A stretch of DNA of 64,000 nt, taken from assembly GCF_030697925.1 (NCBI RefSeq), contig NZ_JAUYOJ010000007.1:1-64000 (forward strand), written 5' to 3'. Positions 1-64,000 of this stretch are shown in pieces. This DNA is from Phenylobacterium sp. Lineage in GTDB: Bacteria > Pseudomonadota > Alphaproteobacteria > Caulobacterales > Caulobacteraceae. Position numbers and translations under genes: made by a program. The notes below the pieces were generated by a model. The model worked only from the letters and a program-made list of their open reading frames with translations. It made no database searches and was not told the DNA's origin. Within the stretch, counting starts at the first letter, position 1. Every line of letters begins with the position of its first letter.

Positions 1-62
1 CGATCCACGATGCACACGTGCGTCTCTTCCATCGAGACATCCAGGCCGGCAAAGGACTCCAT
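1..62 (-). CDS. IS110-family transposase, N-terminal fragment cut by window edge
   Basis: Reading leftward from the ATG at 62, the first 20 codons give a peptide beginning MESFAGLDVSMEETHV. This is the typical start of IS110-family transposases, whose DEDD RuvC-like catalytic domain opens with an (A/G)LDVS motif. A good ribosome binding site (GAGGAG) lies about 7 bases upstream of the ATG. The rest of the gene is outside the window, so completeness cannot be judged. Family assignment rests on this short but characteristic N-terminus. Confidence 0.65.
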   Translation of the reverse strand, partial: MESFAGLDVSMEETHVCIVD

Positions 63-143
63 GGTCAGTCTCCTCTTCCCGATGAGACCGATCCTCCGCG
101 GCCTCGTGTGAAGAGCAACCGCCCATTACCCCATGTTGAAATT

Positions 144-926
144 CTATCGACCCTGGAAGTTGCCCGGCCGGCGCTCCTGCACCGCCCGGACGCCCTCGGC
201 GAAGTCCTCGGTGGTCCGCAGGATGGCCTGCTCGGCGTGCTCGTGATTGGTGCGGGCGCGAACCGCGGCGGCCAGTTCGCCGCGCAGGGTCTTGCGGGTG
301 GCGATCACCGCCAGGGGGGCGTTCTCGGCGATCTCGCCGGCCAGGCGCTGAGCGGCGGCCAGCAGGCGCTCCTGCGGGACCACCTCGTCCACCAGGCCCC
401 AGGCCAGGCCTTCCTCGGCGGGCACCCGGCGTCCGGTAAGGAACATCAGGCTCGCCCGTTGCTCGCCGACCAGCCGGGGCAGGGTGTGGGTGAGGCCAAA
501 GCCCGGATGGAAGCCCAGCTTGACGAAATTGGCGGAGAATTTGGCCTCCGGCGAGGCCACCCGGAAGTCGGCCACCAGGGCCAGGCCCAGGCCCGCGCCG
601 ACCGCGGCGCCCTGGACGGCGGCGACGATCGGGGTCTCCACCGAGAACAGCCGCACCGCCTGGTCGTAGAGGGCGTTGATCCCGCCCATGCCGTTGTTGG
701 CGATCCCGTCGGACGAGACCAGGTCGGCGCCGGCGCAGAAGGCCTTGCCGGCCGAGGCCAGGACGATGGCGCGGATGTTGTTGTCGCGGTCGGCGTCTTC
801 CAGGGCGTCGGCCAGGTCGCGCATCAACCCGACCGAGACGTGGTTGTAGGGCGGTCGGTCGATGACCACCGTCGCCACGTGGCCGTCCAGGGTCACGGTC
901 AGGTTTTCGCCGTAAGCGGTCTTCAT
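144..926 (-). CDS. Enoyl-CoA hydratase/isomerase (crotonase) family protein lacking both usual catalytic Glu
   Basis: A 260-residue crotonase-fold protein, the normal length for the family. The CoA/oxyanion-hole segments are visible: AFCAGADL near residue 63 and a GAAVGAGLGLAL stretch near 108. The ATG at 926 is chosen because it overlaps the stop of the acyl-CoA dehydrogenase gene in an ATGA arrangement; upstream extension would run deep into that gene. Aligned by eye to crotonase, the two glutamates used for hydration (GG-CELA and QPEI motifs) are replaced: the protein reads AGLGLA and ANFVKLG. It may therefore be an isomerase, hydrolase or other crotonase-fold enzyme. Context implies acyl-CoA degradation. 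Confidence 0.85.
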   Translation of the reverse strand: MKTAYGENLTVTLDGHVATVVIDRPPYNHVSVGLMRDLADALEDADRDNNIRAIVLASAGKAFCAGADLVSSDGIANNGMGGINALYDQAVRLFSVETPIVAAVQGAAVGAGLGLALVADFRVASPEAKFSANFVKLGFHPGFGLTHTLPRLVGEQRASLMFLTGRRVPAEEGLAWGLVDEVVPQERLLAAAQRLAGEIAENAPLAVIATRKTLRGELAAAVRARTNHEHAEQAILRTTEDFAEGVRAVQERRPGNFQGR

Positions 927-2089
927 CGTCTGGTCCCCAACAGGTTGCGGGCCACCACCCATTTGTGGACTTCGGTGGGGCCGTCGTAGATTCGCATGGT
1001 CCGCAGCTTGGCGGCCATCAGTTGCAGCGGCAGTTCCTTGGTCATGCCCATGGCCCCGAAGGTCTGCATGGCCCGGTCGACCACCTCCCACGCCATCTCG
1101 GTGGCGTAGGCCTTGATCATCGAGATCTCCTGGCGGACGTCTCGGCCCTGGTCCAGCTTCCAGGCGCAGTCATAGGTCATCAGCCGCGCGGCGTGGATAC
1201 GGGTGGCGGCGTCGGCGACCCAGAACTGGATCGCCTGGCGCTCCGACAGCGGCAGCCCGAAGGTCTTCCGCTGCGGGGCGTACTCGCAGATCATGTCCAG
1301 CGCCCGCTGGGCCATGCCGATCGACCAGGACGCCATCTCGATCCGCCGCGTGCCCAGCCGGAGCTGCATCGGCGCGAAACCGTTCCCCTCCTGGCCCAGC
1401 AGCTTCCAGCCCTCGACCCGGCAGTCGTCGAGCGCGATCTCATAGGTCGCCGCCCCGCCGATCATCGGGATCCTGCGCAGGACGTTGAACCCCGGCGTTC
1501 CCTTGTCGACCAGGAAGGCGCTCATCCCGCCGCGCGTGCCCTTCTCCTTGTTGCTCACCGCCATGACGATGGTGAAGTCGGCGTCCTCGGCCCGGCTGAT
1601 CCAGATCTTGCGCCCGCGCAGGATCCAGTCCTCGCCGTCGCGCTCGGCGGTGGTCAGCATGCCGGCCGGATCGGCCCCGGCCTGCGGCTCGGAGATGCCG
1701 ATGGCCGAGATGGTCTCGCCGGCCACGTAGGGCGCGAGATAGGCCTCGCGCTGGCGCTCGTTCACCGTAGCCATCAGCATGCGCAGGTTCGGGCTGTCGG
1801 GCGGCAGGGTGTAGGGGGTGACGGTGCGGCCCAGCTCCTCATTGACCCCGACCATGGCCACGGCGGGCAGGTCGACCCCGCCCACATCCTCCGGGGCGTC
1901 GAGGCCCCAGAGGCCGAGCGAGCGGGACACCTCGTCCAGCCGCTTGTGCTCCGCCGGGCCGATGCCGAGCCCGCCGCCCGAAGCTTCGCGCGCCAGGACC
2001 CCGGCCTCCAGCGGCATGAGCTCGTCCTTGACGAACCGCGCCACCAGCTCCTTGAGCATCCGGTGTTCGTCGGAAAGTGCGAAGTCCAT
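923..2089 (-). CDS. Acyl-CoA dehydrogenase (ACAD10/11-like)
   Basis: A 388-residue flavoprotein of normal acyl-CoA dehydrogenase length. It would oxidise an acyl-CoA to the 2-enoyl-CoA using FAD and pass electrons to ETF. Family signatures are present: an IGISEPQAGADPAG segment, a WISRAEDADF segment in the middle domain, and the C-terminal QTFGAMGMTKELP and IYDGPTEVHKW motifs. The base position reads Asp (YDGPTEVH), as in the ACAD10/11-type branch, rather than the Glu of short/medium-chain enzymes. Translationally coupled to the crotonase gene by a 4-bp ATGA overlap, so the two probably share an operon and a substrate. Confidence 0.92.
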   Translation of the reverse strand: MDFALSDEHRMLKELVARFVKDELMPLEAGVLAREASGGGLGIGPAEHKRLDEVSRSLGLWGLDAPEDVGGVDLPAVAMVGVNEELGRTVTPYTLPPDSPNLRMLMATVNERQREAYLAPYVAGETISAIGISEPQAGADPAGMLTTAERDGEDWILRGRKIWISRAEDADFTIVMAVSNKEKGTRGGMSAFLVDKGTPGFNVLRRIPMIGGAATYEIALDDCRVEGWKLLGQEGNGFAPMQLRLGTRRIEMASWSIGMAQRALDMICEYAPQRKTFGLPLSERQAIQFWVADAATRIHAARLMTYDCAWKLDQGRDVRQEISMIKAYATEMAWEVVDRAMQTFGAMGMTKELPLQLMAAKLRTMRIYDGPTEVHKWVVARNLLGTRR

Positions 2090-2134
2090 GGTTTCCTCTT
2101 GGGGTCCTATGTGCGCCGCCGAGCGTAACGGCAG

Positions 2135-2869
2135 TCAAGCCAGTGTTTGAGCCGCGGCCCGCAGGGTCTCCACGTGTTCGTCCAGCCGGGCGTCCAGCCG
2201 CGCGACGGGACCTCCGAGGCCGATGGCGAACCGCCGGCCGAACGGCGCGACGGGCAGCAGCACCGCCACCAGGCCGACCCCGTCGGTGACCAGGTTTCGG
2301 GTATAGACATAGCCCTGGCGGCGGATGGCCGAGATGTCCTTCATGACCTCGGCCAGGGTGATCCGCTCGCCGTCCTCGGAGATGTTGATCCGGCGAACCA
2401 GCAGGTCGATGTCGTCGTCCGCCTGGGCGCTCAGCAGCAACTGGCCGACGCCGCTGCGGGCCAGGGGCCGCACGATCCCCGGCGAGGGCGTGTAGTGCAG
2501 CGGCTCGGTCGAATGGACCACATGCACATACTGGGCGAAGAGATCGCTCTGGGTGCCGAGGATCACCGTCTCCCCGGTCCGGTTGCGCAGGCCCTCCATC
2601 ATCGGAAGCATGTCGATCTCGCCGAACAGGGTGGCCGGGACCCAACTGCCCAGCACGGCGATCCTCATGGTCGGCAGATAGGTTCGGCTGCGGCGGTCGT
2701 ACTCGAGGTATCCAAGTAGAACGAGGCTCTTGAGCAGGGTGGCGCCGCTGGATACCGGATACGATAGGTGATCGCAGATCTCCTTGAGCGAAAGCGGCCG
2801 GCGAATCCGGTCGAAATACTCCATGATTTCTATGACGCGTCGGGCCGATTTCACTGTGGAAGCGGTCAT
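2135..2869 (-). CDS. IclR-family transcriptional regulator
   Basis: A 244-residue regulator. It has an N-terminal winged helix-turn-helix (residues about 5-60, with LSLKEICDHLSYPVSSGATLL as the recognition region) and a C-terminal IclR effector-binding domain containing the GSWVP, GTQSDLFAQYVHV and LARSGVGQLLLS segments. The ATG at 2869 is used because no other in-frame start lies before the divergent intergenic region. It is divergent from the CoA-transferase gene and upstream of the dehydrogenase/crotonase pair. It most likely controls the flanking acyl-CoA catabolic genes in response to a small acid or CoA-related ligand; the ligand is unknown. Confidence 0.93.
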   Translation of the reverse strand: MTASTVKSARRVIEIMEYFDRIRRPLSLKEICDHLSYPVSSGATLLKSLVLLGYLEYDRRSRTYLPTMRIAVLGSWVPATLFGEIDMLPMMEGLRNRTGETVILGTQSDLFAQYVHVVHSTEPLHYTPSPGIVRPLARSGVGQLLLSAQADDDIDLLVRRINISEDGERITLAEVMKDISAIRRQGYVYTRNLVTDGVGLVAVLLPVAPFGRRFAIGLGGPVARLDARLDEHVETLRAAAQTLA

Positions 2870-2890
2870 GTGTCGAGGGTCCTCGAAGAT

Positions 2891-2906
2891 TTCCACATAT
2901 ATGGAA
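2891..2906. promoter_or_regulatory. Candidate IclR operator (interrupted palindrome)
   Basis: TTCCACATATATGGAA has 5-bp inverted arms (TTCCA/TGGAA) around an AT-rich centre. It lies 22 bp upstream of the iclR-type ATG, in the divergent intergenic region shared with the CoA-transferase. Short TGGAA/TTCCA palindromes are common IclR-family targets, so autoregulation plus control of the divergent gene is plausible. It is a single site seen by eye. Confidence 0.45.
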
Positions 2907-3031
2907 TGTCTCTGCGGCGATGTGAAATTGTTGTTGGCGCCCGTAACGGCGCCTAGGGCAGGCGAGGCTGGCGCGGCGCGCACGCTTTGCGCCATGATGG
3001 CCGGGATCGGCACGCCTCGGGAGGGCGCTTG

Positions 3032-4246
3032 ATGGAACCTAAGACCTTGGCTGCCGCCGCGACGGGCCCCCTCAAGGGGATCCGCATCCTGGACCTCACC
3101 AGCGTGGTCTTCGGCGCCTACGCCACCCAGATGCTGGGCGACCAGGGCGCCGAGGTGTTCAAGCTTGAGGACCCGGGCTCGGGCCGCGGCGACGGCGGCG
3201 ACATCATGCGCTGGGCCGGCCACGTGCCGAAGGACGCCCCGCGTGACCTCGGCCCCATCTTCCTGACCATCAACCGCAACAAGCGCTCGGTCCTGGTGGA
3301 CATGAAGGACCCCGAGGCTCGGCCGCTGCTGGAGGCGCTGATCAAGAGCTGCGACGTGTTCGCCACCTCCATCCGCTATGATGGCCTCAAGCGCCTGGGC
3401 CTGGCCTATGAGGACGTGAAGGCCCTGCGCCCCGACGTGGTCTATGTCCACGCCGCCGGCTACGGCTCGGAGGGTCCTTATGCCGGGGAGCCGGCCTATG
3501 ACGACCTGATCCAGTCGGCCTCGGGCATGGCCGACCTGCTGCCGCGCACCGACGGCAATCCCACTCCGCGCATCCTGCCCAGTCTGATCGCCGACAAGGT
3601 CTCGGGCCTGTTCATGTCCCAGGCGATCACCGCGGGCCTGCTGCACCGCGAGCGGACCGGCGAGGGCCAGTTCATCGAGGTGCCGATGCTGGAATGCATC
3701 ACCAGCTTCACCCTGGTGGAGCACCTCTACGACCACACCTTCGAGCCGCCCACCGGCCAGTGGGCCTATCAGCGGGTGGCCAACGCCAACCGCAAGCCCT
3801 ACCAGACCAAGGACGGCTACATCGGCCTGCTGCCGTACACAGACAAACAGTGGGACCAGTTCTTCGCCGCCGCCGGCATGGCCGAGACCTTTGGCAAGGA
3901 CCCGCGGTTCTCCGACTATTCGACCCGGGGCAAGCACATCCACGAACTCTACGCCCTGGTGGGCGAGGTCACCCAGACCAAGACCACCGAGGAGTGGCTG
4001 GCCCTGCTGAAGCCGCTGTCGATCCCGGTGGTGAAGACCGCCCGGCTGGATGACCTGCCGGACGATCCCCACCTCAAGGCCGTGGGCTTCTTCGAGCGCT
4101 ACGAGCACCCGCACAGCGGTCCCTACAACGCCATGAAGCCGCCGGTGAAGTTCACCGGCTCGCCCAGCAACATCCGCCGCCACGCCCCGCGCCTGGGCGA
4201 GAACACTGAGGAAGTCCGCGCCGAGATGGGGCTCAAGGCCGACTGA
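3032..4246 (+). CDS. Class III (CaiB/BaiF, formyl-CoA transferase type) CoA-transferase
   Basis: A 404-residue class III CoA-transferase, which moves CoA between carboxylic acids through an aspartyl thioester. The N-terminal block GPLKGIRILDLTSVVFGAYATQMLGDQGAEVFK is split here as the GIRILDLTSVVFG and GDQGAEVFKLE motifs, both diagnostic. The expected catalytic Asp lies in PAYDDLIQSASG. The ATG at 3032 follows a GGGAGGG ribosome binding site; the longer open frame runs into the regulatory region. It is divergent from the IclR regulator. Its stop overlaps the convergent alpha/beta hydrolase by 14 bp. It likely activates the starting acid of the pathway. Confidence 0.93.
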   Translation: MEPKTLAAAATGPLKGIRILDLTSVVFGAYATQMLGDQGAEVFKLEDPGSGRGDGGDIMRWAGHVPKDAPRDLGPIFLTINRNKRSVLVDMKDPEARPLLEALIKSCDVFATSIRYDGLKRLGLAYEDVKALRPDVVYVHAAGYGSEGPYAGEPAYDDLIQSASGMADLLPRTDGNPTPRILPSLIADKVSGLFMSQAITAGLLHRERTGEGQFIEVPMLECITSFTLVEHLYDHTFEPPTGQWAYQRVANANRKPYQTKDGYIGLLPYTDKQWDQFFAAAGMAETFGKDPRFSDYSTRGKHIHELYALVGEVTQTKTTEEWLALLKPLSIPVVKTARLDDLPDDPHLKAVGFFERYEHPHSGPYNAMKPPVKFTGSPSNIRRHAPRLGENTEEVRAEMGLKAD

Positions 4247-5096
4247 TGTGAGCCGCCAGGGCCTCGGCCAGCGCCACGGGATTGTCTTCCTGGATGTTGT
4301 GGCCAGCCTCGGGGATCACGCACCAGCGCCCGTCGGGGAAGCGCGCTGCGAAGGCCGCGGCTGTTTCGTCCGTAACGATCCGGCTACGCTCGCCACGGGC
4401 CACCAGGACCGGGCAGGCGACGTCGGAGGCCAGGCCCTCCAGGTCGGCGAGCTGGCCCAGGATGTGCGGGAAGTCCGGCGGGCGGCGGCGGTCCTGCCGC
4501 AGATCGAAGCCGTCCGGCCCGGCCTTCATCAGGGCCTGGTAGCGGTAGAGCATCAGGTCCGGATCGGTCTGAGGGCTCGCCGCCAGGGCCTTGGCGACCA
4601 TCGCCTCGACGCTGGCTGTCGTGGTGATCGCGCCCATGAAGCCGCGCAGGTTGGCGCTGGCCCCGAAGTCCACCTGGTCGACGACATCGACGAAGGTCAG
4701 GCTCGCGGCGCCGAGGGCCGCTGCTGCGTGGCCGGCGACGCAGCCGCCGAGGGACATGCCGACCAGATGAGGCCGCGCCACGCCCAGGTGTTCCGCCAGG
4801 GCCAACACGTCGCCGACCGAGGCGGCGATCCGGTAGTCGTCCGCCCAGCCGCTGTCTCCATGGCCGCGCAGGTCCATGGCCACGCAGCGCAGGCGCGGCC
4901 GGAGCGCCGAGCAGACCAGGTCCCAGGTGCGCGCGCTCAGCGATCCGCCGTGCAGGAAGATCGCTGTGGGTCCGTCGCCGCCCCAGTCGAGATAGGAAAG
5001 CTCGAGATCGCCGCTGCGCGCCCGGCCCACGGCGGGCGGGTCTCCGACGGGGATGCCGCGGGCGGCGCCCAGCTTGCGCAACAGGTCGTGGTCCAT
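4233..5096 (-). CDS. Alpha/beta-hydrolase fold protein
   Basis: A 287-residue alpha/beta hydrolase. The HGGSLSARTWD oxyanion motif, the DLRGHGDSGW strand, the nucleophile elbow GMSLGG (Ser nucleophile) and a C-terminal GHNIQEDNP stretch with the catalytic His are all present. An acid residue is expected near the VTDE segment. The 3' end overlaps the convergent CoA-transferase by 14 bp. It sits in the same direction as the downstream DUF35/thiolase genes. The substrate is unknown; an ester or C-C hydrolase step in the acyl degradation pathway is the likely role. Confidence 0.88.
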   Translation of the reverse strand: MDHDLLRKLGAARGIPVGDPPAVGRARSGDLELSYLDWGGDGPTAIFLHGGSLSARTWDLVCSALRPRLRCVAMDLRGHGDSGWADDYRIAASVGDVLALAEHLGVARPHLVGMSLGGCVAGHAAAALGAASLTFVDVVDQVDFGASANLRGFMGAITTTASVEAMVAKALAASPQTDPDLMLYRYQALMKAGPDGFDLRQDRRRPPDFPHILGQLADLEGLASDVACPVLVARGERSRIVTDETAAAFAARFPDGRWCVIPEAGHNIQEDNPVALAEALAAHISRP

Positions 5097-5169
5097 CCGG
5101 CGCCCTCCGCCTCGCGGCAGGCAGGACGCCGGACGTCACCTAGCGGCAGTCAATCAGACCGCCTTTTTG

Positions 5170-5586
5170 TCAGACCGGCGCAAACACCGGTACGGGCGGG
5201 CCGCCCTCGGTCTCCTGGAACCTGACCTTCACCTTCTGGCCGATGGAGAGCCCGTCGGGCGTCACGTCGACGAAGTTGGTCATCACCGCCGGACCCTCGT
5301 TCAGCGTCACATAGCCGATGGCGTAGGGGCCGGTCGGGGAGCGGTGCATGACGCTGTAGGTGTAGATCACCCCCTCGCCGGGGCTCTCCTCCCAGACCGT
5401 GTCCTCCGAGAAGCAGAACGGGCAGATGGCGCGCGGATACCAGTGGGCCTGTTTGCAACCGTTGCAGCGCTTGATCAGGAACCGACCCTCGGCGGCCGCA
5501 TCCCAGAAAGGCTTGCTCTCGATGGTCACCGCCGGGGCGGGGATCTTGCGGGTCATGACGGCGGGAGCTTCTTGAACGTCGCTCAT
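5170..5586 (-). CDS. DUF35 OB-fold / zinc-ribbon protein (acyl-CoA associated)
   Basis: A 138-residue DUF35-family protein. It has an N-terminal zinc ribbon with CxxC pairs at residues 41/44 and 55/58, followed by an OB-fold domain (GVIYTYSVMHRSPTGPYAIG). DUF35 proteins form complexes with nonclassical thiolases, as in steroid side-chain degradation where ChsH2 DUF35 partners the aldolase Ltp2. The ATG at 5586 is two bases from the stop of the thiolase gene; the longer frame would enter that gene. The operon position right after the thiolase strongly supports a two-subunit enzyme. Confidence 0.9.
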   Translation of the reverse strand: MSDVQEAPAVMTRKIPAPAVTIESKPFWDAAAEGRFLIKRCNGCKQAHWYPRAICPFCFSEDTVWEESPGEGVIYTYSVMHRSPTGPYAIGYVTLNEGPAVMTNFVDVTPDGLSIGQKVKVRFQETEGGPPVPVFAPV

Positions 5587-5588
5587 GT

Positions 5589-6776
5589 CTAAGCCTCCCG
5601 TTCCATGATGAGGGTGGCCGCCCCGTGGCGGACGCCGAGCGAGCCGCCCGTGCCATGGGCGAGCGCGATGTCGCAATTGGGCACCTGGACCTTGGGGTGT
5701 GCCTCGCCGCGGAGCTGGCGCACCGCCTCGATCACCTTGGTGATGCCGCCGCGATTGGTCGGGTGGTTGTTGCAGAGCCCGCCGCCGTCGGTGTTGAAGG
5801 GCAGCTTGCCGACGCCGGAGATCAGGTTGCCGTCGGAAACGAACTTCCCGCCCTCGCCCTTCTTGCAGAACCCGAGGTCCTCCAGCTGCATCAGGACAGT
5901 GATGGTGAAGCTGTCATAGATCGAGGCGTACTTGATGTCGGCCGGGGTGACGCCCGCCTCGCCGAAGGCGATGGGGCCGGACCAGACCGCGCCGGAATGG
6001 GTGAGGTCCAGGTCCCTGCCGCCCATCGGGCCCTTGGGGGACTCGCCCGCGCCCATGATCTTCACCTTGGGCCGGTTCAGGCTCTTGGCGATCTCGGGAG
6101 CCACGACGATCAGGGCGCCGCCGCCGTCGGTGACCACGCAGCAGTCCAGCAAGTGCAGCGGGTCGGAGATCATGCGCGAGTTCACCACCTGCTCGACGGT
6201 GACCACGTCCTTCAGGAAGGCGTGCTCGTTCCACTGGGCGTGATGGCTGGCGGCCACCTTGATCCAGGCGAGCTGTTCCGAGGTCGTGCCGTACTCGTGC
6301 ATGTGGCGCATGGCGCACATGCCATAGGTGTTGTGGGTCGATCCGCCGTAGATGCTCTCGTAGCCGGCCTCGGGCGGGCCGTCGGAGAGCTGGCCAGGCT
6401 TGGCGCCGCCGCCGCCCCAGCCGCCCTTGTTCTGCCGCGGACGGCCGGCCAGGGTGATCAGGGCCACCTTGCACTTGCCCTCGGCGATCGCCTGGGCCGC
6501 GTGGCCGACATGCAGCAGGTAGGACGAGCCGCCGGTCTCGGTGGAGTCCATGTGCCGCACATTGCGCAGGCCCATATAGTCGATCATCGACATGGCCCCG
6601 AACCCGGGCGCGTCGCCGGCGCAGAAATAGCCGTCGATATCGTCCTTGGTCAGGCCGGCGTCGGCCAGAGCGCCCTTGGCGCACTCGGCGTGAAGCTGCG
6701 GCGTCGACTTGTCGGGCGCGTCACGGAGCGGATGCTCGTACGCCCCCATGATGTAGGCCTTGCCTCTTATGCTCAT
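5589..6776 (-). CDS. Nonclassical thiolase (SCP2/Ltp2 aldolase type)
   Basis: A 395-residue thiolase-superfamily protein. It resembles lipid-transfer/SCP2-type thiolases, with a PLHLLDCCVVTDGGGALIV-like central block (LLDCCVVTDGGGA), a YDSFTITVLMQLEDLGF segment and a C-terminal HGTGGSLG. The usual N-terminal nucleophile cysteine (NxxCxS) is absent: the aligned stretch reads TETGGSSYL around residue 82. The same loss occurs in Ltp2-type aldolases, which cleave C-C bonds without Claisen chemistry. With the adjacent DUF35 gene this suggests a retro-aldol step on a beta-hydroxyacyl-CoA. Substrate not identifiable. Confidence 0.88.
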   Translation of the reverse strand: MSIRGKAYIMGAYEHPLRDAPDKSTPQLHAECAKGALADAGLTKDDIDGYFCAGDAPGFGAMSMIDYMGLRNVRHMDSTETGGSSYLLHVGHAAQAIAEGKCKVALITLAGRPRQNKGGWGGGGAKPGQLSDGPPEAGYESIYGGSTHNTYGMCAMRHMHEYGTTSEQLAWIKVAASHHAQWNEHAFLKDVVTVEQVVNSRMISDPLHLLDCCVVTDGGGALIVVAPEIAKSLNRPKVKIMGAGESPKGPMGGRDLDLTHSGAVWSGPIAFGEAGVTPADIKYASIYDSFTITVLMQLEDLGFCKKGEGGKFVSDGNLISGVGKLPFNTDGGGLCNNHPTNRGGITKVIEAVRQLRGEAHPKVQVPNCDIALAHGTGGSLGVRHGAATLIMEREA

Positions 6777-6850
6777 GCGGTTCCCCGGAAATATCTTTGA
6801 AGAATGGATTTGGCTTATCGCAGCGCAGCAAGGGCGACAATCGCGATCGC

Positions 6851-6980
6851 CACCCCCTCGTCATCCTCCGGTCGTCTGAAAGACGAGCCGGGGGACCCAA
6901 GCCGAGTCGCCGAACTTGCCACGCCGCTTGGGTCCCCCGGATCTCGCTTCGCGAGCCCGGAGGATGACGAAGGTGGGGTG
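6851..6980. repeat. Long imperfect palindromic intergenic repeat
   Basis: The outer arms CGTCATCCTCCGG (6859-6871) and CCGGAGGATGACG (6957-6969) are exact inverse complements and extend outward imperfectly. Inner arms GGGGGACCCAAG and CTTGGGTCCCCC form a second nested stem. The element fills the gap between the thiolase start and the stop of the CoA ligase. It looks like one of the dispersed palindromic elements common in Caulobacterales genomes, and its transcript could form a strong hairpin downstream of the ligase gene. Confidence 0.75.
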
Positions 6981-6982
6981 AG

Positions 6983-8458
6983 CTAAGCCGGGGTTTTCAA
7001 CTTCGCGATCCGCTCGTCCCGCAGCGCCGTGCGGCGGACCTTGCCGGCGTCGTCGCGCAGGGGCTCGTCGGCGAACTCGTAGGTCCGGGGCTGCTTGTAG
7101 GTGACCAGGCGTGAGGCCAGGTGGGCTCGGATGCTCTCCTCGTCGCGGGCGCCCTTGGTCTGGACGATGGCGTGGATCTTGTTCCCCAGGTCGTCGTCGG
7201 GGATGCCGATCACCGCGCAGGACTGCACGTCGGGATGCTCCTCGAGCGCCGCCTCGATCTCCGCCGGATAGACGTTGGAGCCGCCCACCAGGATCATGTC
7301 GGTGCGCCGGTCGGCCAGGTAGAGATAGCCGTCCTCGTCGAACCAGCCGATGTCGCCCAGGCTCTCCCAGCCGCCCGGCAGGGTCTTGGCCGTGGCGCCG
7401 AGATATTTGTAGGTCGGCGGCGCGCCCTCCGGCGGGCGCATATAGATCTCGCCCACCTCGCGCGGGGGCAGGGGCTGGCCGTCCTCGCCCACCGCCATCA
7501 TCTCGCCGGCCGTCACCTTGCCCACCGAGCCGCGGTGCTCCAGCCACTCGGCGCCGGAGATGATGGTCACCGCCTGGGCCTCGGTGCCGGCATAGAGCTC
7601 CATCACCGTCTCGGGGCCGACCCAGTGGATGAAGGCCTCCTTCAGCCAGGCCGGGCAGGGCGCCGCCAGGTGCCAGAGGGTTTCCAGGGACGAGAGGTCG
7701 TAGCGGTCGCGCACCTCCTGCGGCAGATGCCAGATGCGGTTCATCATGGTGGGGACCAGATAGACCCAGGTGGCTCGGTGCTTCTCGATCGCCGCCAGGG
7801 TCGCCTCGGCCTCGAACCTGGGCAGCAGCACCATGTGCGCGCCCATGGCGAAGGCCGCCATCATCATGCCGAAGCCGGCGTTGTGGTAGAGCGGCGCCGG
7901 CAAAAGGGCGACGGAGTCCGCCTTCAGCCGCCAGCCGCCGACCTCCGGGATCTCCTTGGTGCTGACGCCGGGCTGGCCGGCCAGGATCAGCTTGGGCCGA
8001 CCCGTGGAGCCGCCGCTGGTGGGCGCCTTGGAGACCGGCGCCGTGACGTCGGGCAGGTCGCTGTCGTCGTCCGACAGCGCCAGCAAATCGGAGACCGACA
8101 GCAGCGGCCGGTCGATCTGGTGCTCGAACTGGGCGATCACCACCGGGGTCTTGGCCAGCTCCATGATCGCTTCCAGCTCGGCCTTGGGCAGGCGGAAGGC
8201 CACGGGCTGCGGCGTCGCGCCGACCTTCCACATGGCCCAGCAGGCCACGGCGAAGTCGGTGGAGTTGGGCAGGCCGAGTGTCACCAGATCGCCCAGCTTG
8301 ACCCCGTGGGCGAGCAGGCCCCGCGCCGCGCGGTTGGTGAGCCTGTGGAACTCCAGGTAGGTGAGGGTGACATCCCCGCAGCTTACCGCCGGGGCGCCGG
8401 GCTTCAGCTCGGCCAGCAGTTTCAGCTTGGCGCCGAGCGAGATCATCTCGTCAGACAT
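6983..8458 (-). CDS. AMP-dependent acyl-CoA synthetase/ligase
   Basis: A 491-residue ANL-superfamily enzyme that adenylates a carboxylic acid and forms its CoA thioester. The phosphate loop reads TSGGSTGRPKLIL, the A5-like motif YAGTEAQAVT is present, and the C-terminal hinge and domain (DRRTDMILVGGSNVYPAEIE, GKVRRTALRDE) are complete. The ATG at 8458 is chosen because the N-terminal family similarity starts there; the longer frame includes noncoding-like sequence. It is divergent from a second ligase gene. It probably activates the entry acid or an intermediate of the local pathway. Confidence 0.92.
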   Translation of the reverse strand: MSDEMISLGAKLKLLAELKPGAPAVSCGDVTLTYLEFHRLTNRAARGLLAHGVKLGDLVTLGLPNSTDFAVACWAMWKVGATPQPVAFRLPKAELEAIMELAKTPVVIAQFEHQIDRPLLSVSDLLALSDDDSDLPDVTAPVSKAPTSGGSTGRPKLILAGQPGVSTKEIPEVGGWRLKADSVALLPAPLYHNAGFGMMMAAFAMGAHMVLLPRFEAEATLAAIEKHRATWVYLVPTMMNRIWHLPQEVRDRYDLSSLETLWHLAAPCPAWLKEAFIHWVGPETVMELYAGTEAQAVTIISGAEWLEHRGSVGKVTAGEMMAVGEDGQPLPPREVGEIYMRPPEGAPPTYKYLGATAKTLPGGWESLGDIGWFDEDGYLYLADRRTDMILVGGSNVYPAEIEAALEEHPDVQSCAVIGIPDDDLGNKIHAIVQTKGARDEESIRAHLASRLVTYKQPRTYEFADEPLRDDAGKVRRTALRDERIAKLKTPA

Positions 8459-8647
8459 ATGGGTTCCGTCCCTGGAAATGGATCGGGCTCTGGCGGCCCG
8501 CTGATCTTGAATGGGATAGGCCGCCGGAATGCGGTTGGCGGGCGCGCCGAGTTTCCTTCGCGGCGGGCTTGGATGGCAAGCCTCGATTGCGGCGCCGGCC
8601 AATTCGGGCTTTAGGACGTCGTACAAGCGTTTGAGTGGGAGATGGTC

Positions 8648-10192
8648 ATGTCGGTGGAAGAGCTGCTCACCCAGGAGTTCGGCACGCTGGAGCAGGTGGT
8701 CCGCGAGCAGGCCAAGGAACTGGGCGCCAAGCCCGCCCTGGTCGACGCCAACCGCACGATCTCCTATGCCGAGCTGGACGAGCTGATGGACCGCATCGCC
8801 GCGGCCCTGCAGCGCGAGGGGGTCAAGACCGGCGATGTGGTCGCCGCCTGCGCCACCACCTCGGCGGAGTATGGGGCGGCCTTTTTCGGGGTTCTGCGGG
8901 CCGGAGCGATCGTCGCGCCCCTGGCCCCGTCATCCACCCCCGAGAGCCTGGTGATGATGCTCCAGGATAGCGGCGCCAAGGTCTTCTTCCTGGACGCGGG
9001 CGTGGCCAAGCAGCTCGAGGGGGTCGCCGACCAGATCACGGCCCAGCGGGTGGCCCTCGACGGCTCGTCGGCCGGCGTCGCCTTCGAGGCCTGGCTGGCG
9101 CCCAAGGGCGCGACGCCGACCCCGGTCAACGTCGATCCCGACCAGGGCTTCAACATCATCTATTCGTCGGGGACCACCGGGGCGCCCAAGGGCATCGTCC
9201 AGCCGCACCGCATGCGCTGGGGCCAGATCCGCCGCGGGGTCTATCCGGCCGACGCCGTGACCATGATCTCCACCCCGCTCTATTCGAACACCACCCTGGT
9301 CTCCTACCTGCCGACCATCTCCAACGGCGGCACGGCGGTGCTGATGCCCAAGTTCGACGCCGAGCAGTTCCTGAAGCTGGCGGAAAAGCACCGCGCCACC
9401 CACGCCATGCTGGTGCCGGTCCAGTACCGGCGGATCATGGAGCGGCCCGACTTCGACAGCTACGACCTCTCCAGCTTCAAGATGAAGTTCTCCACCAGCG
9501 CGCCCTTCTCCCCGGAGATCAAGGCCGACGTCCTGAAGCGCTGGCCGGGCGGGCTGATCGAATATTACGGCATGACCGAGGGCGGCGGCTCCTGCGGCCT
9601 GGTGGCCCACGAATATCCCGACAAGCTGCACACGGTGGGCAAGCCCCTGCCGGGCCACGACATCCGGCTGATCGACGAGGACGGCAAGGAGGTCGCCCAG
9701 GGTGAGATCGGCGAGGTGGTGGGCCGCTCCGGCGCCATGATGGTCGGCTACCACAACCAGCCGGGCAAGACCTCCGAGGCGGAATGGTGGTCCCCCGACG
9801 GCCTGCGCTTCATCCGCACCGGCGACGTCGGCCGCTTCGACGAGGACGGCTTCCTCACCCTCATGGACCGCAAGAAGGACATGATCATCTCGGGCGGGTT
9901 CAACGTCTATCCCAGCGACCTGGAGGCCGAGATCGTCAAGCACGAGGGCGTGCTCGAGGCCGCCGTCGTCGGCGTGCCCTCCGACAAATGGGGCGAGACC
10001 CCGGTCGCCTTCGTGGCCCTGAAGCCCGGCCAGTCGCTCACCGCCGAGGCGTTGAAGACCTGGGTCAACGACAAGCTGGGCAAGACCCAGCGCCTGGCCG
10101 ACCTGCAGCTGGTCGACCACCTGCCGCGCAGCCATATCGGCAAGGTGCTGAAACGCGATCTGCGCGACGCCTACAAGGGCCCAGCCTCGTGA
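8648..10192 (+). CDS. AMP-dependent acyl-CoA synthetase/ligase (second copy)
   Basis: A 514-residue ANL-family ligase. The P-loop IYSSGTTGAPKGIV, the YYGMTEGGGSC motif, and the C-terminal DRKKDMIISGGFNVYPSDLE and SHIGKVLKR (catalytic Lys) segments are intact. Two starts exist, ATG 8642 and ATG 8648. The GGGAG at 8637-8641 is better spaced for 8648. It is not a close copy of the divergent ligase, so the two likely act on different acids. The 3' end overlaps the next gene by 4 bp (GTGA), implying coupled translation. Confidence 0.92.
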   Translation: MSVEELLTQEFGTLEQVVREQAKELGAKPALVDANRTISYAELDELMDRIAAALQREGVKTGDVVAACATTSAEYGAAFFGVLRAGAIVAPLAPSSTPESLVMMLQDSGAKVFFLDAGVAKQLEGVADQITAQRVALDGSSAGVAFEAWLAPKGATPTPVNVDPDQGFNIIYSSGTTGAPKGIVQPHRMRWGQIRRGVYPADAVTMISTPLYSNTTLVSYLPTISNGGTAVLMPKFDAEQFLKLAEKHRATHAMLVPVQYRRIMERPDFDSYDLSSFKMKFSTSAPFSPEIKADVLKRWPGGLIEYYGMTEGGGSCGLVAHEYPDKLHTVGKPLPGHDIRLIDEDGKEVAQGEIGEVVGRSGAMMVGYHNQPGKTSEAEWWSPDGLRFIRTGDVGRFDEDGFLTLMDRKKDMIISGGFNVYPSDLEAEIVKHEGVLEAAVVGVPSDKWGETPVAFVALKPGQSLTAEALKTWVNDKLGKTQRLADLQLVDHLPRSHIGKVLKRDLRDAYKGPAS

Positions 10193-10662
10193 GCTCGGTC
10201 GCCGACCTCTGCGACGAGCACGAGGAGACCATCGAGGTCTGCGAGGTCCCGTTCCGCGACTTCGGCGGAAACACCGCCTTCGCCGGCCCGATCCGGACGG
10301 TCCGCTGCTATGAGGACAACAGCGTGGTGAAGGCCCTGCTGGCCGAGCCGGGCGAGGGCTGCGTCCTGGTGGTCGATGGCGGCGGCTCGCTGCGCCGGGC
10401 CCTGGTCGGCGACGTGCTGGCCGGCGACGCGGTGAAGAACGGCTGGGCCGGGATCGTGGTCTTCGGCGCCGTGCGCGACAGCGTGGTGCTCTCCACCCTC
10501 GACATCGGGATCAAGGCGCTGGGGACCATCCCCATGCGCGGGATCAAGCGCGGCGACGGGGTGGTCGACACGCCGGTGGCCTTCGGCGGCGTGGTCTTCG
10601 TGCCGGGCGACATGCTGCACGCCGACGAGGACGGGATCGCCGTGCTCGCCGCCGACGGATAG
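10189..10662 (+). CDS. rraA: RraA-family protein (RNase E regulator-like / HMG-CHA aldolase-like)
   Basis: A 157-residue RraA-fold protein. The VPFRDFGGNTAFAG, CYEDN, VVDGGGSLRRALVGD and VFGAVRDS motifs follow bacterial RraA closely. RraA proper binds and inhibits RNase E, while near relatives are class II pyruvate aldolases. The start is GTG at 10189, overlapping the ligase stop (GTGA). Its place inside a CoA-catabolism operon is compatible with either a co-transcribed RNase regulator or an aldolase; sequence likeness favours the RraA branch. Confidence 0.85.
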   Translation: MSSVADLCDEHEETIEVCEVPFRDFGGNTAFAGPIRTVRCYEDNSVVKALLAEPGEGCVLVVDGGGSLRRALVGDVLAGDAVKNGWAGIVVFGAVRDSVVLSTLDIGIKALGTIPMRGIKRGDGVVDTPVAFGGVVFVPGDMLHADEDGIAVLAADG

Positions 10663-10671
10663 GAGCCTGCC

Positions 10672-11115
10672 ATGGCCGCCCAGTTTCCCGCCCTCACCGA
10701 CGCCGATCCGGTCGGCGCGCTCAACCGCATGCAGCAGGGCTACCTGCCGGGCGAGCTCGCGATCGAGGTCCTGGAGGTCGCCCACGGCCACCTGCGCAGC
10801 CAGGTGAAGGTCGAGAAGCGGCACATGGCGCCCAACGGCTACATGCACGCCGCCAGCGTCGTGGCCCTGCTGGACACCGCCTGCGGCTATGGCTGCCGCA
10901 TGGCCCTGCCGCCGGGGTCCAGCGGCTTCACCACCATCGAGATCAAGACCAACTTCCTGGGCACCGCCAAGGAGGGCGAGACGGTGATCTGCGAGGCGAG
11001 CCTGATCCACGGCGGCCGCACCACACAGGTCTGGGACGCGGTGGCGACCAACCGCGACACCGGCAAGGTGATGGCGCTTTTCCGCTGCAGCCAGATGGTC
11101 TTGCGGCCCAACTGA
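10672..11115 (+). CDS. Hotdog-fold PaaI-type thioesterase
   Basis: A 147-residue hotdog-fold protein. It has the HMAPNGYMHAASVVALLDTACGYG core of PaaI/YbgC-like acyl-CoA thioesterases and the TTIEIKTNFLGTAKEGE beta segment. It follows the RraA-family gene by 9 bp in the same operon. It probably hydrolyses stalled or end-product acyl-CoA thioesters and recycles CoA. Length matches the family. Confidence 0.9.
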   Translation: MAAQFPALTDADPVGALNRMQQGYLPGELAIEVLEVAHGHLRSQVKVEKRHMAPNGYMHAASVVALLDTACGYGCRMALPPGSSGFTTIEIKTNFLGTAKEGETVICEASLIHGGRTTQVWDAVATNRDTGKVMALFRCSQMVLRPN

Positions 11116-11178
11116 GGGGCGCCAAAACGCCCGCTTGATCTGGCGGGGCCGGATGAGTAGGTTCCGCGCCTCGCTCAG

Positions 11179-11200
11179 CGGGCCCTTTCAACGGGGCCCG
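11179..11200. terminator. GC hairpin between thioesterase gene and tRNA
   Basis: CGGGCCC and GGGCCCG arms separated by 8 bases form a stable stem 12 bp before the tRNA. No T-tract follows, so it may be a weak or Rho-assisted terminator of the catabolic operon rather than a canonical intrinsic one. Confidence 0.3.
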
Positions 11201-11211
11201 ATGTCGTCTCT

Positions 11212-11303
<92 letters not shown>

Positions 11304-11480
11304 CTCGGAAATGTCCAATAAAAACAATCTAATGATCCGCTTGGGCGCGCCCATGTTGCACACTGTGTGTCACAGAGCGTTTCACCGTGTCGGTTTTGCG
11401 GAAGCGCCACCAAACTAGGCTAGCTTGTTGGCGTGCTGCCCTTGGCATTCGATCAGGGGGCATCAACGAGCAAGAGCCCT

Positions 11481-13355
11481 ATGACTGATGAGGCCGAAGC
11501 CACGCCCGAGCCGAAATTAGCTCCTCCGTCTGGGCTCAAGTTCGCTGCCATTCGAGTTTCCAATTTTCGGGGTTTGGCATTTGTCGAGGTCGAACTCGAC
11601 CAAGTGACGGTGATCCTTGGCGCAAACAATGCGGGCAAGAGCAGCTTTCTTGACGCGATTTGCGCGGCGGTCGGCGCTCAACGGCGGGCGTTCGGGAAGG
11701 ACGACATTCACTTGGCGGGCGGCGAGGTGGACGTCCCGAGAGAGCGAAAGGCGATAGTCGATCTGCTCATTCGTCCGACCGATGACGTGGGCGGTGTGAT
11801 CGCCGCCTTTCCTCAGGGGTCCTATTGGACCGAGCTTTTCGCCACCGGAATTTCTCAGGACGACGACTTCGCAGATTTTGTCGCGATCCGAGCAACGATC
11901 GCCTGGAGCATGGCGAGCGGTGAATATCGGATCGAGCGCAAGTTTCTGAGGGACTGGCTTGAGGCTGCGAACTTTGCGAATGCCGAGGAAAAGGAACGGG
12001 TGTCGGCACACCAGCTAGAGCCGATAGCGCTTCACTATATCGACGCTAAGCGAGACATGGATGAAGACCTACGCACTCGAGCGTCTTTCTGGCGTCGGTT
12101 GACGGACGACCTCGGCCTTGAGCAGGAGGCCGTTGCCGAAGCGGAAAGGCTGTTGAGCGATCTCAATCAACAGCTAGTCGGTGGAAGTGCTGTGCTGAAG
12201 CACGTGGGCGGGCACCTCAGCGGGCTTAAGGGCGTGCTGGCGGGTGAGAACGCGACCGTCGACATATCCCCCGTGGCGCGTCGTCTAAGAGATCTATCCA
12301 AGGGATTGGACGTGAGCATTTCAGGTGCCGGCGACCTTTCCTTTCCGCTAGCTCGGCACGGAATGGGCACCCGCAGCCTAGCCTCCCTGCTCGTCTTCCA
12401 AGCGTTCGCGAGTTGGCGCTCGGAACAAGCGAAGCAGGACCACAATTTGGTGCATACGTTTCTGGCATTGGAGGAGCCGGAGGCACACCTCCATCCGCAC
12501 GCCCAGCGATCTCTATACAGCCAGGTTCAGGCGATGCCGGCCCAGGTCGTTGTGAGTACGCACTCACCGTACTTCGCCAGCCAAGCGAAGATCGGGCAGC
12601 TTCGTCTTTTCCGGAAGGAGGGGGTCGAGAGCAAAGTATGCCGCCTCGATGTGTCCGAAATATCCGCCGACGAAGTTCGAAAACTCGAGCAGAGGATCAT
12701 GCTGACGCGGGGCGATTTGCTGTTCTCCAGTGGGATCCTCCTATTCGAAGGAGAGACGGAAGAATGCTCTTTGCCGGTGCTCGCCGAGCGGCACTGGGGA
12801 AGCTCCATACATGAACTCGGCTTAAGCTTCGTTCCAGTGAGTGGGACCGACTATTTCCCGTTCGTCTGGCTCGCGAAAAGCCTAGGCATTCCCTGGTTCA
12901 TTCTATCGGACGCCGAAGAGCAGCCTCTCAAGACACTGAACAAATGCCTGGAGAAGGTCGGGCTCGGTGCCCACACCGATTGCGACAATGTCGTCACGAT
13001 GGAGCTTGGAAACGACTTTGAAGCGCAGTTGGTCGCGGACGGATATCAGACGGAGATCGAAGCGGCGTTCAACGAACTTCACCAAAATGCGGACTACATC
13101 ACTGCGCACGCTGCTGCTCAGCAGGGGCAGCCGATGAAGAAGGGAGAAGGCAAGAAGGATTTCAAAGGCGAGGGCGGACGTGACCTCGCTATCCTCGATG
13201 CCATGCGAGCGCAGAAGACACGTATGGCGGTTCCAATAGCTACCCACATCGCGAGTATCAAAGACAACGGCCGAAGCCCACCAAAGCACGTCCGTTTGGT
13301 CTTCGACGCGATCTCGACAAAGCTTGGATGGTCAACCGGAACGCCGACGCAATGA
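11481..13355 (+). CDS. gajA: OLD-family ATPase/TOPRIM nuclease (Gabija GajA-like)
   Basis: A 624-residue class 2 OLD protein. The N-terminal ABC-type ATPase has Walker A GANNAGKSS (residues 47-55), a GAGDLSFPLARHGMGTRS signature-like stretch, and Walker B LALEEPEAHLHPHAQ near 328. The C-terminal TOPRIM domain begins with FEGETEE (metal-binding Glu, about 423), followed by ILSDAEEQ near 476 and a Lys-rich region with K/R before the C-terminus. The ATG at 11481 is preferred over an upstream GTG at 11433. Its stop overlaps the helicase start (ATGA). OLD + UvrD pairing defines Gabija, which degrades phage DNA when nucleotides fall; both proteins are somewhat longer than the type members. Confidence 0.85.
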   Translation: MTDEAEATPEPKLAPPSGLKFAAIRVSNFRGLAFVEVELDQVTVILGANNAGKSSFLDAICAAVGAQRRAFGKDDIHLAGGEVDVPRERKAIVDLLIRPTDDVGGVIAAFPQGSYWTELFATGISQDDDFADFVAIRATIAWSMASGEYRIERKFLRDWLEAANFANAEEKERVSAHQLEPIALHYIDAKRDMDEDLRTRASFWRRLTDDLGLEQEAVAEAERLLSDLNQQLVGGSAVLKHVGGHLSGLKGVLAGENATVDISPVARRLRDLSKGLDVSISGAGDLSFPLARHGMGTRSLASLLVFQAFASWRSEQAKQDHNLVHTFLALEEPEAHLHPHAQRSLYSQVQAMPAQVVVSTHSPYFASQAKIGQLRLFRKEGVESKVCRLDVSEISADEVRKLEQRIMLTRGDLLFSSGILLFEGETEECSLPVLAERHWGSSIHELGLSFVPVSGTDYFPFVWLAKSLGIPWFILSDAEEQPLKTLNKCLEKVGLGAHTDCDNVVTMELGNDFEAQLVADGYQTEIEAAFNELHQNADYITAHAAAQQGQPMKKGEGKKDFKGEGGRDLAILDAMRAQKTRMAVPIATHIASIKDNGRSPPKHVRLVFDAISTKLGWSTGTPTQ

Positions 13356-15208
13356 AGCTCTCCCTCTCGACAAGACAGCAGGAAGTGGTGAGTCACGACC
13401 AAGGCGCGATCTTGGTTGTCGCGGGCCCCGGTTCCGGAAAGACCCGAGTGCTAACGGAACGGGTGCGGACCTTGCTTGAAAAGCCGCATGCCCATTTCAA
13501 GGTGCTCGCACTCACCTTCAGCAACAAGGCCGCCAACGAAATGGCGGAGCGTTTGGAAGGGCTCGGGGAGCAAAAGCAACGAGCGACCGTGAGTACGCTT
13601 CACGGGTTTTGCCTTGAGCTATTGGCTGACAGGGGCAAAGCAATCGGAGTCAGCGGTCAGCCACAGATTTTTGAGCGGGCGCAAGATCGCCGTCAGGTCT
13701 TAATGCTTGCCGTGAATGACGATCCTTGGCTGGCGGGGGAGCTAAGAGAGGCTGGGTCGACGAAGGACCAAAATCTGCGGCTGGGCGATTGGTTGCAGGA
13801 AATCTCCCGCATCAAGACCCACCCTCTCACCGGCGCTCCCGAAACCGGAAGCTTCGAGGAACGCCTGCTTGATGCATACAACGCAGGACTGGCCGCCTCA
13901 GGCGCATATGATTTTGATGACCTGCTCGTGCTCGGCTATCGGCTTCTAACAGAAGCTCCACAGGTCGCCGATCTGTATCGCCGCATCTACAATTACGTTT
14001 GCGTGGACGAAGCCCAAGACCTCAATGAAGCGCAATACGCCGTAATCACTGCGCTTTGCGGAGACAGTTTTCGCAATGTCATGATGGTGGGCGATCCGAA
14101 GCAATCAATCTACGGCTTCAACACTTCGAGCCCTCGTTTCATGGAGGAATTCGCCCGAGACTTCGCAGCCAAGCGCGTCGAGCTGACGGAAAACTTCAGA
14201 TCGTCGCAGATGGTTGTCCGGGCCGCACGCCAGTTGATCCCGAGCTATTCCGTCGAGGGTCAGCTCCCGATCACGGGTTGGGTACGAGTGATGGTCGGCA
14301 ACAACGAAGAGCACGAGGCCAATCTTGTTGTGGACGAGATTGAGCGGCTTCTCCGTGAAGGTCACCCCGATATCGAGGGTGAATTCATCCTCTCAAAATG
14401 CGCCGTGTTGGGCCGAAATCGGTATTGCATCGCTGCAGTCGAGAGCGAACTTAAGAAGCGCGGGATGAAATTCTTCCGACGTCTCTCTGCTGCTCATGAG
14501 TACGAGTCGGATTTGATCCAGCAATTCCTCTTGGGCCTGCGGCTGATCGCCAATCCAGCGGATCGCTTCCACCTGAACGCGCTGCTCAAGGCTTGGGGTG
14601 CATCAGCCGACTCCGCTCCGGTGTGCGCGGCTGGCGTTGACGTGATTGACGCTCTTCGAACAGTCGCACCGGCAGACGGACAGATAGATGGTACTGCAGT
14701 CATCGACGCGCTGGAGGCGATCGTTAGCGGCAGCCAAGCGATCAGGTTGCCGCTCGCCCTGTCGCTTCTGAAGCGTCATGCCGATGGGTTCGATGAGGAA
14801 GCTCGGAGGTACGTCTACAGCGATGCCGAGATCATCGGAGGAGAGTGGGATCAGTATCTTCGGAACAAGCCCTCAGCGGCGTCGCTAGGCGGCTTTCTGA
14901 GCCATATGGCACTGGGCTCGACACAGCAGCCAAATGCCGACGGCGTGGCGTTGATGACGGTCCACGCCTCGAAGGGACTCGAGTTCGATGTGGTTTTCGT
15001 GGCGGGTCTCGCTGAAGGAATTTTTCCGGACTATCGCGCGCGGCACCCACAGGCGCTGACTGAAGAGCTGAGAAATGCGTTTGTTGCGGCGACCCGCTCA
15101 AAGCGCCTGCTCTACCTCACCTATCCGAAGCTTCGCATGATGCCGTGGGGAGACACACGAGCGACGGTCGAGTCGCGCTTTCTTCATCTCATGCAAAGTG
15201 TCGGATAG
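13352..15208 (+). CDS. gajB: UvrD/Rep-like superfamily 1A helicase (Gabija GajB-like)
   Basis: A 618-residue SF1A helicase with all motifs in order: Q-motif LSTRQQEVV, Walker A GPGSGKTRVL, Ia TFSNKAANEMAERL, II VDEAQDLNEAQ, III MVGDPKQSIYGF, V MTVHASKGLEFDVVF and VI FVAATRSKRLLYL. The ATG at 13352 overlaps the GajA-like stop by 4 bp, so the two are translationally coupled, as in Gabija operons. It probably senses or feeds DNA ends to the OLD nuclease. It is longer than the type GajB, so functional equivalence is inferred, not shown. Confidence 0.85.
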   Translation: MKLSLSTRQQEVVSHDQGAILVVAGPGSGKTRVLTERVRTLLEKPHAHFKVLALTFSNKAANEMAERLEGLGEQKQRATVSTLHGFCLELLADRGKAIGVSGQPQIFERAQDRRQVLMLAVNDDPWLAGELREAGSTKDQNLRLGDWLQEISRIKTHPLTGAPETGSFEERLLDAYNAGLAASGAYDFDDLLVLGYRLLTEAPQVADLYRRIYNYVCVDEAQDLNEAQYAVITALCGDSFRNVMMVGDPKQSIYGFNTSSPRFMEEFARDFAAKRVELTENFRSSQMVVRAARQLIPSYSVEGQLPITGWVRVMVGNNEEHEANLVVDEIERLLREGHPDIEGEFILSKCAVLGRNRYCIAAVESELKKRGMKFFRRLSAAHEYESDLIQQFLLGLRLIANPADRFHLNALLKAWGASADSAPVCAAGVDVIDALRTVAPADGQIDGTAVIDALEAIVSGSQAIRLPLALSLLKRHADGFDEEARRYVYSDAEIIGGEWDQYLRNKPSAASLGGFLSHMALGSTQQPNADGVALMTVHASKGLEFDVVFVAGLAEGIFPDYRARHPQALTEELRNAFVAATRSKRLLYLTYPKLRMMPWGDTRATVESRFLHLMQSVG

Positions 15209-15258
15209 CGGAAGATTACGGGAGCCTCGACGCCAAAGACCGGCGAACTCAGCGAGGC

Positions 15259-16026
15259 TTAGGTGGTCGCCTTAGCGGCTTGAGCCGCTAGTTTTTGTAA
15301 CTGCTGCTGGACAGCTTTTCCGATCTTCCACGGATGCTTTCGCCAGTAGCTATAGAACTCCGCTTGCGTCGCGAAATCGCCCGTCTCATTCCGAAGGCGA
15401 TCTATCTCCTGCACTGCTCCGAGGTACTCGCGTGTGGTGGAGCTTCTATGCCGGGAGCCAATCTTCCAAGGCTCGGCCACAACCAGTTCGAAGTCGCGCA
15501 CTCGAGTGGCAGATGCCGGATCGAGCGTGTAGAGCGCGATTATGTCGATGTGGCCTTTGTAATCAGCAAACGGACGAAACGTTCCCGCCCAGTGGATGGT
15601 CGGGTGCAAGAAGAACGTGTTTCCGGTGTAGAGCGTAATGCGGCTATCTGTGCGACCCGTCGGCAGGCCCTTTTTGTTGGTGGCGCGACGCGCGACTTTG
15701 ACGTCGATGGCGAAGTGATCCGCCCCCACCCGTAGCTCTATGTCCGGGTATCCGCGCTCAGTGCCGCGAGTTAGCTCGATGCGCGCCTTCCCCTGAAGCT
15801 GGTCAATTACAAAATCCACCACCGCAACTTCCACCACATTGGCAAGCGCAGCCGGCTCTTTCGGGAGCGGGAGGAAATGCCCACCGTCCATAAGTTGGGC
15901 TTCGAGGTCGGCCTCATCTTCCGCGACCAGGGGCCAGGGGTGGTCACCGCTTTTCTTGAAAATGGCAACCGGCTCAAAGACGTAGTTGGCGCAGCACTTC
16001 CGAAGAAGCTGGATGGCGGTGTCCAT
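15259..16026 (-). CDS. EcoRV-like type II restriction endonuclease
   Basis: A 255-residue protein with a PD-(D/E)xK core in EcoRV form: GYPDIEL (P94-D95) and FAIDVK (D108, K110), corresponding to EcoRV D74/D90/K92. Downstream, RITLYTGNTFFLHP, a PFADYKGHIDIIALYT stretch, and a final DFATQAEFYSYWRKHP segment resemble EcoRV blocks in the same order. Length (EcoRV is about 245 residues) also fits. It is divergent from the C5-cytosine methyltransferase with a 71-bp shared promoter region. EcoRV itself is paired with an adenine methylase, so the recognition site here is probably different. It cleaves unmodified invading DNA. Confidence 0.72.
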   Translation of the reverse strand: MDTAIQLLRKCCANYVFEPVAIFKKSGDHPWPLVAEDEADLEAQLMDGGHFLPLPKEPAALANVVEVAVVDFVIDQLQGKARIELTRGTERGYPDIELRVGADHFAIDVKVARRATNKKGLPTGRTDSRITLYTGNTFFLHPTIHWAGTFRPFADYKGHIDIIALYTLDPASATRVRDFELVVAEPWKIGSRHRSSTTREYLGAVQEIDRLRNETGDFATQAEFYSYWRKHPWKIGKAVQQQLQKLAAQAAKATT

Positions 16027-16097
16027 AAGCTAGTCGTTTCCCCGAGGCGGCGAACTGACCCTTTGCCGCCGAGCGTGTCGCCCTTAAGTTCTCGAAC

Positions 16098-17318
16098 ATG
16101 AGCACGAGTCGTCCGCCACGCGCCATTAGCCTCTTCACTGGAGTGGGAGGACTGGATTTCGGCTTTGAGGCGGCGGGCTTCGAGACCGCGGTGGCTATCG
16201 AGTGGGATCGAATTGCCTGCGAAACGCTGCGCCTAAACAGATCGTGGCCGGTTCTCGAAGGCGATATCCATCAGATCACTTCGGAGGAAATCCTCAGAGC
16301 AGGTGGGTTAAAGGCGGGCGAGGCGGATATCTTGATCGGTGGCCCGCCGTGCCAGCCCTTCTCCAAGTCTGGCTATTGGGTAGCCGGCGATGCGCGCCGA
16401 TTGGATGATCCGCGAGCGTCGACGCTCCATGCGTATTTGCGCGTCGTAGAGGACACTCTGCCTAAGTCGTTTCTCCTAGAGAACGTTCATGGGCTGGCAT
16501 TCAAAGGAAAGGACGAGGGGTTGCAGTTCCTGCTGGCAGGAATTGCGGACATCAACCGCCGAACCGGCGCGAACTACGTGGTGACGTGGGCGAAACTCAA
16601 TGCTGCTGACTACGGCGTGCCGCAAATGCGTGAGCGAGTTTTTCTCGTCGGATCGCGTGAGGGCGTCGAATTCAAGTTTCCCACGCCAACGCATTTCTCT
16701 GTGCCGAGCGGCGGTCAGGAGCCATGGCGCACTGCATGGGACGCCATTGGAGACCTGGCGGCCTCACCGAACGAGGCCGGATTGGCGATGGGAGGGCGTT
16801 GGGCAGAATTGCTTCCCAGCATTCCGGAAGGCGAAAACTACCTCTGGCACACATCGCGCGGAGGGGGAGTGCCGCTCTTCGGCTGGCGGACTCGGTATTG
16901 GAGTTTTCTCCTAAAACTGGCGAAAGACCGCCCTTCATGGACCATCCAAGCCCAACCTGGCTCCGCGATTGGTCCGTTCCATTGGTCGAACCGACGGCTA
17001 TCCACGCTTGAGCTGTGCCGCCTCCAGACGTTCCCTCCGGAGCTTCAATTCAATTGCGGGCGAGCCAACGTTCAGAAGCTGTTAGGCAACGCTGTGCCCT
17101 CGCTGCTAGCTGAGGTCATGGCCCGACAGATAAAGGCGCAGCTATTGGAGCGCCCGGTCACGGGCGCTCTCAAACTGATCCCACCCAAGCGCAAAGCGGC
17201 ATTCAATCGAGAGCCCACCTCAGGAGTTGCGGCGAAGTACATGCATCTCGTTGGCGATCACGCTGAACACCCAGGCGAAGGCATGGGAAATCGAGCGCGT
17301 GCACGCCGGGCAGCATAA
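16098..17318 (+). CDS. DNA (cytosine-5) methyltransferase, restriction-modification partner
   Basis: A 406-residue C5 methyltransferase. Motif I is SLFTGVGGLDFG, motif IV GGPPCQPFS with nucleophile Cys85, motif VI ENVHGL, motif VIII YGVPQMRERVF, and IX/X LCRLQTFPPEL and VQKLLGNAVPS. The target-recognition region lies between VIII and IX. It is divergent from the EcoRV-like endonuclease and would protect host DNA by methylating the same site. A C-terminal tail of about 40 residues beyond motif X is basic and unconserved-looking. Regulation may come from the short shared intergenic region. Confidence 0.92.
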   Translation: MSTSRPPRAISLFTGVGGLDFGFEAAGFETAVAIEWDRIACETLRLNRSWPVLEGDIHQITSEEILRAGGLKAGEADILIGGPPCQPFSKSGYWVAGDARRLDDPRASTLHAYLRVVEDTLPKSFLLENVHGLAFKGKDEGLQFLLAGIADINRRTGANYVVTWAKLNAADYGVPQMRERVFLVGSREGVEFKFPTPTHFSVPSGGQEPWRTAWDAIGDLAASPNEAGLAMGGRWAELLPSIPEGENYLWHTSRGGGVPLFGWRTRYWSFLLKLAKDRPSWTIQAQPGSAIGPFHWSNRRLSTLELCRLQTFPPELQFNCGRANVQKLLGNAVPSLLAEVMARQIKAQLLERPVTGALKLIPPKRKAAFNREPTSGVAAKYMHLVGDHAEHPGEGMGNRARARRAA

Positions 17319-17327
17319 CTCGTCGGC

Positions 17328-18008
17328 CTAGAGTGCAGTCGTGCGTAAGGCGATCCTGCGAACTTGACCGGCACTCCAGGCACCTCCGCGTGGAGCGGCG
17401 ATTGCGCGTTCGTTGAGGGCTTTCGCGATCCCGCTCTGAGTCGTCACTCCAGCGGCGTTCAGATCGGCAATGACTTGGGCGATTTCCTGGGCGCGCCGGG
17501 AAGCTTGGGTTGATCTGATGTTTGCTGAACGCTTCCGCCCTTCCTCTCCGTACAGTTCGATGCGGTGGGTGCCGCGCCGACCGCCAAGCTTGACGCCGCG
17601 CTCTCTTGCGGCGCTCAGCGCCGCCCGCGTGCGCTGGGCGATCATTTCTCGTTCCTGCTCCGCCATCGCCGCCATGATGTGGATCATGAACCGGTTGGCC
17701 TGAGGCATATCAACGGCTCGGAACTCAGTCCCATCCTCCATGAGACGCGACAGGAACGCCACGCTGCGACTAAGGCGATCCAACTTGGCTATGAGGAGCG
17801 TCGCGCCGCTTAGACGGCATTCTCTAAGCGCTCCTTCGAGCGCAGGACGGTCAGCGCGCTTTCCACTCTCGATTTCCTCGTACTCGGCGACCAATTGTCC
17901 ATCGGCGACGAAGCGACGAACTGCCTCCCGTTGCGCGTCCAAGCCCAGTCCGCTCAGGCCCTGGCGTTTGGTACTTACTCGATAATAGGCCACGAACTTT
18001 TCAGGCAT
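17328..18008 (-). CDS. Small serine recombinase (resolvase/invertase family)
   Basis: A 226-residue serine recombinase. The catalytic Ser12 lies in YYRVSTKRQ, followed by the LIAKLDRLSRSVAFLS and MAEQEREMIAQRTRAAL motifs of the resolvase domain (1-140). A C-terminal helix-turn-helix (GIAKALNERAIAAPRGGAWSA in part) would bind DNA. It is convergent with the methyltransferase, 9 bp apart. No inverted crossover sites were recognised next to it, so whether it resolves, inverts or is a passenger is unclear. Confidence 0.9.
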   Translation of the reverse strand: MPEKFVAYYRVSTKRQGLSGLGLDAQREAVRRFVADGQLVAEYEEIESGKRADRPALEGALRECRLSGATLLIAKLDRLSRSVAFLSRLMEDGTEFRAVDMPQANRFMIHIMAAMAEQEREMIAQRTRAALSAARERGVKLGGRRGTHRIELYGEEGRKRSANIRSTQASRRAQEIAQVIADLNAAGVTTQSGIAKALNERAIAAPRGGAWSAGQVRRIALRTTAL

Positions 18009-18130
18009 CGATCTCTCTTGGCGTTTGTCTCAACGACCGTTGCGACAAATGTAAAGCTAGCCACGTCTGGGGCCAAGTCATATCCCACGGGCGATGCTTT
18101 CAGAGTTTTGCTAGAGGACGAGTACCCGCA

Positions 18131-18628
18131 ATGTGGGGTGAGTTGGACGCGATAGCTGCGCAAGTCTCGTCAGCGAACGCCGCTTGGGCTGGCGCTTTCG
18201 CGGCTACGTTCGCAGCCATGGCGGCGCTCGGAATTGCGATTGGAATTCCGTGGCAGCAAGCCCGCCATCAGCGCGCGAGGGCTATTGCGATAGCGAGGGA
18301 CGGTCTCCTCATCTTCCAAGAGACCGAGGTTTGGATGCGAGACATCGTGAGAGGTGTAGACCCCGAGGATGCGCACGACCGTATGCAGCGAGCGGCTCGC
18401 GTCAGCCAGGTGCTCGGCGGCCTGATCGCTGCGGGAGCAGTGGATACCAGACTTCTCTATGTGCTCGTTGATGCGAAGGGCGCTGCGGACGACGCTGCGA
18501 ATGCTGTCGCCCATGCCGAAGCCCACCGAGAACAGGCTCACCACGACTTCTACCGCGATCCGTCCCGTTGGTCCGCTCGATCTCGCCGACTGGAGGTCGA
18601 GCTAAAACAGCTTGGTGCTGCGCGTTAG
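18131..18628 (+). CDS. Hypothetical protein with one N-terminal membrane helix
   Basis: A 165-residue protein of unknown function. One hydrophobic segment (residues about 18-41, rich in Ala/Gly) is followed by a basic helix (QQARHQRARAIAIARDG) and a long helical soluble region ending in a basic tail. It starts at ATG 18131 and is divergent from the serine recombinase. The topology suggests a membrane-anchored cytoplasmic protein. Such small membrane proteins are frequent in defence islands, but no family is recognised. Confidence 0.6.
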   Translation: MWGELDAIAAQVSSANAAWAGAFAATFAAMAALGIAIGIPWQQARHQRARAIAIARDGLLIFQETEVWMRDIVRGVDPEDAHDRMQRAARVSQVLGGLIAAGAVDTRLLYVLVDAKGAADDAANAVAHAEAHREQAHHDFYRDPSRWSARSRRLEVELKQLGAAR

Positions 18629-18671
18629 GGTATCAGTCTGGCACCAGTAGCTATTCCCGGACCGCTCAGCC

Positions 18672-19586
18672 TTAGGCGCGAGGCTCGAAGCGAAGAAGTG
18701 GGGCCTCGGTCCGTCTTGCGGCTTGAAACCAGTCCTTGCCGGCACGCCTTAGTGCGAGGTTTGCGCCGACGAGACCTTCCTTCTTAGGCAATGGCGGGAT
18801 GCCGCGTCGTTGCCTGTCGATCTTGAGACTCTCTTCCGTCGAGAGGCGAGCTTTACCGATGTAGGCGAACCAACCAGCAACTTGATCGATCCGTTTGAAA
18901 TGGACCTTTCGGGCCCTAGCTGGACCTGTCACGTCGCCGCTCGCTTCCAGAAGCGCCCTCTTGATCGTCTCTACGAGCTTGGCGTCGACAGGTAGGTCTA
19001 TCGCTCCGTGGAGGTGAAAGTCCTCCAGGGGCACGCCCTCGACCGCGATCATGAAGTCGGGAACGGGGAGCGTTGGACCGAGGGCTTTCTTCATGAACCG
19101 AGTAATTCGATCCTGCATATAACCAACGAAACCCTTCGGCGAACGAAGGGCGTGATCGATTATGTCGGGTCGTATCCGGATCGTCATGGCGTGACGGCGG
19201 CTAGAGGGAATAGCAGCGCCATAGGCCAGAGACTTCATGATCTGAGAGCTATGGTCCCAGTGACGAACATGAACCTTCTCAACCTTCCCGGTGCTGCTAT
19301 CGTCCTCCGGATTGATTGGTGAAGGAGTAGCCTCTTCCTTCACTACACGGGTCGGCCCAGCCGTGAGAGCGACGCTATTGCGCTTCCGGATAGACCCGTT
19401 GATCCGCTTGAGGATTTCGCGGTCGTCGAGGAGGTCAGAGCGCGTTCGTGGGTTCGAGACTTTTGACGGGATGCCAGGCCGCTTGGACACTATCCGCTTG
19501 ATCTTGAGGGCGAGCGCAAGGTCGCTCTCTTGGATCGCGCCGAGGTCATCCTTGATGCGCTTGAGCTTTTCCCACTGACTCGTCAC
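18672..19586 (-). CDS. Unknown protein with HUH-like and YxxK motifs
   Basis: A 304-residue basic protein not recognised as a whole. Residues about 1-115 look disordered and charged. The C-terminal half contains DFHLHGAIDLP (an HxH-type motif) and, further on, VAGWFAYIGKA (Tyr-x-x-Lys). The order HUH then YxxK is that of rolling-circle replication initiators and relaxases, although here both motifs are weak and no second Tyr context is obvious. It may be a replication or mobilisation protein of the island. It could equally be a DNA-binding protein with chance motifs. Confidence 0.5.
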   Translation of the reverse strand: MTSQWEKLKRIKDDLGAIQESDLALALKIKRIVSKRPGIPSKVSNPRTRSDLLDDREILKRINGSIRKRNSVALTAGPTRVVKEEATPSPINPEDDSSTGKVEKVHVRHWDHSSQIMKSLAYGAAIPSSRRHAMTIRIRPDIIDHALRSPKGFVGYMQDRITRFMKKALGPTLPVPDFMIAVEGVPLEDFHLHGAIDLPVDAKLVETIKRALLEASGDVTGPARARKVHFKRIDQVAGWFAYIGKARLSTEESLKIDRQRRGIPPLPKKEGLVGANLALRRAGKDWFQAARRTEAPLLRFEPRA

Positions 19587-19721
19587 CTAAGACCCCGACG
19601 CTCCCTTTCACTTCAATGATTAGCGTCGTGGCTATCAACTATGAAGCGGGTGCGCGAGTGGGATCGTTCACGTAGGATGCGGCCTTTCAAGGCGTGGCCG
19701 GACTGACTGCCCGCCTTGGCC

Positions 19722-20192
19722 TCATTGATTGGCGGGCGGTACCGTTTCCACGTTGTCGTGCGACGTCGATGCGCTTCCATCTCCACACATCGCTTTGTAC
19801 CGCCTTTCTGCGTCTCCAAGGCGGTGCACTGCGTCGGGTAGCTCACGCTCGGCGGTTGCAAGCCTTCCAAGATATACGCTGCGCCAGCCATCGGCCTGGT
19901 GGGGAAGCACCCCCATGTTAGCGGCGACCAGCGCTCTATACTGGCGAATAGCGACGGGGTCCGTAGCGGTTGCAGCGTCCCTGGCGATTGCCAGGTCGGC
20001 CTGAACTCGCGACAGGTCGCCCTGTGCGCTCCGGACTGTGACTTGGTGACTAGGGCAGTAGTCGATTGGAGCCGCAGCGGTTTCCTCCTCGCGTTTCCCA
20101 CACGAACTCACTGCAAATATGATCAGTCCGATGATGATCACGACGCCCGTGACGCACCCGCCGGCGGTTTCTTGGTTGGTCTTCGATGTCAA
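19722..20192 (-). CDS. Small membrane-anchored hypothetical protein
   Basis: A protein of about 156 residues. A hydrophobic segment (GVVIIIGLIIFAVSSCGKR) lies near the N-terminus, followed by a cysteine-containing, helical soluble domain with a conserved-looking ADLAIARDAATATDP region. The start is uncertain: TTG at 20192 is proposed because upstream codons overlap the promoter side of the divergent XRE gene. The VSSCGK position could be a lipobox-like cysteine, but the preceding segment reads more like a single-pass anchor. Function unknown. Confidence 0.5.
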   Translation of the reverse strand: MTSKTNQETAGGCVTGVVIIIGLIIFAVSSCGKREEETAAAPIDYCPSHQVTVRSAQGDLSRVQADLAIARDAATATDPVAIRQYRALVAANMGVLPHQADGWRSVYLGRLATAERELPDAVHRLGDAERRYKAMCGDGSASTSHDNVETVPPANQ

Positions 20193-20295
20193 AGCTAGCC
20201 CGCTTCCACGCAAGGGCTTGTCGCTAGCAAACCCGTTATGGGATATCCCACTATGGGTTCTAATCGGATTGCCGCGCCTCGCAACAGCGGCTCCG

Positions 20296-20574
20296 ATGCC
20301 CTCCACACTTTCCGATCCGGATTACCGCGCGTTCGTTGATCACTTGATCGCGTTGCGGACCCGTCTGGGGATCACCCAGGTGCAGCTCGCGACAAGGCTT
20401 GAGAAACCACAGTCCTACATCTCGAAATCGGAGCGCTTCGAGCGCCGGATCGACCCGGCGGAGTTCCGGGCGATGGTGCTCGCGCTTGGTGCTGATCCGG
20501 CGAAGGAGTTCGCTCGCGTGTCCGAGATGCTTGCTGAGGAACAGCTCCTCACCAGTGACGATCAAGATCGCTGA
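20296..20574 (+). CDS. XRE-family helix-turn-helix regulator
   Basis: A 92-residue Cro/CI-type HTH protein. The helix-turn-helix reads TRLGITQVQLATRLEKPQSYIS with the following KSERFERRIDPAEF segment, typical of XRE regulators. The ATG at 20296 fits the family N-terminus; the longer frame enters the divergent gene. It probably controls island genes or the integrase. It is a common partner of integrative elements. Confidence 0.85.
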   Translation: MPSTLSDPDYRAFVDHLIALRTRLGITQVQLATRLEKPQSYISKSERFERRIDPAEFRAMVLALGADPAKEFARVSEMLAEEQLLTSDDQDR

Positions 20575-21024
20575 GGGCGACGCAGGGATCCTCGCTGGCG
20601 CTCATGCGGAGCATCGCTGCTAGGGGCGTACCGCAACAGCGCAACCACCGCCTGTGAGCATCTATTGTGGTCAGGCTCGATCTTATATCTCTTCTCGATC
20701 TGGCGAGCCGCTGGAAGGAATGGCCGCGAGGCACCGAACAGAGCATCTCCTCAAGTCTTTCCGAGGCGGACGACCCCGGAGTGCGTGTTCGGTCTTGTTA
20801 GGAAGGTCAGCGGCAACCTGCAGCTCTATGCCCGGCGAAATCTAAGCGGCATAAGGGTTTCGAGCGCCCTCCTCTCCATATAAGGGTTGGTACCTAATTC
20901 CTCCGGCGTATTTAGTTCGGGTCGATACAGGTTTCGTCAGGTAGTGAGAAATGTAAGGGCAAAATCCTATACCCGGAAAAATATGGCGGGACCATGATCA
21001 GTATAATGGATTTTCTTCTAGGAC
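20575..21024. other. Intergenic stretch upstream of the integrase 3' end
   Basis: 450 bases without a convincing gene. A possible 44-codon frame from GTG 20667 to a stop at 20801 has protein-like composition (SRWKEWPRGTEQS) but no clear ribosome binding site. The last 150 bases are AT-rich compared with the rest of the window. No repeat or tRNA is seen. Confidence 0.4.
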
Positions 21025-22773
21025 TTATCTTTTGAATAGGTGTGAAAGGTCAAGTCCGTCGAAAGAGGCTCTTTCCATTTCCGGAGATAGAGTTCGAAGT
21101 TCTAATGTTCCCATGTAGCTCGGGTCTTCTCCGCTTTGAGCATGTCCCATCAAAGCATTCTGATACTGAACCGGGACTTTTCCTATAACGAGCTGAGTCT
21201 TGAAGTTGGCCCTAAGCGTGTGAAACGTGGGAGCCGGGATGCGATCCACACATGCTGGCGCTATCACCTCATTGAAATTCCGTATCACCCGAGCGCTGGA
21301 GAACATTTGAGCAGGGTTCTTTGACCGCTCCCAGGCCGGGAATAAGCGATCTACGCCGAGCTTCTGTTGGCGCTTCACGAACTCGATGAACCCCGCTGCG
21401 ACCAGCTTCGAATGAATGGGAATGAGGCGATATGCGCTCCCGCTCTTGAGGCGTCCGTTTTCCAGCGCGGCGATTTCGATGTGAGGGACTGGCGCGTCGA
21501 TAACGCACCGTTGAACCGTTAGCTGCGCGACCTCTGATGCTCGTGCACCGGTGAAGAGCGCGATGATCGGAGCCCAATGATACTCATCGTCTCGACGGAG
21601 AGTTCCTGGACTGTTTGGCCGCTCATTTCCGGCGCACCCCGTGAAGCAGGGATGCTGGAAGAGGGTGGTCAGTTCGTGCGCTTGGAAAATCCTATGCCGT
21701 GCAGTGACGCTCACGTCCGTTCGTTTTGGAAGACGTGTGACCGGGTCATTTTCGATGATCCCCTCGTCAATCGCGAACTCGAGGAGCTTCCGAAGGGCGG
21801 GAATATATCCATCGAAGATCGTCTTGTCGGAGAGGGTGGGGTACGGCTCCGCCCGCCCACTATTTAGCTCGATTGCCGCAAGCAAAGTCACTGCGGGAAA
21901 CCGCTTTGAAGCGTTGACGGGCGTTCTTCGCGAGAGACCGACGAATTGGCTGATGTCTCGGTGCGAAATGCTCGTGACGCCCAGCTCGCCCAGACCTAGT
22001 CCATCCCAGACAGCGACAATGTGCTTGATCTTGCGCTTGGACGACTCGCCGATCCTCGGGTTAGTCGACATGAAGCGCGCCTCAAGTTGCCGCAGCGACC
22101 ACGACTGGGCGATGGTGATCTTGTCCGGTGCGTTCCTGATCAGTTGGGTCTTGGGGTCGGGAGCGAAACGTTCGCGTCGAACGAGATCGTCCACCGCCGG
22201 CGATAGGTCGTCCCAAACCTGAAGTAAGAGACTTCTCAAGTGGTAGCGCTGCTCAGACCCTTCGGGGAGCGCGAGGTCATGTTCGCGGATGTATCGGCTT
22301 AGGGCCGCGTCAACGGAGGTCTCGATGTCCTCCCGAGGGTTGCCCATCAGGCGTAACTCGTATTCGTCGTCGACATGATCCCCGGACACCGATCCTACTG
22401 GCGCACTCAGCCGTCGCCTTTTCCAACGCTCGAATTCGCGGCGAAAGTAGTCTCCTGCCAGCGCGTGCATGGCGCTCTCGTCTGGGACGGTGAGCTTGTC
22501 GCGTCCTGGCCCCGCAGTGGATGTAGGCTCTGGGGCGTCCCCATTCACCACCGCTTCAAACCATGCGAGCTGTGCCGCGCCCCGCTGCCGAGCTTCCTCC
22601 CGCTCCGTCGTCTTCAGGGAAATCCGCCAAATGGGTTGCCCTTTGAACTCGGGCCGATGGAGCGCCAACTCGGGCACGCGACGAACGAAATAGAAGACTG
22701 CGGCCCGACGCCGGATATACGTAGGAAGCTTCACGAAACACACGTTGTTGCACACTTTGATGCGCACGCACAT
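21025..22773 (-). CDS. Tyrosine recombinase/integrase of the island
   Basis: A 582-residue phage-type integrase. It has an N-terminal DUF6538-like arm-binding region (LPTYIRRRAAVFYFVRRVP), a SAM-like core-binding domain in the middle, and the catalytic domain with ALFTGARASEVAQL (Arg I), HTLRANFKTQL (HxxR box), GHAQ and the nucleophile Tyr in EDPSYMG. The start codon lies 67 bp from attR and transcription runs into the island. This is the expected arrangement for an integrase that recombines at the tRNA-Ser 3' end. Confidence 0.92.
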   Translation of the reverse strand: MCVRIKVCNNVCFVKLPTYIRRRAAVFYFVRRVPELALHRPEFKGQPIWRISLKTTEREEARQRGAAQLAWFEAVVNGDAPEPTSTAGPGRDKLTVPDESAMHALAGDYFRREFERWKRRRLSAPVGSVSGDHVDDEYELRLMGNPREDIETSVDAALSRYIREHDLALPEGSEQRYHLRSLLLQVWDDLSPAVDDLVRRERFAPDPKTQLIRNAPDKITIAQSWSLRQLEARFMSTNPRIGESSKRKIKHIVAVWDGLGLGELGVTSISHRDISQFVGLSRRTPVNASKRFPAVTLLAAIELNSGRAEPYPTLSDKTIFDGYIPALRKLLEFAIDEGIIENDPVTRLPKRTDVSVTARHRIFQAHELTTLFQHPCFTGCAGNERPNSPGTLRRDDEYHWAPIIALFTGARASEVAQLTVQRCVIDAPVPHIEIAALENGRLKSGSAYRLIPIHSKLVAAGFIEFVKRQQKLGVDRLFPAWERSKNPAQMFSSARVIRNFNEVIAPACVDRIPAPTFHTLRANFKTQLVIGKVPVQYQNALMGHAQSGEDPSYMGTLELRTLSPEMERASFDGLDLSHLFKR

Positions 22774-22790
22774 CTCACAACAGTCTGATA

Positions 22791-24455
22791 TTAGTCAACT
22801 AATTGAATTTTCGAGCTGAACGTGTTGCTCACGTGAGAGTCCCACCCTCTCCGCCACTTCAGTACAGAAGTGGGCACGCCGCCCATCGCCGGCGGCACGC
22901 TCTGCGAGGCGACGAGCGTCCGGAGCAGTTGGCTCTTAGACCCCATGATCCGAACTTCGCTGTCAGCCACCTCGACCCGCTGCGCCAGCGCCCGCAGGTG
23001 ATCGCGCCGATAGCCGCCCTGCGGTCCGCGTAAACGCCGCCGGGCGGCCTCGGCGAACGCCTGCAGCTTGGCCGGCGTGATGACCTCCTGCCGCCCCTGG
23101 CTTGCCGCCTGCGCCCGATCGGCATCGGCCCGAGCCTGATCCCGGATCGTCTTCAACTCGGTGACGCGATCCTTCAGCGCCGGGTCGTCCAGATCGGCGA
23201 CGCCGCTCTCGATGGCGTCATACAGCCGCTTCAGCCGGGCGCTGGCCTCGGCGGCCCTCTTGCCCAACTCGGCGACATGCTCGCCGCGCCGTCGGGCGCG
23301 ATCCTGACGTCGATCGAGAACGACGGAGAGGATTTCCGCCAGGCGCTCCGGAGCCAGCAGCCGCGTCTCAAGGTGCTCGGCGACCAGATCGTCCAGCTTC
23401 GGCATGGGGATGGAGCGGCCCTTGCAACCGGTCTCGCCCTGTCGCGCCTTAATGGAGCAGGTGTAGTAGCGATAGCGCCCGCCCTTGCCGGTCCGGATGG
23501 TCATGGCGCCGCCGCAGTCGGCGCAAAAGCAGATACCGGTGAGCAGGGTCGGGCCGCTGACCACACGGGCCGGCAAGATCTTTGGGTTGCGCGCCTTGAG
23601 GTTGGCCTGTACGGCGTCGAAGGTGGCTTGATCAATCAGCCGCGGAACCTCGACCGGCACGATCTGGTCGTCAGGGTTCAGCGCTTTGGTCTTGCCCCGA
23701 CGATTGAACTCGTGGCGACCGATGTAGGTGGTGCGGGTCAACATCCGGTGGACCTGGCCGGTGCCCCAGCGCCCGCCCTCGCGGGTGGGGATGCGCCGGG
23801 CGTTGAGGTGGCTGGCGATGGCTTTCACGCCCATGGCCCCGCTCACACCGTCACCTTCTAGATAGAGCCGGAAGGCCAGGCGGACGGTGTCGGCCGTCAA
23901 CGGGTCGATCTCCAGGGTCTTCTTGATCTTGGCGCCGCGCTTCTCGGCCTCGACGACCCGGTAGCCGATCGGCGGCAGGGACCCATTCCAGAACCCCTGG
24001 CGGGCGTTCTCCTTCATGGCCCGAAGGGTGTGCTTGCTGATCTCCTTGGACTGGTATTCATCGAAGAGCGCCATGATCTGGCGCATCATCGTGTGCATGG
24101 GATCGTCACCCAGTTCCTGGGTCATGGAGATCAACTTGACGCCGTTCTTGGCGAGCCGGCGGACGTAGAACTCCAGTTCGAAGTGGTCGCGGAAGAAGCG
24201 GCTGAAGGAGTGGACCACCACGACGTCGAATGGCGCCGGCTTGGACGTCCCCGCTTCCATCATCCTTTGAAATTCTGGCCGGCGATCGTTGATGCCCGAG
24301 GCGCCGGCCTCCACGAAGGTCTCGACCAGCTCATAGCTTCGGGCCTGGCAGTAGGCCTCGCCCTGGCGCTTCTGGTCGGGAATGGAGACGTCGTGTTCGG
24401 CCTGGCGAGCCGTGGAGACGCGAAGGTAGAGCGCAGCGCGCAAAGGCAGGATCAT
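22791..24455 (-). CDS. Large serine recombinase of second element, C-terminus rewritten by att site
   Basis: A 554-residue large serine recombinase. The catalytic Ser14 lies in LRVSTARQ (the ATG at 24455 is used rather than TTG 24458). Resolvase domain to about 150, Recombinase domain about 160-290, a zinc ribbon with CFCADCGGAM and a later CSIKARQGETGC, then a coiled-coil (about 350-440). The last residues read WRRGWDS and then island-derived codons. The tail crosses the attR repeat, so the original 3' end was displaced when the Gabija island inserted. It is likely the integrase of an older element in the same tRNA. Confidence 0.9.
   Translation of the reverse strand: MILPLRAALYLRVSTARQAEHDVSIPDQKRQGEAYCQARSYELVETFVEAGASGINDRRPEFQRMMEAGTSKPAPFDVVVVHSFSRFFRDHFELEFYVRRLAKNGVKLISMTQELGDDPMHTMMRQIMALFDEYQSKEISKHTLRAMKENARQGFWNGSLPPIGYRVVEAEKRGAKIKKTLEIDPLTADTVRLAFRLYLEGDGVSGAMGVKAIASHLNARRIPTREGGRWGTGQVHRMLTRTTYIGRHEFNRRGKTKALNPDDQIVPVEVPRLIDQATFDAVQANLKARNPKILPARVVSGPTLLTGICFCADCGGAMTIRTGKGGRYRYYTCSIKARQGETGCKGRSIPMPKLDDLVAEHLETRLLAPERLAEILSVVLDRRQDRARRRGEHVAELGKRAAEASARLKRLYDAIESGVADLDDPALKDRVTELKTIRDQARADADRAQAASQGRQEVITPAKLQAFAEAARRRLRGPQGGYRRDHLRALAQRVEVADSEVRIMGSKSQLLRTLVASQSVPPAMGGVPTSVLKWRRGWDSHVSNTFSSKIQLVD
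22840..22856 (+). repeat. attR: 17-bp tRNA 3'-end direct repeat, right copy
   Basis: An exact second copy of TCCCACCCTCTCCGCCA. It lies 67 bp beyond the integrase start and inside the 3' end of the large serine recombinase frame. Flanking bases on either side differ from those at the tRNA copy, so the core is 17 bp as seen here. Confidence 0.85.
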
Positions 24456-24471
24456 CAAGGCCTCGACGAGA

Positions 24472-24807
24472 TCAGGACGGTCCGAACAGCTCTTCGATCA
24501 TGTCACCGAACCAGCGCTCGAACACGTCGGTTTCTTCTGGATTCACAGGGACTTGTTGAGGCCAATCGTCGACGACGCGCCAGGCGGCGAGATTGTGTTT
24601 GGGCGGGCGGCCCACGGGGGGCTTGGACCATCCAGGTAATCGCGAAGGTCGATCAGGGCGGCGCGTTGAGGCCGGGCGCGTGGCATCCGACAACAGTGGC
24701 GGACACCAGCCGGCGCCGACACCGCCCCAATCTACGACGCGAAGACCCGCGCGGTGTCGCGCGCAATGACAAGCCAGAGAGTGCAGTTTCGCGCTGCGGC
24801 TGGCCAT
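24472..24807 (-). CDS. Hypothetical element-associated protein
   Basis: A protein of about 111 residues, start uncertain (ATG 24807 proposed). The N-terminal part is Arg/Pro/Trp-rich and may be poorly folded. The C-terminal 50 residues look protein-like, with NLAAWRVVDDWPQQ and VFERWFGDMIEELFG, an amphipathic acidic helix. It lies 16 bp upstream of the large serine recombinase and 10 bp downstream of the next unknown gene. Operon position suggests a small accessory protein of the recombinase module. Confidence 0.4.
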   Translation of the reverse strand: MASRSAKLHSLACHCARHRAGLRVVDWGGVGAGWCPPLLSDATRPASTRRPDRPSRLPGWSKPPVGRPPKHNLAAWRVVDDWPQQVPVNPEETDVFERWFGDMIEELFGPS

Positions 24808-24817
24808 CAAGGCTTCG

Positions 24818-25342
24818 CTAGCGGCGCCTGGTGACGCTGGCGGGCGCATAGGCGGCTCCGCAGCCAGGACAGCCCATATCCGCCAGCTCGCGCAGGGCGC
24901 TGGCGACGAAAGGCTGAGCCGGGTTGTCCTCATGCTGCAGGAGACGGGCGGCGACGGCCAACTTGCTGGCGACGCCGTGCAGCGTGTCGGCCTTCAGCCG
25001 GGAAAGCGGTTGCAACATCCGCTCCCGTTGGCGGGACAACGCCTCCAGCGTGTCGTCAATCACGAACATCTCTGCCGCTTCGGGCAGCGCCCGCCGCTCG
25101 GCAGGCGTGAGCGCGAACCAGCGATGGCTGCGCGCCATCAAGGTTTCGAGCTGCGACCAGCGCACGGCCAACCGGTCGATCTCCAGGTCCAGGGCGAGCC
25201 ACGCCGCGCACCGCGCGACGGTGTCGTTGGTGGCGAGCAGCTCACCGCCGAGGACGGGCGCAACCGTGGCCGCCCCGATCAGGGTAGGGCGAGAGACGGT
25301 AAGCAGGCGCGCGGAGTCGTCCGCCTTTCGACGCGAACCCAT
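24818..25342 (-). CDS. Hypothetical protein of recombinase module
   Basis: A 174-residue mostly helical protein, not recognised. It contains HRWFALTPAERRALPEA, a VIDDTLEALSRQRERMLQPLSRL amphipathic region and a C-terminal CPGCGAAY that could bind a metal as half of a zinc site. It is divergent from an XRE regulator across an inverted repeat and heads the operon ending in the large serine recombinase. Probably a conserved accessory gene of this element type. Confidence 0.55.
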   Translation of the reverse strand: MGSRRKADDSARLLTVSRPTLIGAATVAPVLGGELLATNDTVARCAAWLALDLEIDRLAVRWSQLETLMARSHRWFALTPAERRALPEAAEMFVIDDTLEALSRQRERMLQPLSRLKADTLHGVASKLAVAARLLQHEDNPAQPFVASALRELADMGCPGCGAAYAPASVTRRR

Positions 25343-25369
25343 GGTTTAGGCCTCACAATAGTGATTATG

Positions 25370-25430
25370 CTTTTAGTGCCACAGCGAGTCGGCGGGATCA
25401 ATCAAAAAGCACCATGATAGGCACTAAAAG
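25370..25430. promoter_or_regulatory. Inverted repeat, candidate XRE operator
   Basis: CTTTTAGTGCC at 25370-25380 and its exact inverse complement GGCACTAAAAG at 25420-25430 sit in the 97-bp divergent region, the second arm ending 9 bp before the XRE start. This suits autoregulation and control of the recombinase operon. Confidence 0.5.
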
Positions 25431-25439
25431 ATACGCAAG

Positions 25440-25682
25440 ATGTTGACGGCGGCACAGATACGCGCTGCGCGCGGCCTCGTTGGCTGGAGCGGCGCGAAGC
25501 TGGCGAGCGCCGCCGGCATTTCGCTGCAAACCATTCGCCGCATGGAAGGCGCGGCGGGTCCTGGTCGCAGTTCGGCCGAAAATGTGGCTGCGGTTCAACG
25601 CGCTCTTGAAGGTGCTGGTGTTGTCTTCCTAGAGCCAAGCGCGGACGCCAACGGCGGCCCCGGCGTTCGGCTTCGCTCGTAG
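25440..25682 (+). CDS. XRE-family helix-turn-helix protein
   Basis: An 80-residue protein. The N-terminal region LTAAQIRAARGLVGWSGAKLA with AGISLQTIRRME forms a canonical XRE helix-turn-helix. The C-terminus (VVFLEPSADANGGPGVRL) is typical of the short regulators found in alphaproteobacterial integrative elements. It follows an inverted repeat that is probably its operator. It likely represses the divergent recombinase operon. Confidence 0.9.
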   Translation: MLTAAQIRAARGLVGWSGAKLASAAGISLQTIRRMEGAAGPGRSSAENVAAVQRALEGAGVVFLEPSADANGGPGVRLRS

Positions 25683-25994
25683 AGACTGGACCGACCCCGG
25701 TCGGGCCTCGCCCTGAGCGCTTGCCCAGCCTCTGCCGGGCGGGATGGTGAGGGTCAAGGGCGCGCGCCTGGGCGCGCGTCGCTCCGCGACGGCGAAGCCG
25801 CCCTTGAGGCTCGGCGGCCCGTCCGGCCCACTTTGCGGCCGCGATTCAAGGCGTCGACCAAGACCGGGGATGTCCGAGCAGTAAAATCGCGGCTCCGCCG
25901 ATTCCCCGCCACCGCCTGTCTTTCTGCGTTCGCCGGCCCGCGCCTATTGCCCCACGGTCCGACCGACCATGCGTTCGCCCCAAGCGAGCCTGTG
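25683..25994. other. Intergenic region with palindromic GC-rich element
   Basis: No gene seen. It contains the first copy (25753-25799) of a GC-rich palindromic element that recurs at 29309-29356, and a CGGCCCGTCCGGCCC stretch whose inverse complement accompanies the second copy. It may include the promoter of the DUF2840 gene. Confidence 0.5.
25753..25799 (+). repeat. GC-rich palindromic repeat, copy 1
   Basis: Starts GTCAAGGGCGCGCGCC and ends GACGGCGAAGCC. It matches 29309-29356 over its length apart from a short central difference. The internal GGCGCGCG inverted arms suggest a hairpin-forming REP-like element. Confidence 0.6.
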
Positions 25995-26510
25995 ATGCTT
26001 GAGCCCTCCCCTGCGCCGCTAACTGACGTTGAACTCATCTGGCTGGAAGGCCGGGTGGAGCGCTGGATTCGCTTCGGCCGGCCGGTCGCCGAGCGGATCA
26101 TCGACCGCCGCCGCCGGGTACTGTCCTTCGCGCCCGGCGCGGTGTTCGCCCTGGTCCACTGGGAAGGCGGCAAGTACGGCACGACCGTCTCGCGCATCTG
26201 GGTGCTGCGGTCTTTGCGGCCGGACGAGACCGGTGACGTTGTCCAGTCCGTGACGCCGGTGGTCGAGGTCCTGCTGGACCTGAAGACCTGGGCCAAGGTC
26301 GAGGCCGTTTTGGCGGCGATCGACGCCGTCCAGGCCGCCGGCCTGCAGCCCGCCACTGTCGCGCCCGACCACTGGCGCCATGTCGGCCACCGCATCGGCG
26401 TCGCCCAGACGCCTAGCCCCTACAACCGCGTCCGACACCGCGCCTGGCTCATGCGCCAGCGGCTGGGCCTGGCCGACGACAACGATGTTCCCGGAGCCTC
26501 CGACGCATGA
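25995..26510 (+). CDS. DUF2840 family protein (conjugation-associated)
   Basis: A protein of about 171 residues. LTDVELIWLEGRVERWIRFG followed by PVAERIIDRRRRVLSFAPG is characteristic of DUF2840 proteins, found near traG/relaxase genes in alpha- and gammaproteobacterial elements. ATG 25995 is preferred to the far longer frame; GTG 25992 is also possible. The stop overlaps the next ATG (ATGA). Molecular function is unknown; transfer-related by context. Confidence 0.78.
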   Translation: MLEPSPAPLTDVELIWLEGRVERWIRFGRPVAERIIDRRRRVLSFAPGAVFALVHWEGGKYGTTVSRIWVLRSLRPDETGDVVQSVTPVVEVLLDLKTWAKVEAVLAAIDAVQAAGLQPATVAPDHWRHVGHRIGVAQTPSPYNRVRHRAWLMRQRLGLADDNDVPGASDA

Positions 26511-26956
26511 AAATCGAGACCAAGGTGTACTTGCCGGCCGATCTCTCCAAGGCGCTGGACCAACTGGCCACGCGCACCCGCCGGCCCAAGTCGGAGATCG
26601 TCTGCGCGGCGGTGGCCGCCTTCCTGTCGCCCGACGGCGCCGAGCGCACCGAGGCGGCGATGGTGCGGCGGCTGGACCGGATGAACCGCCACATGGAGCG
26701 CATCGAGCGGGAAGTCCAGGTCTGTGCGGAAGCCCTGGCGATCTTCGTCCGCGCCTGGTTCACCGCGACGCCGAAGCTGCCCGCCGAGGACCGCGCCGCC
26801 GCCCAGGCGGTGGGAGCCGAGCGTTATGGCGCCTTCCTCGACGCGCTGACCCGCCGGCTGACCAGCGGCCGATCCCTGGTCGACCAGGTGTTCAATGGCC
26901 CCGCCGATGGTGGCGACGAGCAGACGAACGCGGCCCCGCCAGACACCGGATCATAG
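26507..26956 (+). CDS. Ribbon-helix-helix (CopG-like) conjugation-associated protein
   Basis: A 149-residue protein. Its N-terminus (KIETKVYLPADLSKALDQLA, then RRPKSEIVCAAVAAFLS) forms an RHH DNA-binding domain. A helical region with an RLDRMNRHMERIEREVQV coiled-coil follows. In intact elements this gene precedes the trbB-trbI mating-pore operon; here trb genes are absent. Its final codons overlap the convergent relaxase pseudogene by 6 bp. Confidence 0.82.
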   Translation: MKIETKVYLPADLSKALDQLATRTRRPKSEIVCAAVAAFLSPDGAERTEAAMVRRLDRMNRHMERIEREVQVCAEALAIFVRAWFTATPKLPAEDRAAAQAVGAERYGAFLDALTRRLTSGRSLVDQVFNGPADGGDEQTNAAPPDTGS

Positions 26957-28982
26957 TCCCAGCCCGCGATTGCGGCCCAACTGGCAGGTCACGCCGCCGC
27001 CCGGCTCGATCATCCCGGCGATCTCTTGGCCCCGATAGCGCTCCAGCGTCTGGCGCCAAGGCACAAGACTGAACTCGAAGCCCCCTTCAAGATCGCGAAC
27101 CTCCCCGACGCCAGTTGCAGGTTGCCGACCAGCTTGCCCTTCACCGTCTCTCCTGCCTCCGGCATCTTGAACGGTACGTCCCTATCCGCGGCCAGAGCCG
27201 CGCCGACCCGGTTCAGTTCCTGCCGCTCCAGGGTCCGCAACAGATCGGGTTTGGCGCGCCATTCCCCTGACGCCGTGTGCTCGGCGTGACCCTGGCGGAC
27301 GAGCTCATCCTGGCGTCGCGCCAAGGCGCGTTCCACTTCGCCGCCGAAACCTTGCGACGAATCCTCCGCGAGCCTCTTGCCGACAAGCCGCCGATCCAGC
27401 CAGGTGCGCCGTCGCTGGTGATCTGGCCCTCAAGATCGAGGGCCGACAGCAGCCGCACCTGCGCGCGCCGGCCCTGGGCCGCTTCGAAGGCCTCGGCGCG
27501 GGCCAGGAAGTCCTCCGGGACGGCCCAGGCGTCGTGGGTCTCCCGCTCGACCACACCCGCCCGCCGCAGGGCCTCCAGCCGGCGAACGTGGGCCTCCACT
27601 AGGTCGCTGGCGTTGGCGCCGGGGGGAAGCTGCAGTTCGCCACTTTCCAGGCGCTGCTGGTGGTCGCTGGGGCGATAGACGCCAGCGTCTGACAATTGAG
27701 CGATCGTCCGGTTTGCCGGTCGATTGGCCGGCCTTGGACCGGTCTCGACGACGGCGCCGATGGGAACCTGGGCGGCGCTGTCGCCATCGACCTCCACATG
27801 TCGCACTCGGCCGTCGATCCCGTCGACGATCAGCCCGATACGATCGTCCAGTTCATCAACCAGGCGCTTGTCGATCACCCGGCCGATCTTCGGCGACGCC
27901 CCCTCGCCAGCGGGGTCGAGGACCATAGCCTCCGGGGAACGCGATTGACCTCGGCGGCTGAGCGCCCGGCTCATGGCCTTGAGGATGTCGCCGCGCTCGC
28001 CCAGCGCCTGCAGAGTCGACACGATGTCCTTCGACAGGGCCCAGGCGCCAGGTTGAGTCTGATCGGCCAGGCCCAAACACTCCAGGGTCTTCAGGCGACC
28101 CAGGCGCAGGGCCGCGTCGGCCTCGCCGCAGACCTGTCCTGGGGATGGCCGCAGGTCGAGGACCCGGCTGGCGTCCAGGTCGGCGATCATCGCCCGGTCG
28201 ATGCGGGTCAGGCGCTCGGCGGTGATCTCGGCCGCCAGCTTGCGGGATATCGCCAGCTCGCTCTCTGGACCCAGCTCCAGGGTGGCCAAATCCTCGGCGC
28301 GGTGGCGCAGGCCGGCGGTGATGTAGTCCTGGGCGATGATCAGGTCGCCGCCGCGATCGTCCTTGCCTCGGATCACCACATGGCTGTGCGGATGGCCGGT
28401 GTTGAAGTGATCGACCGCCACCCAGTCCAGGCGCGTGCCGAGATCTGTCTGCATGTGCTCCATCAGCTCGCGGGTGAAGGACCGCAGGTCCGACAGCTCG
28501 GCGCCGTCCTCCGGGGCGACGATGAACCGGAACTGGCGGCGGTCGCCGGCGCCGCGTTCGGTGCAGGCGGCGCCGTCCACGGCGTCCGAGTCCGGCCCGT
28601 AGAGCCGCGCCCCTTCGCCGTCTCGGGTGACCCCATCGCGGACCAGGTAGCGCAGGTGGGCGCCGGCGGCTTGGCTGCCACGCTTCAACCTGACGATCCG
28701 CGCCTTGATCACCACCCGTCGGGGGCGCTGGCCGGCGGCCTGCCGCTGGCGCGCCTGATGTCTCAGGACGTTGGCCGCATCCTGGCCGCGGCCGATCCGC
28801 GAGCAGCGCCCTGGCCCCCTCGGTGCCCTGCCCTTGCCGGGCGACCGCGCCGTCCGCATCCGGATCACACCCGCTCTGCGGGCGACCTGGCGGCTTTGGC
28901 GCGCGCCCTGATCGGCCGCGCGGCCGCCGTCACTGCCAACCCGGCCGGGGCTCAGCTCGAACGCCAGGAGGAAGTCGTCCAT
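26951..28982 (-). pseudogene. DUF3363-type relaxase (RlxS/VirD2-like), broken by two frameshifts
   Basis: Reading from ATG 28982 gives a relaxase. The catalytic region contains RLDWVAVDHFNTGHPHSHVVIRG, cited here as the DHFNTGHPHSHVV motif with HxH metal ligands. The DUF3363 domain follows. Near 27405 the frame breaks: SDGAPGWI continues in another frame as WLDRRLVGKRLAEDSSQGFGG. Near 27095 a second break occurs: GRFAIL continues as EGGFEFSLVPWRQTLERY and ends LGRNRGLGL at a stop at 26951. Without the two breaks it would be about 677 residues. Mobilisation by this relaxase is presumably lost. Confidence 0.8.
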
Positions 28983-29308
28983 GGCGACGAGCTTGCGCCG
29001 ACGCCCCCGATGATCAAAGCGTTGCCCACTTGGGCCGGGTCGTGGCGTTGAAAAAGAAGCGCGTGGCGGTCCGAGCAAGACCCCGCCCAATCGGTAGGCC
29101 GGGAAAACCCAGTGTGCAGACAATCGCATCCGCCCGAACCGGCCGGATGCTTGAATCTTGCCGTCGTCTGAGGCGGCCTTTCCGCGCCTATCCGCCCTTG
29201 AAATCTCCGGGCGAGGCACGTCCGGCGCAATACCAGGCGCCCCTCCTCGCTCGGAAGGATTCCGCCCTGGAGCGCTTGGTGGAACGAGGGCCGGACGGGC
29301 CGATGAGC

Positions 29309-29356
29309 GTCAAGGGCGCGCGCCATTGGCGCGCGTCGAGGAGCGACGGCGAAGCC
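29309..29356 (+). repeat. GC-rich palindromic repeat, copy 2
   Basis: Copy of 25753-25799 (GTCAAGGGCGCGCGCC...GACGGCGAAGCC). It abuts the point where the antitoxin-like reading frame loses its family sequence, so its arrival or a deletion at it may have truncated that gene. Confidence 0.6.
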
Positions 29357-29373
29357 AGTCAGACGCGCTGCGA

Positions 29374-29488
29374 CGGGCTCGCCGTTGAGGGACAGCGTCG
29401 CGGCCTCGTCGAGCAGAGCCTTGGCGAACGCCAGATCACGCTCGACCCGTTCAATGATCGTCTGCTTGTAGTCCCGCGTCAGAGCCAC
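29374..29488 (-). pseudogene. Truncated antitoxin-type HTH regulator (HigA-like)
   Basis: From GTG 29488 about 38 codons read as the N-terminus of an antitoxin/transcription regulator family (ALTRDYKQTIIERVERD, then FAKALLDEAATLSLNGEP). The family is normally about 100 residues with a C-terminal helix-turn-helix, which is missing; the frame runs into a palindromic repeat. It lies 3 bp downstream of a toxin remnant, the usual higBA order. Confidence 0.55.
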
Positions 29489-29491
29489 GGC

Positions 29492-29618
29492 TCACCTGTC
29501 CTTCTTCGCCTTGGCGGCGGTCTTGCGCGCCTGATATTATTCGTCGTGCAGGGCCTTGGCCCGTTCGATGTCCTTCTGCTGGCCCTTCTTCGTACCGCCT
29601 CCGAAGGGAACGATCTCC
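29492..29618 (-). pseudogene. C-terminal remnant of HigB/RelE-type toxin
   Basis: The frame reads VPFGGGTKKGQQKDIERAKA, then an in-frame stop, then QARKTAAKAKKDR. This matches the C-terminus of phage-derived addiction-module toxins (LLGGGTKKxQQxDI). The N-terminal part is absent and an internal stop is present, so it is inactive. Confidence 0.5.
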
Positions 29619-30347
29619 GACTAGTACGAGATCACCGCCGAGCAGCTGACCTGGCTGGTCGGTCGTGTCGCCGAGGTGCAGCGGCGCGTCGAGGAGAGCT
29701 GCCGGGGCTATCTTAAGACGATCGCGCCGCGCGACTGATCGGCCCGCCACAGGCGTGCGGGCCGGACCAGACCACCAGGACGGCCTCGGCGTCCGCCGAC
29801 ATGCGCTCGACCGCGGCACCGGCCGGCTGGTGGCCGATCTGGCCGCCCTGCAGCCGGAGTGTCTTGCCCATGTCTTCGATAACAGCAGCGCTGCGGAGGC
29901 CTTCTGCGCGTGGGCCAACCAGCAAGGCTATGCCGCGATGGTCGAGACCCGCGAAGACGCCGGCACGGACGTCATCGTTCGCCAGAATATGGTGCCCGAC
30001 TTGCACCCTCTCACGGACCTCGAACTAGCCTCTGCCGCGTCCGCTCGGAAGTATGGAAGGCGAGCCCGACGGCTGGGGATGCTTCGCAGTCCCCAAGCTG
30101 CACTCCTAGCGGCGGGCCGCCGCCCACTTTTTCAACACAATCCGCCAACACCGGACCTTGGGTTCCGGGCGGAAAGCCCTCTCATCATTTGCGGCCCCAA
30201 AATATTTCCAAGTCTTCGGACGTCTAACAAAAAAGTCTCAGATCAACGCTTGACTGCAACACCATGGGGGGTGACGTTTCCAAGTGTATCCAGGCCGCTG
30301 CGCTATTCGCGCCCCGCCTTGTCGTAGTTTGCATTTGGCGAGGACGT
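29619..30347. other. Degraded remnants before the biosynthetic cluster
   Basis: A plus-strand fragment reads ITAEQLTWLVGRVAEVQRRV and ends at about 29739. A following frame (29780-30050) contains VADLAALQPECLAHVFDN and CAWANQQGYAAMVE, but lacks a convincing start or family. The last 250 bases have no gene and drop in GC; they should include the promoter for the cluster's first gene. Confidence 0.4.
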
Positions 30348-30803
30348 ATGCCGCGGGTGATAGTAGAGCGGGCGATGCCGGGCGCGGTGGCTGAGAGGGT
30401 CTGGTCTATCGCGCGGAAACTCACTGACTATCCGAAATTCATGGACCAGGTTCTGAGGGTTGAGGCTTGCGAATTCGAGGGCGCGGACTCCGCCACCTCC
30501 TGGGTGGTGCTGCTGAACGGCAATGAATTGCGCTGGATCGAGGCGGATGAGTATGACGAGAATGCTCGACGCATGACTTTTCGCCAGCTGGATGGCGATC
30601 TCGCAGAGTGGAATGGCTCGTTCCAGGCGATCAGTGATCCGCATGGCGTGATCGCCAAGTACGATGTCAATTTTGATCTAGGAATTCCGGCCCTGGCGAA
30701 CATCCTCCATCCCCTCGGCGAAGCCGCCATTCGTGCAAACTGCACTCAGATGCTTGAGGAGTTGGAGCGCAGAAGTCGAAACGCCCAGCAAGCAGATGCT
30801 TGA
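30348..30803 (+). CDS. SRPBCC/START-domain protein (polyketide cyclase-like)
   Basis: A 151-residue START-fold protein. VIVERAMPGAVAERVWSIA, then DYPKFMDQVLRVE and WVVLLNGNELRWIEADE, follow the COQ10/polyketide-cyclase pattern: an N-terminal strand, a helix, and an antiparallel sheet around a cavity. The ATG at 30348 follows a GCGAGGAC ribosome binding site. It is the first gene of the cluster and overlaps the reductase gene by 8 bp. It may cyclise or shield an ACP-bound intermediate. A dehydratase role is also possible. Confidence 0.85.
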   Translation: MPRVIVERAMPGAVAERVWSIARKLTDYPKFMDQVLRVEACEFEGADSATSWVVLLNGNELRWIEADEYDENARRMTFRQLDGDLAEWNGSFQAISDPHGVIAKYDVNFDLGIPALANILHPLGEAAIRANCTQMLEELERRSRNAQQADA

Positions 30804-31917
30804 CTATGACTGCGTCTTGATTTCCGGCGCGTCGGGGGCCGTGGGAGCCTTCGTCATCCGCGAACTGGCGAGGTCCTCGTCGCTGCCCCTCATCTGCCTT
30901 CTGAGAAGCCCGGCGTCACTTGCGCGGTTGACGGAAGCGGTGGGGTCGAGGTCGAGCCTCCTCGACCGCATTATTCCCGTCTACTGCGACCTCACCTCGG
31001 ACACGCAGGTCGCCGCGGCCCGGGAAGCGGTCGGATTGCGGCGCCGGTGCCTGGCGCTGCATTGCGCCGCGGAGGTCTCCTGGACGAAGCCCGAACGGCT
31101 CGCCGCGCCCATCAATGTCGAAGGCACGAGGCGCTTCGCGCAATTGGTGGTGACGATCAGCCGCGAGCGCCCGAGCCTGGTTTTCCTGTCGACGGCCTTC
31201 AGTGCGGAAGATCATCCGCCACGAAACGCCTACGAAGCCACAAAGCTGTTGGCGGAACGGCTGCTGGTGGATGAGTTCGCAACGCGGACCTATCTTGCCA
31301 TTCTGAAGTGCAGCCTCGTGGTCGGCGCGGCCGACGACGGATGGATGGCGCGCTTCAACGGTCTCTATCCGCTCATCCGCATCCTGGCCCTGGCCGAGGT
31401 GCCCTGCGTGATCGCGGAGCCACGCTATCTATTGGACACCACGCCCGTAGACTTCGTGTGGCGGCAGATGCAACTCGCCAGCGAGACCGTGGGCGAGGCG
31501 CGTCCGCTCCTGCGGCTCGTGGCGGGGGCTGGCCCTGACGCGTTGTCGATAGAGGAGGTGGTGAGCCTGACGCTGGATCGCGCGAACGCCGCCCGACGCG
31601 CGCACAACCTTCCTGACCTGCCCGAGATCTCCGTGCTGTCTGAGCGCAAATTCCGCTTCCTCATGAGCGCCTCCAAATCCTGGAATCTCGACCATCGCTT
31701 CGAGAAGGTCGAGCAGATCAGCGAGATCATGAACGGATATGTCGTCCACGGAGCGAGCGGGCGGCGGATCGTGCCCCAGGGACTGGGGGAAGGCTCGCCC
31801 CGTCCCGCGGACTACCTCCCGCGGGTGATCGACCACTGGATCGCGCGAAATCTCGACCGTGTGCTTCGGCACGCGACGCCGGACTGGCTCGTTCGAGACG
31901 AGGCCGGCGTCGCATGA
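30796..31917 (+). CDS. Thioester reductase-like SDR (NAD_binding_4/male-sterility type)
   Basis: A 373-residue extended SDR. The Rossmann motif SGASGAVG (G11-x2-G14-x2-G17) and the YEATK active site (Tyr146, Lys150) are intact. The LKCSLVVG and TTPVDFV motifs belong to thioester-reductase (TE-R) domains that release carrier-bound acyl chains as aldehydes or alcohols with NAD(P)H. The ATG at 30796 lies within the previous gene's 3' end. As ACP and KS genes follow, it probably reduces an ACP thioester, giving an aldehyde for transamination. Confidence 0.85.
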   Translation: MLDYDCVLISGASGAVGAFVIRELARSSSLPLICLLRSPASLARLTEAVGSRSSLLDRIIPVYCDLTSDTQVAAAREAVGLRRRCLALHCAAEVSWTKPERLAAPINVEGTRRFAQLVVTISRERPSLVFLSTAFSAEDHPPRNAYEATKLLAERLLVDEFATRTYLAILKCSLVVGAADDGWMARFNGLYPLIRILALAEVPCVIAEPRYLLDTTPVDFVWRQMQLASETVGEARPLLRLVAGAGPDALSIEEVVSLTLDRANAARRAHNLPDLPEISVLSERKFRFLMSASKSWNLDHRFEKVEQISEIMNGYVVHGASGRRIVPQGLGEGSPRPADYLPRVIDHWIARNLDRVLRHATPDWLVRDEAGVA

Positions 31918-31963
31918 TCTCCGAGTTCAAGGCGCGGGGGCCGCGCCATCGAAGGGACCTCAC

Positions 31964-32284
31964 ATGGACACGATGAAGCTGATCGCGCTGGCCTTGTTTG
32001 AGGAGTGCGGCATAGAGGCCGAACGCCTCACCCCCGAGGTCCATCTGCTGTCGGACCTCGGAATCGATAGTCTAGACCTGCTCAACGCCTCGTTCCGCAT
32101 TGAGAAGGATTGCGGCGTCAAGCTGCCCTTCCGAGACTGGCTCGCCCTAGAATACGGCGACACGGCGCCTGACCGCAGTCCCTTCTTGATTCGCGAGATC
32201 TGCGACTTCCTGGAGGCGGGGCGGTCGGCGGCAGGTCGCGGGCCGGAGTCGGAAGCCTTCGATACAAAACCCGCGCAGGCCTGA
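31964..32284 (+). CDS. Acyl carrier protein
   Basis: A 106-residue carrier protein. The phosphopantetheine site is Ser36 in LSDLGIDSLDLLN. Helices I-III are recognisable; the C-terminal 30 residues form an extension beyond a normal ACP (about 80 residues). ATG 31964 is chosen over an upstream in-frame start because the domain starts there. It is followed after 1 bp by the ketosynthase gene. It would carry the intermediate handled by the SRPBCC protein, reductase and KS. Confidence 0.93.
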   Translation: MDTMKLIALALFEECGIEAERLTPEVHLLSDLGIDSLDLLNASFRIEKDCGVKLPFRDWLALEYGDTAPDRSPFLIREICDFLEAGRSAAGRGPESEAFDTKPAQA

Positions 32285-32285
32285 C

Positions 32286-33515
32286 ATGAAGAGAGTCGCG
32301 GTCACAGGCATGGGATGCGTCTCGGCGCTGGGCAACGGCGTGCGTGAGACATGGTCCAGTGCGATCGCCGGCCAGGGCGGCGCGCGGCCGATCACCCTGA
32401 CCGTCGAGGGTGACAGGGCCTTCACGACAACAGCCGTGGTCGCTGCGCTGCGCTACGATCCCCTTCCGGCCCTTATGGCGCGCTTCGGGCGCAAGCCTAT
32501 TATCGCGGTCGACCGTTTCGCAAATCTCGCCGCCGCAGCAACCGCCGAGGCGCTCGATGAGGCAGGCTTGGGCGCGGGCTCCGCGCAGCTGCGGGATGCA
32601 GCTATTATGTGGGGCGCCTGTTCCGGCGGCCTGATCTCCATCGAGCAGGCCTATGAACGGATGTTCGCCCTAGGGCACCCAAACCCGCATCCGTTGACCG
32701 TGCCCCGTCTCATGGTGAGCGCGCCTGCGTCGCACATTTCCATTCTCTTCGGGGTGCGAGGCCTGTGTCTGTCGATTTCAAGCGCCTGCGCATCATCGGC
32801 TCACGCGATCGCCGAGGGCATGTATCTCATCCGTTCCGGCCGGGCTCAGACCGTCATCGCCGGTGGCAGCGATGCAAGTCTCAGCTATGGCGGCTTGCAG
32901 AGCTGGAAAGCGCTCCAGGCGATCTCCGAGGTCGCCTGCCGACCGTTCTCGAGAGACCGGGACGGCACCATCCTCGGCGAGGGGGCGGCAACCTTGATCC
33001 TGGAAGACGAGGCGGCGGCGCGGGAGCGCGGCGCCCACATCCTTTGCTACCTGACCGGCGCCGGCGCGACCTCCGACGCCAGCCACATGACGCAGCCCGA
33101 CGCCGAAAGCGCGGCGGCGGCCGTGAGGGCGGCCCATGCGGAGGCCGGCCTTCCCGTCGACGAGCCCATCTTGATAAGCGCTCACGGGACCGGGACCCTG
33201 CTCAACGATCGGATGGAGACCCAGGCCCTGCGCGAAGTCTACGGTCGCGCCCTGGACGCCTGCCGCGTGATGGCGACGAAATCCGCCCACGGCCACATGT
33301 TGGGCGCCGGCGGCGCCATGGAGGTCCTGTTGGGCGTTCAGGCGCTTATCCATCAAGAGGCCATTCCCACCCTCAACTTTCTCGACGAGGATTCCGAATG
33401 CCCGCTTCCCTTGGTGCTTGGACGCGAGGCGATCTCGTATCGCGCCCTGCTGTCCACCTCGTTCGCCTTCGGAGGCCTGAACTCGGCCCTGATCGCCCAG
33501 CTTCCGGAGACCTAG
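32286..33515 (+). CDS. Beta-ketoacyl-ACP synthase (FabF-like)
   Basis: A 409-residue condensing enzyme with the full Cys-His-His triad: Cys168 (SSACASSAHAI), His300 (SAHGTGTLLND) and His335 (KSAHGHMLGAGG). Length and the C-terminal STSFAFGGLNS motif match FabF-type KS. No acyltransferase or ketoreductase gene is in the cluster, so malonyl-ACP and further reduction would come from primary metabolism, or the KS performs a single condensation. It closes the first four-gene operon. Confidence 0.93.
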   Translation: MKRVAVTGMGCVSALGNGVRETWSSAIAGQGGARPITLTVEGDRAFTTTAVVAALRYDPLPALMARFGRKPIIAVDRFANLAAAATAEALDEAGLGAGSAQLRDAAIMWGACSGGLISIEQAYERMFALGHPNPHPLTVPRLMVSAPASHISILFGVRGLCLSISSACASSAHAIAEGMYLIRSGRAQTVIAGGSDASLSYGGLQSWKALQAISEVACRPFSRDRDGTILGEGAATLILEDEAAARERGAHILCYLTGAGATSDASHMTQPDAESAAAAVRAAHAEAGLPVDEPILISAHGTGTLLNDRMETQALREVYGRALDACRVMATKSAHGHMLGAGGAMEVLLGVQALIHQEAIPTLNFLDEDSECPLPLVLGREAISYRALLSTSFAFGGLNSALIAQLPET

Positions 33516-34064
33516 GCTCTGCCCTCGAAATTGAGCAGGGCAGCGAGCCATTCTGGGCGCTGAACAGGCAGTGGTGAGGTCACCGGGGGTTCGGGCGCCG
33601 GACTTGTCGAGGCCCTCGAACTCGCCTCGGTGAAATGTATCTGCCGGCCTGGGCCGGAAGTCGACCCTATACGCGCGGGGCGCGGGACGGGTCAGCGGTC
33701 CCTCCAGCGAGGCCGCCGGCGTCCTCCCCATTTCATTCACATTCCAATTCAAACTCTAGACTTGGCCCGGCGCGCGAAAGATTGACAGGCGAACGCGAGG
33801 CTGCATAGTTGAATTCAATTGTAGTGCGGCGCAGGGCGCGGCCTGCAATGTCGACTACACTTATTCTCTCGAATCTGGTGTCGTTCAATTTCCCGAGGGC
33901 GGGGTCTTCATTAAGCTGAGGCTGGGGGCATTGTGCGAAACTGGCGGCGTGGTTTGAGAGACCGCAGCCGACGGGATGGACGGACAGAAATCGCTTGCTG
34001 CGCCGGGACTGACCGAGGGCGCCCGGCTGGCTTGAAATCCAAATTGGCGGTGGACGTGGAAAAT
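33516..34064. other. Intergenic region with hairpin and promoter
   Basis: 549 bases without a gene. Just after the KS stop, CTGCCCT (33519-33525) and AGGGCAG (33537-33543) can form a hairpin without a T-run. A likely promoter lies at 33782-33809. GC is lower than in the surrounding genes. Confidence 0.45.
33782..33818 (+). promoter_or_regulatory. Sigma70-type promoter overlapping a TTGAATTCAA palindrome
   Basis: TTGACA (33782-33787) is followed after 16 bp by CATAGT (33804-33809, 4 of 6 consensus bases), and the perfect palindrome TTGAATTCAA (33809-33818) overlaps the expected start site. It would drive the oxygenase-fold and methyltransferase genes, about 250 bp downstream. Confidence 0.4.
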
Positions 34065-34793
34065 ATGCTTGTATCGGATAGACTCGACCAGAGTATTGGC
34101 GCTCATTTCAGGTCCGAGCACATCCAATCTCGCGCGAGGGCGCTGCAGGCCGACTTCCGCGTCAACGGCTTCTGCAAGATCCCCGGCTTCCTTCCAGACG
34201 CCGTCCGACCACTCCTGGACGCAGACATCAGTCAACACCTCGAACGCTGCGCCTCGAAGGACTTCATCCCGCTTGACGTGGGGTGGCCGCACCCGGGGCC
34301 GGACTGTTATGGTCAACCCCTGTCTGACGCACTCGCTACCGCCGTGGCATTGCCAAGTGCGCCAAGTCTGAGACGGCTGATCGGCGCAATTATGGGCGAC
34401 GGATCGGAAGCTTCTCCCGATCAGGTCTTCCTACCCCCCTTGGTCCAGGTCGCTGACGAGGCCCATGAGAGCGCGTGGAAGTGGGCGACGGCGCCCTGTT
34501 CGGTCACCTGGGTCTCACGGGCGCCCCGCCGTGGAAATGGCGGCGAGTTCCAGTTCATCGCTGCCGGCGCGAGCGCCGAGGGGCCAGATGCGATCTCGCG
34601 CCTACTCGCCAGTCGGCCGATTGAAAGCCACTACATTGAGGAAAACACCGCGTATCTGATCCGCGGTGATCAAAATCTCCATCGCGTGTCTCCGCTCAAG
34701 AACGGGGACATGCGGGTCGCCTTTTCATTTGAGTGCGCTCTAGCGCCCGCCACCTCGCGGGCCGGCGCACGCCAAAGCGCTCTTTCCACATAG
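34065..34793 (+). CDS. 2OG-Fe(II) oxygenase-fold protein (ArpA-like) with atypical metal site
   Basis: A protein of about 242 residues (ATG 34065; GTG 34050 also possible). The C-terminal half matches the ArpA-like 2OG oxygenase pattern: VTWVSRAPRRGNGGEFQFI, then AYLIRGDQNLHRVSPL with distal His206, then MRVAFSF. In the family, WHxD supplies the first His and Asp. Aligned on the VT and GGEF anchors, that segment reads WKWA (138-141), so both ligands appear lost. A nearby His134-Glu135 might substitute. It may be a non-canonical oxygenase or a non-catalytic binding protein. Confidence 0.65.
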   Translation: MLVSDRLDQSIGAHFRSEHIQSRARALQADFRVNGFCKIPGFLPDAVRPLLDADISQHLERCASKDFIPLDVGWPHPGPDCYGQPLSDALATAVALPSAPSLRRLIGAIMGDGSEASPDQVFLPPLVQVADEAHESAWKWATAPCSVTWVSRAPRRGNGGEFQFIAAGASAEGPDAISRLLASRPIESHYIEENTAYLIRGDQNLHRVSPLKNGDMRVAFSFECALAPATSRAGARQSALST

Positions 34794-34848
34794 ATCGCAA
34801 ACCTGGCGAGACGAGAACAGGTCGACATCGGGCGAACGGGATTGTGAT

Positions 34849-35532
34849 ATGACAGCGGAAGCAGAAGCAACCACCACCCAAAATCTCTCCTATTACTCGG
34901 AGATGCGTGAGGGCGGCCGCAACATTTTCGAGATATGGGAAGAACATCTTCCATACAACGACTCGGTAACGCCCAGTATCTGGAGCATTGAATACAGAGA
35001 GTGGATCAGCCACAAGGTTCGCTCGCTGTGCGGGCATGATTTCTCAAAGCGCATTCTGTCGATCGGGTGCGGGAACGCGTTTGTGGAAGCCGACCTTTGC
35101 ACCGCCGGCTATTCCGTATCCGCCGTCGATGCCATGCCCGAAGCCGTGGCGATGGCGAGGCTCAAGGGCGTCGACGCCCGGATCTGTGATTTCTGGGATT
35201 GCCACACGGTCTTTCCTGACGGTTTTGACTTGGTCTATGCAGACGGGCTGTTGGGACACCTGCTGGATGCGCATTCGCTATTGGACGTGCTCAAAGCCTT
35301 CCGGCGTCTGCTAACGCCCGGGGGCCTCTTGCTGTTGTCGAACGACTCCGCCGGCAACGGGAGCATCGAGAGCCACCCCACGGTGCCGAACTTCTCCTAT
35401 GTCCACCACGACCAAATGGTGGCTGCGGGTCTGGCCGCGGGCCTCTTGAACGACTGCGTGATGAGCTTTCCCTACAGCCGACCGCTCACCGGTCAGCGCT
35501 GGCGTGCCGTCGCGGTGCTCCGGGAGCCCTAG
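34849..35532 (+). CDS. Class I SAM-dependent methyltransferase
   Basis: A 227-residue methyltransferase. Motif I is ILSIGCGNAF, the acidic strand VSAVDAMPEA follows, then DLVYADGLLGHLLDA and LLTPGGLLLLSNDS. The fold is complete and of normal size for small-molecule methyltransferases. The N-terminal EIWEEHLPYNDSVTPS region probably forms the substrate lid. Acceptor atom and substrate cannot be inferred. It lies 55 bp after the oxygenase-fold gene in the same direction. Confidence 0.9.
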   Translation: MTAEAEATTTQNLSYYSEMREGGRNIFEIWEEHLPYNDSVTPSIWSIEYREWISHKVRSLCGHDFSKRILSIGCGNAFVEADLCTAGYSVSAVDAMPEAVAMARLKGVDARICDFWDCHTVFPDGFDLVYADGLLGHLLDAHSLLDVLKAFRRLLTPGGLLLLSNDSAGNGSIESHPTVPNFSYVHHDQMVAAGLAAGLLNDCVMSFPYSRPLTGQRWRAVAVLREP

Positions 35533-35666
35533 TACGCGCCGGCCGGAAGGCGAGCCTGGATCCGGTGGGTAGGATGTGCCCGGCGCACTGAGATTTCGGG
35601 TTAGGTCGCCGTCGCGCTGGAACCTGTCGACCCCGCATCGCGCGCCATTGCTTGAGAGACGCCGTC

Positions 35667-36851
35667 ATGGATCTTCAGCTACCCTTCGACGTCAACCCCT
35701 TTGACCGGTTGGCGGACCTGGTTCGCGGCGTTCCGGTCCCGGACGGCGTAACGCCCTTGCGCATGTGCCTTGGAGAGCCTCAACTCCCTCCACCGGAACT
35801 CATCGCCACGACCCTTCAGGCGAACGAGCGGGCCTGGAACAGGTATCCGCCGACGTCCGGCGAGTTGGCGTATAGGCAAGCCTGCGTTCGCTGGCTGAAC
35901 CGGCGCTATCGGCTCCCCAGCGACTACCTGGATCCAGATCGACACATCCTTTCGCTGTCTGGAACCAAGGAAGGGCTTTTCCTCATCGCGCAGGTCGCGG
36001 TCGGTCCGGAACGGCGCAGCCCTGCGCGGGTGGTGCTTATCCCCAGCCCGTACTACCTGGTCTATGACGGCGCGGCGCGGATGGCGGGCGCCGAGACTGT
36101 ATACCTCAGGACGTCTGAAGCGAGCGGCCACTTGCCCGACCTCGACGGCATTGATGCGTCGATCCTCCGGCGCACGGCCTTGGCCTACCTCTGCAGCCCA
36201 AGCAACCCACAAGGCGCTGTCGCGAGCCTCGAATACCTGGAGAAGTATATTCAGCTGGCGCGGACGTTCGATTTCATTCTGGTCGTCGACGAATGCTATA
36301 GTGAAATCTACGATGAAGCGCCCCCCCCGGGCGCGTTGGAAGCCTGCGTCCGCCTCGGTGAAGGCCTGCGCAATGTGCTGATCTTCAATTCACTCTCCAA
36401 GCGCTCGAATGCCGGCGGCCTGCGCTGCGGGTTCGTCGCGGGCGACGAACGGATCATCGAAGCCTTCCGGAGGCTTCGCAGTTTCAGCGGCGGCCAGGTG
36501 CCAATTCCGATCCAGCTCGCCGGCGCGGCGTTGTGGGATGACGATGAGCACGTCGAGATCAACCGGCGGCACTACCGCTGCAACTTCGAGATCGCCGCGG
36601 CCGTGCTTGGAGACGCCTTCGAATTGCGCCGCCCGGCCGCCAGTTTCTTCCTGTGGCTCAATGTCGGCGACGGGGAAGCCGCTGCGCTGAAACTCTGGCG
36701 GAAAGCCGGGATTCGCGTGCTTCCAGGCGCATATCTCACCCCCTCCACGCCCGACGACCCTGACCCGGCGGCCAGTCATATTCGGGTGGCCCTGGTCCAT
36801 GATCCCGCGACCGTCGAGATGGGCCTGCGCGCGCTGCGCCGGCTGCTTTGA
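35667..36851 (+). CDS. Fold-type I aminotransferase, succinyl-DAP aminotransferase (DapC)-like
   Basis: A 394-residue PLP enzyme. NPFDRLADLVRGV, RYPPTSGELAYRQACVRWL, SPYYLVYDGAARMAGAE, LCSPSNPQGAVASLEYL and ECYSEIYDEAPPPGALEA follow the DapC pattern closely. The PLP Lys245 lies in SLSKRSNAGG, and the Arg binding the carboxylate is near the C-terminus (SHIRVALV). It may be a cluster-specific paralog, or the housekeeping dapC caught inside the cluster, as dapD lies at 52788. If cluster-specific it would aminate an aldehyde or keto intermediate. Confidence 0.85.
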   Translation: MDLQLPFDVNPFDRLADLVRGVPVPDGVTPLRMCLGEPQLPPPELIATTLQANERAWNRYPPTSGELAYRQACVRWLNRRYRLPSDYLDPDRHILSLSGTKEGLFLIAQVAVGPERRSPARVVLIPSPYYLVYDGAARMAGAETVYLRTSEASGHLPDLDGIDASILRRTALAYLCSPSNPQGAVASLEYLEKYIQLARTFDFILVVDECYSEIYDEAPPPGALEACVRLGEGLRNVLIFNSLSKRSNAGGLRCGFVAGDERIIEAFRRLRSFSGGQVPIPIQLAGAALWDDDEHVEINRRHYRCNFEIAAAVLGDAFELRRPAASFFLWLNVGDGEAAALKLWRKAGIRVLPGAYLTPSTPDDPDPAASHIRVALVHDPATVEMGLRALRRLL

Positions 36852-37083
36852 CGACGCGGCCGGCCGCGTCGATCGCGTGCCGAGCGGAACACTGTGGGGC
36901 GGCGCGCGGCTGGTGGCCGAACGCCAACTCCCCGCCCTCATGGCCCGGCTTCGCCGAGGTTGAAGTCTATCTCCGGAATCCCACCGTTAGATTTCGAATT
37001 GCAATCACCAGGACTGTGGAACTCCTGCTTGCGACGTGCGAGGCTCTTCCATCATTTGGGATATATTTTTTTGGAGTCGGCTC

Positions 37084-37905
37084 ATGACCCTCTCGGGCGC
37101 TTGGCTTTTGGCGGAGCTCAAGGTGTTTGGGTTGGCCGTCATGGCGAACTGGCTGCGCTATGTCTTCGTGGCCGGCACCCTCTATCTCTTGCTCTACAAG
37201 ACACCTATCGGTCGACGAGGGTCTTACCGCGACCCATCCGCCGAGATTCCGAGGGGCCAGATTTATCGGGAGATCGCACTTTCCAGTGTCAGCTGCCTGA
37301 TCTTTTCCGTCTCAGCTGTCGCGATCCATGCCGTCAATCCGCTGGGTGTCACCCACATCTACGACGATGCTCACCGCTATGGCCTTCTGATCCTGCCCGT
37401 GACTCTCCTGGCGATTGTGGTGCTCTTCGACGCCTATTTCTACTTCACGCATCGGATGCTCCACGTCATCGGCGTCAAGCGCAGCACCCACTACAGACAT
37501 CATATATCCGTCTACCCGACACCGTGGGCCGCCCTCGCTTTCAGTGTGCCCGAGGCCGCCATCATCGCCCTGTTCTTCTTCCTGGTTGCGACCGCCTTTC
37601 CAATCTACATCTCCGTCTATCGGGCCTTCATCTGGATCGTTTTTATCCAGAGCGCACTCCATCACAGCAGCCACAAGATCTACCCCGACGGTTGGAAAAC
37701 CACGCCCATTCTCGGCTGGTGGACGACGGCGGACCATCACCATCTGCATCACAGGTTCGGGGCCTGCAATTTTGGCCTTTACTTCACGCTCTGGGACAGG
37801 GTCCTGGGGACGGAGCATCCCGACTATCTGAACGACCCCGCCCGGCGCGGTGCGGTCGCGCCCTATGATCCGGGGGTCAAGGCCAAGGCCGATGCCGGGG
37901 CCTGA
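37084..37905 (+). CDS. Membrane fatty acid hydroxylase / sterol desaturase family
   Basis: A 273-residue integral membrane di-iron enzyme. Hydrophobic segments flank three His boxes: H123-x3-H127 (THRMLH), HYRHH (136-140) and HHHLHH (218-223). The ATG at 37084 has a GGAG site 9 bases upstream. The family uses O2 to hydroxylate or desaturate lipid-like chains. It suggests the cluster product or intermediate has a hydrophobic chain handled at the membrane. It starts 232 bp after the aminotransferase, so it may have its own promoter. Confidence 0.9.
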   Translation: MTLSGAWLLAELKVFGLAVMANWLRYVFVAGTLYLLLYKTPIGRRGSYRDPSAEIPRGQIYREIALSSVSCLIFSVSAVAIHAVNPLGVTHIYDDAHRYGLLILPVTLLAIVVLFDAYFYFTHRMLHVIGVKRSTHYRHHISVYPTPWAALAFSVPEAAIIALFFFLVATAFPIYISVYRAFIWIVFIQSALHHSSHKIYPDGWKTTPILGWWTTADHHHLHHRFGACNFGLYFTLWDRVLGTEHPDYLNDPARRGAVAPYDPGVKAKADAGA

Positions 37906-37993
37906 GGATCGAGGCGACCATTGCGAGCGGCTCAGCTAGCGCCCGGGGGCGCACTCGGGCTATGCCGTATCCGATTCAATCTGAGGACGAGAC

Positions 37994-39808
37994 ATGTGTG
38001 GCATTATCGGGATCGTAGCGTCATCAAATGTCAGCGGGCAGTTGCTGGAGAGTCTCCAGCGCCTCGAGTACCGCGGCTATGACTCTGCCGGCATAGCGAC
38101 CCTCTCCAACGGAGAGCTGGACCGTCGGCGCGCCAAGGGCAAGCTGCAGGCCCTGATTGATGTGGTCTCCACCTCGCCACTGGAAGGACAGGTCGGCATC
38201 GGACATACGAGATGGGCGACTCACGGGGCGCCCTCCGCCATCAATGCGCATCCCCACCTGTCAGGTCGTGTCGCGGTGGTGCACAACGGCATTATCGAAA
38301 ACTACGTCGCCCTGAAGGCCGACCTTATGGCGTCTGGCCACGTCTTTGAGAGCGACACCGACACCGAAGTCGTCGCGCATATGATTGAGGCCGCGCTGGC
38401 CTCCGGCGCAGCCCCACTTGAGGCGCTCAAGTCGACGCTGGACAGGCTCGAGGGCGCCTATGCGCTGGCCGTCATCGTCGAGGGCGAGAACGATCTCGTG
38501 ATGGGCGCCCGGCGCGGCAGCCCGCTCGTCGTCGGCTATGGCGACGGGGAGATGTTCATCGGCTCCGACGCCCTGGCGGTCGGGCCTTTCACAAATCGCA
38601 TCACCTATCTCGAAGAAGGCGACTATGTCGCGATCAACCGCGAGAGCGCGCGAATCTTCGACGCTGAGGGGAACAGCGTCGAACGCGCAAAGCATACCGT
38701 CGCGTCCTCCGCGGTCCTGGTGGAGAAGGGCAACTATCGCCACTTCATGGAAAAGGAGATTCATGAACAGCCCGACAGCAGCCAGCACACCCTTGCGCGC
38801 TACATCGATCCAGTCGCGGGCTCGCCTTCGGAGCACATACTGGATTTCACGGGCATTTCGCGGCTGCAGGTCGTGGCGTGCGGCACAGCCTACTATGCCG
38901 GCCTGGTGGGCAAATACCTGATCGAGGACATCGCCGGCATCCCGGTCGACATCGAGATCGCCTCCGAGTTCCGCTACCGCAATCCGGTCATGGATCCGGG
39001 GACCTTGACCGTCGCAATCTCGCAATCCGGCGAGACGGCGGATACGCTTGCGGCCCTGCGATGGTGTAAGGAGCGGGGCCTGCGGACCGCGGCGATCGTC
39101 AACGCGCACCAGTCCACTATGGCCCGCGAAGCCGATATCGTGCTTGGCACCTATGCCGGGCCGGAAATCTGCGTCCTGTCGACCAAGGCGTTCACGGCGC
39201 AGATCGTGGTGCTGATCTCCCTGGCGATCGCCGGCGCGCGCCAGCGTGGTCGCATCGACGTCGCGACGGAACGGCGGTACGTGCGGGAGCTTCTCGAGGC
39301 GCCGCGGCTGATCGCGCAGACCCTATCGATCGAACGCCAGATCGCGAACCTGGCGCAGGACCTGATGCGGTCCTGCGACATGCTCTTCCTCGGCCGGGGC
39401 GTGATGTATCCCATGGCGATGGAAGGCGCCTTGAAGTTGAAGGAGTCCAGCTACATCCACGCCGAAGGATGCGCCGCCGGCGAGATGAAGCACGGGCCAA
39501 TCTCGCTCATCGACGACGTGACGCCGGTCGTCGTTCTTGCACCTTCTGACGAGCTCTTCGATAAGACGATGTCCAACCTGCGCGAAGTGATCGCCCGAAG
39601 CGGACCAGTCACCATGATCACGGACGCAGAAGGCGCTGCTCGTGCGCCTTCCGAGGTGCGCGTCATCATCGTCCCGACGGGGCCCAAGCTCATCAACGCG
39701 TTGATCTATGCGGTGCCGCTCCAGCTGATCGCCTACCATATCGGCGTTTGCAAAGGGACGGACGTCGATCAACCCCGAAATCTAGCGAAGTCCGTCACTG
39801 TGGAATAA
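37994..39808 (+). CDS. glmS: Glutamine-fructose-6-phosphate aminotransferase (isomerizing), GlmS
   Basis: A 604-residue complete GlmS. The N-terminal glutaminase has Cys2 (MCGIIGIVA), RLEYRGYDSAG, and HTRWATHGAPS. Two SIS domains follow, with ACGTAYYAG and SQSGETADTL. The final HxGxxKxxA-like KSVTVE C-terminus is preserved. It makes glucosamine-6-phosphate from fructose-6-phosphate and glutamine. Inside a biosynthetic cluster it may supply amino sugar or act as a resistant duplicate of an antibiotic target. Whether the genome has another glmS is not visible here. Confidence 0.95.
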   Translation: MCGIIGIVASSNVSGQLLESLQRLEYRGYDSAGIATLSNGELDRRRAKGKLQALIDVVSTSPLEGQVGIGHTRWATHGAPSAINAHPHLSGRVAVVHNGIIENYVALKADLMASGHVFESDTDTEVVAHMIEAALASGAAPLEALKSTLDRLEGAYALAVIVEGENDLVMGARRGSPLVVGYGDGEMFIGSDALAVGPFTNRITYLEEGDYVAINRESARIFDAEGNSVERAKHTVASSAVLVEKGNYRHFMEKEIHEQPDSSQHTLARYIDPVAGSPSEHILDFTGISRLQVVACGTAYYAGLVGKYLIEDIAGIPVDIEIASEFRYRNPVMDPGTLTVAISQSGETADTLAALRWCKERGLRTAAIVNAHQSTMAREADIVLGTYAGPEICVLSTKAFTAQIVVLISLAIAGARQRGRIDVATERRYVRELLEAPRLIAQTLSIERQIANLAQDLMRSCDMLFLGRGVMYPMAMEGALKLKESSYIHAEGCAAGEMKHGPISLIDDVTPVVVLAPSDELFDKTMSNLREVIARSGPVTMITDAEGAARAPSEVRVIIVPTGPKLINALIYAVPLQLIAYHIGVCKGTDVDQPRNLAKSVTVE

Positions 39809-39953
39809 TTGGATAGACTTCAAGCATAACTCTATAAATTACCCTAGACCCAAGGGCGAGATACGCGCTCAAATGTACGTGGGCCTTACGCCCGGGCGAT
39901 AACCGGCCGCCAGCCGATTATCGCGAGTCTGCATTCTTGGATGGGAACGGGAC

Positions 39954-41183
39954 ATGGCAGTGGGTCGAAGCGGAACCAAGGCTGAGCTCAATGCTCTGTA
40001 CACTGTGATCCTGATCGATTCGATTAGCTATGCGCTCATCGTCCCGTTCCTGCCGTTCCTACTCATGGACATCGGCGCAGGCGCCGCGCTAGGCGGCGCC
40101 GTCGTCACGGTTCATGCGCTGACATCGGTGTTGTCGGCGCCGATCATGGGGCGGCTGTCGGACAGGTTCGGCCGCAAGCCCCTGCTGATCATCACGCTTG
40201 TAGGGACCCTCATCTCGTACCTGCTGTTCGCCGTGTCGTCGAACCTGGCGATGTTGATTTTCGCGCGCGCCTTGGCCGGCGCCATGGCGGGGAACCTGGG
40301 CGTGGTCCATGCCGCGTTGGCGGATGCGACCTCCGAGGAGGAGCGCGGCAAGGCGATGAGTTTCGCCACGGCCGTTTGGGCCTTGGGGTTTGTCGTCGGA
40401 CCGGGACTTGGGGCCCTGCTGACCCTGACCAGCCTGAACCACCAGGCAATCGCACCGGGCGTTCTGGCCGCCGTTGCGACGAGCGTTTCCATTCTGCTGG
40501 TATCGCGGTTCGTCATCGAGCCGACGTCACGGGGCTCGGAGCCTGCGCCCACCGACTCCCTTCCCGCCGCAGGGGTCCAGGGCCAACACGTCCTACTGCT
40601 TACCCTGCTGGTTCTATTGGCCCTTTGCCAAAGCGGACTCGTCGCGATGACCGGGTTTTGGTCCCATGAAACCATGGGATGGTCGGCGCGGGGGGTCAGC
40701 CTCTTCATGCTTTGGGTGGCCGCGACCATCGTGCCTTTCCAGGCTGTGGTCATGCCGCGTCTGTTTGATCGCTTCACCAGTCCAGCGATCCTGAGCGCCG
40801 GACTCACGGCTTGTGCCGCGGCGAGCCTCACCTTGTATTTTGTGAGTGGAAACCTGGTCGCCGTCTGCATTGGCGCGGCCGTGCTCTTCTGCGGCATCAC
40901 CGGCAATCAGGCCGTTGTGGACACGATGCTGTCGCGATCCGCGACGTCGGGCGGTCAGGGCAGGGTGATGGGGCTGGCCATGGGAGCCGGCGCTCTGGGC
41001 CGGGTCATCGGCCCGACCTCGTTCGGCTGGATCTTCGCATCCCAGGGGGCCCAGAGCCCATACCTCACGGCCAGCGTGATCGCTCTGCTAGGCCTCGGAC
41101 TGCTCCTGGCGAGCCCGACCTTGCGGCGGCCTGGCGCAGGCGGGCCGCCCGACACCGTGGAAGCTTCGCTGAGCGCGGACTGA
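39954..41183 (+). CDS. MFS transporter, DHA1/TetA-like exporter
   Basis: A 409-residue protein with about 12 hydrophobic helices. The loop 2-3 signature GRLSDRFGRKP is intact, and the ARALAGAMAGNLGVVHAALAD region is motif B/C-like of drug:H+ antiporters. A tandem six-helix organisation is apparent, with a hydrophilic loop near residue 195. It follows GlmS by 145 bp and most likely exports the cluster product, giving self-protection. Start at ATG 39954. Confidence 0.92.
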   Translation: MAVGRSGTKAELNALYTVILIDSISYALIVPFLPFLLMDIGAGAALGGAVVTVHALTSVLSAPIMGRLSDRFGRKPLLIITLVGTLISYLLFAVSSNLAMLIFARALAGAMAGNLGVVHAALADATSEEERGKAMSFATAVWALGFVVGPGLGALLTLTSLNHQAIAPGVLAAVATSVSILLVSRFVIEPTSRGSEPAPTDSLPAAGVQGQHVLLLTLLVLLALCQSGLVAMTGFWSHETMGWSARGVSLFMLWVAATIVPFQAVVMPRLFDRFTSPAILSAGLTACAAASLTLYFVSGNLVAVCIGAAVLFCGITGNQAVVDTMLSRSATSGGQGRVMGLAMGAGALGRVIGPTSFGWIFASQGAQSPYLTASVIALLGLGLLLASPTLRRPGAGGPPDTVEASLSAD

Positions 41184-41207
41184 CCTGTCGCCCCTCGGGC
41201 GATGGGG

Positions 41208-41762
41208 CTACATCTCTTCGAACCTGGCGGCCAGAAAGCCTAGGTCATCCCCCGTCGCGGCCGCCGCGACCGACCAGTTCTGCATCGCCCGGATCACTTG
41301 GCGTTGCCCGGATGGGCCCATCGTGTCGGGAATCTCGCCGGGCAGGTCTTCGAGGACGCGTCGGCCAAAGGCCAGAACGGCCTCATGCAAGACGTCAAAT
41401 GACACCTGACGCTGGTCGAACCCCATCGCCTCACGCACCGCCGCGCCGCTCAATCCGAACGCCACATAGCCGTGTTCGAGCGCATAGGCCAATCGGTGCG
41501 CGGGGCCCACCTCAGACGCCGTGCCGGTGAGCAGGGCGTCAACTTCCTGCAGCTTCTCCGCGATTTCGTAGCGAAGTGCGACAAGATACTGGTCGCGCCC
41601 TTCGACGCCCTCCACGTCTTCCAGGATGCTTCGAAAGTGCGAGAGCGCCAGCCAGTAGGCCTCGATCGCGGTGGCGTAGTTCGCCGAATAGATGACCCGG
41701 CTCGCCAAGAGCTTCGACGCGGCGCCCTGAACCTTGGGCTCGTCCTTATCCACTATCGTCAC
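41208..41762 (-). CDS. Hypothetical all-helical protein in nucleotidyltransferase operon
   Basis: A 184-residue, predominantly helical soluble protein, not recognised. It contains LHFRSILEDVEGVEGRDQYL-like helices (LALSHFRSILEDVEG), AYALEHGYVAFGLSGAAVRE and LHEAVLAFGRRVLEDLPG. The start is GTG 41762, 2 bp after the nucleotidyltransferase stop. A helical partner next to a minimal nucleotidyltransferase recalls MNT/HEPN pairs, but no HEPN RxxxxH motif is seen. It may be a subunit or chaperone of the preceding enzyme. Confidence 0.55.
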   Translation of the reverse strand: MTIVDKDEPKVQGAASKLLASRVIYSANYATAIEAYWLALSHFRSILEDVEGVEGRDQYLVALRYEIAEKLQEVDALLTGTASEVGPAHRLAYALEHGYVAFGLSGAAVREAMGFDQRQVSFDVLHEAVLAFGRRVLEDLPGEIPDTMGPSGQRQVIRAMQNWSVAAAATGDDLGFLAARFEEM

Positions 41763-41764
41763 GA

Positions 41765-42820
41765 CTAAGCCCTTACAGTTTGAGCAAGAAGACTGCGCTG
41801 CAACAGGACCAGGGCGCTGAGGCCCTCGGCGGGTTCAAGCTCGGTGAGATGGCGATCCGACAGGCCTCTCAAGCGCTCTAGGACCGGATCGGGAACGATC
41901 GCCACTCCACGAACGCCATGCAGGCTGGTCGACCCAGCCAAGTAGCGATGCGCCTGGACACCTTCGGCCAGGTCGAGGGTGGATTCGCCCAGTGGCGCGT
42001 CGAGCACGCGATGCAAACGATCTCGGGTCTCGGCGAGCGCACCGAGCAAGCGGTCGGCCCCGCCGTCCGTCACCTCCATCAACTGTAGTCGGGCACGCTC
42101 GATCTGGGAGGCGATATCTCGGGCTCCGGAGGTGACGACCTCCCCGGAGAATCGCCGCCAGCGCTCGAAGGTCCACTTGTTGTTGGACTGGATTCTTCCG
42201 GAGGCCGCCATCAAGGCGTCCATCGCCGCGCTCAGGGCGTTCGCGACATAGCCGTGCAGGGCGTGACCCTGTCCAGCCAATCGGGCGACCGCGGCATAGG
42301 CGGCCTGTTCGCGCAAGGTCTCGAGAAAGGTTGGTGTCGCGGTCGCCGCCAGAAGGGGCAACCGACCCAGATGCGGCGCGCCACGGGTGAAGGAATAGCC
42401 GTTGACGATGCGTTCGAGGTCAGCCCATCGGATGGGCGACTGAGGCAGGACCAGCGAGGCCGGCGCACCGGGGACAACCGCTCTTGAAAGCCCCTCGAAC
42501 GCGGCGTCCAGCTGCGCGCGAGGGATGACCTTCACCCCCACGCGCCGCCCGCCATGGAAGAGCATGTGGGACATGGGCGAGCCGAGCGTTCCTTCGTCTT
42601 CTCGCACCAGGATAAGGTCGATGTCGCTCAGGCTCCCCGCCAGGCCACGGACGACCGTGCTGACATAGAAGGTCGCGTATTCGCCCTCGAAAGGCCGAAG
42701 AGCGAAGCGCTCAAGCTCACCGCGGTCGAGCTTGGCCTTGCGGAAAAAGTCTTCCGTGCAGAGACGTCCCGCGACCTCCGCCCCGGCGACGTAGTGGTCG
42801 ATTTCATCTTGGAGGATCAA
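41765..42820 (-). CDS. Nucleotidyltransferase-fold protein, degenerate third acid
   Basis: A 351-residue protein. The Pol-beta-type nucleotidyltransferase motif is RGLAGSLSDIDLILV (G62-S63...D66-x-D68). The third catalytic Asp expected on the next strand is not evident: the stretch reads RRVGVKVIP instead of a VDVE-type strand. A long helical C-terminal region (150-350) follows. It resembles the protein at 43999-45114 in motif spacing and size, so the two are probably paralogs. It could be an inactive partner of that enzyme. It ends 2 bp before the helical hypothetical gene. Confidence 0.6.
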   Translation of the reverse strand: MILQDEIDHYVAGAEVAGRLCTEDFFRKAKLDRGELERFALRPFEGEYATFYVSTVVRGLAGSLSDIDLILVREDEGTLGSPMSHMLFHGGRRVGVKVIPRAQLDAAFEGLSRAVVPGAPASLVLPQSPIRWADLERIVNGYSFTRGAPHLGRLPLLAATATPTFLETLREQAAYAAVARLAGQGHALHGYVANALSAAMDALMAASGRIQSNNKWTFERWRRFSGEVVTSGARDIASQIERARLQLMEVTDGGADRLLGALAETRDRLHRVLDAPLGESTLDLAEGVQAHRYLAGSTSLHGVRGVAIVPDPVLERLRGLSDRHLTELEPAEGLSALVLLQRSLLAQTVRA

Positions 42821-42829
42821 GCCAGCACC

Positions 42830-44002
42830 TCATGTATCCGGGCCAAGGTTGTGGGGACGGCCGCGCCCGGGGACCGGGCGAGCAGGCCGTGGGACGGAAG
42901 GTTTCCGCCCGCCCCCCGGCGGCCGGCCGGCCAGATCGGCCACCAGACCCAATGCGCTCTCCAGCACCTCCAGGGGAATGCCGCCAAGGGCGATCCGCAC
43001 CGCCTTCGGGGGCGCTGTCGCCGCAAAATGGAACCCGTCAGCCGGCGCCACAAGGACGCCCTCGGCGGCCGCGGCGGCGGCGAAGGCGGCGGCGGAGGGC
43101 CAAGCGGGAACCGAAAGCCAGAGGTGATAGGCCCCAGCGTGACCCTCGACCTCCCGCCCCGCCAAACTCCGCCTCGCCTGCGCGTTCCGCAGGGCGGCGT
43201 CGCTCCGTTTGCCCTGGACGATCTGGGTCAAGACCCCAGTCGCCATCAGGGTTCTGGCTGAGGTGACCGCGAGACCGGCGGGCTCCCAGCGTCGGGCGTC
43301 CAGCACCTCATGAATCCGGCGCCCGAGGTCTTCGTCGGGCGCGACGGCGAACCCAAGGTTCAGGCCAGGCGACAGGCGCTTCGAGAGACTATCGATCAGC
43401 ACCGTCGATTTCGGTGCGAAGGCGGCCAAAGGCGGAGGCGCGTCCGGGCAGAGGAATTCGAAGACTGTGTCCTCGATGGCCAGGATCCCGCACCGCGAGA
43501 CCGCCTCGGCCACCTGGCGGCGCCGAGCCGCCGACATGGTCATGCCCAGGGGATTGTGCAGCGTGGGCTGCAGGTAGACCGCAGCGAGCGGCTCCTGGAC
43601 ATGAGCCTCGAGAACCGCGTCGGGACGAATCCCGCCGTCGTCCATCGCCAATGGCCGGCATCTGATGCCGAGCTCGGCCGCGATGACACGAACGGTCGGG
43701 TAGGACAGCACTTCGACGCCGAGGATTCCCCCCCGAGGGACGGTCGCCTCAAGCGCTGCGGCTAGGGCGTGCTTCGCCCCCGGCGCCAGCACGAGCATCT
43801 CCGGAGCCGGCCGCCAGCCAGACCTGGCTAGCCCCTCGCTCAGGATCGAGCGCGTAGTGGTGTCGACCTCCAGCGCCCCGCCCAGCGCGGTCCGTCGGAC
43901 GCTGTTCTCATCCGCGAACGCGGCCGCGAGGGCGCAACGGACGACGCCATGCTGCGCCTCTAGGATCGGCAGATTGACGCTGAGGTCGATCACCGATGTC
44001 AA
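42830..44002 (-). CDS. MocR/KAT-like fold-type I aminotransferase without HTH
   Basis: A 390-residue PLP enzyme similar to the catalytic half of MocR regulators and 2-aminoadipate aminotransferases. PGAKHALAAALEATVPRGG, QPTLHNPLGMTMSAARRRQ and IEDTVFEFL (PLP Asp) precede the Lys in IDSLSKRLSPGLNLGF. No winged-helix DNA-binding domain is present, so it is an enzyme, not a regulator. The start overlaps the upstream stop (ATGA), and it lies 9 bp before the next gene. Its C-terminal 25 residues are Pro/Gly/Arg-rich and probably disordered. Confidence 0.85.
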   Translation of the reverse strand: MTSVIDLSVNLPILEAQHGVVRCALAAAFADENSVRRTALGGALEVDTTTRSILSEGLARSGWRPAPEMLVLAPGAKHALAAALEATVPRGGILGVEVLSYPTVRVIAAELGIRCRPLAMDDGGIRPDAVLEAHVQEPLAAVYLQPTLHNPLGMTMSAARRRQVAEAVSRCGILAIEDTVFEFLCPDAPPPLAAFAPKSTVLIDSLSKRLSPGLNLGFAVAPDEDLGRRIHEVLDARRWEPAGLAVTSARTLMATGVLTQIVQGKRSDAALRNAQARRSLAGREVEGHAGAYHLWLSVPAWPSAAAFAAAAAAEGVLVAPADGFHFAATAPPKAVRIALGGIPLEVLESALGLVADLAGRPPGGGRKPSVPRPARPVPGRGRPHNLGPDT

Positions 44003-45114
44003 CGCGACGCGGGCGCGGTCTGGGGACGTCGGGCGGCCCCAAAGGAGCCGAGGAACTCGCGCGAAGGCCGTCCAGGACGCCCATAGACCTTAGCCCGGTA
44101 TTCCAGCTCCAGTTCGGCGTAGTGGGTCTGATCGCCGACCAGAGCGTGGTTTCGTTCGAGACGTTCCAGTCCGGCCGCGCCCGACGGCGCACCTGGAATC
44201 TCGGCGAGGCGAGGAGACGAGCGGCCATAGATTCTGTCGACAAGATCCAGCGAACTCTCGACGAAGGCGCGCTTGCCCGCTTCCGTCGACGCACCCTCCA
44301 GATAGAAATGGCTCATGAAGTCCGCCCTCAGGTCGCTATCCTCGGGCGGCAGCCGTTCGAGATAGGTCAGCAACCATTTTCGCCGCAGGTTGGTGACACC
44401 CTGGAGGGCGATATAGGCCGCCATCTGGGTGAGCAGGTTCTCGCGCGCGAGATCCACGGCCCGATCGAGTTCGCCTGCGCTCCAGGCGCCCATGAGATCC
44501 AGTAGGACCGAAAAGTCCGAGGCGTTCCAGCGATAGGCAAGGTAGGCGTAATGGGCCTTCGGAACCCGGGCCAGCAGATTGTTCAGCCGATCACCGTTCT
44601 GCAGCGACACCTGGTTGAAGAACCTGTGCATCAGGTTCTCTTCTCGCTCGCTGAGATATTTGGTCAGCAGGATCGGATGGCTGATCGCATACTGAAAGAT
44701 TTCTGAGACTCGATCCAAAAGCGAATTGACGTCTTCGAAAGTGATGTACTCGACGTCCACCTTAATCCCCGTCCCGGGAACGACCGTGTGAATGATATAG
44801 ATCAACTCGTCATCTAAGGCCGAATGGATGATCGATCGGCTCTTGCCGATGACGCGGTGATGTTCGCCGGGGAGGATCTCCGAGGGACGCCGAAGTCTAT
44901 CCGTCACGACATAGGCGTCGATATCGGAGTATTGATTGCCGATCCCCTCCACCAAGGTGCCCGCCGCAAGGACAATGTCATCCGGCTTGGCGTAGCATTG
45001 AGACAGGATGTACGCGTGCGGCACATGCACCTGGCCGTCTAGCAGGACCAGTTGAGCCCGCTGCTCGCCGTTTGAGACCCCTCCCAGTCGGTCCTGGGTT
45101 TGACTGTCGTTCAC
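43999..45114 (-). CDS. Nucleotidyltransferase-fold protein with three acidic residues
   Basis: A 371-residue protein. The core reads VEGIGNQYSDIDAYVV (D64-x-D66), and a later strand GIKVDVEYITFED supplies a third acid (Asp120, with Glu122). This completes the triad of Pol-beta-like nucleotidyltransferases. A long helical C-terminal domain follows. The start is GTG 45114, whose bases overlap the stop of the amidotransferase (GTGA). It would transfer a nucleotidyl group to a hydroxyl or phosphate of a small molecule. The family is otherwise unknown to me. Confidence 0.65.
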   Translation of the reverse strand: MNDSQTQDRLGGVSNGEQRAQLVLLDGQVHVPHAYILSQCYAKPDDIVLAAGTLVEGIGNQYSDIDAYVVTDRLRRPSEILPGEHHRVIGKSRSIIHSALDDELIYIIHTVVPGTGIKVDVEYITFEDVNSLLDRVSEIFQYAISHPILLTKYLSEREENLMHRFFNQVSLQNGDRLNNLLARVPKAHYAYLAYRWNASDFSVLLDLMGAWSAGELDRAVDLARENLLTQMAAYIALQGVTNLRRKWLLTYLERLPPEDSDLRADFMSHFYLEGASTEAGKRAFVESSLDLVDRIYGRSSPRLAEIPGAPSGAAGLERLERNHALVGDQTHYAELELEYRAKVYGRPGRPSREFLGSFGAARRPQTAPASR

Positions 45115-45950
45115 GCAAAGACTCCCGACAGGTCCGCCGTCCCGGGGCTCGTGGCCTCGGCCCTCGCCCTGCAGGCCACGCCAAAGCGCTCTAGCAGCGC
45201 GCGGTTCATCGGCTGGTCCTCGACGTGCCACTCCGGATGCCACTGCACCGCTAATGCGAAGCTCTTCGCCGACGCGACCCTTATGGCCTCGACACTGCCA
45301 TCGGAGCTCCGCGCTTCGACGATCAGGTCACGCCCAAGGCGATCGATGGCCTGCTGGTGCAGCGAATTGACCGGAACGCGTCGAGGATCGACCCCCGCTT
45401 CGAGGGCGATCGCTTCCAGCCAACCGTTCGGCGTGCACTCGACGTCATGGGCGGGCTTATACTTGTCGCCCTGGGTCGCGACCCCCTTTGGCGCCCTGTG
45501 ATCAAGCTTGCCGGGCAAGGTGTGGACCGCCTGGTGCAGGGTGCCACCGGCAACGCAGTTGAGCTCCTGGGCCCCGCGACAGATGCCGAGGAGAGGCACG
45601 CCAAGGGTGATCGCCAGGCCGATCATCGGAAGCGTCGTGGCGTCTCGGGCGGGATCGTGGTGCGTGCCCGGCGCGCTGGGCGTCCCGTCGTAGAGGCTCG
45701 GCTGCACCATGGAAGGGCTGCCGGTCAGCACTAGGCCGTCAAGCCGGGCCAGCAAGGCGCGCATGTTCTCCGGCTGACCGCAACTGCCGTCTCCAAGCGC
45801 CGGGACCAGCACGGGGTTGACCCCCGCATATACAACCAGCGCCCGCACATAGGGATCGAACACCGAGTGGTGCACCTCGGCGTCCCAAGGGCTCAGGACC
45901 GAACACGACACGCCGACGATCGGCATTGAAGACAAGGCGCTCTTCGACAT
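45111..45950 (-). CDS. Class I glutamine amidotransferase-like, gamma-glutamyl hydrolase (PuuD type)
   Basis: A 279-residue peptidase C26 protein. The nucleophile Cys sits in LLGICRGAQELN, and the catalytic His-x-Glu is in VQWHPEWH. VLTGSPSMVQPSLYDG and a VNSLHQQAIDRLG segment match PuuD/gamma-Glu-GABA hydrolases. It starts at ATG 45950; a longer frame enters the divergent promoter region. It heads the reverse operon. It could cleave a gamma-glutamyl protecting group from an amine, or deliver ammonia. Confidence 0.9.
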   Translation of the reverse strand: MSKSALSSMPIVGVSCSVLSPWDAEVHHSVFDPYVRALVVYAGVNPVLVPALGDGSCGQPENMRALLARLDGLVLTGSPSMVQPSLYDGTPSAPGTHHDPARDATTLPMIGLAITLGVPLLGICRGAQELNCVAGGTLHQAVHTLPGKLDHRAPKGVATQGDKYKPAHDVECTPNGWLEAIALEAGVDPRRVPVNSLHQQAIDRLGRDLIVEARSSDGSVEAIRVASAKSFALAVQWHPEWHVEDQPMNRALLERFGVACRARAEATSPGTADLSGVFA

Positions 45951-46208
45951 TTCAATCACCAAGTTCAGCGTAGATGTGGCCAAGTCGCGTCGATATTTAG
46001 CTTTCCAACCCCGAGAAACTAAGTGTATCGCGACGTTGTGGAAATTCCAATCAGGCCGCGTGAAATGCAAGACTAAAAATAGATTTCTCGCGACGCTTGC
46101 GCTTGGCCAGGATTGTCGACAAGTTCCTCAGGCGGAATGTTTAGCGCGCACCGACCGCGGGTTGGTTGGCTCGACGCAAGTGTAGCGGTCGAGGAGTTGG
46201 GGGCCACG

Positions 46209-47027
46209 ATGACCTTGGACGGCGAATTCAACGGCGTGGAACGCAGCCTTATGCTGTTGAAGCCCGATGGCGCTCGCTCGGCGGCCGTCCGGAAGGACCT
46301 GCTCGACGGACTGGCCTCGAAGGGGCTCCAGATCCAGGCCGAACGCATCGTCCACCTCAGCGAAGACGAGATTGTCCAGCTGTGGCCGATGTTCAGGTCA
46401 CCCGCCCACGCGATCATGCGCGAGTTCTATTTCCGCTACATGCGGGAGGGCGTGTGCGTCGCCTTTCTGGTCAGTGGCGCGCGCGCCGTCGAGGACTGTT
46501 GCGAGGTGAAACACAGTCTGCGCGCGAAATACGAGGCGTGCGCCTTTGAAAACGCCCTGCATTGTCCGTCAGACGCCTACGAGCGCGACATCAATCTGGA
46601 GACACTGTTCTCGATCCAGGTGCCGCAGAGCGCCTTGAACTCCCCGCCAGAGGACAATCGGGTCGGTTTTCACGGAAAGGCGGCGGGCGCCGGTCCATCC
46701 GATTTCCGGGCCATGGTTGCGCGGATATGGGCGGACAAGGAGCGCGGTGGATGGCCGGCCACGTTCGTGGCGAAGGCCGCCGGCCGATACGACGTGGTTG
46801 TGCTGCCCGGCGACCCGAACCCCATCGACTACGGCATCTGCGTCCTTCACGACCATCTGGATTTGCCGCTTGAGACCGCCATGCGTCTCTACATCGAGTC
46901 CGAAGTGCGGCGCGGCGCCGCTGTAAGAAGCGGCGAGCATGATGAGATCGCCGACCTAGCGGCCATGTTGAAGGACAAGGGCCTGCGGGTCGTTGTGCGC
47001 GAGCGAGCCGCGCTTTCCGAGTCATGA
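46209..47027 (+). CDS. Nucleoside-diphosphate-kinase-like protein with C-terminal extension
   Basis: A 272-residue protein (ATG 46209 after a GGGGG-rich site). Residues 10-135 follow the NDK fold: SLMLLKPDGARS (Lys18 as in LxKPD), a GLQIQAERIVHLS strand-helix, VAFLVSGARAVEDC, and NALHCPSDAYERDI with His118 at the phosphohistidine position. The usual RxxMGxT substrate segment is altered (HSLRAKYEA). A C-terminal 130-residue domain (WPATFVAKAAGRYDVVVLPGD) is unlike NDK. It may phosphorylate or transfer phosphate to a pathway intermediate. Its stop overlaps the next gene (ATGA). Confidence 0.7.
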   Translation: MTLDGEFNGVERSLMLLKPDGARSAAVRKDLLDGLASKGLQIQAERIVHLSEDEIVQLWPMFRSPAHAIMREFYFRYMREGVCVAFLVSGARAVEDCCEVKHSLRAKYEACAFENALHCPSDAYERDINLETLFSIQVPQSALNSPPEDNRVGFHGKAAGAGPSDFRAMVARIWADKERGGWPATFVAKAAGRYDVVVLPGDPNPIDYGICVLHDHLDLPLETAMRLYIESEVRRGAAVRSGEHDEIADLAAMLKDKGLRVVVRERAALSES

Positions 47028-48430
47028 CCCAACTTGGCCATTCACCATCCCCGCCCGTCATCGGCGATGACGGCGGAGGCCAGACGCCCGGCGATGAGCG
47101 GGCTCCGCAAGGCCTTGGCCCGCTGGCCAGGTCACACCCTAGACAGGCCGCCCAGGCCCGCGCTCCACAGGGCCGGAATGACCGGGTGCACGACTTGATC
47201 TTCGTGGGCGGAGGATTCCGGACCACGACCTTTCTGGCCTCCCGACCAGAGCTGCTCGCCCGCGACACCGTGGTGATCGAGCGCGCCTCGCGGTGGGGCG
47301 CGGGGGCGTTCGACGATCTCGATGCGGTGTCCAGCTCCAACGGGTCCGGGTTCTTCCGGCACATCGATCACGACGGCGCGTTCGCCTGGGCGCTTGATGA
47401 TCCGGTCATCGGCCCGGTCGCCCGCGCCGATCAACCGGTCGGGCTGAAGGACGTGAGTTGCGCCCTTTCGCGGCTCGCCGAAGCCGTCGGCGACGCCCTA
47501 GGCGCACCCGGCGTGCGATTGGGCCGCCAGGTCACGCGCATTGACGTGGATTCTGCCTCCGGGGCGCCCGTCACGGTGACCCTGGACAATGGCGAGACCC
47601 TGCACGCGTTGATATGCGTCCTAGGGACCGGCCGCCATGAGGTCCTGCACTCGGATCTTGCGCCCTGGAGTCGAAAGGTTTGGCCCTCGGCGGACATTCT
47701 TTCGATCACCCGCCGGGCGGAACTTGAGGGCCTCCTGCAAGAGCACGCCGGCGGACGCATTGTCATCGCGGGCAATTCTCACAGCGCCTTCTCGGCGCTT
47801 CGAGTCCTGCTTGATCTCTGCTCGGCCCATCGATCGCGGACACCGCCCTACCGCCCCCCGAGCATCGACATCGTGCATCGGCGGCGCGCGCGACTAGCCT
47901 ATCCCGACCTGGCCCAGGCGCGGCAAGAGCAGGTTCCGGCCCGGGAAGAGCTTGCGCGCGAGGCGCAGGACGTCTGCCCGAAGACCGGCATCGTGTTTCG
48001 CGATTCAGGATTGAGGCACCAGTCGCGCAGCCTCTTCCTGGACGTTTGGTCCGGCAGACTCCCAACCGTGCGCTTGCATCAGGCGTCCGGCCTCGTGGAC
48101 TGCGCGGGACTGTTCGAGGCCGCGGATCTTGTGGTGCAGGCCCTCGGCTACGAAGGCCAGATCCCCGAGATCAGGGTGGATGAGAACCTGGCGCATGGCC
48201 CGGGTCAGAATCGTCCCCTGGAGCCCGGTGCGGATGGGTTCCTTCACCTTGGCCGCGTACGCCTCAGTCCCCTGGCGGCCATTCGTGTGGAGCCCACGCC
48301 GCCCCACCTTCGCGATCACCATCAGTACGCCGTCGACCTTTATGAGCGGCTCGGCGCTGCCCTCACCCAGCGCCTGAGCGAGTCAGCAATGATTTGGGAC
48401 CGCCGAGCTGTAATTGAAAAAACTAAATAA
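47024..48430 (+). CDS. FAD/NAD(P)-binding monooxygenase-like flavoprotein
   Basis: A 468-residue flavoprotein with two dinucleotide-binding folds. The first, HDLIFVGGGFRTTTFLA, lies about residue 56. The second, RIVIAGNSHSAFSALRVL, lies about residue 245. LICVLGTGRHEVL and a C-terminal DLVVQALGYEG match the FAD-closing motif of flavin monooxygenases. It belongs broadly to the N-hydroxylating/FMO group. The first 54 residues are Pro/Gly-rich, so initiation may be later (GTG about 47186). It overlaps the NDK-like gene (ATGA). The likely job is amine N-hydroxylation or oxidation. Confidence 0.75.
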   Translation: MTQLGHSPSPPVIGDDGGGQTPGDERAPQGLGPLARSHPRQAAQARAPQGRNDRVHDLIFVGGGFRTTTFLASRPELLARDTVVIERASRWGAGAFDDLDAVSSSNGSGFFRHIDHDGAFAWALDDPVIGPVARADQPVGLKDVSCALSRLAEAVGDALGAPGVRLGRQVTRIDVDSASGAPVTVTLDNGETLHALICVLGTGRHEVLHSDLAPWSRKVWPSADILSITRRAELEGLLQEHAGGRIVIAGNSHSAFSALRVLLDLCSAHRSRTPPYRPPSIDIVHRRRARLAYPDLAQARQEQVPAREELAREAQDVCPKTGIVFRDSGLRHQSRSLFLDVWSGRLPTVRLHQASGLVDCAGLFEAADLVVQALGYEGQIPEIRVDENLAHGPGQNRPLEPGADGFLHLGRVRLSPLAAIRVEPTPPHLRDHHQYAVDLYERLGAALTQRLSESAMIWDRRAVIEKTK

Positions 48431-48455
48431 CATATTGCATGGGGAGAAGACTTTC

Positions 48456-49700
48456 ATGCTACCGACCAATTATACGAAGAATACAGCACCGGTACATGCT
48501 CACCTTGTTAGCGGGCAAGGCGCGCGCGTGTCTGATGTCGGCGGCAATGAATACATAGACTTCTGTTCTCAAACGCTGAACATAAATCTCGGTCAGTGTC
48601 ATCCAGTGATCCAAGCGGCCGTGTCGGAACAGCTTGGAAAGCTGACCTACGCCTCCTCGCGCTTCTCAAGTGATATCGCCGATCGCCTGCACGCAAAGCT
48701 TGTCGCCATCACGCCGTCGCCCCTGGCGCGGGTCAACCTCTCGAGCGTGACGGGCAGCCTGGCCAACGAGTGCGCGATCAAGGCCGTGCGAAAGAAGACC
48801 GGCAAGAGCACCACCATCTCGCGAATGCACAGCCATCTGGGCCAATCCGCTGAGTCCATGAGGATCAGCGGCAAGCATTGGGAGAACACCTACCTCGGCG
48901 AGAGGAATACGAAGTACTTGCCCGCACCGTACTGCTTCCGATGCCCGTTTGGCCAGACGGCTAATAGCTGCAATTCGGAGTGCCTGGATGGCCTTGAAGG
49001 CATCCTCCGCGACAGCGGCGACGACATCAACTGCATCATCATGGAGCCAGTGATGATGGATGCCGGCGTCCTAGCGCCGCCGAAGGCCTACCATGAGCGG
49101 GTACGCCAGTTCTGCGATGAGCACCACATCCCGCTCATCTGGGACGAGATTCAAACCGCCTTCGGCTGGCTAGGCACCACCTTCGCGATGGATGTCTATG
49201 GGGTTGTGCCGGACATCTTGAGCCTGGGAAAGGGCCTCGGGGCGGGCCTGCCGATCGCGGCGACCATCATGACCGAGGAATATGACGTCCTCGCCTATGG
49301 CGAGCACGAATTTACGTCGGGCGCGAATGTGTTGTCCTGCGCCGCCTCTCTGGCGATGATCGATTACCTTGAGACGTCGGACATCCTTCCGGCTGTCGTC
49401 CGCAAGGGAGCCTGGTTGCGCGGCGCCCTGGAAAAGCTGAGCGAGAAGCATCCCTGCATCGGTGACGTCCGCGGGATTGGACTGATGTTGGGCATCGAGA
49501 TCGTCGACCCGAAGACCGGCGCGCCAGACGGCGAGAAGGCGCTAGGCATCTTCCGTGAGATGCTGTCGCATGGCGTTATTCTGCGCATCAGCAAGGTCGG
49601 CGAGCACAGCAATGTCCTGCAGCTAAAGCCGCCGCTCGTCATCACCGAGGACGACTTGGTCGAGGTTGTCGACAAGCTGGACCTGGTCCTTTCCAACTGA
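48456..49700 (+). CDS. Class III PLP aminotransferase
   Basis: A 414-residue omega-aminotransferase-type enzyme. GQGARVSDVGGNEYIDFCSQ opens the fold, PLP contacts IWDEIQTAFGWLG are present, and Lys259 lies in SLGKGLGAGLP. A Cys-rich insertion (PYCFRCPFGQTANSC) occurs, known in some 4-aminobutyrate/diamine aminotransferases. The ATG at 48456 follows GGGGAGAAG; the upstream TTG is unlikely. It would transfer an amino group to or from a terminal aldehyde, consistent with the thioester reductase in the cluster. Confidence 0.9.
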   Translation: MLPTNYTKNTAPVHAHLVSGQGARVSDVGGNEYIDFCSQTLNINLGQCHPVIQAAVSEQLGKLTYASSRFSSDIADRLHAKLVAITPSPLARVNLSSVTGSLANECAIKAVRKKTGKSTTISRMHSHLGQSAESMRISGKHWENTYLGERNTKYLPAPYCFRCPFGQTANSCNSECLDGLEGILRDSGDDINCIIMEPVMMDAGVLAPPKAYHERVRQFCDEHHIPLIWDEIQTAFGWLGTTFAMDVYGVVPDILSLGKGLGAGLPIAATIMTEEYDVLAYGEHEFTSGANVLSCAASLAMIDYLETSDILPAVVRKGAWLRGALEKLSEKHPCIGDVRGIGLMLGIEIVDPKTGAPDGEKALGIFREMLSHGVILRISKVGEHSNVLQLKPPLVITEDDLVEVVDKLDLVLSN

Positions 49701-49703
49701 ACC

Positions 49704-51188
49704 ATGGTGATCCGCGAAATGCTGCAAAGCGCGGCGCACGACGTCTTTGCGGACCTCGGCCGCGAAATCCTGACCAAGCGCCCATTGGGTCGACCGCTGA
49801 TCGTCTTTATCAGCGGCGTCGATGCGAGCGGCAAGACAAGGTTTGCGGAGCGGCTCGCCGGCCGCCTCGGCGAATTGGGAGAGCGCGTGGAGGTCATTCA
49901 TGTCGACGACTTTCACCGTCCGCGGTCGGAGCGATATCAACGGGAGCAGGCCGCGCCCGCGGATGCGTATTATTGCGACAGCTTCGATATCCAGCATTTG
50001 AAGACCGAAATCCTCGAGCCAATCCGCCGCGAAGGCGCGTTAGTGGCAAGCCACCTGCATCTCGATCTGGTGACCGACGAGATGTCGGTCCGCCGCGACT
50101 ACAACATTTCGCCGGAGAGTATTGTCGTACTCGAGGGCGTGTTCCTGATGCGCCCCGAACTGGACGGGTTGTGGGACGTCTTCATCCATATTGACGTGCC
50201 CCTGAAAACAGCGCTCGACCGCGCAATCGTCCGCGACGGCGATCGCCTGGGCAAAGTGACCGTCGAGCGATATGCGACCAAGTACTTCGCCGCCCAAGCC
50301 CGCTATCTGGCTGTCAGTCGCGCCACGGCGCGCGCGGATATCCGAGTCGACAACAGCGATTATGCGGCGCCCCGCATCGCACGGTCCCGACGACCGGAAG
50401 GGCCGGACGAGCCGCCGCTCTGGGGCGCGGAGACACGGCTTTTCAAGGGGGACGGGCCGCCCCGGGAATTCGACGCCGTCTGCTTCGATCTCTGGAACAC
50501 CCTGGTGCCGTTTCCCGACACGCTGAAGCGGGAAGCTTTCGCGAAGACCGTCGAACTCATAGGTCTGCCGGAGGCGCGCCTGGCTCCGGTCTGGGCTGAA
50601 CATCGCCAAAGCCGTGAGACGGGCGACCTGGGACGCCATTTGCGCAGCCTGCTCACGGACCTGCAGGTGCGCAATGCGGAAGAGGTCTCCGCCGAGGTGA
50701 TGCGCCATCGATCGGAGATTCACGGAAGGGCCTATCGGGTGCTGGACAGCGACGCCGAAATCACGCTCCGCATTCTGCGTGGCGCGGGCTTTCGTCTGGC
50801 GGTCGTATCAAACTGCACATCCGATGTCCCTGAAATGCTCGCGGGCAGTGCGCTAGGAGGACTTTTCGACGCGCGGCTGTTTTCCAGTTCAGTCGGGCTC
50901 CTCAAGCCCGACCCGAGAATATTCCGGCTGGCGGCGGAGCGCCTTGGCGTCACCCCGGAGCGTTGCCTCTACGTCGGCGATGGCGACGATAGCGAACTCG
51001 AGGGCGCCGCCAGTATCGGCATGACCTGCGTGATGCTGGACACCGGTCGCCCGCGCACATGGAAGGGCCCGAAGGTCTCGCGGCTCTCGGATATCCTCGG
51101 CCCCATCCTCCCTGGGTTTGAACGTGGATCGGCGTCCTCCCGGGTGGGCCCGTCGCCTGACGGCGCACAGACCGTCGCGCAATTCTGA
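49704..51188 (+). CDS. Uridine kinase-like P-loop kinase fused to HAD-family domain
   Basis: A 494-residue fusion. The N-terminal 1-230 is a uridine-kinase/phosphoribulokinase-type P-loop kinase: Walker A GVDASGKT (38-45), HVDDFHRPRSERY and VLEGVFLMRPEL. The C-terminal 255-480 is HAD: CFDLWNTLV, VVSNCTSD, LLKPDPRIF and YVGDGDDSELEGA. The HAD nucleophile Asp is present, but the usual general-acid Asp two residues later is Trp. So it may not be a standard phosphatase. The fusion links phosphorylation and dephosphorylation or phosphoryl transfer on one protein. Starts 3 bp after the aminotransferase. Confidence 0.82.
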   Translation: MVIREMLQSAAHDVFADLGREILTKRPLGRPLIVFISGVDASGKTRFAERLAGRLGELGERVEVIHVDDFHRPRSERYQREQAAPADAYYCDSFDIQHLKTEILEPIRREGALVASHLHLDLVTDEMSVRRDYNISPESIVVLEGVFLMRPELDGLWDVFIHIDVPLKTALDRAIVRDGDRLGKVTVERYATKYFAAQARYLAVSRATARADIRVDNSDYAAPRIARSRRPEGPDEPPLWGAETRLFKGDGPPREFDAVCFDLWNTLVPFPDTLKREAFAKTVELIGLPEARLAPVWAEHRQSRETGDLGRHLRSLLTDLQVRNAEEVSAEVMRHRSEIHGRAYRVLDSDAEITLRILRGAGFRLAVVSNCTSDVPEMLAGSALGGLFDARLFSSSVGLLKPDPRIFRLAAERLGVTPERCLYVGDGDDSELEGAASIGMTCVMLDTGRPRTWKGPKVSRLSDILGPILPGFERGSASSRVGPSPDGAQTVAQF

Positions 51189-51199
51189 AGAGTGTGTCC

Positions 51200-52768
51200 A
51201 TGTCCCGCGAGGCAAGTCCGATTCATCTCATCCTGCCCATGCAGCCGACCCCGGACGGACGGCTTCACATCGGGCACGCCGCGGGCCCCTATCTACGCGC
51301 GGACGCGCTCGCGCGACGCCTGAGGCGCGATGGCGAGATCGCCGTCGTCGCCACAGGTCCCGACGCCTACGAGAACTGGGTGCTTATGGAGGCGCGCCAC
51401 GCCGGCGAAGACCCGCATGAAACCTGCAGGCGCATGACGGCGGGCATCCGGCAAGATCTGACCCATCTCGGCGTCGAGCCCGACATCTGGATCGATCCGA
51501 TGTCGGATGGTGATCGCGCCGACTATATCGCCCTGCATGAGCAATTTCTCCGCGAGTTGTCGGATCGAGGCCGAGCCACGCTTTCCCCGGAGCACGTACC
51601 GGCCTCGCAGGGCACCGGTGAGTATCTGACCGGACCGTGGATCTCGGGCCTGTGTCCCGAGTGCGACAAGCCGGTGGCGGGAAACTCGTGCGTGGCCTGT
51701 GGCGGAAGCTTCCAGCCGAGCGAGGTGGTCGAGCCCCGCTCCCGCTTCGACGGAAGCGGCATCGATTGGGTCGCGAAGGATAGCTGGTTTGCCGAAGCGC
51801 CCTCGAAGGAGGCCGTGCTGGCGGTTCTGAGATCGGCCGGCGTCGCCGAAGCATTCATCGACATCGCCGCGCGGCACATGAGCCGCGCGGGCCTTCGCGC
51901 ACGACTGTCTCAACCGAGCTCCTGGGGCATGAGGAGCCGGATGGTCGATCCCGACTGTGTCCTGAGCAATTCCTACTATCTCTATTGCCTGTTCTGCGGT
52001 GCGCGCGCAGCCGCCCGTCTCGGTGAGCCGGCGAATCTCCTCGCGCGATCGTCGCGCGCGACGGTCGTCGCGCTGTTCGGCAAGGATAATGCGGGCGCAG
52101 GCCTGGTGGTCGCCTCAACGCTCGCGCTGAACAGCGACGCGTTCCGGGGGTTCGACGCCATTGCCGTCAACCACCTGCTCCATTTCGATGGCAGCAAGTG
52201 CTCCAAGAGCCGCAAGCACGGGATCCTGGTCAGCCAGCTGGTGGAAGAGACCTCGGTTTCCAGCGACGAGCTGAGGTTCGCGCTTGCACAGGCGCCGTTG
52301 GAGCATGAGCCCCATGACCTTCAAACGAACGAGATCATTTCGACCATCAATGATTTGAGGCGTTGGCGCGTCGAGCGTCTGGCGCCGCTTCTCGCCGGAG
52401 CGGGCGACACGCCGGATCGGGCGGTCTGCGCGCAAGCGAGGGACGTGATCGCCGCACAGGCCTCGGTCCTCGAACCGCGGCGGTTGCACCTGGCGGAGGC
52501 GACCAGCCTCCTGAAGTCCTGGATGACCGACACCAGGTTTGAGGACTCGCCCGGCGCGCGGCGCGCATGGCTCCAAGCCTTCGCCTTGTTGGCCGAGCCC
52601 GTGGCGCCGCAGCTCGCAGGGGCGGTGTGGCGCAGCCTCGGCCTTACGGGCCGTCCCACCACCAGCGCCCTGTCGGATCCTGGCGAGGTTACGAAACTTG
52701 AGGCTGACGCGCCTCTCCCATTGCACCCCTCCGAGCTTGAACCCGTCGCTCGCCGCGCTGCGGTCTAA
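51200..52768 (+). CDS. Methionyl-tRNA-synthetase-like class I ligase
   Basis: A 522-residue class I aminoacyl-tRNA synthetase of MetG type. The HIGH motif (DGRLHIGH, 23-26) and KMSKS-type loop ([12 protein letters not shown], about 334) are present. A zinc knuckle C152/C155/C164/C167 sits in the connective insertion. Size and the shortened C-terminal helical region differ from a full bacterial MetRS. As a cluster gene it may activate an amino acid for transfer to a hydroxylamine, alcohol or amine, as MetRS-like enzymes do in hydrazine-forming pathways. Alternatively it is a resistant tRNA synthetase. Confidence 0.85.
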
Positions 52769-52787
52769 CCCCGAAACAGGATGCAGG

Positions 52788-53633
<846 letters not shown>

Positions 53634-53702
53634 GGGCGCCCGAGCTTGACCTGAAAGTCTACCACCAGGCGCGTGCTGGTCGGGCGAGGACATCGCTCGC
53701 CT

Positions 53703-54227
53703 TTAGGCATGCCGCGGGGTCCGGGCGCCCTTCCGGGCCGGTGAGTGCCCCAGGCCACTGCGCTTCGCCACTTCGGAACGGTCTCGCGCATAGCTGGGCG
53801 CGACCATGGGATAGTCCGGCCGCAGGCCCCACTTCGTGCGGTAGTCCTCCGGGGTCATTCCGTATTTGGCCATCAGATGGCGTCGCAGGGAGCGATAGTG
53901 TTTCCCGTCTTCAAGACTGATCAGATAGTCGTCATGGATCGAATCGTCGATCGCGACGGCAGGGGTCGGAGGTTTGGATTCCTCATGGCTGGGGGTATCC
54001 CCCGCGGCGGGCTTCGACGCCGATCCAGCGTCCGCCACTTCGCCCTGCACTTGCCCGTGCTGTGATATGCGCTCCGGAATCGGGGCTGGACCCTCATCAG
54101 CGAAAGCATCTCGCAGCAAACGCGCCAAGTCCGGCAGTTCCGCAGCCGGGATTGTGTTGCGCCGCAAATAAGCAATCAGGACATCTGCCGCGAGCCTTGC
54201 GGAGACCTGCGTGTCATTGGTATCCAT
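53703..54227 (-). CDS. MucR/Ros-type regulator missing the zinc-finger cysteine
   Basis: A 174-residue protein. The C-terminal domain has ISLEDGKHYRSLRRHLM, then KYGMTPEDYRTKWGLRPDYP and MVAPSYARDRSEVAKRSGLG, which is the Ros/MucR layout. In standard MucR the finger begins with Cys (CLEDG); here it is Ser, so a normal Cys2His2-like site cannot form. The N-terminal 90 residues contain a helical ADVLIAYLRRNTIP motif common to this family, then a Pro/Ser-rich linker. It may bind DNA without zinc. It is convergent with dapD. Confidence 0.85.
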   Translation of the reverse strand: MDTNDTQVSARLAADVLIAYLRRNTIPAAELPDLARLLRDAFADEGPAPIPERISQHGQVQGEVADAGSASKPAAGDTPSHEESKPPTPAVAIDDSIHDDYLISLEDGKHYRSLRRHLMAKYGMTPEDYRTKWGLRPDYPMVAPSYARDRSEVAKRSGLGHSPARKGARTPRHA

Positions 54228-54520
54228 ATGTCGATTCCTCACGCGCTCGACGCGTTTTCTTGGAGGTACGCCAAGTGACATCGATTGGCAAATTTAGACC
54301 TCAAGTCTGACAGATTCACTATAAGCTCGGCTTTCGACATCCGTTGAGTCAGATTTCGATTTACATTCACCGAGTCCTGTCCGAAGGAATTTTTGCTACC
54401 CATGGGCGAGACCGTGGACACTGCGCCTCAGGTGTGATCCTTTTCACTTGGCGGAGAACGTCGGCTAGGCACAAGGCGAAGTAGAAGCCACGCCGCCGAC
54501 CTGTTGCATTGGGGAATTGC
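54228..54520. other. Intergenic region between MucR-like and small gene
   Basis: 293 bases without a supported gene. The low-GC centre should include the promoter of the MucR-like gene. No repeat or RNA gene is recognised. Confidence 0.4.
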
Positions 54521-54754
54521 ATGATCGGCGAGGTGATACGCCTTCCCACGGTAAGTCGACACGCAACCAAGAGCGTCCGAGCGAAACTCCAGGGTATGAT
54601 CTCGATCTTTCACGCCATTGATGATGCTGAGCTCTTGGCCGCCCTGCCAGAGTGCGCTCTCGCTCGCGCCAACCACATTGAAGCGTTAAACCTGCTCTCG
54701 ATCATCGAAACTGAGCTGGATGCGTTGTGCCGGGCGCTGGCGGAGCCTTCCTGA
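54521..54754 (+). CDS. Small hypothetical protein
   Basis: A 77-residue protein. The N-terminus (MIGEVIRLPTVSRHATKS) is followed by two amphipathic helices containing AIDDAELLAALPECALAR and LSIIETELDALCRALAE. A GGGGAA site precedes the ATG. The composition is protein-like and free of GC-frame bias artefacts. No family is recognised; probably a cytoplasmic helical protein. Confidence 0.5.
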   Translation: MIGEVIRLPTVSRHATKSVRAKLQGMISIFHAIDDAELLAALPECALARANHIEALNLLSIIETELDALCRALAEPS

Positions 54755-55111
54755 TTGAGGACATCGTGCCGCCTCAGACGCAGCGGGCGGGATCTGACTG
54801 AAATAGCGAACCCAACGCTCATTGCATTTGGGCTATGGCCTGCCATGGAAGTTGCGTTCCCGCCCTTAGCGGGACGCTGGCGACCCCAGTCTGCAGCGGC
54901 GGCGAGGTAATCGGTTTCGCGCCATCCTCAAACGTTCGGGAAGTGTGTTTGCGGCCAGCGGTTATAGAGCGATGGCGTAGACATATTGCCCATCTTCATC
55001 GGTCCTGGCCCGCCATCCTACTTCGCGCGATGCGCTTCGCAGGATTGGCTTGGCGGCTAGCGCGAAGCAGGATGCCCTTCAAGACCTTGGCCGCCCCAGC
55101 GGGCCGCGGGG
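54755..55111. other. Intergenic region
   Basis: 357 bases with no gene that I can support. Short open frames exist but have no ribosome binding site or family resemblance. No repeats seen. Confidence 0.4.
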
Positions 55112-55504
55112 ATGCATGGTGTGGGGTTGATCTTCATCTTCGAAATCTTGCCGCTCAGCGCACTGGTCTGCGGCGCGCTGGGCGCCTTGATGACATTTCC
55201 GTACAAGGACGCCGTTGCAAGGCGGCATCTGCCGCCGGTGCTGATTCTGGCCGCGCCGCCCATGGCGATGCTCGCATGGGCCTTCGCCTTCAGCGGCAGG
55301 GCCGAAGTTGAAGACGGCATTGTCTCCTGGCCCAGTGGGTTCATCTATCTGATGATTGTGGTCAGCGTGGTCCTTCCCTTCATTGTCGCGCGCGCCTCGC
55401 GACCGGCCCATCGGTTCGCCCTGTTCAGTGGCCTTCTCCTGTTCGGCGTGACCATGCTTTCCGCCTTCTGGTCCTTGATGGTGATAACCGATAGCTACCT
55501 CTAG
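55112..55504 (+). CDS. Small integral membrane protein
   Basis: A 130-residue protein with about four hydrophobic segments: residues about 5-27, 42-60, 75-93 and 103-124. Short basic loops (ARRHLPP, ARASRPAHR) follow positive-inside expectation. No conserved motif is recognised. It lies 120 bp upstream of the heavy-metal efflux operon and is not obviously part of it. Confidence 0.55.
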   Translation: MHGVGLIFIFEILPLSALVCGALGALMTFPYKDAVARRHLPPVLILAAPPMAMLAWAFAFSGRAEVEDGIVSWPSGFIYLMIVVSVVLPFIVARASRPAHRFALFSGLLLFGVTMLSAFWSLMVITDSYL

Positions 55505-55624
55505 CCCTCCAGGTGCCTGGGACTGACCGAGCTGGATTTGGTCCGAAGAGCCGGCCCTGGTCCCCCACGAAGCGTGATTTTGTAACGCATTCACGGCGCG
55601 CGACGGCCTCGCTATAGGACGGGC

Positions 55625-55987
55625 ATGGCGAGGCTGGCGACATGGTGGCGAGGGGCGGGGGGCGTGTTCGCCGCCCTGTTGCTCGCCGTGATGCTGTCGG
55701 CGCCCGCCGCCGCGGCTGGCTGCGCGGACGAGGCGAGGGCCGCCTTCTCGGCGGCCGACTCCCTCGGCGACGGCCAGGCCAGTCCCGAACCGTCCGACAC
55801 CGACCCGTGCGAGGACGGCTGCGGACCTTGCGTCCACTGCCAGTGCCATCACGGCGGCGCCTCCATCGCCGCGGAGGCGATGCTGTCCGAGAGCCTGCAG
55901 ACCGACAGGGCGCGGCACGTCCTGGCCGAGGCCTCCGCGCCCCGGTCGAACCTGACCTTCGGGCTCAAGCGACCTCCCCGCGCCTGA
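55625..55987 (+). CDS. Secreted Cys/His-rich protein heading the czc operon (CzcI-like)
   Basis: A 120-residue protein. A Sec signal peptide (hydrophobic core FAALLLAVMLSAPAAAAG) is followed by DPCEDGCGPCVHCQCHHGG, a dense Cys/His cluster suited to binding divalent metal. Its position directly upstream of the CzcCBA genes and its size match the small periplasmic CzcI/CzcE-type accessory proteins. It may buffer or sense metal in the periplasm. 49 bp separate it from the outer-membrane factor gene. Confidence 0.75.
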   Translation: MARLATWWRGAGGVFAALLLAVMLSAPAAAAGCADEARAAFSAADSLGDGQASPEPSDTDPCEDGCGPCVHCQCHHGGASIAAEAMLSESLQTDRARHVLAEASAPRSNLTFGLKRPPRA

Positions 55988-56036
55988 CGACCCGCGCGCG
56001 CAACGCGCCGCCTGTCGTCAACCGTGAGGACCGTCA

Positions 56037-57328
56037 ATGCATCCCCTTCTGCGAGGGCCCCGTCTTGCGGGCCTGCTGATCGCCGCCGCCGCGCTGCCGG
56101 CCGCCCCGGCCCTGGGCCAGGCGCCGGCCGTCGCACCGGCCGCCCAGCCCCATCTCAGCCTCGCCGACGCGCTCGCGCGGGCGGCGGGCGTTGATCCCAG
56201 CGCCGGGGCCTCGAGCGCGCGCCGCGCCGCCGCCGTGGCGGCCGTTCGCCAGGCGGGGGTCAGGCCCATGCCGTCGCTGGGCCTGGAGGTGGAGAACTTC
56301 GCCGGGACCGGGGCCTATGCCCTGGTCGACCGCACGGAGACGTCGCTCAGCTATGAGCGGGCCTTGGAGCGGGGCGACAAGCGCGAGGCCCGCACCGGAC
56401 AGGCCCGCGCCGAGCTCGATGTCGCCCGCCTGCGCGGTGAGGTCCGCCGCCTCGACTTCGTGCGCGACGTCCAGACGGCCTATGCCGAGGCGTTGGCGAC
56501 CGAGGCGGAGCTGCTGGTCGCTGAGGCCCGGCTGATCGCGGCCCATGCCGCCCAGCGCGACATCGCCCGCCGCGTGAAAAGCGCCCGCGACCCCCTGTTC
56601 GCCGGCTCGCGGGCCGAAGCCCAGACCGCCCAGGCCGAGATCGCCCGCGACCGGGCCCGGGAGGCCGCGCGCATGGCTCGCGCGGCCCTGGCCGCGTTCT
56701 GGAACGGCGCGCCGGACTTCGCGCTCCGGCTGGACGACTTCTTCAGCGTCACGCCGCCGGCGGAACCGCCCATCGCCGACACCCCCGACCTGGCCCTGCT
56801 GGAGGCCGAGCGGGACGTGGCGGTCGCCGCTGTGCGGGTCGCCCAGTCCCGGAGCGTCGCCGACCCGACCCTGCGCGGCGGCCTGCGCCATTTCGGACAG
56901 GGGAACGAGGTGGCGCTGGTGGTCGGCGGCTCGTTCCCGCTCGGCGCCCGGGGCGCCAATCGCGCCAATCTGGACCGCGCCCAGGCCGAGCGGATCGCCG
57001 CCGAGCAGGAGATCGCCGCCGCCCGGATCGCCCGCGAACGCGAGATCGTCCGGCTGACCGCGCGCCTGCGGGCGCTCGCCCTGGAGTCGGAGCGGATCCG
57101 TACCGAGGTCATCCCGCCCGCGATCCGCACCGTCGAACAGGTGAGCGCCGGCTTCAACCGCGGCGGCTTCGAATACCTGGATGTCACCGAGGCACAGCGC
57201 GCCCTCGCCGACGCCCGCGCCCGCCGCGTCGAGGTCCTGCGCGACTACCACGCCGGCCTGGCCGCGCTTGACCGGCTGACCGGCAAGCATCGCGCCCTTG
57301 TCGCCATCAACTCCGAGGAGCGCCGCTG

Positions 57329-57329
<1 letters not shown>
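56037..57329 (+). CDS. czcC: Outer membrane efflux factor (CzcC/TolC-like)
   Basis: A 430-residue TolC-family protein. It has a signal peptide (LIAAAALPAAPALGQA), then the LSLADALARAAGVDPS opening helix typical of OEP domains. The two OEP repeats carry long Ala/Arg/Glu-rich coiled coils (ARAELDVARLRGEVRRL; AIRTVEQVSAGFNRGGF). It forms the outer-membrane channel of the efflux complex. Its stop overlaps the next ATG (TGATG), implying coupled synthesis with the adaptor. Confidence 0.9.
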
Positions 57330-62913
<5,584 letters not shown>

Positions 62914-62929
<16 letters not shown>

Positions 62930-63081
62930 GGTTTCGACTTGGCCGAGGATTGGGCCGCGGCGGCCTGTTCGCGCTGGAACTTGCCGCCCCGGGGCGGTTG
63001 CGGCTTGGCGGCGATGGCGGCCTTCTTCAGCCGCAGGGCCTTCTGGATCGGGGTCTCGGAGGGCGGTGCGTCATCGGCCAT
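62914..63081 (-). CDS. Small conserved basic protein
   Basis: A 55-residue protein (ATG 63081; an ATG at 63087 is also possible). It reads TPIQKALRLKKAAIAAKP, then QPPRGGKFQREQAAA and a C-terminal KSKPWMSR. An AGAGG site precedes it. It is basic, Lys/Ala/Pro-rich and probably unstructured. The terminal bases overlap the MFS gene start. This short protein type is, to my recollection, conserved in Caulobacterales; function unknown. Confidence 0.65.
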
Positions 63082-63357
63082 GGTCATCGTCCTCTTGCTG
63101 GGGAGAGTCTAACGCCTGGGCGCCGCCTCTGTCCGACGAAAAGCGCGCGCGGCCGGATTCCAGCCAAGCTGTGATTTCATTCCGGAAAACATGGTTGACG
63201 AGGTGGCGTCATGCGCGGGAGCAACAAGCGTGGCAATAAATTTCCGTTGCCGGACGAATTCGGCTGTGTTTCGCTCGAAATTGTTAAAGGTCATTAAGCA
63301 TCCCGAGGGGCGTGAACCTTGGGATACTGCGCAGCCCGGTGTCCTCAGGAGGGGCGT
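63082..63357. other. Divergent intergenic region
   Basis: About 276 bases without a gene. It lies between the small basic protein (leftward) and the metalloprotease (rightward), so it should hold both promoters. GGAGGGGC, just before 63358, is the protease ribosome binding site. Confidence 0.5.
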
Positions 63358-64000
63358 ATGAGGAAGCTTTTGTTGTCCGCGGCCATGGCTCTGGTCGTGG
63401 GCGGGATTTCGACGCCTGCGTCTTCGGCGACGATCGTGTTGAACAATCTGGGGGGGGTGGATCCCGGCAGTCAGGCGTTGTTCGGCTTCACCGCCGCGGC
63501 CGACTTCTGGTCCAAGCGTCTCACCAACGACGTGACCATCAATCTCGACGTGCGCTTCCAGTCCCTCGGCGCCGGTATCCTGGGCCAGGCTGGCAGCCGG
63601 TCGTTCGTGGTCGACACCGAGACTATCCAGAACCAGCTGGCCGCGGTCGGCGCGACGTCGCTCGACGCCATCGCGGTGGCCAACCTGCCGACCCTCACTC
63701 CAGGCGACTATGGGGTGGGCGCGCTGAGCGTGATCACGCCGGGCGATCTCGGCGGCGGCCTGGGCTCCGATGCGCTCACCCGGGTCCTGGACGCCGATGG
63801 CAGCGCCAACAACTCCTTCCTCGACGCCAACAGCGCCAATCTGAAGGCGCTGGGCTTCACCGGGTTTGGCGACGTCGCCGATGGCGCCATATCGTTCAGC
63901 AGCGACTTCAATTTCGACTTCGACCCGTCGAACGGGATCGCCAACAACGCCATCGACTTCATCAGCGTGGCGGTCCACGAGATCGGCCACGTCCTGGGTT
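63358..64000 (+). CDS. Secreted HExxH metalloprotease, 3' end outside window
   Basis: The first 214 residues of a secreted protein. A signal peptide (LLLSAAMALVVGGISTPASSA) precedes a domain with ATIVLNNLGGVDPGSQALF. The zinc motif HEIGHVLG sits at the window's edge, in the family often called NF038122, many members of which end in a PEP-CTERM or similar sorting tag. The C-terminus, and thus any sorting signal, is not visible. The ATG at 63358 follows GGAGGGGC. Confidence 0.85.
   Translation, partial: MRKLLLSAAMALVVGGISTPASSATIVLNNLGGVDPGSQALFGFTAAADFWSKRLTNDVTINLDVRFQSLGAGILGQAGSRSFVVDTETIQNQLAAVGATSLDAIAVANLPTLTPGDYGVGALSVITPGDLGGGLGSDALTRVLDADGSANNSFLDANSANLKALGFTGFGDVADGAISFSSDFNFDFDPSNGIANNAIDFISVAVHEIGHVLG

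What the first reader, a model, noticed from the sequence alone, without database searches (positions are those of the whole stretch)
30348..52768. Unassigned biosynthetic gene cluster mixing carrier-protein, nucleotide-type and tRNA-synthetase-like enzymes
Seen: ACP, KS with full Cys-His-His triad, thioester reductase, SRPBCC, three PLP enzymes, a flavoprotein, an NDK-like protein, two nucleotidyltransferase-like proteins, a kinase/HAD fusion, a MetRS-like ligase, GlmS and an exporter, many overlapping by 4 bp. Known: thioester reductases give aldehydes, and class III aminotransferases aminate them. Inference: the product joins a short acyl or amine chain with an amino acid and phosphate/nucleotidyl activation. 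I recall no characterised cluster with this set, and no NRPS or modular PKS is present.
Basis: partly seen in the sequence, partly recalled or inferred. Interest (0 to 1): 0.88.

Follow-up and report, generated by a model that had tools for sequence, protein, structure and literature searches.

The report
Cupin-less MetRS-ligase biosynthetic gene cluster
A probably acquired 23-kb gene cluster in a bacterium appears to make an unknown small molecule by linking an amino acid to an oxidised amine with a recycled tRNA-charging enzyme, but without the partner protein that normally turns such links into nitrogen-nitrogen bonds, so it may lead to a new kind of natural product.

Summary
Comparison resolves the cluster. 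(A) NDK-like, flavoprotein, class III PLP, kinase-HAD and MetRS-like genes form a five-gene core also found, with two genes swapped, in Streptomyces sp. BK340. (B) SRPBCC, DUF6001 and DUF6031, in 3 of 8 loci with a thioester reductase, recur in Streptomyces relatives. (C) GlmS and a methyltransferase lie near the closest MetRS-like relatives. The MetRS-like protein belongs to the hydrazine-synthetase ligase family; 71 of 80 related loci encode the N-N-forming cupin, but the window and its four nearest relatives do not. Published work shows that such a ligase without its cupin yields an O-aminoacyl hydroxylamine that shifts to the N-acyl form. I infer an aminoacyl-hydroxylamine (hydroxamate-type) metabolite rather than a hydrazine; the product and the flavoprotein's N-hydroxylase role are not shown. 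A second DapD (86% to the other copy) and a diverged GlmS suggest target duplication or precursor supply. No described cluster with this set surfaced in the paper searches; MIBiG could not be searched.

The parts
30348..30803 (+). SRPBCC (Polyketide_cyc) protein; module B
   Evidence: Pfam PF03364 7.7e-10; homologue near DUF6031 in 8 of 8 fetched Streptomyces-family loci
30796..31917 (+). stand-alone thioester-reductase-type protein; module B
   Evidence: PF07993 1e-25; TIGR01746 below cut-off; 29-33% homologue in 3 of 8 loci
31964..32284 (+). acyl carrier protein
   Evidence: PF00550 6e-8; LGIDSLD
32286..33515 (+). FabF-like ketosynthase with Cys-His-His
   Evidence: TIGR03150 1.6e-98, below cut-off; motifs
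34065..34793 (+). HalD/BesD-like Fe/2OG-fold protein with the first metal ligand lost (H-x-G replaced by K-W-A); start codon uncertain
   Evidence: PF23169 5.7e-18; alignment to HalD and BesD
34849..35532 (+). SAM methyltransferase
   Evidence: PF08241 2.4e-10; 41% homologue near the MetRS-like gene of Nocardia ninae L011
35667..36851 (+). class I/II aminotransferase, DapC-like; start codon uncertain (longer TTG start at 35652)
   Evidence: TIGR03538 4.9e-118, below cut-off; next best match in the host genome 30%
37084..37905 (+). membrane fatty-acid hydroxylase with His boxes
   Evidence: PF04116 1.3e-19; motifs
37994..39808 (+). GlmS (glutamine--fructose-6-phosphate transaminase)
   Evidence: TIGR01135 778 bits, cut-off 418; only full GlmS found in the 90.4% complete genome; 64-66% to five genus copies that are 76-91% alike
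39954..41183 (+). MFS exporter
   Evidence: PF07690 1.3e-44
41208..41762 (-). DUF6031; module B
   Evidence: PF19496 4.3e-39; next to DUF6001 in 8 of 8 fetched loci
41765..42820 (-). DUF6001, nucleotidyltransferase-like by motif, possibly degenerate (by eye); module B
   Evidence: PF19464 2.3e-28; SDIDL motif; weak terminal-uridylyltransferase match E 0.027
42830..44002 (-). PLP enzyme (MocR/EhuR-like aminotransferase domain, no room for a wHTH)
   Evidence: PF00155 4e-12; NF052286 2.3e-68, below cut-off
43999..45114 (-). NT2, polymerase-beta-type nucleotidyltransferase motif, no Pfam family
   Evidence: 48% homologue beside a C26 homologue on a Neorhizobium plasmid; motif; model unusable, pLDDT 38
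45111..45950 (-). peptidase C26 (gamma-glutamyl hydrolase type)
   Evidence: PF07722 2e-59
46209..47027 (+). core A: NDK-like protein with about 130 extra residues; Lys, Asn and His of NDK kept; start uncertain
   Evidence: PF00334 3.9e-7; homologue in L013
47024..48430 (+). core A: two-dinucleotide flavoprotein (Nox), remote relative of N-hydroxylating monooxygenases
   Evidence: no Pfam match; 43% in L013; hhalign probability 92% against class B N-hydroxylases; plain profile test negative
48456..49700 (+). core A: class III PLP enzyme (AT3)
   Evidence: PF00202 5.4e-77; 35% in L013, about 30% in L011 and L012 where a C-terminal extension looks kinase-like by eye
49704..51188 (+). core A: uridine-kinase/PRK-like kinase fused to HAD domain (motif DLWNT)
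   Evidence: PF00485 and PF00702; 42% homologue in L013
51194..52768 (+). core A: MetRS-like amino-acid ligase, cupin-less clade
   Evidence: PF09334 2.5e-30; tree with L011-L014
52788..53633 (+). second DapD copy, 19 bp after the ligase gene
   Evidence: PF14805; 86% to the other DapD of the genome

Best explanation
A genomic-island biosynthetic cluster whose core (46209-52768) links an alpha-amino acid to a hydroxylamine. Proposed route: the flavoprotein (replaced by an acyl-CoA-dehydrogenase-fold flavoprotein in the Nocardia and Frankia clusters) oxidises a primary amine to a hydroxylamine; the MetRS-like enzyme adenylates an amino acid and transfers it to the hydroxylamine oxygen, without tRNA; because no zinc cupin is present, the O-acyl hydroxylamine is not rearranged to a hydrazine but becomes an N-acyl hydroxylamine (N-hydroxy amide), which is kept as the product scaffold. 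The kinase and class III PLP enzyme prepare one building block (phosphorylation followed by elimination or transamination). The KS, ACP, thioester reductase and DapC-like genes may add an acyl-derived aldehyde or amine, and the methyltransferase and membrane hydroxylase tailor it. The MFS protein exports it. GlmS and DapD are extra enzymes of cell-wall precursor pathways, serving as resistant targets or for precursor supply. Shown: gene content, homology, recurring modules, no cupin found, second DapD copy. Inferred: every chemical step and the product.
For: MetRS-like with HIGH, the lysine of KCSKS, zinc knuckle, and an Asp (57) aligned with the Asp of E. coli-type MetRS that binds the amino acid (the role of that Asp is recalled). 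Of 80 related loci, 71 have a cupin (E below 1e-10), 72 a class B N-hydroxylase (E below 1e-25), 69 both. The window groups with L011, L012 and L013 (support 0.98; with L014 0.999), nested in the cupin-bearing family under midpoint rooting; none of these five has a cupin hit in the stretches held, and the host genome's best cupin hit is partial, E 8.7e-7, against 1e-39 for a real partner. PMC8664883 (passages): the MetRS-like part alone gives an unstable O-acyl ester, tRNA-independently, which converts to the N-acyl product when no functional cupin is there. The five-gene core recurs in L013. L011 and L012 carry a different oxygenase-type flavoprotein in the cluster. A Met-Gln pair at MetRS positions 16-17 in all five clade rows and none of the other 75 rows suggests a different amino acid.
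Against: The flavoprotein has no PF13434 match, and a profile of 12 clear N-hydroxylases misses it (E 8.3), though it finds L013 at 5e-4; the profile-profile match could reflect only a shared FAD/NADPH fold. The structure model was too poor to use. The NDK-like and kinase-HAD genes are not explained in detail; the second HAD aspartate is Trp, so phosphatase activity is doubtful. Another enzyme could rearrange the ester, and every clade genome searched has some cupin hit elsewhere. Core A and module B are seen together only in this window.
Confidence: 0.38

Rival explanations
1. The cluster does make an N-N bond: another protein in the cluster, or a cupin encoded elsewhere, rearranges the aminoacyl hydroxylamine to a hydrazine, as in the pyrazomycin or s56-p1 pathways.
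For: The nearest family is the hydrazine-synthetase ligase family; cupins work in trans in vitro (PMC8664883, passages); the host genome has two weak cupin hits, the clade genomes of L012-L014 have hits of 1.6e-8 to 8.6e-8 and Nocardia ninae one of 2.9e-19.
Against: No cupin hit in the window even at E 5, none in the stretches around the four nearest relatives; host hits are partial and weak.
Confidence: 0.2
2. The MetRS-like enzyme makes an ordinary amide or ester and the flavoprotein is not an N-hydroxylase; the set makes a peptide-like or phosphorylated antimetabolite.
For: The flavoprotein has no N-hydroxylase family match; L011 and L012 have no class B N-hydroxylase; NDK and kinase genes point to phospho-chemistry.
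Against: L011 and L012 carry another oxygenase-type flavoprotein; L014, sister of the clade, has a clear class B N-hydroxylase directly after the ligase gene.
Confidence: 0.25
3. Two independent clusters lie side by side: core A plus DapD, and a left/minus-strand module B cluster with its own product.
For: Core A stands without module B in L013; module B stands without the MetRS-like gene in the Streptomyces-family loci.
Against: In the window module B is split between the left group and the minus-strand group; the methyltransferase and GlmS of the left group have homologues near the MetRS-like gene in L011; GC3 is similar throughout.
Confidence: 0.2
4. The MetRS-like, GlmS and DapD genes are only resistance copies or misplaced housekeeping genes beside a small lipid-amine cluster.
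For: DapD is 86% identical to the other copy; GlmS passes the equivalog cut-off.
Against: The MetRS-like protein is below the cut-off of each methionine--tRNA ligase model listed by NCBIfam and groups with biosynthetic-type ligases.
Confidence: 0.05

Closest known systems
MetRS/cupin hydrazine synthetases (PyrN, Spb40, Tri28, RHS1 system, DobE)
   Same: MetRS-like ligase with ATP motifs, near a flavoprotein and PLP enzymes; same ligase family by the gene context of its relatives
   Different: No cupin domain or gene found; flavoprotein is not matched by the usual Lys/Orn N-hydroxylase family; clade-specific pocket residues
Five-gene core of Streptomyces sp. BK340 (L013; no paper found)
   Same: NDK, AT3, Nox, kinase-HAD and MetRS-like, 28-43% identical, same strand
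   Different: ABC-exporter genes (by eye) instead of MFS; AT3 and Nox swapped; no homologue of GlmS, DapD, KS, ACP, TR, DUF6001 or DUF6031 in the 21 kb
Nocardia ninae / Frankia AiPa1 MetRS-like clusters (L011, L012)
   Same: MetRS-like 42-43%, extra GlmS, AT3; L011 also methyltransferase 41% and an extra DapF
   Different: Acyl-CoA-dehydrogenase-fold flavoprotein instead of Nox; AT3 with a C-terminal extension; no NDK or kinase-HAD homologue. L011 appears not to be the described dob cluster, which has a MetRS/cupin fusion (PMC13061610, passages). L012 is a whole 16-kb contig and may be cut
DUF6001/DUF6031 clusters in the family of Streptomyces sp. BK340
   Same: DUF6001, DUF6031, SRPBCC in 8 of 8 fetched; TR and AT3 homologues in 3 of 8, the same three with a desaturase-like gene by eye
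   Different: They add dCTP-deaminase/PPDK-like and phosphodiesterase genes; no MetRS-like hit in the 20-kb stretches

Membership tests
MetRS/cupin hydrazine synthetase system | MetRS-like ligase with HIGH and ATP-binding lysine motif | tested here: met
MetRS/cupin hydrazine synthetase system | zinc cupin, fused or neighbouring | tested here: not met
   no hit in window at E up to 5; host genome best 8.7e-7, partial
MetRS/cupin hydrazine synthetase system | flavin N-hydroxylase in the cluster | tested here: inconclusive
MetRS/cupin hydrazine synthetase system | tRNA-independent aminoacyl transfer to a hydroxylamine | not testable with these tools
   needs an enzyme assay
Lys/Orn N-hydroxylase family (PF13434) | match to family profile | tested here: not met
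   no Pfam match at E 0.1; own 12-sequence profile E 8.3; hhalign 92% shows only remote kinship
BesD/HalD Fe/2OG halogenases or hydroxylases | H-x-G or H-x-D plus distal His metal ligands (motifs recalled) | tested here: not met
   K-W-A at the first site, distal His kept
GlmS | equivalog score and N-terminal Cys | tested here: met
   9 of 161 positions invariant in eight other copies are changed
DapD | family match | tested here: met
Nucleoside diphosphate kinase | family score and catalytic Lys, Asn, His | tested here: inconclusive
   Pfam above cut-off, NCBIfam 26.8 of 155 bits; residues kept; activity unknown
Thioester reductase domain (TIGR01746) | curated score and Rossmann/YxxxK motifs | tested here: inconclusive
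   55 of 213 bits; motifs present
Azoxy pathway (VlmA, VlmL, VlmO/B type) | seryl-tRNA transferase and hydrazine-forming membrane enzymes | not tested
   no dedicated search made

The most novel reading that the evidence does not exclude
A branch of the hydrazine-synthetase ligases has dropped the N-N-forming cupin and turned its former shunt product, an N-aminoacyl hydroxylamine, into the backbone of a new class of antimetabolites aimed at cell-wall precursor synthesis, with GlmS and DAP-pathway enzymes recruited independently as resistant copies in unrelated bacteria.
Probability: 0.12. Interest if true: 0.85.

Novelty: new variant of a known kind. Interest (0 to 1): 0.58.

Why it matters
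If the ligase works without a cupin, one enzyme family would feed two kinds of chemistry, hydrazines and aminoacyl hydroxylamines, and the presence or absence of the cupin would predict which. The five-gene core is small enough to rebuild in a laboratory host, so the question is directly testable. Extra GlmS and DapD/DapF copies give a hint about the target or the precursors before any compound is known.

Tried and rejected
Rejected: (1) tabtoxin-like pathway (recalled; suggested by DapD and DapC-like genes): named no beta-lactam synthetase among the cluster's proteins; no dedicated search. (2) Azoxy lipid pathway: the KS/ACP/TR/aminotransferase part would fit, but the small core in L013 has no such acyl part nearby. 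(3) The window GlmS inherited together with the ligase: it is 38% to the Nocardia/Frankia cluster copies but 64-66% to five genus copies, so it was recruited separately. Five of its nine unusual positions (of 161 invariant in eight other copies) are also among the 40 changed in both Nocardia and Frankia copies, where about 2 would be expected at random; too few sequences to rely on, and one of the eight comparison genomes (L013's) gave two of the copies.

Led nowhere: AlphaFold models of the flavoprotein (pLDDT 43) and of NT2 (pLDDT 38); no fold search was made with them. PDB sequence searches for DUF6001, NT2 and the flavoprotein gave no usable match. Plasmid search with DUF6001: no match. 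Paper searches for the domain names and for the gene set: no paper. The phylogeny paper on MetRS/cupin substrate pockets is not held, so the amino acid was not predicted. The flavoprotein hit at 3e-6 used a profile that already contained its L013 relative and is not independent; the clean test is.

Rows dropped: three short MetRS-like sequences (L053, L055, L057) from the tree; of 130 MetRS-like relatives the tool kept the best 80; of 12 genomes with a DUF6001 match in the family of L013 only the 8 strong ones were fetched; the six flanking stretches were fetched but not analysed.
Full report
What is there. Between 30348 and 53633 there are 21 intact genes in a left plus-strand group (SRPBCC to MFS), a minus-strand group (C26, NT2, PLP, DUF6001, DUF6031) and a right plus-strand group (NDK-like, flavoprotein, AT3, kinase-HAD, MetRS-like, DapD). 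The catalytic motifs I looked for are present, with two exceptions: the HalD-like protein has lost the first iron-binding His, and the HAD domain has Trp in place of the second Asp of motif I, here and in its Streptomyces relative.

It looks like an acquired island. GC3 is 0.67-0.82 in the cluster (0.88 in DapD) against 0.91-0.95 in five flanking genes. The flavoprotein is found in 1 of 101 genomes of the genus, the window's own. A DUF3363 protein with a relaxase domain (below cut-off), a recombinase and an integrase-like protein (integrase just below cut-off) lie to the left.

Core A. A scan of one genome for each of 84,980 species with a three-sequence MetRS-like alignment found 130 relatives, of which the best 80 were kept. 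I mapped all 21 window proteins onto them. Streptomyces sp. BK340 (L013) carries the NDK-like, AT3, flavoprotein, kinase-HAD and MetRS-like genes in a row, 28-43% identical, behind ABC-exporter genes recognised by eye. It is the only one of the 80 with this set.

The missing cupin. The MetRS-like protein belongs with the ligases of hydrazine synthetases. With iterated profiles, 71 of 80 loci have the cupin, 72 have a class B N-hydroxylase and 69 have both. Nine lack a cupin hit: L011-L014, four short or truncated contigs (L017, L033, L041, L057), and L081. In a tree of 80 sequences the window groups with L011-L013 (support 0.98) and then L014 (0.999), nested in the cupin-bearing family under midpoint rooting, so the loss looks derived. 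The window has no cupin hit. In whole genomes the best hits are 8.7e-7 (host, partial), 1.6e-8 to 8.6e-8 (genomes of L012-L014) and 2.9e-19 (Nocardia ninae, L011), against 1e-39 for the true partner in the L015 genome. Nocardia ninae is known to have a separate MetRS/cupin fusion, DobE (PMC13061610, passages), which may be its stronger hit, so a cupin in trans cannot be excluded there. All five clade rows, and none of the other 75, carry Met-Gln at positions 16-17, near the amino-acid pocket, so the activated amino acid probably differs.

What the ligase should do. In PMC8664883 (passages read) the MetRS-like part makes an O-aminoacyl hydroxylamine without tRNA; without a working cupin this turns into the N-acyl product. 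PMC11705231 (passages) reviews the family. That the window's enzyme stops at that stage is my inference.

The flavoprotein. It has no Pfam match. Its homologue L009 passes the Lys/Orn oxygenase cut-off. Profile-profile comparison with 12 clear N-hydroxylases gives 92% probability over 295 columns, 17% identity, but a plain profile search misses the window protein (E 8.3) and finds L013 at 5e-4. N-hydroxylation is therefore possible, even likely, but not established. In L011 and L012 the cluster holds instead an acyl-CoA-dehydrogenase-fold protein whose best PDB matches are flavin monooxygenases and similar proteins, which fits an oxygenation step done by unrelated enzymes.

Kinase and PLP enzyme. 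AT3 lies near a kinase gene in the window and L013, and has a C-terminal extension that looks kinase-like by eye, without a Pfam match, in L011 and L012 (Pfam on L011 only). Class III enzymes include phospholyases paired with kinases (recalled), and a phospholyase (6tor) is among the PDB matches, behind epimerases, decarboxylases and aminotransferases. Phosphorylation followed by elimination is a guess.

Module B. DUF6001 is rare in the host's phylum: 3 of 398 genomes match, only the window's own above the cut-off. In the family of L013's genome (Streptomycetaceae by the title of L013) 12 of 394 match, 9 above the cut-off, 8 strongly. In all 8 stretches fetched DUF6031 lies next to it and an SRPBCC homologue close by; in 3 of 8 there are also AT3 and thioester-reductase homologues, and a desaturase-like gene by eye. 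In the window the same set is split between the left group and the minus-strand group, which ties these two together.

GlmS and DAP genes. L011 and L012, alone among the 80 loci, have GlmS near the ligase; both genomes have another GlmS. L011 has an extra DapF after the ligase, 38% to the other copy. The window has an extra DapD after the ligase, 86% to the other copy. Its GlmS is 64-66% to five genus copies that are 76-91% alike, and is the only full one found in the incomplete genome. Similar kinds of genes were thus recruited from different sources. Target duplication and precursor supply both fit. In the Nocardia and Frankia copies 40 of 161 positions invariant in eight other copies are changed in both, including the KHGP loop, which argues for an altered function there.

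Verdict. A real, so far unassigned cluster of recognisable enzyme kinds in a new combination, with a ligase from a cupin-less branch of the hydrazine-synthetase family. The product remains unknown.

Noticed in passing
window 11433-15208: Gabija-type pair: GajA (E 6e-208) and GajB (E 6e-221) by PADLOC models, in a low-GC stretch left of the cluster.
   Followed up: partly
window 15259-17318: EcoRV-type restriction endonuclease (minus strand, Pfam 1.5e-9) beside a C5 cytosine methylase (plus strand), probably a restriction-modification pair.
   Followed up: partly
window 17328-29219: Mobile-element genes: two resolvase/recombinases, an integrase-like protein (just below cut-off), DUF2840 and a DUF3363 protein with a weak relaxase match.
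   Followed up: partly
window 53703-54281: ROS/MucR-type regulator directly after DapD on the other strand; possible cluster regulator.
   Followed up: no
window 926-2134: An acyl-CoA-dehydrogenase-like frame outside the cluster matches the profile of the L011/L012 flavoproteins at 1.8e-15.
   Followed up: no
L014:9992-16085 (Telmatospirillum MAG): Even smaller set without a cupin hit: MetRS-like ligase, clear class B N-hydroxylase, a WD-repeat-like protein (by eye) and an EamA-like exporter (by eye).
   Followed up: partly
L008:2936-23375 and L007:7406-21036: Rhizobial plasmid clusters with NT2 homologues: in L008 two annotated pyrF genes, a dTMP-kinase and an ATP-grasp gene; in L007 similar genes by eye. 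Might be a nucleotide-type product with a duplicated target.
   Followed up: no
L137-L144: A cluster family with dCTP-deaminase/PPDK fusion, dCTP-deaminase-like, phosphodiesterase, DUF6001 and DUF6031 genes (families tested on L138 only); in two of eight stretches a CTP-synthase-like gene by eye.
   Followed up: partly
window 34065-34793: HalD/BesD-like protein without the first metal ligand, a possible non-catalytic relative kept in a cluster.
   Followed up: partly
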